DNA of 38,785 nucleotides from a virus. Every line of letters begins with the position of its first letter. Within the stretch, counting starts at the first letter, position 1. A program made the position numbers and the translations under genes. Location: positions 1 through 38,785 of the IMG/VR virus record IMGVR_UViG_3300042864_002261. One strand, 5' to 3'. Positions 1 through 38,785 of the stretch are shown here, piece after piece. Below the pieces are notes generated by a model that saw nothing but the letters and a program-made list of their open reading frames with translations, ran no database searches and was not told where the DNA came from.

Positions 1-1024
1 CAGCATCATGCATTACTTTATCTTTCTGTTGGTTAGCTAAATCAGTTAAGGCTTTATCGTATTTAGATGAAGTTCTGTGTTTATGTAATTTTTGTGCATA
101 AATCTTAACCACTTCTTCTAAAAATTCCTTTGAACTATTATACTTAAAATTTGGTAAATCGTATGTACCAGTTTTTTCAAGAGTTCTGGCAAACCCTAAG
201 ATCCCATTACAAATTTGTTCCAATGAAAGTTCAGAAACATCTATTCCAGGATGCTCATTTAAATATTCATCAATAACAATTTCTCGTTTTGTTCCAGCAA
301 ATTCATCAACGAATTCGGCAAGATGCAGGATAAATTTAGAAAAATCTCTTGTAATAATTTTTTCCTCAACGTCTTTGCGCATATTAGGTCCAACTAATTC
401 TCCATTTTTAATTTTAGCAACTACTCCACGATCAGTAACTGATACATCTAGTGCATTGCCAAATGATTGATATAGAAATCCTACAACAAAACCTTTTAGT
501 CCTCTAATTGGAGTATATCGAGCTTTTGCCCATTGCGCTGAATAAGTAAAGGTTGGAATAATATCAACTTGAACAGGTCCATCTTTTAAATTAATTACTA
601 ATTTAAGACTACCGTCAGAAATTGCATCGCTCTCTTCTGCATCAATTTCAGGCTGTGGATTTTCTTGAATCCATTTTAACATAAGCTGATTGTACTCTTT
701 CATAGTATCAATTTCAACTCTTCTGGATTGAGGCTCAGTTAGTGGATATTCAACTAAAATATCAACATCACCATATGCTTTTTCTGGATTTTCAGCAAGG
801 TCCTGTTTATAATAAACGCCAGATCCGCCTGGACCAAGAACTTTTAATGGAGCCATTTCTAAAGACTCTGCATATTGATTAAATTTAGAAAAAATATTTT
901 CTAAGACTGACACTGACTCTTCCAATACGGCCGGTGTAATTTTAGTCCCCTGAGTTTTAGTGGTTGCCCAACCTCCCATTTCCTGTATTTTTAAAAATCC
1001 CTGAAAAGATTCAATAATTCTCAC
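1..1024 (-). CDS. Nucleotidyltransferase-like protein with capsid-targeting-like N-terminus (3' end outside window)
   Basis: An open frame of 341 codons runs off the left edge of the window. The start is a GTG at 1024, chosen because it gives the N-terminus MRIIESFQGFLKIQE, which matches the peptide shared by several other proteins here, and because a late-promoter motif lies just upstream. Residues 64-69 (GPGGSG) and 85-88 (GDVD, followed by ILV) look like the GS...DxD signature of the polymerase-beta nucleotidyltransferase fold. VQVDI at about 151-155 could supply the third carboxylate. The substrate is unknown; similar phage proteins are usually annotated only as nucleotidyltransferases. 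It is probably delivered in the capsid (inference). A second protein of this type is encoded at 34698-35501. Fold call moderate, function unknown. Confidence 0.6.
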   Translation of the reverse strand, partial: MRIIESFQGFLKIQEMGGWATTKTQGTKITPAVLEESVSVLENIFSKFNQYAESLEMAPLKVLGPGGSGVYYKQDLAENPEKAYGDVDILVEYPLTEPQSRRVEIDTMKEYNQLMLKWIQENPQPEIDAEESDAISDGSLKLVINLKDGPVQVDIIPTFTYSAQWAKARYTPIRGLKGFVVGFLYQSFGNALDVSVTDRGVVAKIKNGELVGPNMRKDVEEKIITRDFSKFILHLAEFVDEFAGTKREIVIDEYLNEHPGIDVSELSLEQICNGILGFARTLEKTGTYDLPNFKYNSSKEFLEEVVKIYAQKLHKHRTSSKYDKALTDLANQQKDKVMHDA

Positions 1025-1042
1025 AATAAATTGATGATTTTA

Positions 1043-1052
1043 GTTATTTATC
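1043..1052 (-). promoter_or_regulatory. T4-like late promoter motif
   Basis: The minus strand reads GATAAATAAC, ending about 20 nt before the GTG at 1024 and overlapping the stop codon of the upstream gene. It matches the motif repeated before most virion genes in this window and resembles the T4 late promoter TATAAATA. Confidence 0.5.
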
Positions 1053-1601
1053 GAAACCTAGTTTCTTTAGCTCTGCAATTGTTTCCTTGGCACTAGTGTG
1101 TAAAATACCAGTCCCTCCAGCTGCAACCCAGGCATCCAATTTTTTTGGAGTATCATCAATTAAGATATCACCAGGCCCAGTTGCAAATTCAAATTTATTA
1201 CCATAAAAAATTGTTCTTTCTTTACCAGTCCAATCTTCCCTTTTTGTAATATAGGGAAAGTCCCAATTTAAATTTTTCTTTAGCCATTTAGCTTTACCTG
1301 TAATTGACTTTGGATCAAGAGATGGTGATGATAAAATAGTAGGACTGTATTTTTGGATAAAACTCCAAAGATCAATTCCATCTGGCATCCATTCCATATT
1401 TGCCCAAAATGCCTCACCAGCTTTTCCAACAAGTTTCCAACTTGCGTTTTTTGAATTTTCCTTTTGGAATTGTTCAATAGGCATTCCCGCCTCTCTTTCA
1501 AACTGTGAATCCCAATCCGAAAGTACTCCATCCATATCGCAAAAAATTCGCATAGGCTGAACACTCTCAGTAAATAGTGTGTATGGTTTAATGTGCTGCA
1601 T
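1044..1601 (-). CDS. HAD-superfamily 5'(3')-deoxyribonucleotidase-like phosphatase, putatively packaged
   Basis: 185 aa. After a 16-residue leader the protein reads MRIFCDMDGVLSDWD. This is HAD motif I, with nucleophile D22 and acid/base D24, in the form seen in 5'(3')-deoxyribonucleotidases. Near the C-terminus, ILIDDTPKKL is the acidic motif IV. The family dephosphorylates nucleoside monophosphates and could act in nucleotide salvage. The frame stays open up to 1649, but the ATG at 1601 is preferred: it lies 7 nt after the mutM-like stop and yields MQHIKPYTLFTESVQ, which resembles the capsid-targeting-like peptides of other genes here. An internal start at residue 17 (MRIFCD) would give the bare enzyme, so the leader could also be untranslated. 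Family confident, substrate inferred. Confidence 0.8.
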   Translation of the reverse strand: MQHIKPYTLFTESVQPMRIFCDMDGVLSDWDSQFEREAGMPIEQFQKENSKNASWKLVGKAGEAFWANMEWMPDGIDLWSFIQKYSPTILSSPSLDPKSITGKAKWLKKNLNWDFPYITKREDWTGKERTIFYGNKFEFATGPGDILIDDTPKKLDAWVAAGGTGILHTSAKETIAELKKLGFDK

Positions 1602-1608
1602 ATAATAT

Positions 1609-2409
1609 TTATTGTTGTAGACTTGGAACCCAATGTGTAGTTCTGCCATCTGCGGTTTTTTCTCTAATTACAGTATTTCCATGAGGGTCTTCCTTCTTTC
1701 CGTATACCTCAAATTCAAAAACAAAATCACCAGTTTCTCCAGTTACTTGTTGATAATTTCTAATACTTGCTCCACCTTGTAGATAAGATGACCTGCTTAT
1801 TAATTTAGAATAGTCCCATAGTGATTGAATTTCATTATCTGTAAGATCCTTAACTAATCTGTGCGGAGAAATCTTTGTTCGGTATAGCATTTCACATTTG
1901 ATATAGTTTCCAATTCCAGCAAATAATCGCTGATCCATTAGTGCCTCTACAATAGTTTTATTTGGAACCCTTTCAAATGATCTTAACGTATTAAATACAG
2001 TTGCTGTTTGGTCATTTAATGCGTCAACTCCTAAGGTTTTTAATTTTGCATCCAATTCAACTTTAGTTGCAAATTTAAGTGTTCCAAATCTCCTCTGATC
2101 AATGAAAAATAGCTCTAATCCATCATCAAATACTAATTTAATATGAGCATGTGGTTTTTGATATATTGACCAAAACCCGCTCATACCCAGGGTAATCCAG
2201 ATTGACATGCCTGCCTCTAATTCTAACCAGATGAATTTGCCTTTAACTCCGCCTCCAACTACCTCCAGGGGCAGTTCTAGGGCCTCCAGGCCACTTGGTG
2301 GAGTCTTTAGGAAGCGCCCTCCAAGTATTTCAACATTAGTTAATTTCTTATTTATGCAATAATTCCGCAAACCTTCATATACTCGTCTGCACTCTGGTCC
2401 TTCTGGCAT
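1609..2409 (-). CDS. Formamidopyrimidine-DNA glycosylase / endonuclease VIII family (zincless)
   Basis: 266 aa. The start at 2409 gives MPEGPE, the catalytic N-terminus of Fpg/Nei enzymes, in which P2 is the Schiff-base nucleophile and E3 assists. The frame is open further upstream, but those residues would bury Pro2. K58 (in VKGKF) matches the conserved beta-hairpin lysine, and FAGIGNYIKCEMLY is the helix-two-turn-helix. The C-terminus reads VYGKKEDPHGNTVI...GRTTHWVPSLQQ. It aligns with the usual zinc finger, but the four cysteines are absent, as in zincless NEIL1, plant and mimivirus enzymes. It would excise oxidised bases from DNA. It forms a transcription unit with the downstream nucleotidase and nucleotidyltransferase. 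Confidence 0.9.
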   Translation of the reverse strand: MPEGPECRRVYEGLRNYCINKKLTNVEILGGRFLKTPPSGLEALELPLEVVGGGVKGKFIWLELEAGMSIWITLGMSGFWSIYQKPHAHIKLVFDDGLELFFIDQRRFGTLKFATKVELDAKLKTLGVDALNDQTATVFNTLRSFERVPNKTIVEALMDQRLFAGIGNYIKCEMLYRTKISPHRLVKDLTDNEIQSLWDYSKLISRSSYLQGGASIRNYQQVTGETGDFVFEFEVYGKKEDPHGNTVIREKTADGRTTHWVPSLQQ

Positions 2410-2422
2410 ATCTTTCTTTTTT

Positions 2423-2433
2423 GATATTATACC
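2423..2433 (-). promoter_or_regulatory. Promoter-like motif GGTATAATATC
   Basis: The minus strand reads GGTATAATATC about 14-24 nt before the glycosylase ATG. The identical 11-mer occurs at 9607-9617 before another non-structural gene, and related GTATAATA motifs precede several others. I take it as the -10 element of a promoter class distinct from the late motif. Confidence 0.45.
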
Positions 2434-2442
2434 CAATCCGCG

Positions 2443-2454
2443 CAAATAAATAAC
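2443..2454 (+). promoter_or_regulatory. T4-like late promoter motif (plus strand)
   Basis: CAAATAAATAAC on the plus strand, about 22 nt upstream of the ATG at 2476. It shares the ATAAATAA core with the late motif and is divergent from the mutM-like promoter. A perfect 14-bp palindrome (AAATAGATCTATTT, 2459-2472) lies between the motif and the start codon. Confidence 0.5.
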
Positions 2455-2475
2455 TACAAAATAGATCTATTTAAA

Positions 2476-2904
2476 ATGATTTACAATTTCAAAGATTTCG
2501 TTACTAAGGTTGACGAAAACGTAAACTCAGCAGAGTTTTTAAACAAATTTGGCTTGACTGAAGAAGAAGATGCTGCGGCTGCTGATGCTCCAGTTGAAGA
2601 CGATATGCCTAAAGAAGATGAGGCTCCATCTGAAGATGAAGCATTAGAAGCTTTCAAAAAAGAACACCTTGATGTAATGTTCAATGAACTTTCATCTGAT
2701 GATTTCGATTCATTTTACTCTAGCGAATTTAAAGAGTGGAAAGAAATGGAAGATGGTGAAGAAAAAGAAGCTAAGAAAGAAGAAATCCTTAACAAAATCA
2801 AGGATATGTTCCAATTAAGCACTGAAGAAAAAGAAGAGGCTCCAGCTGAAGACGAAGATGCACCAGCTGACGAACCTGCTGCTGAAGAAGCTCCAGAAGC
2901 ATAA
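2476..2904 (+). CDS. Acidic Glu/Asp/Ala-rich protein with capsid-targeting-like N-terminus
   Basis: 142 aa, extremely rich in E, D and A. The first residues, MIYNFKDFVTKVDE, match the peptide shared by the putative packaged proteins. Two acidic low-complexity stretches (about residues 28-55 and 95-142, the latter with repeated APAEDE/AEEAPE units) flank a central helical segment around LDVMFNELSSDDFDSFY. No enzyme motif is visible. A small acidic, low-complexity protein with such a leader would suit a prohead core component or an internal head protein, like the small acidic core proteins of T4, but this is inference from composition. It is first in a plus-strand group of three and has its own late-type promoter. 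Confidence 0.75.
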   Translation: MIYNFKDFVTKVDENVNSAEFLNKFGLTEEEDAAAADAPVEDDMPKEDEAPSEDEALEAFKKEHLDVMFNELSSDDFDSFYSSEFKEWKEMEDGEEKEAKKEEILNKIKDMFQLSTEEKEEAPAEDEDAPADEPAAEEAPEA

Positions 2905-2917
2905 TTAAATTTTTCCT

Positions 2918-3325
2918 ATGAAATCTCAACAAAAAGCAAAGCTTAAAGAAGAGGGTACTAAAATAGTTGAATTTGCAAAAGCAAATAAAAGCAAGTGGCG
3001 CTATATTCTATATGTAATAGGTGGACTATTTGTTCTTTATGGATTAATTTATGTTTTTACTCCAAAGCCTCAAATGCCAGTAGAGTATAAAGCAATAATT
3101 GATTCGTTAACTGTTGCAAATAAAGAGTTAGAAGCAAAACAACTTAAAATTGATAGTTCTATTCAGGTTTATGAAACTGAAGTAAAGGCAATTGATTTTC
3201 AAGTTGACCATATTAAAGAAAAGACTACAATTATTCGTGAATTTTATCATGAACAAAGTGCAGCTGCTTCTGGTTATACTCCAACTCAAGTAGATTCATT
3301 TTTTAAAGCTAGATACAATTATTAA
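2918..3325 (+). CDS. Membrane-anchored coiled-coil protein, possible inner-membrane spanin
   Basis: 135 aa. A basic N-terminus (many K residues in 1-26) is followed by one transmembrane helix (about 29-47, YILYVIGGLFVLYGLIYVF). A long heptad-rich, probably periplasmic region follows (about 60-110), and the protein ends DSFFKARYNY. One N-terminal anchor plus a periplasmic coiled coil is the layout of i-spanins (Rz type), and the next gene has the complementary features. Only 1 nt separates the two genes. The spanin role is inferred from topology and pairing, not from a recognised domain. It could instead be an unrelated membrane protein. Confidence 0.75.
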   Translation: MKSQQKAKLKEEGTKIVEFAKANKSKWRYILYVIGGLFVLYGLIYVFTPKPQMPVEYKAIIDSLTVANKELEAKQLKIDSSIQVYETEVKAIDFQVDHIKEKTTIIREFYHEQSAAASGYTPTQVDSFFKARYNY

Positions 3326-3326
3326 T

Positions 3327-3728
3327 ATGAAGAAGCTAATTTTTATACTTGCGTTATTTCCAGTTTTTGCATTTGCTCAAACTGCTCCACAAGATACAGT
3401 TAAAATTCCAGCTCCTGTTGCAAAACAGATTGTTAAGGATTTAATTGGTGGTGATAGCGCAAAGGCAGAACTTAAACTTGCAAATGAACAACTTGTTTTA
3501 CTTAATCAAAAAATAGTATTAAAGGATAGTATCATTTCAGGACATGTTCAAAAAGGTGTTATGTATGAAGAGCGTATTAAAAATGAGCAATTGAAGTTTG
3601 AAACTCAAGGTTTATGGGTTAAAGATCTTCAAAAGCAAAATAAGAAACTTAAAACTAAATTAACATTCACTAAAATTATTGGTGGAGTTCTAGTTGGTAG
3701 TTTAGGATATCTCTATATTATGAAATAA
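3327..3728 (+). CDS. Exported coiled-coil protein with C-terminal membrane segment, possible spanin partner
   Basis: 133 aa. A classic signal peptide, MKKLIFILALFPVFAFAQ, has a likely signal peptidase I site at AFA-Q. Then come a short Pro/Val segment (DTVKIPAPVAKQIVKDLIGGDSAKAEL), a coiled coil from about 48 to 108, and a C-terminal hydrophobic helix (about 113-131). Similar proteins are common in phages of Bacteroidota. Together with the upstream anchored coiled-coil protein it could bridge the envelope during lysis. No lipobox cysteine is visible, so it is not a lipoprotein-type o-spanin. The gene is last in the plus-strand group and is followed by a strong hairpin terminator. Confidence 0.75.
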   Translation: MKKLIFILALFPVFAFAQTAPQDTVKIPAPVAKQIVKDLIGGDSAKAELKLANEQLVLLNQKIVLKDSIISGHVQKGVMYEERIKNEQLKFETQGLWVKDLQKQNKKLKTKLTFTKIIGGVLVGSLGYLYIMK

Positions 3729-3750
3729 TTCAAACCTTACTAAATTAAAA

Positions 3751-3783
3751 AAGGGACAGCTTTTCAGTTGTCCCTTTCTTTTT
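3751..3783. terminator. Bidirectional intrinsic terminator between convergent genes
   Basis: Stem AAGGGACAGC pairs with GTTGTCCCTT around a TTTTCA loop. A T-rich tail (CTTTTTT) follows on the plus strand and an A-run on the other side serves the minus strand. It lies between the end of the plus-strand group (3728) and the minus-strand gene ending at 3800. Confidence 0.85.
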
Positions 3784-3799
3784 TACATGGCATGCAAGA

Positions 3800-3997
3800 T
3801 TATTCGATAATTCCAAGGATTTTGGATTCTTGAACTGATTCAACAGTCATTGCTGAAATTCCATCTCCAAATCTAGCTCGGATTTTTGCTTCTGCATCAG
3901 ATACAGAGTTAGCACTTACAACATACAATTCTTTAATGAATTTACGTTTACCACTTTCGGTTTCGGTCTCAAATTTGATTCTTACTAAATAATACAT
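3800..3997 (-). CDS. DUF4494-like small protein
   Basis: 65 aa starting MYYLVRIKFETETESGKRK, then YVVSANSVSDAEAKIRARF. This resembles the start of the DUF4494 family of Bacteroidota and their phages (a short beta strand, a charged turn, then a VxDAxSxxEAEARI helix). The function of that family is not known to me. The gene is the last of a run of small minus-strand genes. A late-like motif (TATAAATT, within 4001-4014) precedes it. Confidence 0.7.
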   Translation of the reverse strand: MYYLVRIKFETETESGKRKFIKELYVVSANSVSDAEAKIRARFGDGISAMTVESVQESKILGIIE

Positions 3998-4000
3998 AGC

Positions 4001-4014
4001 TTTTAATTTATAGG
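4001..4014 (-). promoter_or_regulatory. Late-promoter-like motif
   Basis: The minus strand reads CCTATAAATTAAAA immediately upstream of the ATG at 3997. The core TATAAAT is close to the T4 late consensus, but the leader would be very short. Confidence 0.35.
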
Positions 4015-4019
4015 TTATT

Positions 4020-4235
4020 CTACTTTAACATTGATTTAAGTTCTACCAAAACTTCTTCGTTTGTATGACCAGCTCTGACCATTTCATACATTTTATCAAG
4101 CATATCGACTGAAAGACTATCGCCCATTACTGCATCAATTTTTTTAATTGCTACAAATTCACGAGGGCCTGTAAATTTTTCAAGTCGCTCAATAAAATCT
4201 TTTGGATCTGGAATAAAATATTTGTTAAATCCCAT
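4020..4235 (-). CDS. Small protein of unknown function
   Basis: 71 aa, starting MGFNKYFIPDPKDFIERLEKF. I do not recognise the family. It appears mostly helical, with no transmembrane segment, no cysteines and no catalytic motif. The C-terminal half (DMLDKMYEMVRAGHTNEEVLVELKSMLK) reads like a pair of amphipathic helices. It begins 2 nt after the stop of the upstream KTSC gene and is presumably cotranscribed with it. Confidence 0.65.
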   Translation of the reverse strand: MGFNKYFIPDPKDFIERLEKFTGPREFVAIKKIDAVMGDSLSVDMLDKMYEMVRAGHTNEEVLVELKSMLK

Positions 4236-4237
4236 GC

Positions 4238-4453
4238 TTATGATTTAAGGTAATCGTATGTGCCTTTAATATTGGCATTTAAAAATTTACCAAAGGACTC
4301 AGCTTCACACAATTCAGCGTAAACTGATTCTGAAACTCCAACATAGGTATAGGTTGAACCGCTTTTAAATTGAACATATAGTTCGTTTAGGGCAGGGTCG
4401 TAGCCAAATGCATCAATTGTTGATGACGTTACAGAAGTTAATTCTACATTCAT
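4238..4453 (-). CDS. KTSC domain protein
   Basis: 71 aa, essentially a single KTSC domain. STIDAFGYDPALNELYVQF is followed by KSGSTYTYVGVSESVYAEL and a conserved end, SFGKFLNANIKGTY. The domain is widespread in bacteria and phages as a short stand-alone unit or a fusion to RNA-modifying or lysyl-tRNA synthetase-like proteins. Its activity is not established. The minus strand reads TTAGTATATTATC about 20-30 nt upstream, a member of the GTATAATA-type promoter class. Confidence 0.85.
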   Translation of the reverse strand: MNVELTSVTSSTIDAFGYDPALNELYVQFKSGSTYTYVGVSESVYAELCEAESFGKFLNANIKGTYDYLKS

Positions 4454-4479
4454 AGCGATAAGTTTATAGAGATAATATA

Positions 4480-4704
4480 CTAAGAACTCTTAGGTTTTTC
4501 TCTAAAAAATAAAAAATAAAGTCCAAAAAAGAATGCCGATAGGCAATAGAAAATAGCGTCCGTAATCCAATAAGAACCTGTCCATTTCATTACTAGAGCA
4601 AAGAGGGCATCGAATCCAAGAGGGTTGAAGAATGTCGCCAGGATCAGGATCCATGTCCCCGTTAGCCTCTTCCGATTGTGTTTTAATTTGGCGAATACTG
4701 TCAC
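4480..4704 (-). CDS. Small two-helix membrane protein
   Basis: 74 aa from a GTG at 4704. It has two hydrophobic helices (about 16-38 and 45-67) separated by a short WTGSYW turn, with basic residues at both ends (KLKHNRKR and REKPKSS). An overlapping frame (4502-4711) starts with ATG but encodes a composition-poor sequence, so this frame is preferred. Size and topology would fit a holin or another small membrane effector, but nothing specific supports that. Start codon uncertain. Confidence 0.55.
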   Translation of the reverse strand: MTVFAKLKHNRKRLTGTWILILATFFNPLGFDALFALVMKWTGSYWITDAIFYCLSAFFFGLYFLFFREKPKSS

Positions 4705-4777
4705 TTTCCATGGTGTTAGGTATTTTCTCAGTAGAGAAAAGGATTAATTGAATAAACTGAGGATTTGTAAAAATCTT

Positions 4778-4790
4778 AATTATTTATTAC
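4778..4790 (-). promoter_or_regulatory. T4-like late promoter motif
   Basis: The minus strand reads GGTAATAAATAAT at the end of the zinc-ribbon gene, about 75 nt upstream of the membrane-protein start at 4704. The core matches the late motif but the leader is longer than at the other sites. Confidence 0.35.
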
Positions 4791-5014
4791 CACTTAGGTT
4801 CTTCTAATGGACAAGACTCCCCTTTAGTTGCAGTCTTTGCAAAAATATAGCAGCCGCATTCTCCGCACTGTCCACTGGCTCCAAGAAATTTATCACACTC
4901 ATAACAAATAGAAAGTCGTTCATTACGAATATCATCTCCAACAAATAGCTCGTCAAAGATTCCCTTAATTTGGGTCCTAACTTCTTTAGATTTACAGTTC
5001 TTGCAATCGCTCAT
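4787..5014 (-). CDS. Small cysteine-rich zinc-ribbon protein (DUF6171-like)
   Basis: 75 aa from the ATG at 5014; a TTG two codons earlier is less likely. The cysteines are arranged as CKNC, then CYEC, then CGECGC, and finally CPLEEPKW. That is the pattern of small phage and bacterial zinc-binding proteins with a terminal CPLxxW, similar to DUF6171. It probably binds two zinc ions structurally; the role is unknown. The start overlaps the 3' end of the UvsE gene by 23 nt, suggesting coupled translation. Confidence 0.7.
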   Translation of the reverse strand: MSDCKNCKSKEVRTQIKGIFDELFVGDDIRNERLSICYECDKFLGASGQCGECGCYIFAKTATKGESCPLEEPKW

Positions 5015-5951
5015 GTTCAAGTTGAATATAATTTTCTAATAGAGTATTATACTGCTCACGATACTTTAGAACAGCCAAGTCTTTGGCTTTTGCCTCAACC
5101 TCAATATCTAGAGTCAATCCATATGGATTAATTTTTTCATAGATATAATCAGCATGGGATCTAGCAATAACTGACGAATCTTCAAATGTTTTCTTTGAAC
5201 TAGAATAGTGAGTTAGTGGAGTACAAGACCAAGTAGATGCAGCAAGTTTTAGTGCAGCTTCTTCGGTTAGTCCACTTGTATTAAATCGATGATGATGGAA
5301 ATCAAATGTAATTGGAGTTCCAATACGAGCAGTAACTAAGTCAAATAGATCTTGAACTGAATATTGAGTAGCCTTATCATCATTTTCGACAACAAGGCGG
5401 CTTTGCGCAGAGCTGCTAAGTAGACTAAAATTTTGGCAAAAGCGGTCGGCCGCTGCTTCCTTGTCACCATAGGTTCCACCTACATGGATATTGATTGGAA
5501 ATTGATGAGTAATTGGTAAACCCATAAGATCCATAATTTCTGCATGCTGATTTAAATCTTTGACAGTTTTTGTAACAACGCTTGGATTTGGCGAAGGTAA
5601 AACGTCGAATTGACCAGGGTGCATCGATAACCTGATATTATTAGCTAGTACAAAAGCACCGATTGCTTGCATATCTGGTAAAATTTCCTTGAAATTTGGA
5701 AGTTCTTGAATTTTGTATTCTGACATCCATGGAAAAACGTCGCTTGACATACGATAAACATATATGTCATTTGCTAAGTTCCATTCTAAGATAGTTAGAA
5801 TATCCTTGATATTTTGATGGGCCAACTCGCCACAATATTGCACACCCTTTTGCTGAAAGGTTTTTTTAATCATTCCACGATTTGCAGTAACTTTTCTATC
5901 TAGTGATAGGTTAATGCAGCAATATCCAAGGCGAGTTGTTTCATTTATCAT
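4992..5951 (-). CDS. uvsE: UV damage endonuclease (UvsE/UVDE family)
   Basis: 319 aa, the usual length of the family. The N-terminus RLGYCCINLSL and the blocks YRMSSDVFPW, RLSMHPGQFDVLPSPN, INIHVGGTYGDKEAA, LVVENDDKATQYS and TFDFHHHRFN match the TIM-barrel UVDE enzymes with their metal-binding His/Glu/Asp residues. These enzymes nick DNA 5' to UV photoproducts and start alternative excision repair. In this phage it could repair its own genome, replacing the T4 strategy of a DenV glycosylase. It sits in a repair and metabolism block with a DnaQ-type exonuclease and ligase. An AGTATATTAG motif lies directly upstream. Confidence 0.93.
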   Translation of the reverse strand: MINETTRLGYCCINLSLDRKVTANRGMIKKTFQQKGVQYCGELAHQNIKDILTILEWNLANDIYVYRMSSDVFPWMSEYKIQELPNFKEILPDMQAIGAFVLANNIRLSMHPGQFDVLPSPNPSVVTKTVKDLNQHAEIMDLMGLPITHQFPINIHVGGTYGDKEAAADRFCQNFSLLSSSAQSRLVVENDDKATQYSVQDLFDLVTARIGTPITFDFHHHRFNTSGLTEEAALKLAASTWSCTPLTHYSSSKKTFEDSSVIARSHADYIYEKINPYGLTLDIEVEAKAKDLAVLKYREQYNTLLENYIQLEHERLQEL

Positions 5952-5963
5952 ATAACTAATATA

Positions 5964-6182
5964 CTAAAGATTCTTCATTTTTGTGAGCTCTTCACACTTT
6001 TCAAATTCTTCTTGACCCTCAAAGTAGTTTATCATTTCTACTATAAGATCAGCCTTTTCCTTTTCATCAAATGGAATATCATCTGGCCAAGTAAAATTAT
6101 TAGATAGAAGGTGTTTATACATTTCTTCTATCATATCAATATACATGCTTTCTAGAGCAGCTTTATAATCAATTACTCGCAT
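5964..6182 (-). CDS. Small acidic helical protein of unknown function
   Basis: 72 aa from the ATG at 6182 (MRVIDYKAALESMYIDMIEEMYKHL), chosen over an upstream start because it overlaps the exonuclease gene by only 14 nt. The C-terminus FEGQEEFEKCEELTKMKNL resembles the end of the 87-aa protein at 28459-28722 (FEKIEDYEMCQTCVSLIEEI). That kind of tail recurs in small phage proteins of unknown role. No motif indicates function. Confidence 0.6.
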   Translation of the reverse strand: MRVIDYKAALESMYIDMIEEMYKHLLSNNFTWPDDIPFDEKEKADLIVEMINYFEGQEEFEKCEELTKMKNL

Positions 6183-6792
6183 TCTGATAATTATTTGTAG
6201 CTTTACGAATAACTTCAATTACATCAATTGCGTCATCTACTCCATCATGAGTTACATGATTTTCAAGGCCAATTCGCTCTTTACATTTTCCAAGACCAGG
6301 TAAAGACTCATCATTTTTCCAATCGGTAACTAATACAGCTGGATCAATAATACGATTACGAATCTTGATTTTAGTATTCCAAGTTGGAATTAGGGTTTCC
6401 AACCAAACTTTATCGAATGATGCGAAGTTTTTACCTGCTGCATTAATAACAACTCGGTCTCCATCGACTTCACAACCATGAAACTGCAACCAATTCGCAA
6501 ATGCAGTTGCAACCATTTGTGGAGTTAAAATATTATGTTTCTTACGATAATCTCCGCGATCTTCTTTTCGAATCTTATCCATATCGGCAATAATCTTAAT
6601 AAGATTCATATTCATATTAATAGCAAAGGCCGAACCTGTATATTGAGGATGTTCAATTACACAATTAAATTTAGGCAATTCGGAAATTGGCTTAACATCA
6701 TTTGTGTCCTCAATTACTGCACCAATCTGTAGGATCTGACATGTTTGTGGATCCAGTCCAGTGGTTTCTAAATCAATTGATACGTATTTCAT
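6169..6792 (-). CDS. DnaQ-like DEDDh 3'-5' exonuclease
   Basis: 207 aa. Exo I is SIDLETTGLD with D7 and E9, and exo III is HDGVDDAIDVIEV with H182 and D187, the DEDDh pattern. FASFDKVW in between may supply the remaining Asp. The fold is that of the DNA polymerase III epsilon proofreading subunit and related RNase T/oligoribonuclease enzymes. A free-standing phage copy could act in proofreading, host nucleic acid turnover or end processing; sequence alone does not decide. It is followed by a small unknown gene and uvsE in the same direction. Confidence 0.88.
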   Translation of the reverse strand: MKYVSIDLETTGLDPQTCQILQIGAVIEDTNDVKPISELPKFNCVIEHPQYTGSAFAINMNMNLIKIIADMDKIRKEDRGDYRKKHNILTPQMVATAFANWLQFHGCEVDGDRVVINAAGKNFASFDKVWLETLIPTWNTKIKIRNRIIDPAVLVTDWKNDESLPGLGKCKERIGLENHVTHDGVDDAIDVIEVIRKATNNYQNASN

Positions 6793-6815
6793 TTCTTAAA
6801 TTTTATTATAATATA

Positions 6816-7226
6816 CTAATCTAATATGTCCCATGGTAAGTCATCGTCTGCAATTGGGGCGGACTTTTTAGGTGTACTTGGAGCATCACCGAACAGATCG
6901 TTCATAATTTCATCATCAGTCATGTCCTGTTCATCCAAAATACCATTTGATTTTGTAACATGAATTTGAGTTGCTTCAATCGTATTGAAGTATTTGATTT
7001 GACCGTTTGGACTTTCCCATTTACGACCAGCTAATTTATAACCAACTTGAATTTGATCTCCAGTGTTTGCAAAATCTAACATTTCACATTTTTCTTGAAT
7101 TGCAACAAACGTTACGTACTGTGGGTACTTATCATTAGTTCCAACTACAAATTCTCTTTTCTTAAATTTTGCTGATACAAATTGGGTTTCGTCTACCTTA
7201 ATTAAGGTTCCACTAAATGTTGACAT
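6816..7226 (-). CDS. DUF3127 / single-stranded DNA-binding-like protein
   Basis: 136 aa. Residues 1-95 look like DUF3127, an OB-fold family typical of Bacteroidota (GTLIKVDETQFVSAKFKKREFVV...YPQYVTFVAIQEKC...VGYKLAGRKW). The C-terminus is a low-complexity acidic tail ending DDDLPWDILD. It closely mimics the acidic, hydrophobic-tipped tail of bacterial SSB (DDDIPF), which docks replication partners. I infer a single-stranded DNA-binding role in phage replication or recombination, perhaps replacing gp32, which is not seen in this window. It lies just downstream of ligase and guanylate kinase. Confidence 0.8.
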   Translation of the reverse strand: MSTFSGTLIKVDETQFVSAKFKKREFVVGTNDKYPQYVTFVAIQEKCEMLDFANTGDQIQVGYKLAGRKWESPNGQIKYFNTIEATQIHVTKSNGILDEQDMTDDEIMNDLFGDAPSTPKKSAPIADDDLPWDILD

Positions 7227-7227
7227 A

Positions 7228-7704
7228 TTAAAAGTTTGGGTTTGTTATTTTTAAATCATAATTATTAAATCCAGCAAAGAGCTCTCTATCTGCTTCTAGT
7301 CTAGCATCAACTGTATGACCTGGCATTACTCTTTCTCCAAGTCTTTCTCGACGAATCTCTTCATCAATATCAAAAAATATTACAAAGGATTTTGCACGAT
7401 CTTCTGGTGAAAGGTGAGATAGACCACTTGGTGTCATAATAAAAACATCATCTCTATAGAATTGTTTTAGGGTTGTTCCATATGTCCATCCATTAAAATC
7501 AATTACCTCGTAAAACTCATCTTCATCTTTCATTGCTTTACACTGATCTTGACTTAAAAAGAAATAATCTTTTCCATCGACTTCTCCAGGTCTAGGAGGT
7601 CTTGTTGTATAACTTACTGCGTAAGTCATGCCTCTTTCTTCAAGGCGTTTGCGCATAAAATCTTTACCTGATGCGCCAGGTCCTACTAAAATAATTCTTG
7701 GCAT
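7228..7704 (-). CDS. Guanylate kinase-like P-loop kinase
   Basis: 158 aa. The P-loop GPGASGKD (8-15) is followed by YAVSYTTRPPRPGEVDGKDYFFL, the GMP-binding signature of guanylate kinases, with the conserved YT...R.GE. FNGWTYGTT matches the next GMP-contacting block. It is somewhat shorter than bacterial Gmk (about 200 aa), with a compact lid. It would convert GMP/dGMP to GDP/dGDP for phage DNA synthesis. The start codon overlaps the ligase stop (TAATG), and the SSB-like gene follows after 1 nt. Confidence 0.85.
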   Translation of the reverse strand: MPRIILVGPGASGKDFMRKRLEERGMTYAVSYTTRPPRPGEVDGKDYFFLSQDQCKAMKDEDEFYEVIDFNGWTYGTTLKQFYRDDVFIMTPSGLSHLSPEDRAKSFVIFFDIDEEIRRERLGERVMPGHTVDARLEADRELFAGFNNYDLKITNPNF

Positions 7705-8999
7705 TATATTGTTCTTGTTTTTTCGTAAATTGCTTTAATAACTGGAAATCTTAAAGAATTTTGACCATGCTGATCTGTAGTTTCTTCAAAATATTGAACT
7801 GTAATTGTTTTACCTACAATTTGATCAGGGTTTTTATAAAATTGACGACGTTGTTCTATTGAAAAGCCTGATCCAACTCTAACTTGATTTCCTTTATGTG
7901 TAATAAAAACGTTACCTAACATTTCTTCTTCAACTTCGCGGCCATCTTCAATAACTCTGTGCGTTGAATTTTCAACTCCCTCTACAATGTATTCAGCATC
8001 ATAGAATTTTTTAACTTTAAGAATCTCATCGCTACGTTTTCCAATATATGGAGTATCTTTTCTTAGCATTAGTCCTTCCCAACCTTGAGCAGTTGAATTA
8101 GTAATTTCAGTTTGAAGTTGCTCTTCAGATTCAATTAAGGTTTGCTTTAAGATAGTCGTATTGATTAAGTCAATTCCACTAAATAATAGAGCAGCTATTG
8201 TAATACGGTCCCTAAATTTTCGATCAGTTGATGAAGTTTGACTATTAAATTCTTCTAGAGTTAGGCAGTCAAATACTAAATATTTTGGATTTTTAATTGT
8301 ATGATTTTTTCTACCAATCTCTTTGATAATTCCCTGAAAATCTTCTTGACCAGAGTCATTCATCATACAAACTTCACCATCAAGAACCGTATCAATTAGG
8401 TTTAGTCTCTTAATGTCGGCTTTTAGTGTATCTAGAGTTAAGAATTCATTACCACCTCTTGAAAAGAATTTAACATCTCCCTTATCATCAATTATAGTAA
8501 TACAACGAACTCCATCTAATTTACGACTCATATACCAATGATCTTCTAATTTGACCTTCTTTTTTGTCTTATCATCATATGGTAAAGCTAGAGCAACATC
8601 AAAGGTTGGAATAGTTCCAGGCAATACTGAATTAATTAGAGTAGTAGTTGCACGAGTTTTTAAGTTGCGATCTAAGATACTATAGATCACTTCTGAGAAC
8701 TCCAAATTTTCTGCTATAAATCCATTCACATAGGCAATTGCAGTGTTGCCAGTGATACGCCTGTCATTCAGGTCATCTAGAAGAGAGAATATATCAGTAT
8801 AGCTTGGAGTTGATAACTCTGAATGCTTTTTTAGATTAGCTGGCGTAACATAATACTGTTTAAATGGAGAATAGGTATACTCCAAAATCTTTTTAAGATA
8901 TGGGCTGCTAAATTGCAGAAGGACTGCTTTTTTATCGTTGGTCGATGAAGTTATGTTCATTGCCTCGATAAAGTCCTGGATTGATTTAAGATTATTCAT
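7704..8999 (-). CDS. ATP-dependent DNA ligase, T4 gp30-type
   Basis: 431 aa from the ATG at 8999. Upstream codons in the frame run through the promoter and terminator and are rejected. The nucleotidylation motif is K160-LDG, almost the same position as K159 in T4 ligase. Motif III-like segment VLDGEVC, motif IV EGLMLRK and motif V LKVKKF follow in order. The N-terminal domain (KKILEYTYSPFKQYYV) also resembles T4 gp30. It seals nicks using ATP in phage replication and repair. The gene is preceded by a GTATAATA promoter-like motif and by the terminator of the upstream gene, so it starts its own unit with guanylate kinase and the SSB-like gene. Confidence 0.93.
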   Translation of the reverse strand: MNNLKSIQDFIEAMNITSSTNDKKAVLLQFSSPYLKKILEYTYSPFKQYYVTPANLKKHSELSTPSYTDIFSLLDDLNDRRITGNTAIAYVNGFIAENLEFSEVIYSILDRNLKTRATTTLINSVLPGTIPTFDVALALPYDDKTKKKVKLEDHWYMSRKLDGVRCITIIDDKGDVKFFSRGGNEFLTLDTLKADIKRLNLIDTVLDGEVCMMNDSGQEDFQGIIKEIGRKNHTIKNPKYLVFDCLTLEEFNSQTSSTDRKFRDRITIAALLFSGIDLINTTILKQTLIESEEQLQTEITNSTAQGWEGLMLRKDTPYIGKRSDEILKVKKFYDAEYIVEGVENSTHRVIEDGREVEEEMLGNVFITHKGNQVRVGSGFSIEQRRQFYKNPDQIVGKTITVQYFEETTDQHGQNSLRFPVIKAIYEKTRTI

Positions 9000-9002
9000 A
9001 TA

Positions 9003-9012
9003 CTTATTATAC
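9003..9012 (-). promoter_or_regulatory. Promoter-like motif GTATAATAAG
   Basis: The minus strand reads GTATAATAAG only about 4-13 nt upstream of the ligase ATG, directly after a terminator. It matches the non-late promoter class. The closeness implies a nearly leaderless transcript, if the start codon is correct. Confidence 0.4.
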
Positions 9013-9040
9013 AAAAAAGGAGACCAAAAAGGTCTCCTTT
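9012..9040 (-). terminator. Intrinsic terminator
   Basis: On the minus strand the stem AAAGGAGACC pairs with GGTCTCCTTT around a TTTTT loop and is followed by a T-run. It ends the transcript of the gene at 9064-9585. Confidence 0.85.
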
Positions 9041-9063
9041 GACATATAAAAGACGCCAGTAAA

Positions 9064-9585
9064 TTAGGCGGGAGTTTCTTCGGTTTGCGGTACCGCATTC
9101 TCAGCTGGAGTTTCCAAAGTCTTAATTGCTTTGTCTAACTCATGAACTTTAGCATATGCGCTATTTAATTGAAAAGAAACTTTGAATAGTGCTTGTGCAT
9201 TGTGTAAACCTGTGAATTTTGCACGGTTTAGGAAATACAAACAAGATTCAATACATGCAGCTGGCAATCTAACTGGGCTAACCTCAGAGTTTTTACCTTC
9301 GCCTTTATGGTTTTCAATTTCTCCCAATAACATGTTGTGATTTTGTAGAATAACGAAAGCTTCGTTAGGTCCAGTAAATTCAACACTATTTTTTAGGAAA
9401 TTTCTCAACCACTTAAGATCGTCTTGAGTCATTGATGGAACATCAAAATGACCACGTCTTTGTGCTTTAAGTTTTTCGATTTCAGATAATTCTTGTTGAG
9501 GCTCTTCTACCTCTGGAGTTGCATCAGTAATTTGATCAACTTGTTCTAAAATTTGCTCGTCTTGAGTTACAGTTTCGTTTGACAT
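9064..9585 (-). CDS. Phage protein of unknown function
   Basis: 173 aa from the ATG at 9585 (MSNETVTQDEQ). The open frame extends further upstream but crosses the promoter motif. The N-terminal 45 residues are acidic and probably disordered (many E, Q, D and T). The core (about 50-150) is mixed helical, with FLKNSVEFTGPNEAFVILQNH and ESCLYFLNRAKFTGLHNAQALFK, and the last 20 residues are again low complexity (ETPAENAVPQTEETPA). I do not recognise the family. It is a single-gene unit with its own promoter motif and terminator, which suggests high or independently timed expression. Confidence 0.7.
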   Translation of the reverse strand: MSNETVTQDEQILEQVDQITDATPEVEEPQQELSEIEKLKAQRRGHFDVPSMTQDDLKWLRNFLKNSVEFTGPNEAFVILQNHNMLLGEIENHKGEGKNSEVSPVRLPAACIESCLYFLNRAKFTGLHNAQALFKVSFQLNSAYAKVHELDKAIKTLETPAENAVPQTEETPA

Positions 9586-9606
9586 AAATATCTTTGTTTT
9601 TGTTAA

Positions 9607-9617
9607 GATATTATACC
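9607..9617 (-). promoter_or_regulatory. Promoter-like motif GGTATAATATC
   Basis: The minus strand reads GGTATAATATC, identical to the 11-mer before the glycosylase gene at 2409. It ends about 20 nt before the ATG at 9585. Confidence 0.45.
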
Positions 9618-9622
9618 AAACT

Positions 9623-10105
9623 CTATTCGATAGTTTCAATCAAACGCTGAGCAATTATCTGTTGAGAACGGGATAATTTATCAATAGCTTCTTGAATTGG
9701 AATAAATCCAGCCCAATCTACCTCTTCGGCTTGTAGTTGTTCTTTAGGTACTTTCGGCGAAGCAAGGCCAATTTGTTCAAGACTCTCAATGTATACCTCA
9801 AAATAAGCGCAGCGAGAGTGAGGAATACCGCGACGGTAAAATACAAAATATTTCTCATTTTTATCAATTAGTTCTGGATTTACCGTAACCCCGGTCTCTT
9901 CTCTAGTTTCACGAATTGCACAAGTTAGAAGATCTTCGCCTGGTTCAATTCCGCCTTTGGGAATTCCAAACGGTTGATTCTTCCAACTTGCGTTCGATGG
10001 ATGAATTAATAAAAGTTTTCCTTCCCAGATAATAGCTAGGCCGGCCGCTCTAATTTCAAGCTGCTTTTCGCTTTCTGCTAAATAATCTGTGAATGTAAAA
10101 ATCAT
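9623..10105 (-). CDS. Nudix hydrolase with capsid-targeting-like N-terminus
   Basis: 160 aa. The Nudix box spans residues 51-73, reading GGIEPGE, seven residues, then RETREETGV. It fits GX5EX7REUXEEXGU. The leader MIFTFTDYLAESEKQ lies before the Nudix fold and resembles the shared peptide of putative packaged proteins, with LAE as a possible cleavage site. The box identifies hydrolysis of nucleoside diphosphate-linked compounds, but the substrate (oxidised dNTP, NADH, ADP-ribose, RNA cap or other) cannot be read from it. If packaged, it would act at once on entry. The start overlaps the bS21 stop by 4 nt (ATGA), so the two are translationally coupled. Confidence 0.88.
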   Translation of the reverse strand: MIFTFTDYLAESEKQLEIRAAGLAIIWEGKLLLIHPSNASWKNQPFGIPKGGIEPGEDLLTCAIRETREETGVTVNPELIDKNEKYFVFYRRGIPHSRCAYFEVYIESLEQIGLASPKVPKEQLQAEEVDWAGFIPIQEAIDKLSRSQQIIAQRLIETIE

Positions 10106-10296
10106 TTGTTTAATTCATCTTTCTTTTTTTGAATATACTTTGCTTTATTAATTTCGCTACGACGCTTCACGCTAGGCTTTTCAAATTCTTTACGATCTCT
10201 TAAAAGTTGCAATTGCTTAGTATCAGCAACCTTTCTTTTTAATTGTTTAAGAGCTCTTTCTAAAGACTCTGAATTTCGTATATCGATTATTAGCAT
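10102..10296 (-). CDS. rpsU: Ribosomal protein bS21 homologue
   Basis: 64 aa, full length for bS21. It starts MLIIDIRNSESLERALKQLKRK and continues with a basic helix and KPSVKRRSEINKAKYIQKKKD, the pattern of Bacteroidota bS21. In the cell bS21 sits on the 30S platform near the anti-Shine-Dalgarno end of 16S rRNA, and in Flavobacteriia it helps occlude that end. A phage copy could enter host ribosomes and bias initiation towards phage messages (inference). Upstream of its ATG no Shine-Dalgarno is visible. It lies 1 nt after the 414-aa protein and overlaps the Nudix gene. Confidence 0.92.
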   Translation of the reverse strand: MLIIDIRNSESLERALKQLKRKVADTKQLQLLRDRKEFEKPSVKRRSEINKAKYIQKKKDELNK

Positions 10297-10297
10297 A

Positions 10298-11542
10298 TTA
10301 TGATAATTCTAACATTTTCTTAGCGCCATCTGAAATAGTTCCTCTTAGTGCAGCGCTAAATAATTGTACAATTTTTCCTGCTTCTGGGGAATCTACTTCA
10401 TCTGCAATCGCAGCATCTACTCCAAGCTTTGTATCAATAATACCAAGCGTTTGTAAGTCTTTCCAAGCAGTTTCAACATTTAATAATCCCTTTGGAGTTA
10501 ATACCATAACTGCCATAATTGCATTAACTTCTTCATCAGCAGAAACCCAACTATCATCAATTATTGACCAAATTGTTTCTGCCCATTTTTTAGCATCATC
10601 TCCAACTGGTTCATATGAAACCAATGAATTTGCAGAAGGGACTTTGCTTTTTAAATATTGTGTGTCCTCATCACCTTCCGACGCCCAATCTGGATTCCAA
10701 TTCAAGATTCTATCCATTACTCGACCGGCAGGTTTTCCACCAATGAATGGAGCATATCCAAAATCTCCCCAAGTCCATGCATCCATTTCCGCGTATGTAC
10801 TAGCTGCATCTTGTGTAAACATATCCCAATAGTCATCTTTACCAAATGCTGCGACTAAGAATTTTTTTGCAGCGTCTGCATTTAGATTATTCTGAATAAT
10901 CCAGTATATTGCAGCTTCGGTTGCATTATGCACAACATCTTCATTTGAGTTTGACCAATAGTTAGCATTTGCTCTAATTGCAGCCGAAACTGTTTGAGCA
11001 ACACTTTTTTCCTTATCGGCCGCACTTGTACTCGATGGCAAGTTTGATTTTGGCTGTTTAGTAGTCGGATCGATTGCAAATTTTCCAGATGCAATATCAA
11101 TAACTTCAGATATTTTACCATCTGTACTTTTTGTCGTAATCTCTTTATCAGTTATTGAATAAGTTCCAGAATAGGCGACCTTTCCGCTTCCATCATTAAT
11201 ATAAACGACTACCGTTAGAGGTTTTGATCTAAAATTATATGAGCGACCTGCTGATAAAATATCAATGCTTACGCCATTTTCCTTTTCAGGTTTTTCTTCA
11301 GTAGCATTGTATACACTAGCTAGCCTAGTGTTAGGCATCTTTAGAAGTTTATCCATGATTGCTTGATCTGGCGCAGTCGTAGCAACAGCAGGCGGTGGAG
11401 TTTCCGTTGTAGGGTCTTCTTTAATTGTAGTAAGCTTAGGATTAGTATTAGTAGCAGGAGGGGTCTTTGTTGCATTAACACCACGTCCGCCTGAACCATC
11501 TTGTTCATTAATAAAATCCTTAAATGTTTTAATAACTCGCAT
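10298..11542 (-). CDS. Putative packaged internal virion protein (414 aa), function unknown
   Basis: The N-terminus MRVIKTFKDFINEQ is the closest match here to the T4 capsid-targeting peptide MKTYQEFIAE, with INE as the expected (L/I)xE cleavage site. A Pro/Thr/Ala-rich linker follows (about 20-62), then a small beta-rich part (about 75-150) and a helical C-terminal half. That half contains NATEAAIYWIIQNN and SADEEVNAIMAVMVLTPKGL, which loosely recall helical repeats of annexin type; I do not trust this enough to name a domain. No catalytic motif is seen. With the next two genes it forms a block of large proteins probably carried in the head. Confidence 0.75.
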   Translation of the reverse strand: MRVIKTFKDFINEQDGSGGRGVNATKTPPATNTNPKLTTIKEDPTTETPPPAVATTAPDQAIMDKLLKMPNTRLASVYNATEEKPEKENGVSIDILSAGRSYNFRSKPLTVVVYINDGSGKVAYSGTYSITDKEITTKSTDGKISEVIDIASGKFAIDPTTKQPKSNLPSSTSAADKEKSVAQTVSAAIRANANYWSNSNEDVVHNATEAAIYWIIQNNLNADAAKKFLVAAFGKDDYWDMFTQDAASTYAEMDAWTWGDFGYAPFIGGKPAGRVMDRILNWNPDWASEGDEDTQYLKSKVPSANSLVSYEPVGDDAKKWAETIWSIIDDSWVSADEEVNAIMAVMVLTPKGLLNVETAWKDLQTLGIIDTKLGVDAAIADEVDSPEAGKIVQLFSAALRGTISDGAKKMLELS

Positions 11543-11560
11543 TGTTTTTGATATTTTTAA

Positions 11561-11570
11561 TATTTATTAA
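11561..11570 (-). promoter_or_regulatory. T4-like late promoter motif
   Basis: The minus strand reads TTAATAAATA, about 20 nt upstream of the ATG at 11542, overlapping the stop codon of the preceding gene. Confidence 0.45.
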
Positions 11571-12913
11571 ATTGTTGCTTTTTGTAGAGATTGTTCAATT
11601 TCAGTTTTAACTGCATCATTAAAACTTCCACCATTTTTTATACCAAATAGGTATGAACAAATATCCTTAAATCCTTGTGAATTGTAGGATTTTCCATGTT
11701 CAAATGGACCTTTTTTGGAAATAGCATCAAGACAATTTTGATAGACGTTGCCACCCATAATAGATTTTAACATATCTCTAACGCCAGAATCTGTAGCTAA
11801 ATCAAATTTATTACCGGGATTTGGGAAATCTGCTGGAAATCTAGCTATAACACCAGATGCAATTTTTAATAGATCTGCTTCATTTTTAATTGATGTATCA
11901 GAGGTTGTAGTTTGATTAACTGGATTAACTACAGGAGCAACTGTTCCACCAGCTTCAGCTAATGCTACCTTTAACGGCTTTTCAACTAAAGTTGGAACAA
12001 CTTCATTTTCAATATTAGATTGAACTATACGTTTGGCATTTAGACAAATAATAATCCACGCTTCAACCATAGTTTTAAATAATCCACTAGAAAGTTCTGA
12101 CGTATTGGGCGCTGCATAATTACTATCATACTTTCCAGCCATGCTAATAAGCTTAGCAATCATTGAGCTCAAATCAGTTGTATATTGAGTTGGATTACCT
12201 GGAACACCAAGCGAAAAATCTGCAGGTGGCAAACTTACCATAAAGCTCCAAAAAATTGGAGAAATTTTTCCAGTTTGATTAACCAATTGAGTTTGTCCAC
12301 CAATTGATTGTAGTATAGGTTTAATATAAACCTGGTGAACAAACTGGCGATACCAATCAGATGCCGTTCCATCTATATCCAAGAAATATGAAGCAGTTAT
12401 TGCAGCAGATTGATTCGATCCAGCAGTTGAGCTTGTAGTTTGTGTAGATGGTGTAGATTTTGCATAATACTGTGATGCATCTTCTGATGACATTGCAAAA
12501 GCAAAATGATCTTCGATCTTTGGTAAGTGCTTATCTTTTGGGATAAGTGCTATATCAATCTTTCCAGGTTTAAATAGAAAAATACTACCTGAGGTTTCAG
12601 CTAAATCTTTACCAAACATTCTATTGTTTTGAGTATTACCGGGTTTTTGGAATATTCCAAGTACTGTATCTTTTCCACTCTCATCAAGCGTATCTAGTAG
12701 AGAATCTGTGGTTTTATGTTCTAGTGACTTTATTGCATTTGCAAAATTTTCAACATTACCTAAAAGCTGATTATCTTGTGGCCAACTGTATTGATATGTC
12801 CATTTAACTAAAATTTCGTCAGTTGGTGAAGATTGCGAACCAGTTATTTTAATCTTAGTTTTAGAAAAGTCAAATTTCTCAAACAGATTTGATAGTTTAT
12901 AAAGTTTTTTCAT
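11567..12913 (-). CDS. Large protein of unknown function, possible packaged virion protein (448 aa)
   Basis: Starts MKKLYKLSNLFEKFDFSK. This weakly resembles the shared leader (LFE could serve as the protease site) but is less convincing than its neighbours. A Ser/Thr/Gln-rich linker at about 155-170 separates an N-terminal beta-rich region from a larger mixed domain beginning YFLDIDGTASDWYRQFVHQVY. That segment recalls a HAD-like DxDGT start, but the remaining HAD motifs are not evident. I do not recognise the family. It sits 6 nt after the 858-aa protein and shares its orientation and probable late expression. Confidence 0.7.
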   Translation of the reverse strand: MKKLYKLSNLFEKFDFSKTKIKITGSQSSPTDEILVKWTYQYSWPQDNQLLGNVENFANAIKSLEHKTTDSLLDTLDESGKDTVLGIFQKPGNTQNNRMFGKDLAETSGSIFLFKPGKIDIALIPKDKHLPKIEDHFAFAMSSEDASQYYAKSTPSTQTTSSTAGSNQSAAITASYFLDIDGTASDWYRQFVHQVYIKPILQSIGGQTQLVNQTGKISPIFWSFMVSLPPADFSLGVPGNPTQYTTDLSSMIAKLISMAGKYDSNYAAPNTSELSSGLFKTMVEAWIIICLNAKRIVQSNIENEVVPTLVEKPLKVALAEAGGTVAPVVNPVNQTTTSDTSIKNEADLLKIASGVIARFPADFPNPGNKFDLATDSGVRDMLKSIMGGNVYQNCLDAISKKGPFEHGKSYNSQGFKDICSYLFGIKNGGSFNDAVKTEIEQSLQKATI

Positions 12914-12919
12914 ATAATA

Positions 12920-15496
12920 TTAGTACATCATTTTCAATAAATCTTCCTTAGTAACTCCCATACCAAAGAAATCTGGAGTATAGGTTGGATTTTTATCCAA
13001 TTTAGCAAGTTCGCGTTTAATTCGATCTGCTTCGTATGGAGATGGATAAAAACTAATTGCACCAGTTGTTATAGTATTACCAACCGTACGTTTATAATTA
13101 GTTTCATAGCTAGATAAAGATTTTTTAACATCGCTCTTTACATCTGCATATGAAACATCATTTACTGTAATTGCACCAAGTAGATACCATAAACCTCCAT
13201 AGGTAATATCTTCTTCTATTCTAGCCTCTGCAACTTCAATTGGAGTTGCATCAGCCGGTAATTTTACCAACATACCAGCAGATGAAATAACTGGAGAAAT
13301 TCCAACTGCAGCTAAAGTACCGTCTACTTCTTCTTGATTTCTGATCGAAGCTTCGCTAGAAGCACCAGCTGCTGCAAATGTTTCCCTTGGTCCAGCTTTA
13401 GCCAATGCGCTATCTGAAGGTGGAAATGATGCAGTTAATGCAAGATCATCTGCTATTTTATTAATGTGACTTTTACATACATCAACATAGCTTAAAGGTC
13501 CAAGCACCGCATTTCTTTTTCCAGTAGGTTTAGCCTTTAGGTCATTAAGCTGTTGGTCTAATTCAGAAGATACTGAATTTTCTTTAGCGTCAATAGGTTC
13601 AGCTGCGTCTTGTTCCATTAAAAACTTTGGTCTAGATAAAATAAATTTGTAAGATTCATTTTTTGGAAGAGCCCCTGGTGAAAACTTCATAAGTAAAGCT
13701 TCAAGACCTCCAACATTACCTTGACCAAGATCTGCAATCGGGCAACGCATAGGTGCGCCGATTAAGTTTTTTAATATAATAAGTTTATTTCTAAATACTC
13801 TAGCTGCTCTAATAGATTGTGACCACTTTCCTCCAATTTTTGCAATATCATCAAAGTGTTTAATTGCAGCTTGACCGGATTTGGCAATATCTACATATAC
13901 TTCTGGATTTTTTGCAAGTAGTCTATACATGCCAACTACACCTGGACCAGCTTCTTCTAATTTAGCAAGGGTTTTAGGATTTGCTAAAATACCATTAAAG
14001 AACTTACTTAATTTTGCTGGATCGTCTGAAATTTCAGTAATTAATCTAGCACTAAAGTGTGCGCCCTTTGTTGTTGCAATTTCAGCAGCATTTCCAGTTA
14101 ATCTAACTAAGTCTTCTGCTGGAATATCATCAAGTTTTTTTACTCCAGCAAATAGCATTTCTGCTTTACGGCCTTCTATCCAAAGAGGCTTCATTTCCTT
14201 TAATTTAACAATATCTTCTGCTGTAACTGGTACACCTTTAACCTGTTTAACTTCAGTCCAAGCTTTAACATAATCATCATAGCCAGCACTCAATGCCTTT
14301 TCAATTGTTTTTGCATCTTTCTTAAGAAGGTCATCTGCAATTTTAACATTTGCATCTAGCACATCAATTAAGCGGCCATTCTTTACAAATTGACCTGCTC
14401 CAGGCAATCCCTTTTCAATTCTAGTTTGAAGAATTCCTTCTAATCTTGTTACTTCAGCAGTATTTCCTGCAGCTTTGGCTGCAGTCAATTCATCTCCTAA
14501 TTTAGTAATTAAACCTGCATTCGCATCTACTACCTTTGATGCATCGCCAGCTTTGATTGCAGCGGTAATATCATCTGATCCTTTTGATATTAAATTAATA
14601 TCATCAATTGCTGAATCTAAGTTTTTAGTGATTGGTGTAATTGCACTATCTAACCAAGCACCTAATTTCTTTCCAAGACCGCCAAATACAATACTAACTG
14701 GCCAAGTTCTAAGAATTGCTTCAAAGAAACGTCCAACTGCTTTTGCAATTGCAACAAACATAGATGCAACTGGCTTAGCAACTTTCATAATCTCCATAAA
14801 TTTAGATAAGGTATCTGGGGATTCTTTTGCTAAAGCTTTTACTAAACCTTTATCAGCCTTTCCAGTCTTAAATGCAACCTCAGCAATTTTATTAATTTTG
14901 CTAAAGCCCTTTCCTAATTTTATCGTTTTTGCAAGATCTCCAATTCCAGGAATAACTGCAGCGATTGTACTAATTAAAGCTGAGCCGTATTGTCCTTCGA
15001 ACAAATACATTATTGCGTTAAGTCCATCAAATACCATACCGGCAGTTAATGGTGGAACGATTGGTATATCAAATAATCCAAGTATATCTAAAAGTAAATG
15101 GATAATTCCAGAAGGGGAACCATCTTCAGTTAGAGCATTCCAAATAGAACGTAGACTATCAAAAAAGTCTTCATTAACTGAATAATATTGATCAAGTACT
15201 GACTCAATTTTAAAATTTGATTCGGTGAATAGCGTTACCCCGCTTGTTCCCATTGCATATAAAATATGCTCTAATTTAGATTCTTCGGTAAAGCCAGCTG
15301 ACTCTAACTCAGAAGAGTATTTTTGGGAGTTTTCAATAAACTCATCAGAAACTGATTCTGGCAAAACCGGTTGGATTTTGTCCAGCATTTCCATTAGGTC
15401 TGCACCAATTTCATTTAGAAATTCAAGTGCTGGATTTGCAAAAGTTGATTCATTAATTAGAAACTGATCTCTGCTTAAAATATATTTTGATGCCAT
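12920..15496 (-). CDS. Giant putative ejected internal protein (858 aa) with membrane-active segment and two targeting-like peptides
   Basis: Begins MASKYILSRDQFLINES, a capsid-targeting-like leader with INE as cleavage site. Residues about 130-195 are hydrophobic and glycine/proline-punctuated (LLLDILGLFDIPIV, GLNAIMYLFEGQYGSALIS, AAVIPGIGDLAKT). They resemble the membrane-associated pre-toxin-like segment of polymorphic toxins and large phage internal proteins. Residues 200-600 are Ala/Lys/Asp-rich helices. At 615-629, SYKFILSRPKFLMEQ closely repeats the N-terminal leader, followed by an acidic linker and a separate 225-residue C-terminal domain. I infer a head-packaged protein processed at both sites and possibly inserted into the envelope during ejection. 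No catalytic motif was identified. Confidence 0.8.
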   Translation of the reverse strand: MASKYILSRDQFLINESTFANPALEFLNEIGADLMEMLDKIQPVLPESVSDEFIENSQKYSSELESAGFTEESKLEHILYAMGTSGVTLFTESNFKIESVLDQYYSVNEDFFDSLRSIWNALTEDGSPSGIIHLLLDILGLFDIPIVPPLTAGMVFDGLNAIMYLFEGQYGSALISTIAAVIPGIGDLAKTIKLGKGFSKINKIAEVAFKTGKADKGLVKALAKESPDTLSKFMEIMKVAKPVASMFVAIAKAVGRFFEAILRTWPVSIVFGGLGKKLGAWLDSAITPITKNLDSAIDDINLISKGSDDITAAIKAGDASKVVDANAGLITKLGDELTAAKAAGNTAEVTRLEGILQTRIEKGLPGAGQFVKNGRLIDVLDANVKIADDLLKKDAKTIEKALSAGYDDYVKAWTEVKQVKGVPVTAEDIVKLKEMKPLWIEGRKAEMLFAGVKKLDDIPAEDLVRLTGNAAEIATTKGAHFSARLITEISDDPAKLSKFFNGILANPKTLAKLEEAGPGVVGMYRLLAKNPEVYVDIAKSGQAAIKHFDDIAKIGGKWSQSIRAARVFRNKLIILKNLIGAPMRCPIADLGQGNVGGLEALLMKFSPGALPKNESYKFILSRPKFLMEQDAAEPIDAKENSVSSELDQQLNDLKAKPTGKRNAVLGPLSYVDVCKSHINKIADDLALTASFPPSDSALAKAGPRETFAAAGASSEASIRNQEEVDGTLAAVGISPVISSAGMLVKLPADATPIEVAEARIEEDITYGGLWYLLGAITVNDVSYADVKSDVKKSLSSYETNYKRTVGNTITTGAISFYPSPYEADRIKRELAKLDKNPTYTPDFFGMGVTKEDLLKMMY

Positions 15497-15516
15497 TTAA
15501 TAGTAAGGCCATTTTT

Positions 15517-15527
15517 CTTTATTTATC
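15517..15527 (-). promoter_or_regulatory. T4-like late promoter motif
   Basis: The minus strand reads AGATAAATAAA about 25 nt upstream of the ATG at 15496. Confidence 0.5.
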
Positions 15528-16602
15528 TAAATGGAAACAAGTTTGAAATACATTTAGAGTAGATGGAAGCTCGGTCAGAAGGGCTCGAATCTTTAAAAAA
15601 TGCTAAGATTTCCTCAAGTTTACGTAAATCTGTGAATCCTAGAGCTTCATGAATACGATTATCCATATAGGAAACAGGAATTGCTCCAAATATAAGACTT
15701 TCGTATACTCGAGCAGGATAAAATCCTCGCTCTACATATAAGTCCTTTGAAATATTTAGACTAATAGTTGAACTTGCATATTCATTCCAAATATCAGTAC
15801 GATCTGTCCTTTTTATTAGTTTAATATTTTTTTCATGAAAAGCCTCAGCTAAGGTTGGGTCAAGCTTTCCAGCAATAGATACATCATACTTCTTACCAGT
15901 AAACGACTTAAAATCAGCTGACCCCTTTATTGCATCTACTACAATTGGGTTTTTTGCATGACCTGCTTTATAGTTACCAAATGAAATATTACCATAATAG
16001 AAAACTTTATCATTTCTTTCAAATCTGTCAGTTTCTTCTAACCAAACCTTTTCGCAGGCTTTAATAAAGTCCTTAGACACATTTGGATAATCAATTGATG
16101 GAATTTCAAATGTTATTCCATGGGACTTACAAAAATCAACAAACTCTGGATCAAGTGAAAGATCTGTATCTAATATTACAACTTTATGGGCTTGGCCAGT
16201 TTGGATTGCTGCACTAATTAATAGTTCAAACTGTTTTGCATCAGTTAACTGCTTAGTTAAGGTTGAAAGATTTCGGAATCTTGCCTTTAGGAAGATCTTA
16301 TCATATCGACCCTTTTCAATATTTTCTGCAACTTTACCAAACCCTAAATTATATGATCTGATTCGCTCTTTAGTAAATCGTTCAAAAACTGGAGTTACTG
16401 GGCTTTTAGGCCAAACCGGAGATTTATGCATTTCACCAACTTGATCATGTGATAAGTAGGAATAAAAATCGACCTTATCAATATGGTGATGATTACATAA
16501 CTGATCAATCAAACCGATTTGATAAAAAGTATGGCCTGGAATATCAGTTGAAAAATCTCCAAGATATCCAAAATATGCATAAAGTGCAGATGGGGTATTC
16601 AT
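15523..16602 (-). CDS. GT-B-fold glycosyltransferase, resembles T4 DNA beta-glucosyltransferase
   Basis: 359 aa from the ATG at 16602. Two further upstream ATGs in frame lie beyond the promoter motif and are rejected. The first half is Rossmann-like, with KVVILDTDLSLDPEF. The second half has VFYYGNISFGNYKAG, a KYDVSIAGKLD strand, and SLNISKDLYVERGFYPARVYESLIFGAIPVSYMD. That C-terminal block parallels the UDP-glucose-binding region of T4 bgt (NDNFITLRVWETMASDAVMLID). A role in glucosylating modified phage DNA is possible, but no base-hypermodification enzyme is visible here. The neighbouring FkbM methyltransferase could instead point to glycan decoration. Fold likely, acceptor unknown. Confidence 0.65.
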   Translation of the reverse strand: MNTPSALYAYFGYLGDFSTDIPGHTFYQIGLIDQLCNHHHIDKVDFYSYLSHDQVGEMHKSPVWPKSPVTPVFERFTKERIRSYNLGFGKVAENIEKGRYDKIFLKARFRNLSTLTKQLTDAKQFELLISAAIQTGQAHKVVILDTDLSLDPEFVDFCKSHGITFEIPSIDYPNVSKDFIKACEKVWLEETDRFERNDKVFYYGNISFGNYKAGHAKNPIVVDAIKGSADFKSFTGKKYDVSIAGKLDPTLAEAFHEKNIKLIKRTDRTDIWNEYASSTISLNISKDLYVERGFYPARVYESLIFGAIPVSYMDNRIHEALGFTDLRKLEEILAFFKDSSPSDRASIYSKCISNLFPFR

Positions 16603-16605
16603 ATT

Positions 16606-16617
16606 TTTATTATACAA
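16606..16617 (-). promoter_or_regulatory. Promoter-like motif TTGTATAATAAA
   Basis: The minus strand reads TTGTATAATAAA just upstream of the ATG at 16602, right after a terminator, in the same arrangement as the ligase promoter. Confidence 0.45.
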
Positions 16618-16640
16618 TAATTTCATCATAGGATTACAAA

Positions 16641-16661
16641 AAAGGCCGAGTTTCCTCGGCC
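16641..16661 (-). terminator. Intrinsic terminator
   Basis: Stem GGCCGAG/CTCGGCC with a 4-nt loop, followed on the minus strand by TTTTTT. It ends the FkbM methyltransferase transcript. Confidence 0.88.
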
Positions 16662-16684
16662 ATTGGGTCTAGATCAAACTTAGA

Positions 16685-17503
16685 TTAGCCTCGCTTTACT
16701 GCTGCAAAGTGGGTAATCCAAGTTTTAGTATTTTCAACATTAGGGCAAACATAGATATCGTCAAAATTTGCTTTAAAGATATCCAAGATTTCATTGAATT
16801 TTTCAACGCGGCCCTTTGATAAGTTACGATAGTGGAAGTGATATTCAACAATTGCAATTCTGATATTTGACCAGTCTTCTACAGATTTGATCAAATCATA
16901 TTCTGCACCTTCAACATCCATTTTTAAACAAGTTGCCTCTTTAAGAGCTTCGCTAAAGTTTTTAGCGGGTACTGTTACTTGAGTACGGCCTCTAACTGGA
17001 AGTAATGAGTGTTTACCTGAATCCCATGCCAAAAAGAAGTCTACATTTTTTGTATCATCATTTGGTACAAGAGCAGCCTCAATCATTTCGCATCGATCGG
17101 CAACTCCATTTTCTCCAAGATTTAATTCGGCAAACTCAATATTATTACGGAATGGTTCATATGACAAAACCTTCTTGATACGAGGAAACTGTGTTAAGAG
17201 TCTGGTTGCAAAAACTCCAATATGACCTCCAGCATCTAGCCATACATCCTCTTGATTTAAGTTTTCTAACTCAAATTGATGACCATTAGTATTCCAATCG
17301 GTTCTAAATAATGGGCTAAAGTATTCGCCGCCTGTAGCAGTTTTACTGATGTTTTGATTAATATTGTATTTAACTTCATCTTCTGAACGTACAAATAAAC
17401 TGTAATTAAAATACGGTGTGTCTTTTTTAGTATGGATTAGGAGCCCGCGCTCTCTAGCTTCTTCTAGACTAATCAATACATCTGCTGTTTTCTGTTTTGC
17501 CAT
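16685..17503 (-). CDS. FkbM-family SAM-dependent methyltransferase
   Basis: 272 aa. Motif I is WLDAGGHIGVFATRLL, and a later block LKMDVEGAEYDLIKS is the hallmark of FkbM-type O-methyltransferases; SYEPFRNNIEFAELNL is the adenosine-binding acidic loop. These enzymes usually methylate sugars or secondary metabolites. In this phage the substrate may be a glycan, possibly one built by the adjacent GT-B glycosyltransferase; that link is inference. It is a single-gene unit with its own promoter-like motif (17526-17538) and terminator, and the start at 17503 has no Shine-Dalgarno. Confidence 0.88.
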   Translation of the reverse strand: MAKQKTADVLISLEEARERGLLIHTKKDTPYFNYSLFVRSEDEVKYNINQNISKTATGGEYFSPLFRTDWNTNGHQFELENLNQEDVWLDAGGHIGVFATRLLTQFPRIKKVLSYEPFRNNIEFAELNLGENGVADRCEMIEAALVPNDDTKNVDFFLAWDSGKHSLLPVRGRTQVTVPAKNFSEALKEATCLKMDVEGAEYDLIKSVEDWSNIRIAIVEYHFHYRNLSKGRVEKFNEILDIFKANFDDIYVCPNVENTKTWITHFAAVKRG

Positions 17504-17525
17504 GTAGTTACTTTAAGTATGTTTA

Positions 17526-17538
17526 GATTATTATACTA
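17526..17538 (-). promoter_or_regulatory. Promoter-like motif TAGTATAATAATC
   Basis: The minus strand reads TAGTATAATAATC, 23-35 nt upstream of the methyltransferase ATG. It is the best copy of the GTATAATA class. Confidence 0.5.
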
Positions 17539-17540
17539 AT

Positions 17541-17564
17541 AAAAAAGCCCGAGTTACCTCGGGC
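17541..17564 (-). terminator. Intrinsic terminator
   Basis: Stem GCCCGAG/CTCGGGC with a 4-nt loop and a minus-strand TTTTTT tail, downstream of the 554-aa protein gene. Confidence 0.88.
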
Positions 17565-17592
17565 TCATAAAAATATTTAAATATTCTAAAGA

Positions 17593-19257
17593 TTACATAG
17601 TTTCAACTTCTGGCATAATCTCGTCTTCTTTAACGGTTTCGCCATTACTTAATTGGTATAAACCTTGTGCAGTAACTCCGCTAATGTTAACCGGTTCGCC
17701 ATTGTGCATTACACTTTGACCTACTGTGTATTTAGTACCATTTGCACCTAACATAGGATCAGTCTCTAAACTATCATCTAATGAAAGATATTCATCTTTA
17801 AGACCTACGATGCTTGAATTAATTGTATGCTTAAGAGTTTCAAGTTGATCTTGAGTTTCTTCATCTGCATCAGCAATTACTGACTCTAATTGAGAAATTG
17901 ACTCTTCTAATTTAGCAATATCAGATTTAATTACAGCTTTTCTTTCGTTAACGCTCTTAATAAATTCTTGTCTTTCAGAAAGTTGGATTGCAAAAAGATC
18001 GCTTACATCATATTTAAAGGTTTCAGCAACATATTTGTGGAATCCTAAAGTATCATATTTCTTAAGACCTTGTCTGTCTAAAACAAAAATACCAGATTTT
18101 TCAGTATTGATTGCATAGCTTTGAGCTCCTTCAGTAACAAATCTTTGAACAAATTCAAATTGAGCAATCATATTTGCATTTTCTAAAATCTTTGCAATAT
18201 TTTGCTTAAATGAAATTGTTTCAACTACTAAAGTTTTATAGATTTCTGAACTGTTTAAGTCTTCTGCAACCTTACCATTGATTTCAAATGAAACTTCACC
18301 GTCTGGAGAAACTTTAAATGCAATCGTGTTTGCTTTACCTTTAGCTTCAACACCGTGCTCGGTTGGTTTAAAACCTAAATCAGTATAAGCCTTTGCAGTT
18401 TTAGTAAATTCATCTTCTTGTGGAAGAGCTGAGAAAGGAACCACTTCTGCTTCTTCTTCATCATTCATATCGATAATATGATTCTCAATTAAAACTCTAA
18501 CACCCTTATCAGTTCTAGTATAAACTCCAACTACTGGATTAATTTTAGTAGAACCGTTTCCTGAACCTAAATTAAAACCTCCGTTTTGAGAAGATTCAAA
18601 TTGAGAAAGTCTATTTAATAAGTTTTTAATAACTGGTTGCGTAGTAGCTTCAGCAAGGATCATAGTTAAAGCATCAACTGAAGTTCTACCTTCAAGAATT
18701 GCTCCTTCTAATTTTTCACAAACTTGAGAGTAATATGCATTTGGAGCTTTCTTTAACTCGGCAATCGTATTAAAGATTGCAAGTGTAGCTCTATTTTCTG
18801 CAACGTATTTAGTTAAATCTGCAACTACTGATTTAACAGTAGCGTCAAATGAGAATGGAGAAAGTTTAGCAATAACTGATTCAATAATAATTGGCTCAGG
18901 GTTTACTGAAGCATATCTTTCAAGTCCAGTTACAACAGTTTTAAGAATTGGATCTGCATATGCAGCCGATTCTTTAATTTGTGCAATCTTAGGAAGAATT
19001 GCAGCACCGCTTTCAATCATTTTTAACTTTTTTGCAGGTGTGTTTGATAATTCATTAAATTTCTTAACGATTGTATCAAGCTCAGTATTTTGCAATTTTT
19101 CACTAACTTCAGCTAGATCGGCTAGCGCCTGCTCGATGTTGCCAGAAGCATTAACGTTGGCTTCAAGGCCAGCGACGAACATCTGTAGCATTCTGCTCTC
19201 AGATACAGCTTTAGCTGTTTTTAATTCTTGGATTAAGTTTTTTGTTAAGTCGTTCAT
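17593..19257 (-). CDS. Large probable virion protein of unknown function (554 aa)
   Basis: The N-terminal 230 residues are helical and repetitive (LANVN, LADLAEVSEKLQ, ESVIAKL, ADLTKYVAEN). A Gly/Asn/Ser linker follows at about 228-240, then a beta-rich central region with acidic DMNDEEEAEVVPF, a coiled coil at about 440-490 (KSDIAKLEESISQLESVI), and a small C-terminal beta domain ending SNGETVKEDEIMPEVETM. I do not recognise the family. A strong late promoter (GATAAATAAC), an A-rich leader and a dedicated terminator suggest an abundant late protein. Confidence 0.75.
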   Translation of the reverse strand: MNDLTKNLIQELKTAKAVSESRMLQMFVAGLEANVNASGNIEQALADLAEVSEKLQNTELDTIVKKFNELSNTPAKKLKMIESGAAILPKIAQIKESAAYADPILKTVVTGLERYASVNPEPIIIESVIAKLSPFSFDATVKSVVADLTKYVAENRATLAIFNTIAELKKAPNAYYSQVCEKLEGAILEGRTSVDALTMILAEATTQPVIKNLLNRLSQFESSQNGGFNLGSGNGSTKINPVVGVYTRTDKGVRVLIENHIIDMNDEEEAEVVPFSALPQEDEFTKTAKAYTDLGFKPTEHGVEAKGKANTIAFKVSPDGEVSFEINGKVAEDLNSSEIYKTLVVETISFKQNIAKILENANMIAQFEFVQRFVTEGAQSYAINTEKSGIFVLDRQGLKKYDTLGFHKYVAETFKYDVSDLFAIQLSERQEFIKSVNERKAVIKSDIAKLEESISQLESVIADADEETQDQLETLKHTINSSIVGLKDEYLSLDDSLETDPMLGANGTKYTVGQSVMHNGEPVNISGVTAQGLYQLSNGETVKEDEIMPEVETM

Positions 19258-19276
19258 TATAGACGATCTATTTTTT

Positions 19277-19286
19277 GTTATTTATC
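19277..19286 (-). promoter_or_regulatory. T4-like late promoter motif
   Basis: The minus strand reads GATAAATAAC followed by A6, about 20-29 nt upstream of the ATG at 19257. It is one of the clearest copies. Confidence 0.6.
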
Positions 19287-19313
19287 TGTGCCTTTTAATA
19301 AGAATACATTAAA

Positions 19314-21764
19314 TTATTCCATAGTTAAGCTATTTGCCATCTTATTATGGGAGATTGCTCTTTCTACAACATATGTATGGGCATCTTCTACTTCAATTTT
19401 TATTACTTCGGCCTCTCCAATTGATTCGATTGATGAAATTTCAACCAAGCCATCCAAAGTTTCAATTAGGTCTCCTACTGCAAGATCAGAAATTCTAACG
19501 TATTCCTCATCTACTGTTAAGAATTTATGACTTTCTGATACATCAACTGAGTGCTCTCCAAATTTAACTCTAACAACTGGCTGAATAATAGGTTCAGCTG
19601 ATTCAATCGCATAGTAACCCCATTCTCCAGTATGTTCGTGAATTGTATAGATTTGAGTACCTTTTACCAATTCGCCAGCTTTGATCCAAGAGTCTTCTCC
19701 AGTTAAAATTAGCATGCTTGGAACTGGGCAACCTCCACCATAACCTCCACCTGAACCGCCATATGCACCAGTTGAACCATATCCACTGCTGTATACTGGG
19801 CGAGTAAGTTTAACTGGATTGTCAGTTGCAGCAACATCTCTAATTGAATTAGCTGATGCCGAAACTGTTGCTTGAACAGTTGATGCTTTTAAGTTTGTAT
19901 TTTCAGCTTCAAGTTGAGATATTCTTTCCTTAAGTGATGTGATTGTATCTGCTAAATCTACCTGTTTTTTAGCATCAAGTAACTCAGCTGAATTATCATC
20001 GGCAGCTTTTGTAATATCATCAGATTTATACCATTTTCCAGTATAAAGCGCTGAACGGCTTCCATCCTTTCCTACCGTAACTATATAGAATTTAGGATCA
20101 TCTAAGCTTTGAATTTTAGCAGTAGTTGTTGCATCAACTTTAAAAAGTATTTCACCAAGATCTGAATTAACTTGATCTTGACTTGTAATATTGCTTATGC
20201 TTATCTTAGATGCAGCTGAGCCAAATACTAATTCAAACCCACTAAATTGAGTTAGATCCATGTTATTTAGCTTAGTTGTTCCTTGATTAGTAGTAGATTC
20301 AGTTTTTACCTGAAACTTAAATGTATTATCAAATGGAGTTACCGCAATTGATAACTTACCTTGACCAAATGCAAGATCTAGCTTTTTACCAGATCTAACT
20401 AAGTGATTGACTTGAGAAACTGCAATTGTATTTTGTGTGTAAAAAACTGGAACGTATTGAGTAACGGTATTAGTTATTACAGTTGGCTCAACGGTTGGCG
20501 TAGTTATTGCAGTCGCAGTTGATGCAGCAGGTCTAACCATTGAAGGATCACTAAATACCTGAACAGAATCAGTTAATTTCTTTACTATTATATTAGAAAT
20601 TTTATATGAATTTGGTTTATCTGCAAGATCCAATTTAAGTAAAGATTTACCATACTTATTTGGATTAACTATTGTAAGAGATGCAGTTCTAATAATTTGT
20701 TCGTTTGTTACTCTATTTACAAGTCTAACTGAATAGTCGACTACCATTGTAACAGCTTCATTTGCATTTTTAAGAATAGGTCTAAAAACTATAGGTTCAT
20801 CGAAATTAGTTTCTTGAAAGAATGTTGCATCTCCACTTTTAACAAAGGTTGATCCAATTTGTTCAAATATTGAAAGTTGGTGAAAAATTATCCAACTTTG
20901 ACCACTTCTTTTTTCTAAAATTCCAATAAATTCTTCTGGAAAACCCTGATTCCATGTTGCAAAAAATTCAAGATAATCTCCATCGACTGCTTCTCTAATT
21001 TTTGCTCCAACTAAATCAAAATCATTAGTTTGTGCAATTTGAGCATTGTAGGTACGGGTAATATCTAATGTTGTGTATAATTCGTCTTCAGTTTTTATAT
21101 CTGGTCCGAATGTACACTCAAATAAATTTATAGTAATAGGATTGTTTTTAACTAACCCTACTCCACCTGTTAATTGATATTCAAATGTATTTGCTTGATT
21201 TGGAGAAGTATAAAATGCCTCATCCATATTTTTTATTGATGGAATAATTATGTCAATATATCGGTCATACATCGTATTTCCAATAATAAATGGACGAGTT
21301 GTATAGAGTAAAATATCACCAATTGTTGTTGCATTTAACAAAATATTTGCTAGAATTAGTGTATTACCATCGTTCATATCTTGTCTAACTGACAGTGCCA
21401 TATTGGTAAAATCTGTAAACTGGAATCCTGATGCAATATAGAATCTTGCACGGTCTCCAATGATAGATCCTCCAGGTACAACTGTTTCAGTAAGAGTAGT
21501 ATCATACTCAGTATAGTTAGGACTATTTTCTGAGTCTAAATAAACAAACCTACCTCCATTGGTAGACAATGGGATAATAGTTAGGTCCTTGATATTACCG
21601 GTTTCATATAGTGCAGAATCTGGATTATACACAAATATTTCATTATCGCCAGTTTTTAATGTATAAAATGGCGAAGTTATTAGAATCGGACTTGATGGCG
21701 AAAGAGACTCATACTGATACTCTAATAGGCAATATTCCGTTAACTTAACAAATCTAGATTGCAT
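19314..21764 (-). CDS. Large tail/virion protein with C-terminal Hint (intein-like) autoprocessing domain
   Basis: 816 aa. Residues 1-590 are beta-rich with no domain I can name. A coiled coil (about 594-615, DTITSLKERISQLEAEN) and a Gly/Tyr/Ser-rich hinge (GYGSTGAYGGSGGGYGGG) follow. The last 138 residues form a Hint domain: it begins with C679 (CPVPSMLILTGEDSWIKAGEL), has the block-B-like VDVSESHKF, and ends with VEDAHTYVVERAISHN, where N807 is the expected cyclising Asn. The next residue is K808 rather than C/S/T, so cleavage rather than splicing is expected, as in bacterial intein-like domains. The neighbours are virion genes. Tail fibre or tip role inferred. Confidence 0.85.
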   Translation of the reverse strand: MQSRFVKLTEYCLLEYQYESLSPSSPILITSPFYTLKTGDNEIFVYNPDSALYETGNIKDLTIIPLSTNGGRFVYLDSENSPNYTEYDTTLTETVVPGGSIIGDRARFYIASGFQFTDFTNMALSVRQDMNDGNTLILANILLNATTIGDILLYTTRPFIIGNTMYDRYIDIIIPSIKNMDEAFYTSPNQANTFEYQLTGGVGLVKNNPITINLFECTFGPDIKTEDELYTTLDITRTYNAQIAQTNDFDLVGAKIREAVDGDYLEFFATWNQGFPEEFIGILEKRSGQSWIIFHQLSIFEQIGSTFVKSGDATFFQETNFDEPIVFRPILKNANEAVTMVVDYSVRLVNRVTNEQIIRTASLTIVNPNKYGKSLLKLDLADKPNSYKISNIIVKKLTDSVQVFSDPSMVRPAASTATAITTPTVEPTVITNTVTQYVPVFYTQNTIAVSQVNHLVRSGKKLDLAFGQGKLSIAVTPFDNTFKFQVKTESTTNQGTTKLNNMDLTQFSGFELVFGSAASKISISNITSQDQVNSDLGEILFKVDATTTAKIQSLDDPKFYIVTVGKDGSRSALYTGKWYKSDDITKAADDNSAELLDAKKQVDLADTITSLKERISQLEAENTNLKASTVQATVSASANSIRDVAATDNPVKLTRPVYSSGYGSTGAYGGSGGGYGGGCPVPSMLILTGEDSWIKAGELVKGTQIYTIHEHTGEWGYYAIESAEPIIQPVVRVKFGEHSVDVSESHKFLTVDEEYVRISDLAVGDLIETLDGLVEISSIESIGEAEVIKIEVEDAHTYVVERAISHNKMANSLTME

Positions 21765-21790
21765 TCGTGCTCTATACTAATTTTTTTGGT

Positions 21791-22015
21791 TTATGATAAC
21801 AAATCATTTATCGTGATCTTATTATCGACTTCTCCTATATTATCTATTAGCAAGCGTTCGCGATCTCTCAACGACTCTAGCCTGCTTAATAATATGTCTT
21901 TTTGTAATTCCAAACTAGAAGCTAGCATTTCAAGTTTTTCTAATTCTTCAAATATTTGAGAATATTCTGAGATGATTCCCTTAGCTTCTAATTTAATTGT
22001 AGATGGTATTTCCAT
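21791..22015 (-). CDS. Small coiled-coil protein
   Basis: 74 aa, almost entirely one coiled coil (about 15-58: ISEYSQIFEELEKLEMLASSL then LLSRLESLRDRERLLIDNI). No other feature is visible. It sits 1 nt after the stop of the 355-aa structural gene and precedes the Hint-domain protein, so it is probably a minor virion or assembly factor. Family not recognised. Confidence 0.65.
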   Translation of the reverse strand: MEIPSTIKLEAKGIISEYSQIFEELEKLEMLASSLELQKDILLSRLESLRDRERLLIDNIGEVDNKITINDLLS

Positions 22016-22016
22016 A

Positions 22017-23084
22017 TTATTGTATTTTAACTTTAAGTTGACCGGATTTTATGAAATTTAGCATTTGCATTAGATACACAGAAGAGTTATCATTACCTCC
22101 GCCGCCTCCAATCATAATTGGACCATTTGGCGACATTTCATCTTGATACATATTTGAGCTATTCATTTGAGGTTGGCTTGGGTTAACTAAATTAGTCGTG
22201 TTATTAACTTGTGGAGCTAGATTAGTTGGGCTTGGGCTAGAAATTGCACTAACTCCACCTACCAGTTCACGTAGTGCGTTAAATGAAGATGCGCCATAGT
22301 CAGGTTTAGGTGCTTCATTTACCATTGGTAGAGTACCCTTTTTTGGTTCAGCCAAGTTTTGGGTAACTTGATTAATATTTGATTCACTTGATGTGTTAAT
22401 TACATTAATTACCTCAGTTGCAAAATTTGAAATAGTATCATTTAATCTAGAAATACTCTCAGATGTTGTATTAATATTTGATTGTTGTTGCTGAACAAGT
22501 TCTTTGGTTTTTTGATCTGATAATATTACCATACCAGGCCCTTCTGGATTTTTACCTCCACTCGTTAAACTATCAACCAATCCATCAATTGCTTTATTAA
22601 TAGAACTATTTGAAGTAGTTTTTTCAATAGGTTCAGTTTGTTTTAAAACTTTAGACGTAATTGACTGAATATCAGTAAGTCTAGTATCAGATAGCCCTTG
22701 AATTAATTCTCGAATTTCATCTTTATTACTGGTTATGGTTTCAATTTTAGTAAACCTATTTTCCAAATAGGCTGCAAGTGGATCCAATGCAGTATTTGAA
22801 TTTTGCTGAGCTGCTAAAAATGTTTGAATATCGTCTTTAATTGAAGAGGATTGTTGGGCCTCTGCTATTTTGGCAAATTCTGCCTGGATTTGACCAAAGT
22901 ACTCAGCTGGATTAAAATTTGGAAGAGTTAGTTCAGATTCAGTTCTTAACTGGTTTTGGGTAAGACCTGGGGTAGGATCAGGTTCCTTGAAGTCAACCAA
23001 TCCAGATAGATTTAAATCTATTCCTGGAAGGGTAGGTCCGGCCTGTCCTTCTGCAATCTTAGCAAGATCTATAAAAATTTCCAT
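22017..23084 (-). CDS. Probable structural protein of unknown function (355 aa)
   Basis: Low-complexity, Ser/Asn/Thr/Gln-rich protein with predicted helices in 60-250 (AKIAEAQQSSSIKDDIQTFLAAQ; SISRLNDTISNFATEVINVI). An Asn/Pro/Ser-rich stretch (270-320) and a glycine run (IGGGGGND) come before a short C-terminal segment, YLMQMLNFIKSGQLKVKIQ. The composition suggests an elongated or flexible virion component. No family recognised. The N-terminus MEIFIDLAKIAEGQ superficially resembles the packaged-protein leaders, but its spacing differs. It is preceded by a clear late promoter. Confidence 0.7.
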   Translation of the reverse strand: MEIFIDLAKIAEGQAGPTLPGIDLNLSGLVDFKEPDPTPGLTQNQLRTESELTLPNFNPAEYFGQIQAEFAKIAEAQQSSSIKDDIQTFLAAQQNSNTALDPLAAYLENRFTKIETITSNKDEIRELIQGLSDTRLTDIQSITSKVLKQTEPIEKTTSNSSINKAIDGLVDSLTSGGKNPEGPGMVILSDQKTKELVQQQQSNINTTSESISRLNDTISNFATEVINVINTSSESNINQVTQNLAEPKKGTLPMVNEAPKPDYGASSFNALRELVGGVSAISSPSPTNLAPQVNNTTNLVNPSQPQMNSSNMYQDEMSPNGPIMIGGGGGNDNSSVYLMQMLNFIKSGQLKVKIQ

Positions 23085-23098
23085 CTGAGTTTCTTTTT

Positions 23099-23109
23099 GT
23101 TATTTATTG
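23099..23109 (-). promoter_or_regulatory. T4-like late promoter motif
   Basis: The minus strand reads CAATAAATAAC followed by A5, about 15-25 nt upstream of the ATG at 23084. Confidence 0.6.
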
Positions 23110-23128
23110 AAAATTTCTAGAAAATTGG

Positions 23129-23320
23129 CTACTGCAATCTTCCCGGTAAATTTGGTGGACCCTGATCAAGTTCAGCCTCTATCTTAGCATTATTATCAGA
23201 AATTTGCTTATTTGTGATAGTAAGATAGATTGAATATTCATAAAATGGAAGACTGTACAGTGTATCTAGTGACTGATTCAGCTTCACCGCCAAGAACTTG
23301 TTAGTTTCAAACAAGTTCAC
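23129..23320 (-). CDS. Small protein of unknown function, coupled to the gp26-like gene
   Basis: 63 aa: MNLFETNKFLAVKLNQSLDTL then YSLPFYEYSIYLTITNKQIS and a polar C-terminus. Its start overlaps the end of the gp26-like gene by 14 nt, implying translational coupling. In T4-type phages short ORFs of this kind beside baseplate-hub genes often encode assembly factors. No family recognised. Confidence 0.6.
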   Translation of the reverse strand: MNLFETNKFLAVKLNQSLDTLYSLPFYEYSIYLTITNKQISDNNAKIEAELDQGPPNLPGRLQ

Positions 23321-24251
23321 TAAATCCAGTTGAAATAAGGAAAAGATCTTTGACAGTGAAGCTGGAGTCCAAAAAAATTCGTGAGTCTATTTTAGAACCA
23401 CATTTTGGACAATCCGCTTTAAGAATTTGTTTTTTAGACTTTTGTATTTCATCTGCAAATCTTGAAATAAAGGTAAACTTTAGTATATTCCAAGTTAACG
23501 AATCTTGATTTAGTATAGAATATGTAGCAGGGGTTAGTGATTCCCAATCTCCAACCAAATACGGAACAATTTTAATAAATGATTTATCGATTGGAGCTCC
23601 CTTTGTGGTCAATTCAATTATAATTTCCCTTAATCTCTCCATTGTACCAAGAGTAGGCAAGTATAAATTAAACTCCGCATCCATTTTTTCAGATTTAACT
23701 GAATATGATTTAGATTCAGTTGAGTAGAATTGTTCAAGCTCTTCTGGAAAATCAAATACTCTAAGCATGGAACTTTCAATAGGTAACTTTTCAGAATATT
23801 TGGGTTCAGCACAAGAACATTCAAACCTATGCGGTAATTGATTTTCTCCATTTGGAAATGTTAATTCCTGAATTTTGAAAATAATAAAGAATCTATCAAT
23901 TTCTAAGATTTCTCTCCATGAAACAATTTCATCTTCAATTCTAACTTCAGCACATCTTTCTAAGATATAGTTTAGCTGATCATCGATTGATAGCATATCA
24001 GTTTCATCAATAGTAGACCAATGTCTAACTTCTGCAACTGAGGCAGATTTAATTGCTAGGCTGAAATTATCTACGTAAAATTTTCCTTTACTTGGAAGAG
24101 TTTCCAATGGAATATTTTTCCAACCTAATTCGTTAGGTTGAGATATTTCTTTCTTTTTAGATTTAGGTGACTTGACCGGAGTATTTACGCCTGACTTTTT
24201 GTCAATGCCTTCTAGATATTCCTGGGCCTTAAGTGGATCAATTTCTTGCAT
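23307..24251 (-). CDS. Baseplate hub / assembly protein, T4 gp26-like
   Basis: 314 aa. After a basic low-complexity N-terminus (about 20-40) comes IPLETLPSKGKFYVDNFSLAIKSASVAEVRHWSTID. This is the LPSKGxFY opening of T4-type baseplate hub subunits of the gp26 class, which continues with predicted helices typical of that family. Two cysteine pairs (FECSCAEPKY near the middle, and CPKCGSKID near the end) may form a zinc site not expected in T4 gp26. The location next to small and unknown virion genes in a late block fits a tail role. Assignment is from motif memory, not alignment. Confidence 0.6.
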   Translation of the reverse strand: MQEIDPLKAQEYLEGIDKKSGVNTPVKSPKSKKKEISQPNELGWKNIPLETLPSKGKFYVDNFSLAIKSASVAEVRHWSTIDETDMLSIDDQLNYILERCAEVRIEDEIVSWREILEIDRFFIIFKIQELTFPNGENQLPHRFECSCAEPKYSEKLPIESSMLRVFDFPEELEQFYSTESKSYSVKSEKMDAEFNLYLPTLGTMERLREIIIELTTKGAPIDKSFIKIVPYLVGDWESLTPATYSILNQDSLTWNILKFTFISRFADEIQKSKKQILKADCPKCGSKIDSRIFLDSSFTVKDLFLISTGFSELV

Positions 24252-24271
24252 TATATTAATACAGACCTTTT

Positions 24272-24721
24272 CTAGTCTTGTATTAAGAACTGCATAAAAG
24301 TTTTTGTGTGGCCAGCCGATTCATTAACTGTCATTAGAGAAGCAGGATAAACCTCAACTCTTTTATTAGAAACTGAATCTCTAATAAAAGCCCTAATTAC
24401 TTGATGTTTTCTGTCTAATTCAAATCCAATAAATCTACCAAAGATTTTATTAGATCCGCCTTTTTGATGTTGAGTGTTTACTTCAACGCCGCTAAGTCTT
24501 TTTCCAGCTCTAAACTGATCGTTTAGGTCATTTACTAATTGATCAAATTCTGACATTTCAACTTCTTGTGGAAGAGAAAGATCCGCTAGCGGTAACATTT
24601 TAATTGTAATACCTGGAGTAAATGTGGATTGTGATGCAACAAATCCAAAATCGCCTCTTCCTTGAAATGGAATACTACTTACAAAACTACTCTTTTGTCC
24701 ATATGACATTACTGGTCTCAT
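24272..24721 (-). CDS. Probable virion protein of unknown function (149 aa)
   Basis: Starts MRPVMSYGQ at 24721, where TAATG joins it to the stop of the upstream gene. An alternative start two codons upstream would overlap more. It contains PGITIKMLPLADLSLPQEVEM and a beta-rich half with NKIFGRFIGFELDRKHQVIRAF and RVEVYPASLMTV. No transmembrane segment or catalytic motif. The family is not known to me. Coupling with the next gene suggests that the two proteins are produced in similar amounts and may interact. Confidence 0.65.
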   Translation of the reverse strand: MRPVMSYGQKSSFVSSIPFQGRGDFGFVASQSTFTPGITIKMLPLADLSLPQEVEMSEFDQLVNDLNDQFRAGKRLSGVEVNTQHQKGGSNKIFGRFIGFELDRKHQVIRAFIRDSVSNKRVEVYPASLMTVNESAGHTKTFMQFLIQD

Positions 24722-25509
24722 TAGCAATCACAATTATTTGGATCAACATCAGTTTTAGTCTTAATTAATAAGACACTAACTTTAACGCTGAATTTTGAGC
24801 TTGGATTTAATAGGGTTAGGGTGTTTATAATCTTAGTAGGATCAGTTGTTGCCTCTGGTGCAAAATACATATAAACCGGTCCGATTGTAAAGTTTGATGA
24901 GCTGTTTCCTCCATTTGTAAAAATCGATGAAATTGAACCAGTCAACATATATTCAGATGGATTAATTTCTGCGCCATCCTCATCTAGCGTTGGATAGTTT
25001 GCATAAATAATAACGCCCTTTATGTAAGCTTTATTTGGATTTAATACTTCAACAAAAGTTAAAACTGCAGCAGCATTGGCAGCAGTTGCAGGAAGAGATA
25101 GGGTTACAGCTGTTCCATTGACTGCAGTAACAGTTGTTCCAGTTTGAATACCTGAACCAGATACCGTGCTACCTACTCTAATTAAATTATTAACAGTTGC
25201 AGTAGTTACAGCAGTGCTATTTAAAACAGTAGCCGCTGTTGCGGTTGTTCCACCTACTAAATTATTTGAAAAAACTATTGCATTTTCGCCTTGACAAATT
25301 TCTAACTCTTGTTTAACATAAGAGTCTGCTGGATATGCAAGTTTACCGAAATCGCAAAGATCTGCTTGGCTAACATTTTTATCTACTATAGAAAAGCAGT
25401 TGTCAATAAGTCTAAGTGACTTTTTGGCAGCCACTGGATCGCATAGTTTAGCCATAGCCGAGTTAACTCTTTTATAGCTTGGATCACCTTTAAATTTAAT
25501 GTAGGACAT
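24721..25509 (-). CDS. Virion protein with a Thr/Ala-rich beta-domain insertion
   Basis: 262 aa. The flanks are unique (MSYIKFKGDPSYKRVNSAMAK at the N-terminus; SPSSKFSVKV-type beta strands at the C-terminus, ending NNCDC). The middle (about 85-155) is a Thr/Ala/Val-rich repeat-like domain containing LIRVGSTVSGSGIQTGTTVTAV. This VxGSGIxxGTTV pattern is common in structural and adhesin proteins of environmental phages and looks like an inserted beta module. A late-like promoter lies upstream. Specific virion role unknown. Confidence 0.7.
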   Translation of the reverse strand: MSYIKFKGDPSYKRVNSAMAKLCDPVAAKKSLRLIDNCFSIVDKNVSQADLCDFGKLAYPADSYVKQELEICQGENAIVFSNNLVGGTTATAATVLNSTAVTTATVNNLIRVGSTVSGSGIQTGTTVTAVNGTAVTLSLPATAANAAAVLTFVEVLNPNKAYIKGVIIYANYPTLDEDGAEINPSEYMLTGSISSIFTNGGNSSSNFTIGPVYMYFAPEATTDPTKIINTLTLLNPSSKFSVKVSVLLIKTKTDVDPNNCDC

Positions 25510-25525
25510 TAGCCGAAGTTCTTTT

Positions 25526-25536
25526 TATTATTTACC
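25526..25536 (-). promoter_or_regulatory. T4-like late promoter motif
   Basis: The minus strand reads GGTAAATAATA, 17-27 nt upstream of the ATG at 25509. The core deviates by one base from ATAAATAA. Confidence 0.45.
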
Positions 25537-25542
25537 TCCGAT

Positions 25543-26271
25543 TTAGGATTTAATTCCTCTAGCAATCATTTCATCTGGGGAAAGTCTCCTAGTTGCTCGG
25601 TCTGGCATGTCAAATAATTCAATCCTCTTAGGCTTATCCATTTCAGCCGAAACCGTTTGGGTTAAATCAACTTCAATTGCCCCAGTAGATTTTAGTGGAG
25701 TCTTTTTTTTAACACGTGGAGACTTAGTTGAAACTGGCGCCTCTACAATTGGCTCCTCCATTATAGTTTCAACTACACTAATAGCTGGCTCAACCTTTTC
25801 TGGTGCGTCTGGTAATTGAACTGGCTCGACTAAATTTTCCTCTGGCTTAATATAATCAACCAGTGACTTAATAAAACCTAGTGCAACAATTGGTAAAACT
25901 GCTCCTGAAATAATAGCAAGCATACGTTTTTGATAAATTAAGTCTTCTTCTTGAAGACCAAATAATTCAATCCAACCTGTAAAATTTTCTAAGTGAGAAA
26001 AGGCATAATAAGTATTTCCCATAGCCTGCATTGCAGTTAAGAGTATAAAAAGTCCCCAAACAATACCCTTATTCATTTTATCTAAAACAATAAGAGATGC
26101 AAGCGAAGCGGCTGCACCGACTTCAAATCCAATTGCGAGGGAAACTGCAAGCCACATAGGATTAGACAATTTAAAAAAGTCTACTACGTGGATAGTTGAA
26201 ATAATTGATACTAAGAGATATAGAGTAACAAAGGAACCAATTATAAAGTAATGGGTTGCTCTAGATTTCAT
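25543..26271 (-). CDS. Multi-pass membrane protein
   Basis: 242 aa with about four transmembrane helices (around 9-31, 39-63, 70-88 and 117-138). A polar Pro/Glu/Val-rich and Lys-rich tail (about 140-242) follows, including RVKKKTPLKS and MPDRATRRLSPDEMIARG. Similar N-termini (MKSRATHYFIIGSFVTLYLL) occur in other Bacteroidota phages, to my knowledge without assigned function. The start overlaps the stop of the 91-aa gene (TAATG). It may alter the host envelope or hold a phage process at the membrane. Confidence 0.75.
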   Translation of the reverse strand: MKSRATHYFIIGSFVTLYLLVSIISTIHVVDFFKLSNPMWLAVSLAIGFEVGAAASLASLIVLDKMNKGIVWGLFILLTAMQAMGNTYYAFSHLENFTGWIELFGLQEEDLIYQKRMLAIISGAVLPIVALGFIKSLVDYIKPEENLVEPVQLPDAPEKVEPAISVVETIMEEPIVEAPVSTKSPRVKKKTPLKSTGAIEVDLTQTVSAEMDKPKRIELFDMPDRATRRLSPDEMIARGIKS

Positions 26272-26546
26272 TATTTTGCTCCAAGTTTTTTCAATTCAGC
26301 ATCAATATCAGATTGACGTTGAACGTCTAACATTTTGCGGTCAGTCGCTTGAATCATGCGTTTTTCGGCCTTAAGACCTTCAATTTCAAGATCCTTTTTT
26401 GTTGCTAACGAGTCTAGGGCAATTAATTGCTTTTTAACTTTAGTAACTTCACGATCTACTCCGCAAGATTTCATATAGGTTAAAACTAATAAAAAGATTA
26501 CTACTTTTAAACCGTGCTTTTGTAAAAATTGTTCTACTTTGTTCAT
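26271..26546 (-). CDS. Small membrane-anchored coiled-coil protein
   Basis: 91 aa. One short N-terminal transmembrane helix (about 13-25, GLKVVIFLLVLTY) is followed by a cysteine and a coiled coil to the end (about 30-88: REVTKVKKQLIALDSLATKKDLEIEG in outline). N-in topology would place the coiled coil in the periplasm. It is translationally coupled to the downstream membrane protein and preceded by a late promoter. Resembles spanin or holin-accessory topologies, but no family is recognised. Confidence 0.65.
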   Translation of the reverse strand: MNKVEQFLQKHGLKVVIFLLVLTYMKSCGVDREVTKVKKQLIALDSLATKKDLEIEGLKAEKRMIQATDRKMLDVQRQSDIDAELKKLGAK

Positions 26547-26567
26547 AATTTAAGATTATTTGATACT

Positions 26568-26579
26568 ATTATTTATTTG
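26568..26579 (-). promoter_or_regulatory. T4-like late promoter motif
   Basis: The minus strand reads CAAATAAATAAT, 22-33 nt upstream of the ATG at 26546. Confidence 0.5.
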
Positions 26580-27070
26580 CTATTTACAGTTTGCCATACG
26601 TGGGACCAATCTACTTGACCCAGGGCAGGTACTACAAATACAGCAAATATTAAAAATAGGATAATTGGATAGATTATTACATATAGGATTCTCTCTAGGG
26701 AAACCTGCTTAAAATCAAAATCCATCCATACTAAATATGCATATACCTCTGGAGTTTTAATTCTTCTAAAACCAGTTTTAAGAAAATCAATTATTCCAAG
26801 TCTGGTGATTGGATCGTTATAATCAGCAAGGGATTCTTTAACTTGCATTATTTCAAATCCCTTAAGGTCATCGGTATTTAGTAAAACCTCAGGCTGAAGA
26901 TTTTTAACATAGTATAATCTGCCAAGTCGGGTTCTTCTTAGATTTAGCTTTTCAAGTTCACCGCTTTTCTCTAATTCGGAGACTATCGATATGTACTTTC
27001 TAAATAAGACCAATTCCTTAATTAAAGAAATTAGCTTAGTAATAAAAACAATAGGGTTTAGATATTTCAT
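26573..27070 (-). CDS. Membrane protein of unknown function (165 aa)
   Basis: It has an amphipathic or hydrophobic N-terminus (MKYLNPIVFITKLISLIKEL), a soluble middle (about 30-130) and a clear C-terminal transmembrane helix (about 130-150, ILYVIIYPIILFLIFAVFVV). The middle contains LRRTRLGRLYYVKNLQPEVLL. Its start overlaps the stop of the sigma factor gene (TAATG), so the two are coexpressed. A membrane partner of a sigma factor could be an anti-sigma factor, but no anti-sigma motif is seen. Confidence 0.65.
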   Translation of the reverse strand: MKYLNPIVFITKLISLIKELVLFRKYISIVSELEKSGELEKLNLRRTRLGRLYYVKNLQPEVLLNTDDLKGFEIMQVKESLADYNDPITRLGIIDFLKTGFRRIKTPEVYAYLVWMDFDFKQVSLERILYVIIYPIILFLIFAVFVVPALGQVDWSHVWQTVNSK

Positions 27071-27714
27071 TAGAAAAGGTCTTTTATTTTTTCAACCAGT
27101 TCTGGGTTACTTTCCAAAACTGAGTCTTTTAATATTTTACGTGCTTTTCGTATTTTAGTTTTAACAGTATTAAGATTCATCTCGTACTTATCTGCAATAT
27201 CAGCGCCTTTCATTTTATTTAGCTCCTTATCGATTAGGATAGATTTTTCCAAAGATTCTGGCATTTCTTCAATTGCCAGCATGGTTGCAGTATAGAGATT
27301 TTCTAAAGAGTATTCCTTTTCTAGATTATCTCGACTATCATCTACTAAAAATAGAGAATTTCCTATTTTATCAATATCAGTAGTCATTTGCTGTTTTAAT
27401 TTATGCAAATGTAGTAGAGATTCATTTCTTGCTATTGTGTAGATCCAAGTGGTAAATCTGTATTTTGGATTATAACTGTCAAGCGACTTAAAAATCTTAA
27501 AGAAAGTATTATGCAAGACCTCTTCGGTTTCATCTGTATCGTTAAAGAATTTCCAAATGAAGTATTTAAGTTTTGGTTCCATTATACGAACTAACCTGTT
27601 TCTGTCTCTTTCTGTGAATTTTTTAGCAACGATAGCTTCGGCTAATTGCTGCATTTCATCATTAAGTCTGCGGTTTAAATCTTCGTAGCCGGTTACCTTT
27701 TTGTTTACTGCCAT
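27070..27714 (-). CDS. ECF-type (sigma-70 family) RNA polymerase sigma factor
   Basis: 214 aa. Region 2 spans about 40-107 with the signature DETEEVLHNTFFKIFKSLDSY and RFTTWIYTIARNESL. Region 4 (about 150-205) contains KGADIADKYEMNLNTVKTKIRKARK, the helix-turn-helix that binds the -35 region. The two-domain arrangement is that of ECF sigma factors. In T4 the late sigma gp55 directs polymerase to TATAAATA; this protein may play that part for the ATAAATAA motifs found here (inference). An AGTACAATAACT sequence lies upstream. Confidence 0.9.
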   Translation of the reverse strand: MAVNKKVTGYEDLNRRLNDEMQQLAEAIVAKKFTERDRNRLVRIMEPKLKYFIWKFFNDTDETEEVLHNTFFKIFKSLDSYNPKYRFTTWIYTIARNESLLHLHKLKQQMTTDIDKIGNSLFLVDDSRDNLEKEYSLENLYTATMLAIEEMPESLEKSILIDKELNKMKGADIADKYEMNLNTVKTKIRKARKILKDSVLESNPELVEKIKDLF

Positions 27715-27753
27715 AAAAATATTTTTCTAGTAGAGTTATTGTACTTAATTAAT

Positions 27754-28455
27754 TTACCAATTAACCTTATTATTTGCCTTCCACGTATCGTATCTTTCAG
27801 TAATTTCAATTAATATCTTATTACGAACAATATCCGAGTCTCCAAAGGTATGAATTCCCATTCCTTTGATTCCATCCATCATTTCAATAAATTTAGGAAG
27901 TGCCACTTTGTCTCTAGATATGTCATATTGACTTACGTCTCCACAAATAAGGACTTTTGAATTTTTACCCATTCTAGTAATAAACAGCATTAGCTGACGA
28001 AAATCTGCATTTTGTGCTTCGTCTAATACCATTAAACAATTATCAAAGGTTGCTCCACGCATATAGGCAAGGGGTCTAAATTCAATAAGGCCGTCCCCTT
28101 CTAATTTTATTAAATTATCCCAACCAACAATTTTTTCAAGGTTGGTTCTATAACTTTCCATAAATGGATCAATTTTCTCTTTAATATCCCCTGGTAAAAA
28201 TCCAAGTTTCTCACCAGACTCCTGAATAGGCTTCGACAAAATTATTCTTTGAATTTTATCTTCTGTATGTAGCTTCATTGATGCGTAACATGCAACAAAT
28301 GTTTTACTTGTTCCAGCTGGACCATGACATAGTGTAATGTCATTATTCATAATTTTATCAAAGTATTCCTTTTGTGAAGGTTTAAGCGAAACCTGTTTTA
28401 ATAAATCTGGAATGGATTGTGCAGCAGCACCTCTTCTTTTTGCGGATTTTTGCAT
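27754..28455 (-). CDS. phoH: PhoH-like P-loop ATPase
   Basis: 233 aa. The core is typical: LKPSQKEYFDKIMNNDITLCHGPAGTSKT (Walker A at 45-52), the PhoH block RIILSKPIQESGEKLGFLPGD, and Walker B LMVLDEAQNA. SKVLICGDVSQYD follows. PhoH-like proteins are common in T4-type and environmental phages and belong to the superfamily 1 helicase-related ATPases; the cellular role is unsettled, with RNA metabolism proposed. It sits between the sigma factor and terminase genes. Confidence 0.93.
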   Translation of the reverse strand: MQKSAKRRGAAAQSIPDLLKQVSLKPSQKEYFDKIMNNDITLCHGPAGTSKTFVACYASMKLHTEDKIQRIILSKPIQESGEKLGFLPGDIKEKIDPFMESYRTNLEKIVGWDNLIKLEGDGLIEFRPLAYMRGATFDNCLMVLDEAQNADFRQLMLFITRMGKNSKVLICGDVSQYDISRDKVALPKFIEMMDGIKGMGIHTFGDSDIVRNKILIEITERYDTWKANNKVNW

Positions 28456-28458
28456 TAG

Positions 28459-28722
28459 TTAATTTGATTTTTTAATTTCTTCAATTAATGAAACGCATGT
28501 TTGACACATTTCATAGTCTTCAATTTTTTCAAAGTGCTTTTTAGCCTTTTCGATTGCATCTTCCCAACCATCTCGTAAGACGAATGCATCAATTTCAGAT
28601 TCAGCAACTTTAACATTAGGCAATTCAGCAACATCAATATCATTTTCGATTGCCTTTTGAATTGCAGCGATAGTTCGTCTAAAAATAACGTCTCTATCTC
28701 GGGTTAAGTCAAAATTAATCAT
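28459..28722 (-). CDS. Small acidic protein of unknown function
   Basis: 87 aa. The N-terminal part (MINFDLTRDRDVIFRRTIAAI) and the acidic middle are not recognised. The C-terminus HFEKIEDYEMCQTCVSLIEEI resembles that of the 72-aa protein at 5964-6182, suggesting a shared short tail module. It begins 9 nt after the terminase gene and lies 3 nt before phoH. Confidence 0.65.
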   Translation of the reverse strand: MINFDLTRDRDVIFRRTIAAIQKAIENDIDVAELPNVKVAESEIDAFVLRDGWEDAIEKAKKHFEKIEDYEMCQTCVSLIEEIKKSN

Positions 28723-28731
28723 TCCTCTATA

Positions 28732-30690
28732 TTAATTTTTTTGATCTCCATAAAATCCAGATAATACCTGTTTATATGAATCTAAATAAGTTTCATCAAA
28801 TACTTGTCTTTGTCCAGGTTTCTTCATTTGTGGAGTATCGTTTAGATAACCTACTAAATCTGAGGTAATCTTGGACGAGCCTTCGCCCTGGGTTGAATTT
28901 AGAATAGTCTCCATTACAATCTTTTTGTATTCTTCACTAGTCCTGTCCCAAACATCAGTTCCCAACTCTAAAAAACTTGGGGAATCGAAAAATGCAGCAG
29001 TGTTAACGCAAGTCATTGCCAAGTCATCATTACCACTTTGACTTCGATATGTACCATTAGTTGATCGACCAAAGGATCCTAGTTCCATTACTGTTTTACT
29101 TTCATTTGGTAGAATCTTGTTTACATTAACGTGATACTTAAATCTTTCGCAAAATTTAATTTTATTAGTAACGCTTAATTTAAGTCCAGGTTTAAGTAAT
29201 TTAGTTGCTTCCGTATGTTTAGAATGTATTAATTGTCCTGGCCAATATTGATCATTATTTGAAATCTTATCTAAAATAAAGTCGCCTTTGTGGTTTAACT
29301 CAATTAAGACCTTAAGATTTTCAAAATTAAAAAGTCTATAGACTAAATATTCTAGAACTTGAGCATATTCATTAATAGTTTGTTTATTACTTCTCCAAGT
29401 TGCAACTTGTACAAGTGAAATACAATCTAATTCAGATTTAATTAAGTTTTTAATTGGCTCAAGAGTTTTTATTGGAAGAGCTACTGCTTTAAAGATATTA
29501 ATAACCGAAAAGTCTTTACCTGTTCCATCCGCAGTATCTACTGAAAATACATATTGATCTGGGGAATTTCTAAAATCTTGCTCATCCCAATCCTTTAAAT
29601 TAGGGTGAACTGTAAAGTTTCCTTCCATTAGAGCAAGTACCTCTGGGTCCCAGTTAATATTAAGAGGTTCTTCGTATTTTGTTGCAATGCTAAAGATTTT
29701 CTTAAGATCCTTTGATGATAATAAAAGGCGATCTGATGAAAAGAACTGTAATCCATATTCCTGATTAAAATCTTCTTCAGATCCCATATTAGCAATAGTT
29801 TCAGCTTTCCACTTGTCATCTCTACCTGGAACCTGCCACCAATCTACTCTTAATGGAGTATAGGTATTTAGTCCATTTAAGGCATCCATATAGATTTCAT
29901 AGAATCGGTTCATTCCATTTGGAGTTGAGGTAATAATAATCTTAGAAGTCGTGGATGCTGAAATAGTAGGATAGATTGCTCGATAAAAGAAATCTAGATA
30001 TGCTGGTGAAATGTGAGCAAACTCATCAATGTATAGCAGGTGAATAGTAAAACCGATACCTGTATTTTTGGTTGTAGTACGACCAATTAATCTGCAGCCA
30101 TTATCGAACTTCATCGACATTACGTTATTGGAAATACAGCCAGGTTTTAGGAAAAACGGTAGATTTTCAAAAATAGATTTAATTTTGTCCACAACCTCTT
30201 TGGTAGTAGATGCAATATTGGCAACAGCTAGAACATTTTTATCAGTATGGAAAATAAGATACCATGCAACAAAAACACCGGACATTACAGTTTTACCAAT
30301 TTGACGACTTGCCATTAAGATATTAAAACGATTTGCACCAAATGCTCGGATAATTTCCTCTTGATAATCTCTTAAGATAATTTGTTCAACTCCATATTCA
30401 GTTAAAACCTGTGCATACTTATTTGCAAAATAACCAACATCAGATTTGCACCTCTTAATTTCTTCAAGTTCTTCTGGAGTATATTCAAATACTAAATTTG
30501 GTTTTTTCCAAGCTGGATCATTATCCTTAAATGGTGAATTTTTGATAGTTTTAATATCAATTAATCCATTTTCAAAATCAGCAAGTAATTGGTCGATCTT
30601 TTTGGTAGTCCAAACTGCACTATTTTCAGTATCATCCATTTTGGATATCTGTACGCTGGTCCTACCGCCTTTTGATAGAAAGTCTTTCAT
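28732..30690 (-). CDS. Terminase large subunit (T4 gp17-like)
   Basis: 652 aa. The ATPase domain has a Walker A variant MASRQIGKT (126-134), Walker B LLYIDEFAH (218-226) and the coupling motif TSTPNG (255-260). The nuclease domain starts at VFSVDTADGTGKDFSV (metal-binding D385). It continues with LIELNHKGDFI and ends with GNDDLAMTC, giving the three acidic clusters of the RNase H-like headful nuclease. It packages the phage genome into proheads by ATP hydrolysis and cuts concatemers. The likely small subunit is encoded 2 nt upstream, and gp6 and phoH are close by, an order plausible for a T4-type module. Confidence 0.96.
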   Translation of the reverse strand: MKDFLSKGGRTSVQISKMDDTENSAVWTTKKIDQLLADFENGLIDIKTIKNSPFKDNDPAWKKPNLVFEYTPEELEEIKRCKSDVGYFANKYAQVLTEYGVEQIILRDYQEEIIRAFGANRFNILMASRQIGKTVMSGVFVAWYLIFHTDKNVLAVANIASTTKEVVDKIKSIFENLPFFLKPGCISNNVMSMKFDNGCRLIGRTTTKNTGIGFTIHLLYIDEFAHISPAYLDFFYRAIYPTISASTTSKIIITSTPNGMNRFYEIYMDALNGLNTYTPLRVDWWQVPGRDDKWKAETIANMGSEEDFNQEYGLQFFSSDRLLLSSKDLKKIFSIATKYEEPLNINWDPEVLALMEGNFTVHPNLKDWDEQDFRNSPDQYVFSVDTADGTGKDFSVINIFKAVALPIKTLEPIKNLIKSELDCISLVQVATWRSNKQTINEYAQVLEYLVYRLFNFENLKVLIELNHKGDFILDKISNNDQYWPGQLIHSKHTEATKLLKPGLKLSVTNKIKFCERFKYHVNVNKILPNESKTVMELGSFGRSTNGTYRSQSGNDDLAMTCVNTAAFFDSPSFLELGTDVWDRTSEEYKKIVMETILNSTQGEGSSKITSDLVGYLNDTPQMKKPGQRQVFDETYLDSYKQVLSGFYGDQKN

Positions 30691-30692
30691 AA

Positions 30693-31418
30693 TTAGATTA
30701 TTTCAAAAATGGTTGAGTTTAGATCTTCATCATCTTCATCCTTTTGAATCAAATGTTCTAATCCTCTCTCAGTCATTAGTGAATTTTTTTCGTTTGGATT
30801 AGTCAACCTATTATCGAAATCTTGATCAAGCTTTTCTCCTTCAATTTCTTTCATAATATTCTTAGTACCGGCTGTAACATAATATTCTCCAGATTGAAGT
30901 GCATTTACAGAAGAGGCAGGGAGCCCTGCTTGGTCTCCCCTTGAATCAACTTCACTACGCATTTTCTTGTACGTATCCTCCAGGAAAAGCATATAATTTG
31001 CTTGAGTTTTGGTAACTGTAGTAAGACGGTCCTGTAATTGAGACATTACTTCAAATAAACGAGGATGAGCTGCACCCTGATTAATTTCTTCCATAATTCT
31101 TTCAATTGCCATCTTAATGGTTTTATGCTGAAAGAACATGGTCTCGATATTCATATTATCGAGTTCTTTCTTCTGTTTTAGGTAATCGTGTTGAGTAATT
31201 AGACCTAAATCTACATAAAACTTAAATAGGGAATCTGTGATCTCAAGAGCTTTCTTCTTGAAACCTGAACTCATTTCATCAAAATCAATAGGTGGATTTT
31301 GTTCAAGTTCATTAAAACGATCATCGACAATATCATTTTCTGAAGTATCTCCAGAATAGGTACTTAAAAAACTTTCAAGTTCGTTTTTTATTTGGGTTTT
31401 CTTTTCTTTGCTGATCAC
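30693..31418 (-). CDS. Putative terminase small subunit (gp16-like)
   Basis: 241 aa. Predominantly helical with central coiled-coil segments (KKKALEITDSLFKFYVDLGLI; RLFEVMSQLQDRLTTVTKTQ), between an acidic N-terminus and an acidic C-terminal tail (EDDEDLNSTIF). It is placed 2 nt upstream of the large terminase and shares its size class with gp16-type small subunits of T4-like phages, which form rings through coiled coils. No direct sequence signature is visible, so the call rests on position and fold. Confidence 0.65.
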   Translation of the reverse strand: MISKEKKTQIKNELESFLSTYSGDTSENDIVDDRFNELEQNPPIDFDEMSSGFKKKALEITDSLFKFYVDLGLITQHDYLKQKKELDNMNIETMFFQHKTIKMAIERIMEEINQGAAHPRLFEVMSQLQDRLTTVTKTQANYMLFLEDTYKKMRSEVDSRGDQAGLPASSVNALQSGEYYVTAGTKNIMKEIEGEKLDQDFDNRLTNPNEKNSLMTERGLEHLIQKDEDDEDLNSTIFEII

Positions 31419-31423
31419 TAGAC

Positions 31424-31669
31424 TTAGTTTAATTTTGTCTCGTTCTTATCCAGGGCTGGGTTAGCAAATATTTTAATTTTTTTGACCGCTTCAATATTGT
31501 TAAATACAATTGCATCCAATTTTAATAAGAATTTATCCATAAAGGCCGAAATTCCCAAAAGGTGTGGAGAAACTGATTTTTCTATAATCTTATTTCTGTA
31601 ATTAAATCCTACGTAAAGACGAGCCTCTTTACGGTCTATATGTTTTCTAAAAATTGAATCTCTATGCAT
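31424..31669 (-). CDS. Small basic protein of unknown function
   Basis: 81 aa. Starts MHRDSIFRKHIDRKEARLYV; the middle contains VSPHLLGISAFMDKFLLKLDAIVF, with lysines flanking hydrophobic stretches. No family recognised. It is embedded between the gp6 gene (4 nt away) and the small terminase (5 nt), so it is probably a late virion or assembly protein. Confidence 0.6.
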   Translation of the reverse strand: MHRDSIFRKHIDRKEARLYVGFNYRNKIIEKSVSPHLLGISAFMDKFLLKLDAIVFNNIEAVKKIKIFANPALDKNETKLN

Positions 31670-31673
31670 AAAA

Positions 31674-33338
31674 TTAAAGTGTTGTTTGATCCCTGAAGAA
31701 TACGTTTATTGCACATAATTTATCATCAGAAAGACCTGATTCGTAAGTGTTACCAGTTCTATCCTTAAATCCTCCTCTAATAATTGCAAACTCACTAGGC
31801 TGAATTATAATATCGTTAAATTCATCTAATCCAACCAATGGAGGATTAGTTTTAGTCGAATTTGCAATTGCTGAAAGTTCATTTGCTTCTCCAATAATTT
31901 GAATACTAACTGAATCTACTCCATCGATTCCTTCAATTAATTTAATTAAATCACTCTTAGGAATACGATCTTTACGTGTGTTATTAATAAAGTATGATCC
32001 AACTTTATCGGTTATTTGACTTTTAATTGCATCTCTATCGAAATCTGAAAATGTAACTAGACTAACATTTAGTGCATACTTTTTAGGAGTAGGGTCCAAT
32101 AGTCTAACTGTAGTTGATACTAATTCAGTTCCAGACTTTTTAATATATTTTAATAATTCATTCTTTTGGAATTCCGTTAATTTAAAACGGTCTTCAATTA
32201 AATTAAAATAGTCAACTCCTCTTGCAAAAATCTTTGTAATATCTGGAACCAAGAATATATTAATTACTCGATTGTCTAATGGATCAAGTGTAACTCTAAT
32301 TGAAGAAAACATTTGCAATTTTCTCATTAAGACTTCATAATTATCAATGTTAACTAGTGCAAAGTTTTTGCTGGCTTTTGGCGCAATTAATCTAGTTAAA
32401 GTAAGAGATTCTGGGTCAGTTCCAAAATTTGGTGCATTTATACAAGTAACCGTAACCATATCAGATAATGTAATCTCTTCACCAATAGTATTTAGTGCAG
32501 TATCAGTAAATGTAAATAAAACTTCAGATAGTGCATCAGTGTTGATATTTCCAACACTACCTTCAGTTATTAAATATTCAACAACTATTTCTGAACCATT
32601 TTCTGGAATTTTTCCAAATGAGCCATTTCCAAAGTATATGTCTAATCCATTTGTAATACCAGTTTTACAAACATAACCTTGTACATTTCTTGGAATATCT
32701 AGCATTGATTCGTATTTTGTCCACTTTTCTCCATTAACATAAACGTTAACTAAAAATTGGTCTATTAAGAAGTTGTTTGGATAACCCAATTGGAAACTTT
32801 GAAATGGTGCACCGCTTGCTCCATATATTTGCTGCTGAAGCCTACCTTGTCTAATTATAAAGTTTAGACCAGTTGTACCCTTCATATCTAGTCTAGATTC
32901 ATCACCAGACATTTCTAAAATATAGTTTAGTCCATTATTTTCACAATTTAAATTCATATATTTAGTGAAAATTAACTTATTGCCAGGAATTTTAGTAAAG
33001 TCAACCTTTGAACTTGGCTTAACTTTAATTGTACCTGCTGCAGAAATTGCTCTACTTGGATTATGTCCAGACAAAGAGGCTAGCGAATAAACTGAAGATG
33101 GACGATTTGCCTCATATATGTTAAGTTCAGTAATAGAGTCTTCAATATAGAATAACACAAGCTCAGTCAAGTTGTGTAATACTACAAGTAACTGCCCAAA
33201 TGGAGAAGCTAGGGTAAATATTTCACCCTTTGTTTTAAATTTTTGTTGCAGAAACTGGTAAGACTCTCTATATAGTTCAGAAGCATTTACGCTTAGCCCT
33301 TTAAAAAGCTTGTATGTTGGTGAAAGTGTTTCAGCCAT
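31674..33338 (-). CDS. Baseplate wedge protein, T4 gp6 / Baseplate_J-like
   Basis: 554 aa. The order is typical of gp6-type wedge proteins: a helical N-terminal region (LASPFGQLLVVLHNLTELVLFYIEDSI and the NRPSSVYSLASLSGHNPSRAI turn), a beta-rich middle with a TGLNFIIRQG strand, the region DIYFGNGSFGKIPENGSEIVVEYL, and a C-terminal part (VNIDNYEVLMRKLQMFSSIRV then RVINIFLVPD). FGNGxxGxxP is typical of Baseplate_J proteins. In T4 gp6 forms the inner baseplate ring joining wedges. A late promoter lies upstream, followed by the tmRNA in the opposite orientation. Confidence 0.88.
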   Translation of the reverse strand: MAETLSPTYKLFKGLSVNASELYRESYQFLQQKFKTKGEIFTLASPFGQLLVVLHNLTELVLFYIEDSITELNIYEANRPSSVYSLASLSGHNPSRAISAAGTIKVKPSSKVDFTKIPGNKLIFTKYMNLNCENNGLNYILEMSGDESRLDMKGTTGLNFIIRQGRLQQQIYGASGAPFQSFQLGYPNNFLIDQFLVNVYVNGEKWTKYESMLDIPRNVQGYVCKTGITNGLDIYFGNGSFGKIPENGSEIVVEYLITEGSVGNINTDALSEVLFTFTDTALNTIGEEITLSDMVTVTCINAPNFGTDPESLTLTRLIAPKASKNFALVNIDNYEVLMRKLQMFSSIRVTLDPLDNRVINIFLVPDITKIFARGVDYFNLIEDRFKLTEFQKNELLKYIKKSGTELVSTTVRLLDPTPKKYALNVSLVTFSDFDRDAIKSQITDKVGSYFINNTRKDRIPKSDLIKLIEGIDGVDSVSIQIIGEANELSAIANSTKTNPPLVGLDEFNDIIIQPSEFAIIRGGFKDRTGNTYESGLSDDKLCAINVFFRDQTTL

Positions 33339-33357
33339 CTTGGCGAATTCTTTTTTG

Positions 33358-33369
33358 TTATTTATTAGG
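33358..33369 (-). promoter_or_regulatory. T4-like late promoter motif
   Basis: The minus strand reads CTAATAAATAAC followed by A6, 20-31 nt upstream of the gp6 ATG. Strong copy. Confidence 0.6.
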
Positions 33370-33431
33370 GATAATTGAACTTTGGAAAAAATTTACCTTC
33401 GCTCCAGACCAAATAGATAATTCTTTAGTAT

Positions 33432-33437
33432 TATACT
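33432..33437 (+). promoter_or_regulatory. Predicted -10 element of the tmRNA promoter
   Basis: TATACT at 33432-33437 lies in AGTATTATACTAG, nine bases before the mature tmRNA 5' end (33447). That is a plausible distance to a transcription start without long 5' processing. It belongs to the GTATAATA-type class used by non-structural genes. The 33339-33446 gap otherwise holds only the gp6 late promoter on the other strand. Confidence 0.4.
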
Positions 33438-33446
33438 AGAAAATAT

Positions 33447-33914
33447 GGGGCTGTTTTGGCATTTGACAAGCGGTCGTAGTTCTTTGAATGCAGGCGGAGT
33501 TAGTATCGGAAACTCCTTAATCCTCTATACACACAATAACTGACAATAAGTCAACTTGGACTTTCGAAGACGCAATGTCTTTCGTAGGTGCTGATTTAGC
33601 AGTAGCTGCCTAATCGCTCCCGTACCACTCATGGGACTTTAAGAAGAAGTGGAAGCAAAATCCAGGTGGCTCCCTTAACAGTCAAGGCTGACCTTGAGCA
33701 TCTGATCGTAGTCGATCTATACAGGGGGCGAAAGAGTTGGAGTGACAGGTCAGAGCTCTACAAAATAACTCTGAGACCAGGTTGTTTGAAAGTTTGGTTC
33801 CCACATACATCAAACTTTATATTTTGTCCTTTTAGAAAAAATGGACTAAGCCTGTAAATGAATTCATTGAAGTAGCCGAATTGGACACGGGTTCGACTCC
33901 CGTCAGCTCCACCA
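33447..33914 (+). ncRNA. ssrA: Transfer-messenger RNA (tmRNA)
   Basis: 468 nt. The 5' end GGGGCTG pairs with the 3' CAGCTCC to form an alanine-type acceptor stem with the G3-U wobble, then discriminator A and CCA. The T arm is ACGGG-TTCGACT-CCCGT. 5' elements include TTTTGGCATTTGACAAG and the hairpin GGAGTT/AACTCC. The resume site AATAACT followed by GAC at 33542 aligns with flavobacterial tmRNAs as I remember them (AACT before GGC). It opens a 23-codon tag (33542-33610) that begins DNKSTW and ends GADLAVAA, then TAA at 33611-33613. The RNA is longer than typical (350-400 nt) and has an extra AAAGTTTG/CAAACTTT hairpin near 33789-33818. No protein gene fits in this stretch. Confidence 0.95.
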
Positions 33915-33933
33915 CTGTAGTATTTTTCTAGGT

Positions 33934-33944
33934 GAATAAATAAC
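33934..33944 (+). promoter_or_regulatory. T4-like late promoter motif (plus strand)
   Basis: GAATAAATAAC, 5-15 nt upstream of the ATG at 33949. Same core as the minus-strand copies, correctly oriented for this plus-strand gene. Confidence 0.5.
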
Positions 33945-33948
33945 CTAT

Positions 33949-34701
33949 ATGAAGAATACAAATACACAGGACATCTTTTTACGTAATCTTACAATCTCTT
34001 TATTGGATCTATTAAATAGACAATTAGAGATTGAGATGTGGAGAGATGATCGCCCAGAAATACATACTATTCCATTCTATTTTAATCAGGGAACTGACGA
34101 AGGCTTTATGCAAGATTTTTTCATTGGTATTCCACCAAGCTGCAAAATTTCGCAAATGGCTGAAGGTAATTATGACCCGATTCCAAGAGGAATTATTACC
34201 TTAAGTTCATTTAATGTAAAATCTTCAGATCTTGTTAATAAGTACGTTAGAGGAACTTTTCAACGCGATGAGTTTGATGAAAATGATGCAAAGAAGAGCA
34301 AAGCTTATTCGGCTAGACTCTATTCTTTACCACTTAAGGTAAATTTTGATGCAAAGATTATTGTTGATAATCTTAATAAAACATTTAAAGCAACTGAAAA
34401 GTTATTTGACCTTTTCTATAGCAATCGTGTAATGTATTTCCAATATAGAGGAATTCGAATCCCTGCGTTATTTGTTTTTCCAGATCAAGCAACTAATGAT
34501 AAAGCCTATAAATTTTCCTATACTGACAATAATAAAATAACTATTACATTTCAAATTGAAATCGAAACTTACTTTCCAAGCTTTGATAAAACTACTGAGA
34601 TGTTTAGAGGAAATGTTATTGATCAAATATTAATAAAAACAATTGACAATGAATCTGGCCAACTGGATGGTAAAAGCTGGATAGATAATACTGAATCATG
34701 A
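33949..34701 (+). CDS. Tail terminator / sheath-stabiliser, T4 gp15-like
   Basis: 250 aa. FLRNLTISLLDLLNRQLEIEMW opens the protein, then the central IPRGIITLSSFNVKSSDLVNK, a block SARLYSLPLKVNFDAKIIVDN, FYSNRVMYFQYRGIRIPALFVF, and TFQIEIETYFPSFDKTTEMFRG at the C-terminus. The order of PRI/VxL, ARLYSIPxxVxF, R-IE-W-like LTFxI segments and the size resemble the gp15 tail completion family of T4-type phages. It is in an opposite-strand island with the nucleotidyltransferase, which overlaps its end (ATGA). The gp15 call is tentative. Confidence 0.55.
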   Translation: MKNTNTQDIFLRNLTISLLDLLNRQLEIEMWRDDRPEIHTIPFYFNQGTDEGFMQDFFIGIPPSCKISQMAEGNYDPIPRGIITLSSFNVKSSDLVNKYVRGTFQRDEFDENDAKKSKAYSARLYSLPLKVNFDAKIIVDNLNKTFKATEKLFDLFYSNRVMYFQYRGIRIPALFVFPDQATNDKAYKFSYTDNNKITITFQIEIETYFPSFDKTTEMFRGNVIDQILIKTIDNESGQLDGKSWIDNTES

Positions 34702-35501
34702 AATACCTATTAGAATATAAGAATTTTGTTCTTAGTGAAGGTGGAAATGCCTTTCCTGAAACAGTCTCTGTTAAAAGAGAAGATATTCAAAGAATCGTTA
34801 AAGAGTTTAATGATAGGGTAGTCCAGGGAATACTCGGAAGCCAGCCTGGTGAACCAATTGGTAGCTGGAAACAGAAACCTATTTCAGGTGATATTGATTG
34901 CCTGGTGTACACAGATTTAGAACTTCCTAAAATTGTAGAATTATGTAAAGCTCAAGGAATTGATGCAAAGGCTTTCTATGGTTTTAATATTGTTTCAACT
35001 AATTTTACCCCAACTGATCATGAGCCTGTGCAGATTGATATTTTCGTAAGACCTGAAACTGCAAATAAAGAAGCTACTGATATTTTCTATAAGAATATTG
35101 AAGAGGATCTTGATACAACTAAACACCGCGTCTATTTCCTATTTACAATTCTTGATTCCCGAAAAGAAGATATTGAAGGCGACTCTACACAACCTTCTAA
35201 ATTTACAGGTTATATGCTAAGACCAGATGGTCTCTATAAGATTGTTAAAGAGATGAAGAAGGTTAATTATAAAATTATGGATCGCCAGTTAATTGCCGAA
35301 TCTGCTGAAGATATGGCAAAGGCAATTTTTGGAGAAGCCCTACCATTTAGTGAATGGAATACTTTTAAGAAAACTTTTGATCTTTTCATGAAGTCTCCAC
35401 TATATCCAAATAAACAGGAGATTGTAATGGCTTATATCGAGAAATTAAAAGAAGAAGGTCTACCTTTTCCAAAGAGTGTTATACTCGATTCTTACGTTTA
35501 A
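34698..35501 (+). CDS. Polymerase-beta-type nucleotidyltransferase with capsid-targeting-like N-terminus
   Basis: 267 aa. Starts MKYLLEYKNFVLSEGG, matching the shared leader (LSE as cleavage site). G55-S56 and SGDIDCLV (D65 and D67) form the GS...DxD catalytic signature of the nucleotidyltransferase fold, and VQIDIFV (D114) supplies the third carboxylate. The C-terminal helical half is unknown. Substrate unknown: RNA-tailing, protein or small-molecule transfer are all possible. It partners by architecture with the truncated gene at the window's left edge. Both are probably packaged. It overlaps the upstream stop by 4 nt and converges with the tube gene, whose stop it overlaps by 4 bp. Confidence 0.75.
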   Translation: MKYLLEYKNFVLSEGGNAFPETVSVKREDIQRIVKEFNDRVVQGILGSQPGEPIGSWKQKPISGDIDCLVYTDLELPKIVELCKAQGIDAKAFYGFNIVSTNFTPTDHEPVQIDIFVRPETANKEATDIFYKNIEEDLDTTKHRVYFLFTILDSRKEDIEGDSTQPSKFTGYMLRPDGLYKIVKEMKKVNYKIMDRQLIAESAEDMAKAIFGEALPFSEWNTFKKTFDLFMKSPLYPNKQEIVMAYIEKLKEEGLPFPKSVILDSYV

Positions 35502-36130
35502 CCAATATAGTTAAGACCCTCACCAAAATCTAGGGCAATATCAAAGTTATAGAATTGGAATGTTACTTCAAATGTATTAAACTTTGGAGCATTTTCATTA
35601 TATGAAAGAGATATCTGTGTCATTCCAGATAAGATTGGATGATTAAACACAACTGAAGATACTGCATAACCTTCATTATTAAGAAGAGTTAATCTGATTG
35701 GATCCATTGTAATACCCTGTGGATCTACTACAAATGGTTTTCCTGTACCGCTTAGGGATCTACGTAAGTTAGTTGGTTCCAAGTTTCCTTGATCTAAATA
35801 GTTAAGCGCATTATCTAAAAATATAAAATAGTTAAGGTAAGCATCACTTAACTTAAACTTAATAGTAAACTTACGCTCAAACATTTCTGCAATTGGTTTT
35901 GCACTGTGGAATTCTTGCATTTTACCAAGAGGGCGTACTTGACTTACCATTGGCACAGTAAAGCCATTAAATGTAACAGACTGAATAGTCGATGCCATAA
36001 AATCTTCAATTGTCTCATATGGCATAATAAGACTATTGTAGTATTTCTCGTATTTCTTACTTATCTCCTTTGAGAAGAAAGTATCAGGGAAACTGATTAG
36101 GAATCCATTTTGTCTTGCACTTAGTATCAT
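35498..36130 (-). CDS. Tail tube-like protein
   Basis: 210 aa. NGFLISFPDTFFSKEISKKYEKYYN and TIEDFMASTIQSVTFNGFTVP open the protein, then FERKFTIKFKLSDAYLNYFIFLDNAL and SGMTQISLSYNENAPKFNTFEVTFQFYNFDI near the end. The pattern of long beta strands ending in TFxVTFxFYNFDI resembles tail-tube and tube-related (gp19 / gp54 class) proteins of T4-like phages of Bacteroidota. Which of these it is cannot be decided here. It converges with the nucleotidyltransferase gene with no terminator between them. Confidence 0.6.
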   Translation of the reverse strand: MILSARQNGFLISFPDTFFSKEISKKYEKYYNSLIMPYETIEDFMASTIQSVTFNGFTVPMVSQVRPLGKMQEFHSAKPIAEMFERKFTIKFKLSDAYLNYFIFLDNALNYLDQGNLEPTNLRRSLSGTGKPFVVDPQGITMDPIRLTLLNNEGYAVSSVVFNHPILSGMTQISLSYNENAPKFNTFEVTFQFYNFDIALDFGEGLNYIG

Positions 36131-36134
36131 ATAG

Positions 36135-36147
36135 ATTATTTATTCCA
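36135..36147 (-). promoter_or_regulatory. T4-like late promoter motif
   Basis: The minus strand reads GGAATAAATAATC, 5-17 nt upstream of the ATG at 36130. Confidence 0.5.
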
Positions 36148-36150
36148 CCT

Positions 36151-36180
36151 AAAAAACAAAGGCTGCACTTGCGTACAGCC
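36151..36180 (-). terminator. Intrinsic terminator
   Basis: Stem GGCTG/CAGCC extended by AC/GT pairs around a short loop, with a TTTGTTTTTT tail on the minus strand. It ends the 149-aa gene transcript. Confidence 0.75.
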
Positions 36181-36208
36181 TCGATCTTTCATAGTAGGTA
36201 TTATTAGA

Positions 36209-36658
36209 TTAAGCTTCTACAAACTTAAAGAATGTAGGGTAGTTATTACCACTGGTTACACTAGTAAGTGTTTCCAACTTAATTGGATGGTATGACAGCT
36301 CTTTTTCTTGGCTCAATAATTCATTAAATTCTTTATTGAACTCTGCAAAGTTAGGATTCATCTTAGAAACTTCTTTACCATCTTTGTCCATTTCTTTGAT
36401 AACCATTTGGAGAGAAACTCCACCTTGCTCATCAGCCGTACCATATTTTTTGATCAATTCTTCACGCTGCGTATCTAAGGTTTTAACCTCAGCTGTAATC
36501 ACATCGTTTAACTGGTTAATCCAGTATTTGGCAACTAGACTAATTTCCTCGTCTAGGATTCCAGTTTTTACCTTCTCTCCATTCTGCTGGTTGATCAAGC
36601 CATTAAGTTCGCTTTGTAGAGAGTAGATTTCAAAAAGTTTTACTGTTAAGTTCTTCAT
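36209..36658 (-). CDS. Conserved phage protein of unknown function (149 aa)
   Basis: Starts MKNLTVKLFEIYSLQSELNG, then VAKYWINQLNDVITAEVKTLD and KKYGTADEQGGVSLQM, ending with helices and HPIKLETLTSVT. Helical, with no transmembrane segment. A similar arrangement (LxSELxGLINQ...KYWLxxL...ELIKKxGxxDExG) is seen in small proteins of several phages, to my knowledge without function. It is a single-gene unit between two terminators with the promoter motif TAGTATAAG upstream. Confidence 0.7.
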   Translation of the reverse strand: MKNLTVKLFEIYSLQSELNGLINQQNGEKVKTGILDEEISLVAKYWINQLNDVITAEVKTLDTQREELIKKYGTADEQGGVSLQMVIKEMDKDGKEVSKMNPNFAEFNKEFNELLSQEKELSYHPIKLETLTSVTSGNNYPTFFKFVEA

Positions 36659-36679
36659 GAAGTTGTTACTTTTTTGTTT

Positions 36680-36688
36680 CTTATACTA
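36680..36688 (-). promoter_or_regulatory. Promoter-like motif TAGTATAAG
   Basis: The minus strand reads TAGTATAAG, 22-30 nt upstream of the ATG at 36658, in the non-late class. Confidence 0.4.
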
Positions 36689-36715
36689 TGGATCAAATTC
36701 AGGTTTTACTGCATA

Positions 36716-36746
36716 AAAAAAGGGGAATAAAAACTAGTCCCCTTTT
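36716..36746 (-). terminator. Intrinsic terminator
   Basis: Stem AAAAGGGGA/TCCCCTTTT around an 11-nt loop, with a T-run on the minus strand, downstream of the gene ending at 36765. Confidence 0.85.
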
Positions 36747-36764
36747 AAAGATTAAAAAATTAGA

Positions 36765-37100
36765 TTATGGTAATTCTGGCTCAGCTGGTGGAGTTACTGG
36801 AGTAGGAGTAGGTTGAACCCATTCAGTATCTCTAACTAGACCAGCTTTGGCTAATACAGTATCAACAAATACCATATCATCAGTACCCCAAGTAGAAGTA
36901 TCTTCTGGAGTACAGTTAATGTGATGAGTCATAATTTGAGCAGCCGTTTGAGCAGGTGTTCCTGGGTTAGGATCCGCTTCGTATAAGTTAACAGAAGCAG
37001 ACGCGCTGCCTGATGCTAAATCATAATGCATTAGGTGGACAGTAGCAAATTCTGCAGTTTTGCCAAATCCGGTAATCGATTCGATTTTTACTTTTAACAT
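36765..37100 (-). CDS. Probable minor virion protein (111 aa)
   Basis: Starts MLKVKIESITGFGKTAEFATV at 37100; an earlier non-ATG start is unlikely. A beta-strand region is followed by DTVLAKAGLVRDTEWV and a Pro/Thr/Glu-rich C-terminal tail (PTPTPVTPPAEPELP). No family recognised. A strong TATAAATAAT late promoter and its place next to the LamG adhesin suggest a tail-fibre accessory or decoration protein. Confidence 0.65.
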   Translation of the reverse strand: MLKVKIESITGFGKTAEFATVHLMHYDLASGSASASVNLYEADPNPGTPAQTAAQIMTHHINCTPEDTSTWGTDDMVFVDTVLAKAGLVRDTEWVQPTPTPVTPPAEPELP

Positions 37101-37116
37101 TGTGAACAATATTTTT

Positions 37117-37132
37117 TATTATTTATATTAGA
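37117..37132 (-). promoter_or_regulatory. T4-type late promoter motif (perfect TATAAATA)
   Basis: The minus strand reads CTAATATAAATAATAA, containing an exact TATAAATA, 17-32 nt upstream of the ATG at 37100. Confidence 0.6.
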
Positions 37133-37466
37133 CATTGGCTGAAAGTTCCGTCCATTCTTCAGTGGAAAGGATATTTAAAATTTCTTCGTGTGTATATTCA
37201 ATGGAAGCTTCTGTCCATATAGAAGGTCTTCCATATACTCCAGCCTGAATCGTATAGGTTTTTTCTTCACCAGTTTCAGCATTAATATACGTTTCGGTAA
37301 TATCTTCAAGCACCTCTTTGATATCGTATTTAATAAATGTTTTATTACCATCTAGAGAATATCTTAGGGTTTCTGCTGAATTTTGGTGCACTTGACTAAA
37401 ATCAATTGATTCTACATCAGTTGCTGGAATAATTAGCCATCGGCGATTTGGAAATTGTGTGCTCAT
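37128..37466 (-). CDS. Probable virion protein of unknown function (112 aa)
   Basis: MSTQFPNRRWLIIPATDVESI is followed by DGNKTFIKYDIKEVLED and YTIQAGVYGRPSIW. It is mainly beta with an acidic C-terminus (THEEILNILSTEEWTEL). No family recognised. It sits between the LamG adhesin and the 111-aa protein, 15 nt downstream of the adhesin. A weak late-like sequence (TATAAAAT) is present upstream. Confidence 0.65.
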   Translation of the reverse strand: MSTQFPNRRWLIIPATDVESIDFSQVHQNSAETLRYSLDGNKTFIKYDIKEVLEDITETYINAETGEEKTYTIQAGVYGRPSIWTEASIEYTHEEILNILSTEEWTELSANV

Positions 37467-37481
37467 AGAAAATTATTAATT

Positions 37482-38732
37482 TTATAAGTTAAATCTTGTT
37501 TTATAGTGACTGTAGTTTTGAGAAACTTCATCTGCACTAAGTGCTCGATTATACATTTTTACAACGCTTATTTGTTTATTTGTAAATTCTCCTCCCCATC
37601 CCCAACCAATATTCATTTGAGTTTCTGGAAAATTACTAGAAAATCCCCCAACTGAACCCTTGACGCTTCCATTTAAATATGCAAAGGCTACGCCGCTTTC
37701 TCTCACCAATACGACATGATTCCATTGATTTAGCGATAGTGTCCAACCTGGAGTCTGTCCATAGGTTGTAAAATTTTCATCATAATAATAAATTACACCA
37801 TCTGAAACATTTGCCTTTAATGCAAATCTTCGCTGATCTGAAAGTGCTACCATATGAGTATAGTTTGAAAATGAAGCGGGTCTAATCATAACTTCGGCCG
37901 TAAAGTCCCCTTCGCCAAATGCAAGAGCTGGAATTGAAGAAACTGAAATATAATCATCTGTCCCATCAAAGGTTAATCCTCCATTACTATCATATGAAAT
38001 ATTTGATAAACTTATCGTACCATTTCCGGTTAAGTCTAAAAGACCTTGCGTACTGGTTCGAGTTGTACCCTCATCAATAAATTGTCTAGGCGGACGGATA
38101 GTTGTTCCAGGGACAATGCTAACCGCTGCAACTGATACTTTATTTCTGCCATAATATTCATAGTGCCACATTCCACAGAATCCAGTTGCTGCTTCTGGGT
38201 GAGTAGTAAATGTATTCCAGGCGTGGTACCATCCATCTCCTAAATGAGTTCGCAATCCGTCTGTATGGACACCAAATTCAGTAATATAACTACCGTTTGC
38301 TCGATATTCATAGTGGTACATATAATTTGGATGAGTATACCCAGTTTCACTCTTATAAATTATTTGATAAGTATAAGTAGTATTAGGTAACCATGTAAAA
38401 CTACCCCAACCATTGGAAACATAATTAAATATGTTTGGGCAACAGTTATAGTTTCCGTTTGTACCATATCCATCATATTCATTATAGATCTCAATACTTT
38501 CTACTGATCGTACCCCTAAGGTCGGAATAAAAACTGTTTCAGTATAACCGTTTGACCTAAAAATTTTACCATTATCAAAATTTTGGGTGCTTGGCCCGCT
38601 GTATGATCGGTTTGGGCCAAACGCATAATTTTGGCCAGGAGCTCCACGATAGGAATTATCCATGTCACCCGTATCATATGCAAATACTAATCCTGTGCTT
38701 GCCGATTTTCCAAATCCTTGTGCAATTGCCAT
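37482..38732 (-). CDS. LamG / concanavalin A-like adhesin, probable tail-fibre protein
   Basis: 416 aa. The N-terminal 210 residues (MAIAQGFGKSASTGLVFAYDT...GAPGQN) form a beta-rich domain common to such proteins. Residues about 230-410 are a laminin G-like module: LTFDGTDDYISVSSIPALAFGEGDFTAEVMI, LNQWNHVVLVRESGVAFAYLNG and VKMYNRALSADEVSQNYSHYKTRFNL. LamG modules bind glycans, so a receptor-binding role is likely. A second gene directly upstream ends in the same YKTRFNL, so these adhesins occur in tandem. The two are separated by 1 nt. Confidence 0.85.
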   Translation of the reverse strand: MAIAQGFGKSASTGLVFAYDTGDMDNSYRGAPGQNYAFGPNRSYSGPSTQNFDNGKIFRSNGYTETVFIPTLGVRSVESIEIYNEYDGYGTNGNYNCCPNIFNYVSNGWGSFTWLPNTTYTYQIIYKSETGYTHPNYMYHYEYRANGSYITEFGVHTDGLRTHLGDGWYHAWNTFTTHPEAATGFCGMWHYEYYGRNKVSVAAVSIVPGTTIRPPRQFIDEGTTRTSTQGLLDLTGNGTISLSNISYDSNGGLTFDGTDDYISVSSIPALAFGEGDFTAEVMIRPASFSNYTHMVALSDQRRFALKANVSDGVIYYYDENFTTYGQTPGWTLSLNQWNHVVLVRESGVAFAYLNGSVKGSVGGFSSNFPETQMNIGWGWGGEFTNKQISVVKMYNRALSADEVSQNYSHYKTRFNL

Positions 38733-38733
38733 A

Positions 38734-38785
38734 TTATAAATTAAATCTTGTTTTGTACCCTAAGAAATTATTATAAATTTCAGAA
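38734..38785 (-). CDS. C-terminal end of a second LamG-type adhesin (5' part outside window)
   Basis: The last 16 codons end SEIYNNFLGYKTRFNL, then TAA at 38734-38736. The end YKTRFNL is identical to that of the neighbouring 416-aa LamG protein, and the preceding helix fits LSADEV-type LamG C-termini. It shows a paralogous gene directly upstream. Confidence 0.75.
   Translation of the reverse strand, partial: SEIYNNFLGYKTRFNL

Follow-up and report, generated by a model that had tools for sequence, protein, structure and literature searches.

The T4 internal proteins IPI, IPII and IPIII, as well as Alt, carry a capsid targeting sequence (CTS) that is cut by gp21, and T4 gp67 and gp68 are components of the prohead core that proteolysis removes during maturation. 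In T4, substitution of the two CTS aromatics is reported to abolish packing, and substitution of the E to abolish cutting while packing persists. The residues of the CTS have been mapped, as described in the portion of PMC9026906 available to us. In phage P1, DarB is loaded into the head by means of an N-terminal capsid targeting signal, and the leader described here resembles it as an N-terminal signal for which head loading is proposed; according to their authors, the P1 Dar N-termini, unlike this leader, have no consensus (PMC9024508, available in part). The large Salmonella phage SPN3US has head proteins with propeptides that are removed by a prohead protease, and the part of PMC7411985 accessible to us describes no short shared leader of the present kind on its ejection proteins.

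We analyzed a window of 38,785 nucleotides from IMG/VR record IMGVR_UViG_3300042864_002261, a fragment that its predicted terminase large subunit places among the T4-type phages and that appears to belong to a phage in which many unrelated proteins begin with a short head-targeting leader that can be removed. Its relatives, large to huge phages of 217 to 735 kb, form a clade whose hosts are probably Bacteroidota. A sequence-only reading of the window had proposed that eight N-termini share such a leader, and all of them are present at the positions given (Table 1).

Table 1. Candidate leaders and the terminase gene of the window
Feature	Position	Strand	ORF and protein	Score
Leader MRVIKTFKDFINE	11504..11542	-	ORF 10298-11542, 414 aa	22.2 bits, null p <1/5479
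Leader MIFTFTDYLAE	10073..10105	-	ORF 9623-10105, Nudix hydrolase	17.7 bits, null p 0.0009
Leader MIYNFKDFVTKVDE	2476..2517	+	ORF 2476-2904, acidic protein, 142 aa	8.4 bits, null p 0.0057
Leader RIIESFQGFLKIQE, GTG start	980..1024	-	ORF 2-1024	null p 0.015
Leader MASKYILSRDQFLINE	15449..15496	-	ORF 12920-15496, 858 aa	null p 0.029
Leader MKYLLEYKNFVLSE, spacing variant	34698..34739	+	ORF 34698-35501	null p 0.069
Leader MQHIKPYTLFTES, spacing variant	1563..1601	-	ORF 1044-1601, 5'-nucleotidase	null p 0.13
Doubtful leader MKKLYKLSNLFE	12878..12913	-	ORF 11567-12913	null p 0.25, unsupported
Terminase large subunit (predicted)	28732..30690	-		phrog_5989 E 5.9e-48, phrog_2 E 3.9e-42

Judged by their null p-values, two of the eight candidates are strong and three moderate, and two more are spacing variants, with one residue more or fewer ahead of the E. 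These p-values come from a profile built on 69 leaders of four distant relatives, with the window and its near twin G002 excluded, and it gave no support to the candidate MKKLYKLSNLFEKFD, the N-terminus at 12913 that had been put forward as weaker. Two of the N-termini need a remark on their reading frames: that at 1601 is an in-frame Met within the longer ORF 1044-1649, and ORF 2-1024 extends past the window end. At the scale of the window, a strict regular expression derived from the mapped T4 residues, [FY]xx[FYW][ILV]xE, matched 2 of 51 called genes (0.06 expected), the relatives-trained profile found 3 of 50 genes at p<0.01 (0.5 expected), and a looser pattern like that of the sequence-only reading matched 6 of 51 (2.07 expected, p 0.02). 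The six include some genes absent from the original list. The shared N-terminal peptide is real, though shown weakly by the window alone, and it is the relatives that carry the case.

Under the regular expression built from the T4 positions, each of seven related large phages has 8-22 leaders where 0.4-2.1 would be expected, an enrichment found in 7/7 of the repeat-scaffold phages read at genome scale (p 2e-8 to 9e-19), which, being related to each other, are not independent. With the same expression, eight other T4-type phages showed no enrichment at p<0.001, and T4 itself, unlike the clade phages, has 4 matches (p 0.007 and 0.025 under two versions of the expression, the earliest of which also admitted H, F and W; both were scored for enrichment). 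Cross-validated profiles recovered 16/295 against 0.83 expected and 16/264 against 0.43. A slightly wider expression collected 126 leader proteins in the seven phages, of which about 12 are expected by chance from the summed expectations. Expected counts were taken from stretches in the interior of these proteins and, because N-termini differ in composition, other phages served as a second control. Gene calls were our own, greedy longest-ORF and uncurated; LR745206 (400 kb), LR756500 (400 kb), G006 (260 kb), G008 (400 kb), T4 (160 kb) and Atu_ph07 (200 kb) were read in part, and the scaffold ORF was left out of leader counts, body clustering, enrichment and column statistics. Among shorter stretches, the strict leader occurs in 5/47 genes of LR756501 (41 kb), in 0/48 genes of the repeat-bearing LR756504 (42 kb) and in 0/59 genes of Lak-A1 (40 kb), where the protease is present and the repeats are absent. 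A leader lies within about 10 kb at 36 of 80 scaffold loci, many of them near-duplicates (32 distinct leaders), and none at the other 44, which, like the LR756504 stretch, tells against the leader system proposed below.

Like the T4 CTS, this leader is a short N-terminal segment on unrelated bodies, the 126 proteins falling into 100 body families. When 119 of them were aligned (four under 60 aa and three crossing fetch borders were omitted), only MxxIKxFxxFxxE was conserved. The four positions mapped in the T4 CTS as targeting and processing residues are retained, with aromatics at the Y4 and F7 positions and [ILV]xE at positions 8 to 10, and the column at -6, which was left unconstrained, holds I, L or V in 112/122 leaders. 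The E is preceded by N in 57/126 leaders versus 30/187 internal matches, and followed by S or A in 54/126 versus 21/187. The end of the leader thus resembles the motif of the capsid protein itself, since the capsid genes adjoining the scaffold carry, within residues 36-80, [ILV]NE[AS] in 61/75 cases and [ILV]FE[QNS] in 14/75. Together with the enrichment in all seven repeat-scaffold relatives and the prohead protease found in relatives, this likeness lends good support to the earlier proposal that the peptide is of the T4 capsid-targeting type.

The bodies behind the leader include Nudix, adenylate kinase, ATP-grasp and nucleotidase proteins. Two of the earlier assignments stand: ORF 9623-10105 has a Nudix domain from residue 20 (PF00293, E 1.8e-15), and ORF 1044-1601 is a 5'-nucleotidase (phrog_2643, E 1.1e-29). 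Of the two proposed nucleotidyltransferases, ORF 2-1024 is a suggestive case: its body had no match in Pfam, PHROGs, NCBIfam or PDB sequences, and Foldseek gave nothing at E<=0.001, while the 50 VIA-align matches listed have titles of pol-beta-type nucleotidyltransferases (Z 5.0-6.7). For ORF 34698-35501 the label was confirmed by no tool, phmmer against the PDB giving weak nitrilase rows only. In G002, the syntenic slot of ORF 10298-11542 is filled by an unrelated body of 201 aa behind a similar leader, one observed case of cargo exchange.

Retention in relatives is weak evidence alone, because most of these are 88-100% identical. The leader of ORF 2-1024 is kept in 9/9 fetched near relatives and appears, with altered letters, upstream of the G005 homologue, and for ORF 34698-35501 the matches begin at query residue 1 in 9/9 relatives, down to 48% identity. 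That of ORF 1044-1601 is kept in 9/11; the exceptions are relatives at 34-43%, L296, which begins at the domain, and L295, which gave no match to the leader pattern, and the homologues in G005 and G006 have different leaders and more distant ones have none. G002 retains the leader of ORF 2476-2904 and shows that of ORF 12920-15496 as MASKYILSRDQFVINE. Faster evolution of leader genes was considered and dropped, as their divergence did not differ significantly from that of other genes (median identity x coverage 79 vs 89, p 0.13). The idea that C-terminal copies provide a further way of targeting was likewise set aside (22 vs 26.4 expected, no enrichment); conserved C-terminal copies do occur, at G002 168413 and G005 181288.

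A prohead protease, which the sequence-only reading had expected elsewhere in the genome, was not found in the window, a fragment, and is present in relatives. As in T4, with its gp21, the protease is of the S77 type: it occurs in 2/5 relative records (G002, 50 bits; G005, 37.3 bits; Pfam cut-off 27), the other three being fragments, and in 10/10 further records at E<=0.01, eight of which exceed the family cut-off. Unlike T4, where gp21 and gp22 are separate, the protease forms one fusion protein with a scaffold in which 6-15 CTS-like units of 14 residues follow in tandem; these read Y-S-E-Y-[LVI]-A-E, close to Y-Q-E-F-I-A-E of T4. The period is 14 in 404/427 spacings, from a survey of 80 loci that excluded three shorter than 560 aa and then, by removing near-duplicates, kept 41/77; the unit consensus at the aromatic positions is conditional, because the expression used to pick units demands aromatics. 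A scaffold made of a similar motif, like the scale of the leader set, lay beyond the view of the earlier reading.

When the unit profile was scanned blind, N-terminal positions made up 38 of the 210 top windows in the seven phages (10.6 expected), versus 7 of 120 in four other phages (6.5 expected). This reverse test is preferred because tandem scaffold copies are not independent matches; in the forward direction, under the strict expression no protein of G002, G005 or LR745206 is richer than the scaffold (9, 8 and 11 copies, against 3, 3 and 2 in the runner-up), and the leader profile recovers one unit at >=9 bits in each scaffold and no more. An hhalign comparison gave no link between the repeat array and gp22 (probability 0.2, P 0.29), gp22 offering short look-alikes only, e.g. 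FLDHxAKEWLAEN. A predicted model of the scaffold (mean pLDDT 52.8) shows the repeats as two long helices and was kept out of the evidence. Residue covariation between leader and scaffold was examined and rejected: H occurs in the LR756500 scaffold and in one local leader, and the other leaders of that phage read Y..F.

Phage PAU offers a further comparison. Its KT.....E pattern occurs in 18/295 genes versus 0.94 expected, with five near the gene for the protease, and forms a short recurrent leader as in the clade, MKT[LI]xxL[YF]E[AS], of which we know of no published report. PAU differs from the clade in this consensus and in a scaffold region without tandem repeats.

We propose that the clade leader is a removable scaffold-docking tag and cleavage site for head cargo, an explanation that, taken as a whole, we consider likely. 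The aromatic part, [ILV]Kx[FY]xx[FYW], would dock a new protein on the prohead core, as suggested by its resemblance to one unit of the protease-fused scaffold. The protease would cut the leader after [ILV]xE, as it would the capsid protein, and dice the scaffold after [LVI]AE; these cuts would free the cargo within the head and clear the core, and any cargo still inside would pass into the host together with the DNA. A capsid-targeting and cleavage function is the component in which our confidence is highest; delivery to the host is somewhat favored, and mimicry of a scaffold unit is close to an even call. We suggest, tentatively and at slightly less than even chances, that capsid-targeting units are strung together to make the clade scaffold, and that the leader on cargo proteins is one such unit released from the string. 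A literature search not aimed at this topic alone found no virion proteomics for the clade, whose leader proteins, unlike the T4 internal proteins, include enzymatic bodies and are predicted from sequence to be packaged.

The leader might instead be a protease-cut head tag that resembles the scaffold only because both are cut, at [ILV]xE ends, by a shared protease, with docking on another core protein or the capsid interior in place of scaffold mimicry. This has a substantial, if lesser than even, chance of being correct: leaders end like the capsid motif, with N before E where scaffold units have A, residue-level covariation with the scaffold is not seen, and PAU combines a different leader with a lack of tandem repeats. 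It does not readily account for the two aromatics equally spaced before the cut in leaders, scaffold units and the T4 CTS, or for the recovery of N-termini by the unit profile in the repeat phages, which the four controls do not show. It seems unlikely to us that many leader proteins share the fate of gp67 and gp68, belonging to the prohead core and being degraded at maturation rather than delivered; enzymatic bodies, and unrelated ones exchanged in one slot, suit cargo better, although the capsid gene has a neighbor for a leader protein of 117 aa (G002 154089-) that, like the acidic product of ORF 2476-2904, does look like a core part, and some of the leader proteins may belong to the core and be destroyed later.

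An address other than the head (the tail, a replication compartment or another place), or pressure at the translation start, appears improbable for a motif that ends in a capsid-like cut motif, matches the mapped targeting sequence of T4 and is missing from T4-type phages of similar base composition, e.g. PTm1 and PAU. Chance likeness of lysine- and phenylalanine-rich N-termini might be read into the small excess of the looser pattern in the window and the failure of ORF 11567-12913 against the profile, but we give it hardly any credence, as cross-validation and seven enriched relatives rule it out for the clade as a whole; individual window genes can still be false leaders.

Compared with the T4 internal proteins, the scaffold-docking leader system proposed here is, by its sequence features, new as a much larger variant of the T4 system. 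If our proposal is true, any gene gaining about 13 codons becomes head cargo, so that a large set of pre-made enzymes could be carried and exchanged, and the same logic would account for what the T4 targeting sequence binds, a copy of the motif by which the scaffold makes its own contacts. The old T4 question of the core partner of the targeting peptide is thereby made testable, and the leader could serve as a simple tag by which proteins are loaded into the heads of other phages. Most genes of uncultured large phages carry no label; among them, roughly the first 13 residues would be enough to find injected proteins by a sequence rule, and the 126 proteins in seven phages, most of them without a family name, would become candidate factors of first-minute takeover or anti-defence.

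The short T4-type capsid-targeting-like leader shared by unrelated proteins is modest in the window alone, and its relatives settle that the signal is real. The N-termini listed by the sequence-only reading are present in the window, where a profile from 69 leaders of four distant relatives gave p<0.01 for 3 of 50 genes (0.5 expected); 34698-35501 and 1044-1601 do not pass, and the weaker candidate 11567-12913 lacks support. Scanning leader profiles over related genomes, the check proposed with that list, produced matches far above expectation in G002, the near twin of the window, and in the more distant G005: at a threshold of 12 bits, G002-trained profiles hit 16 of the 295 genes of G005, where chance predicts 0.83, and G005-trained profiles hit 16 of 264 in G002 (0.43 expected). 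A regex from the T4 positions, [FY]xx[FYW][ILV]xE, with the scaffold ORF excluded from the counts, identified 8 to 22 leaders in each of seven phages, and p<0.001 was reached by none of eight other T4-type phages (T4, PAU, PTm1, MaF61, immuto, ACG-2014f, Melnitz-3, Atu_ph07), although the enriched and other phages are also divided by ancestry and the seven are not independent cases. T4 itself had 4 matches in 256 genes (0.75 expected, p 0.007). Many LR756500 leaders are near-copies of MKYIxEYEEFLLE (23 Y..F pairs, 0.8 expected).

Candidate leaders of window ORFs, by the profile of 69 leaders
ORF	Result
10298-11542	one of best two in window
9623-10105	one of best two in window
2476-2904	ranks after best two
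2-1024	moderate
12920-15496	moderate
34698-35501	spacing shifted; not passing
1044-1601	spacing shifted; not passing
11567-12913	without support

Leaders found by the T4-position regex
Phage	Leaders/genes	Expected
G002	14/263	0.96
G005	15/294	0.85
G006	19/311	1.13
G007	8/154	0.44
G008	22/590	1.46
LR745206	16/574	1.77
LR756500	19/546	2.05

Several window ORFs carry further leader-like stretches. The 816-aa product of 19314-21764 begins with MQSRFVKLTEYCLLEYQ, leader-like in look, at a profile p of 0.15; the weak Hint/intein-like domain at its C-terminal end is missing at that place in the G002 homologue, and residues 679-808 match another G002 place (47%), as if the domain moved between genes. 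Near residue 620 of 12920-15496, SYKFILSRPKFLMEQ echoes that protein's own N-terminus; its G002 counterpart, KFILSRSQFLLEAE, scores 11.8 bits, and the window copy lies outside the best internal profile scores. The C-terminus of 24272-24727, KTFMQFLIQD, resembles a C-terminal leader copy (KTFIQFLIQD in G002, KTFLEFVI in G005); such C-terminal copies showed no overall enrichment.

A wider regex gave 126 leader proteins in the seven phages (about 12 expected by chance). Compared by blastp with their leaders set aside, they fall into 100 body families, 82 of them singletons, and the consensus of 119 aligned proteins is MxxIKxFxxFxxE, with nothing beyond. Pfam and PHROGs named a minority of bodies: among the 25 most frequent of 51 families in each, leucine-rich repeats, Nudix (one SMODS-associated), CHAP, GH108, lysozyme-type domains, adenylate kinase, polynucleotide kinase 3' phosphatase, RimK-type ATP-grasp, DUF2201 metallopeptidase and VWA domains, HNH and primase-like proteins, some of which may stand behind false leaders. 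In columns that the regex left free, 112 of 122 leaders have I/L/V six residues ahead of the central aromatic, and 61 of 122 have K five ahead of it. N precedes E in 57/126 leaders versus 30/187 internal matches, and S or A follows it in 54/126 versus 21/187, flanks that resemble these phages' capsid proteins: within residues 36-80, 61 of 75 capsid-like genes adjoining the scaffold (80 loci examined) have [ILV]NE[AS] and the other 14 have [ILV]FE[QNS]. According to passages of PMC9026906, residues 4 and 7 of the T4 leader (MKTYQEFIAE in the T4 record) serve mainly targeting, and 8 and 10 processing; the clade leaders keep these same positions.

By sequence comparison, the leader is a module added in front of proteins. 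In Atu_ph07, Olmo, XacN1 and L296 the deoxyribonucleotidase has nothing ahead of its domain; in immuto, HTVC008M and Melnitz it has other N-terminal extensions, and its leaders are MQHIKPYTLFTES (window), MLKNFSQFITE (G005) and MLKKFKQFVNE (G006). In the G002 slot equivalent to 10298-11542, a leader of the same kind precedes a 201-aa protein, between which and the 414-aa body of the window ORF blastp and phmmer detected no homology at E 0.001; two neighbours on one side of the slot are 91-95% identical and one opposite is 31% identical. G002 165764-166483 (L020) has the leader-like stretch SRVLTFSSFLNEAK internally, and G005 176204-176659 (L031), homologous to the part behind it, starts with its own leader; the G002 protein is possibly a fusion with the internal cut kept.

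No S77 protease was found in the 38,785-base window, which holds T4-type terminase, baseplate wedge and tail tube genes. A prohead protease had been expected elsewhere, and it was found in the relatives that match ORF 34698-35501, the 216,815-base G002 (L006, 92% identity) and the 252,618-base G005 (L009, 48%), immediately upstream of the capsid gene and with a long C-terminal part fused. In 41 non-redundant copies this scaffold has 6 to 15 units, and 404 of 427 spacings conform to a period of 14. The T4 leader stretch Y-Q-E-F-I-A-E is a close fit to the unit consensus, I-x-Y-S-E-Y-[LVI]-A-E-N-L. The array also occurs in LR756500 (462-kb), LR745206 (635-kb), LR756504 (636-kb) and LR756501 (735-kb); a search listed at least 538 relatives, with a pattern itself derived from the repeat. 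Scaffold aside, 48 of 1402 genes near 80 scaffold loci have a leader (3.8 expected), with one nearby at 36 loci; against this, none of 48 genes does in a 42-kb stretch of LR756504. A profile of 268 scaffold units, scanned blind, placed 38 of its 210 top sequence windows at N-termini in seven repeat phages (10.6 expected) and 7 of 120 in four other phages, not raised over 6.5 expected. Because this profile favours N-termini in repeat phages only, there is moderate support for the leader as a putative scaffold unit set loose; leader and unit may instead be alike since one protease cuts both.

A search of genome bins returned seven contigs with the protease-scaffold, three matching into the repeat part (labelled Bacteroidetes, 56% identity; SAR324, 38%; Psychroflexus, 34%) and four labelled Firmicutes, Gammaproteobacteria, Phycisphaerae and Neomarinimicrobiota. 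Because the best match and the named relatives, PAU, PTm1 and MaF61, point to Bacteroidota, we infer a host there. The window also encodes a tmRNA (33447-33914; Rfam RF00023, 97 bits; ARAGORN tag APVPLMGL) between the baseplate wedge gene and the following gene. In PAU (loci L045-L055) a separate leader recurs, MKT[LI]xxL[YF]E[AS]; the pattern KT.....E occurs in 18 of its 295 genes (0.94 expected), five around the protease gene. This leader is short and recurrent like that of the clade but differs in consensus, and it looks like the same kind of code, either independent or diverged.

N-terminal capsid targeting of unrelated proteins is already known, and internal proteins of T-even phages have been identified with the tag, according to passages of PMC9026906, PMC12373910 and PMC9391042. 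In the open-licence literature, by title or abstract start, we found no report of leaders of this type in phages that are huge or belong to Bacteroidota, or of a scaffold built of units like the T4 capsid targeting sequence (CTS). The word prohead is absent from PMC7162821, a paper on huge phages, and its N-terminal passages that were read concern ribosomal protein S21. We therefore call this a new form of a known tag system. Passages of PMC9026906 and PMC12373910 give T4 precedent for each step proposed here, from docking to delivery. By this analogy, the aromatic half of the leader would dock the protein on the prohead core, the fused protease would cut after [ILV]xE, leader and scaffold pieces would then be lost, and the body would stay in the head alongside the DNA, to be delivered at infection.
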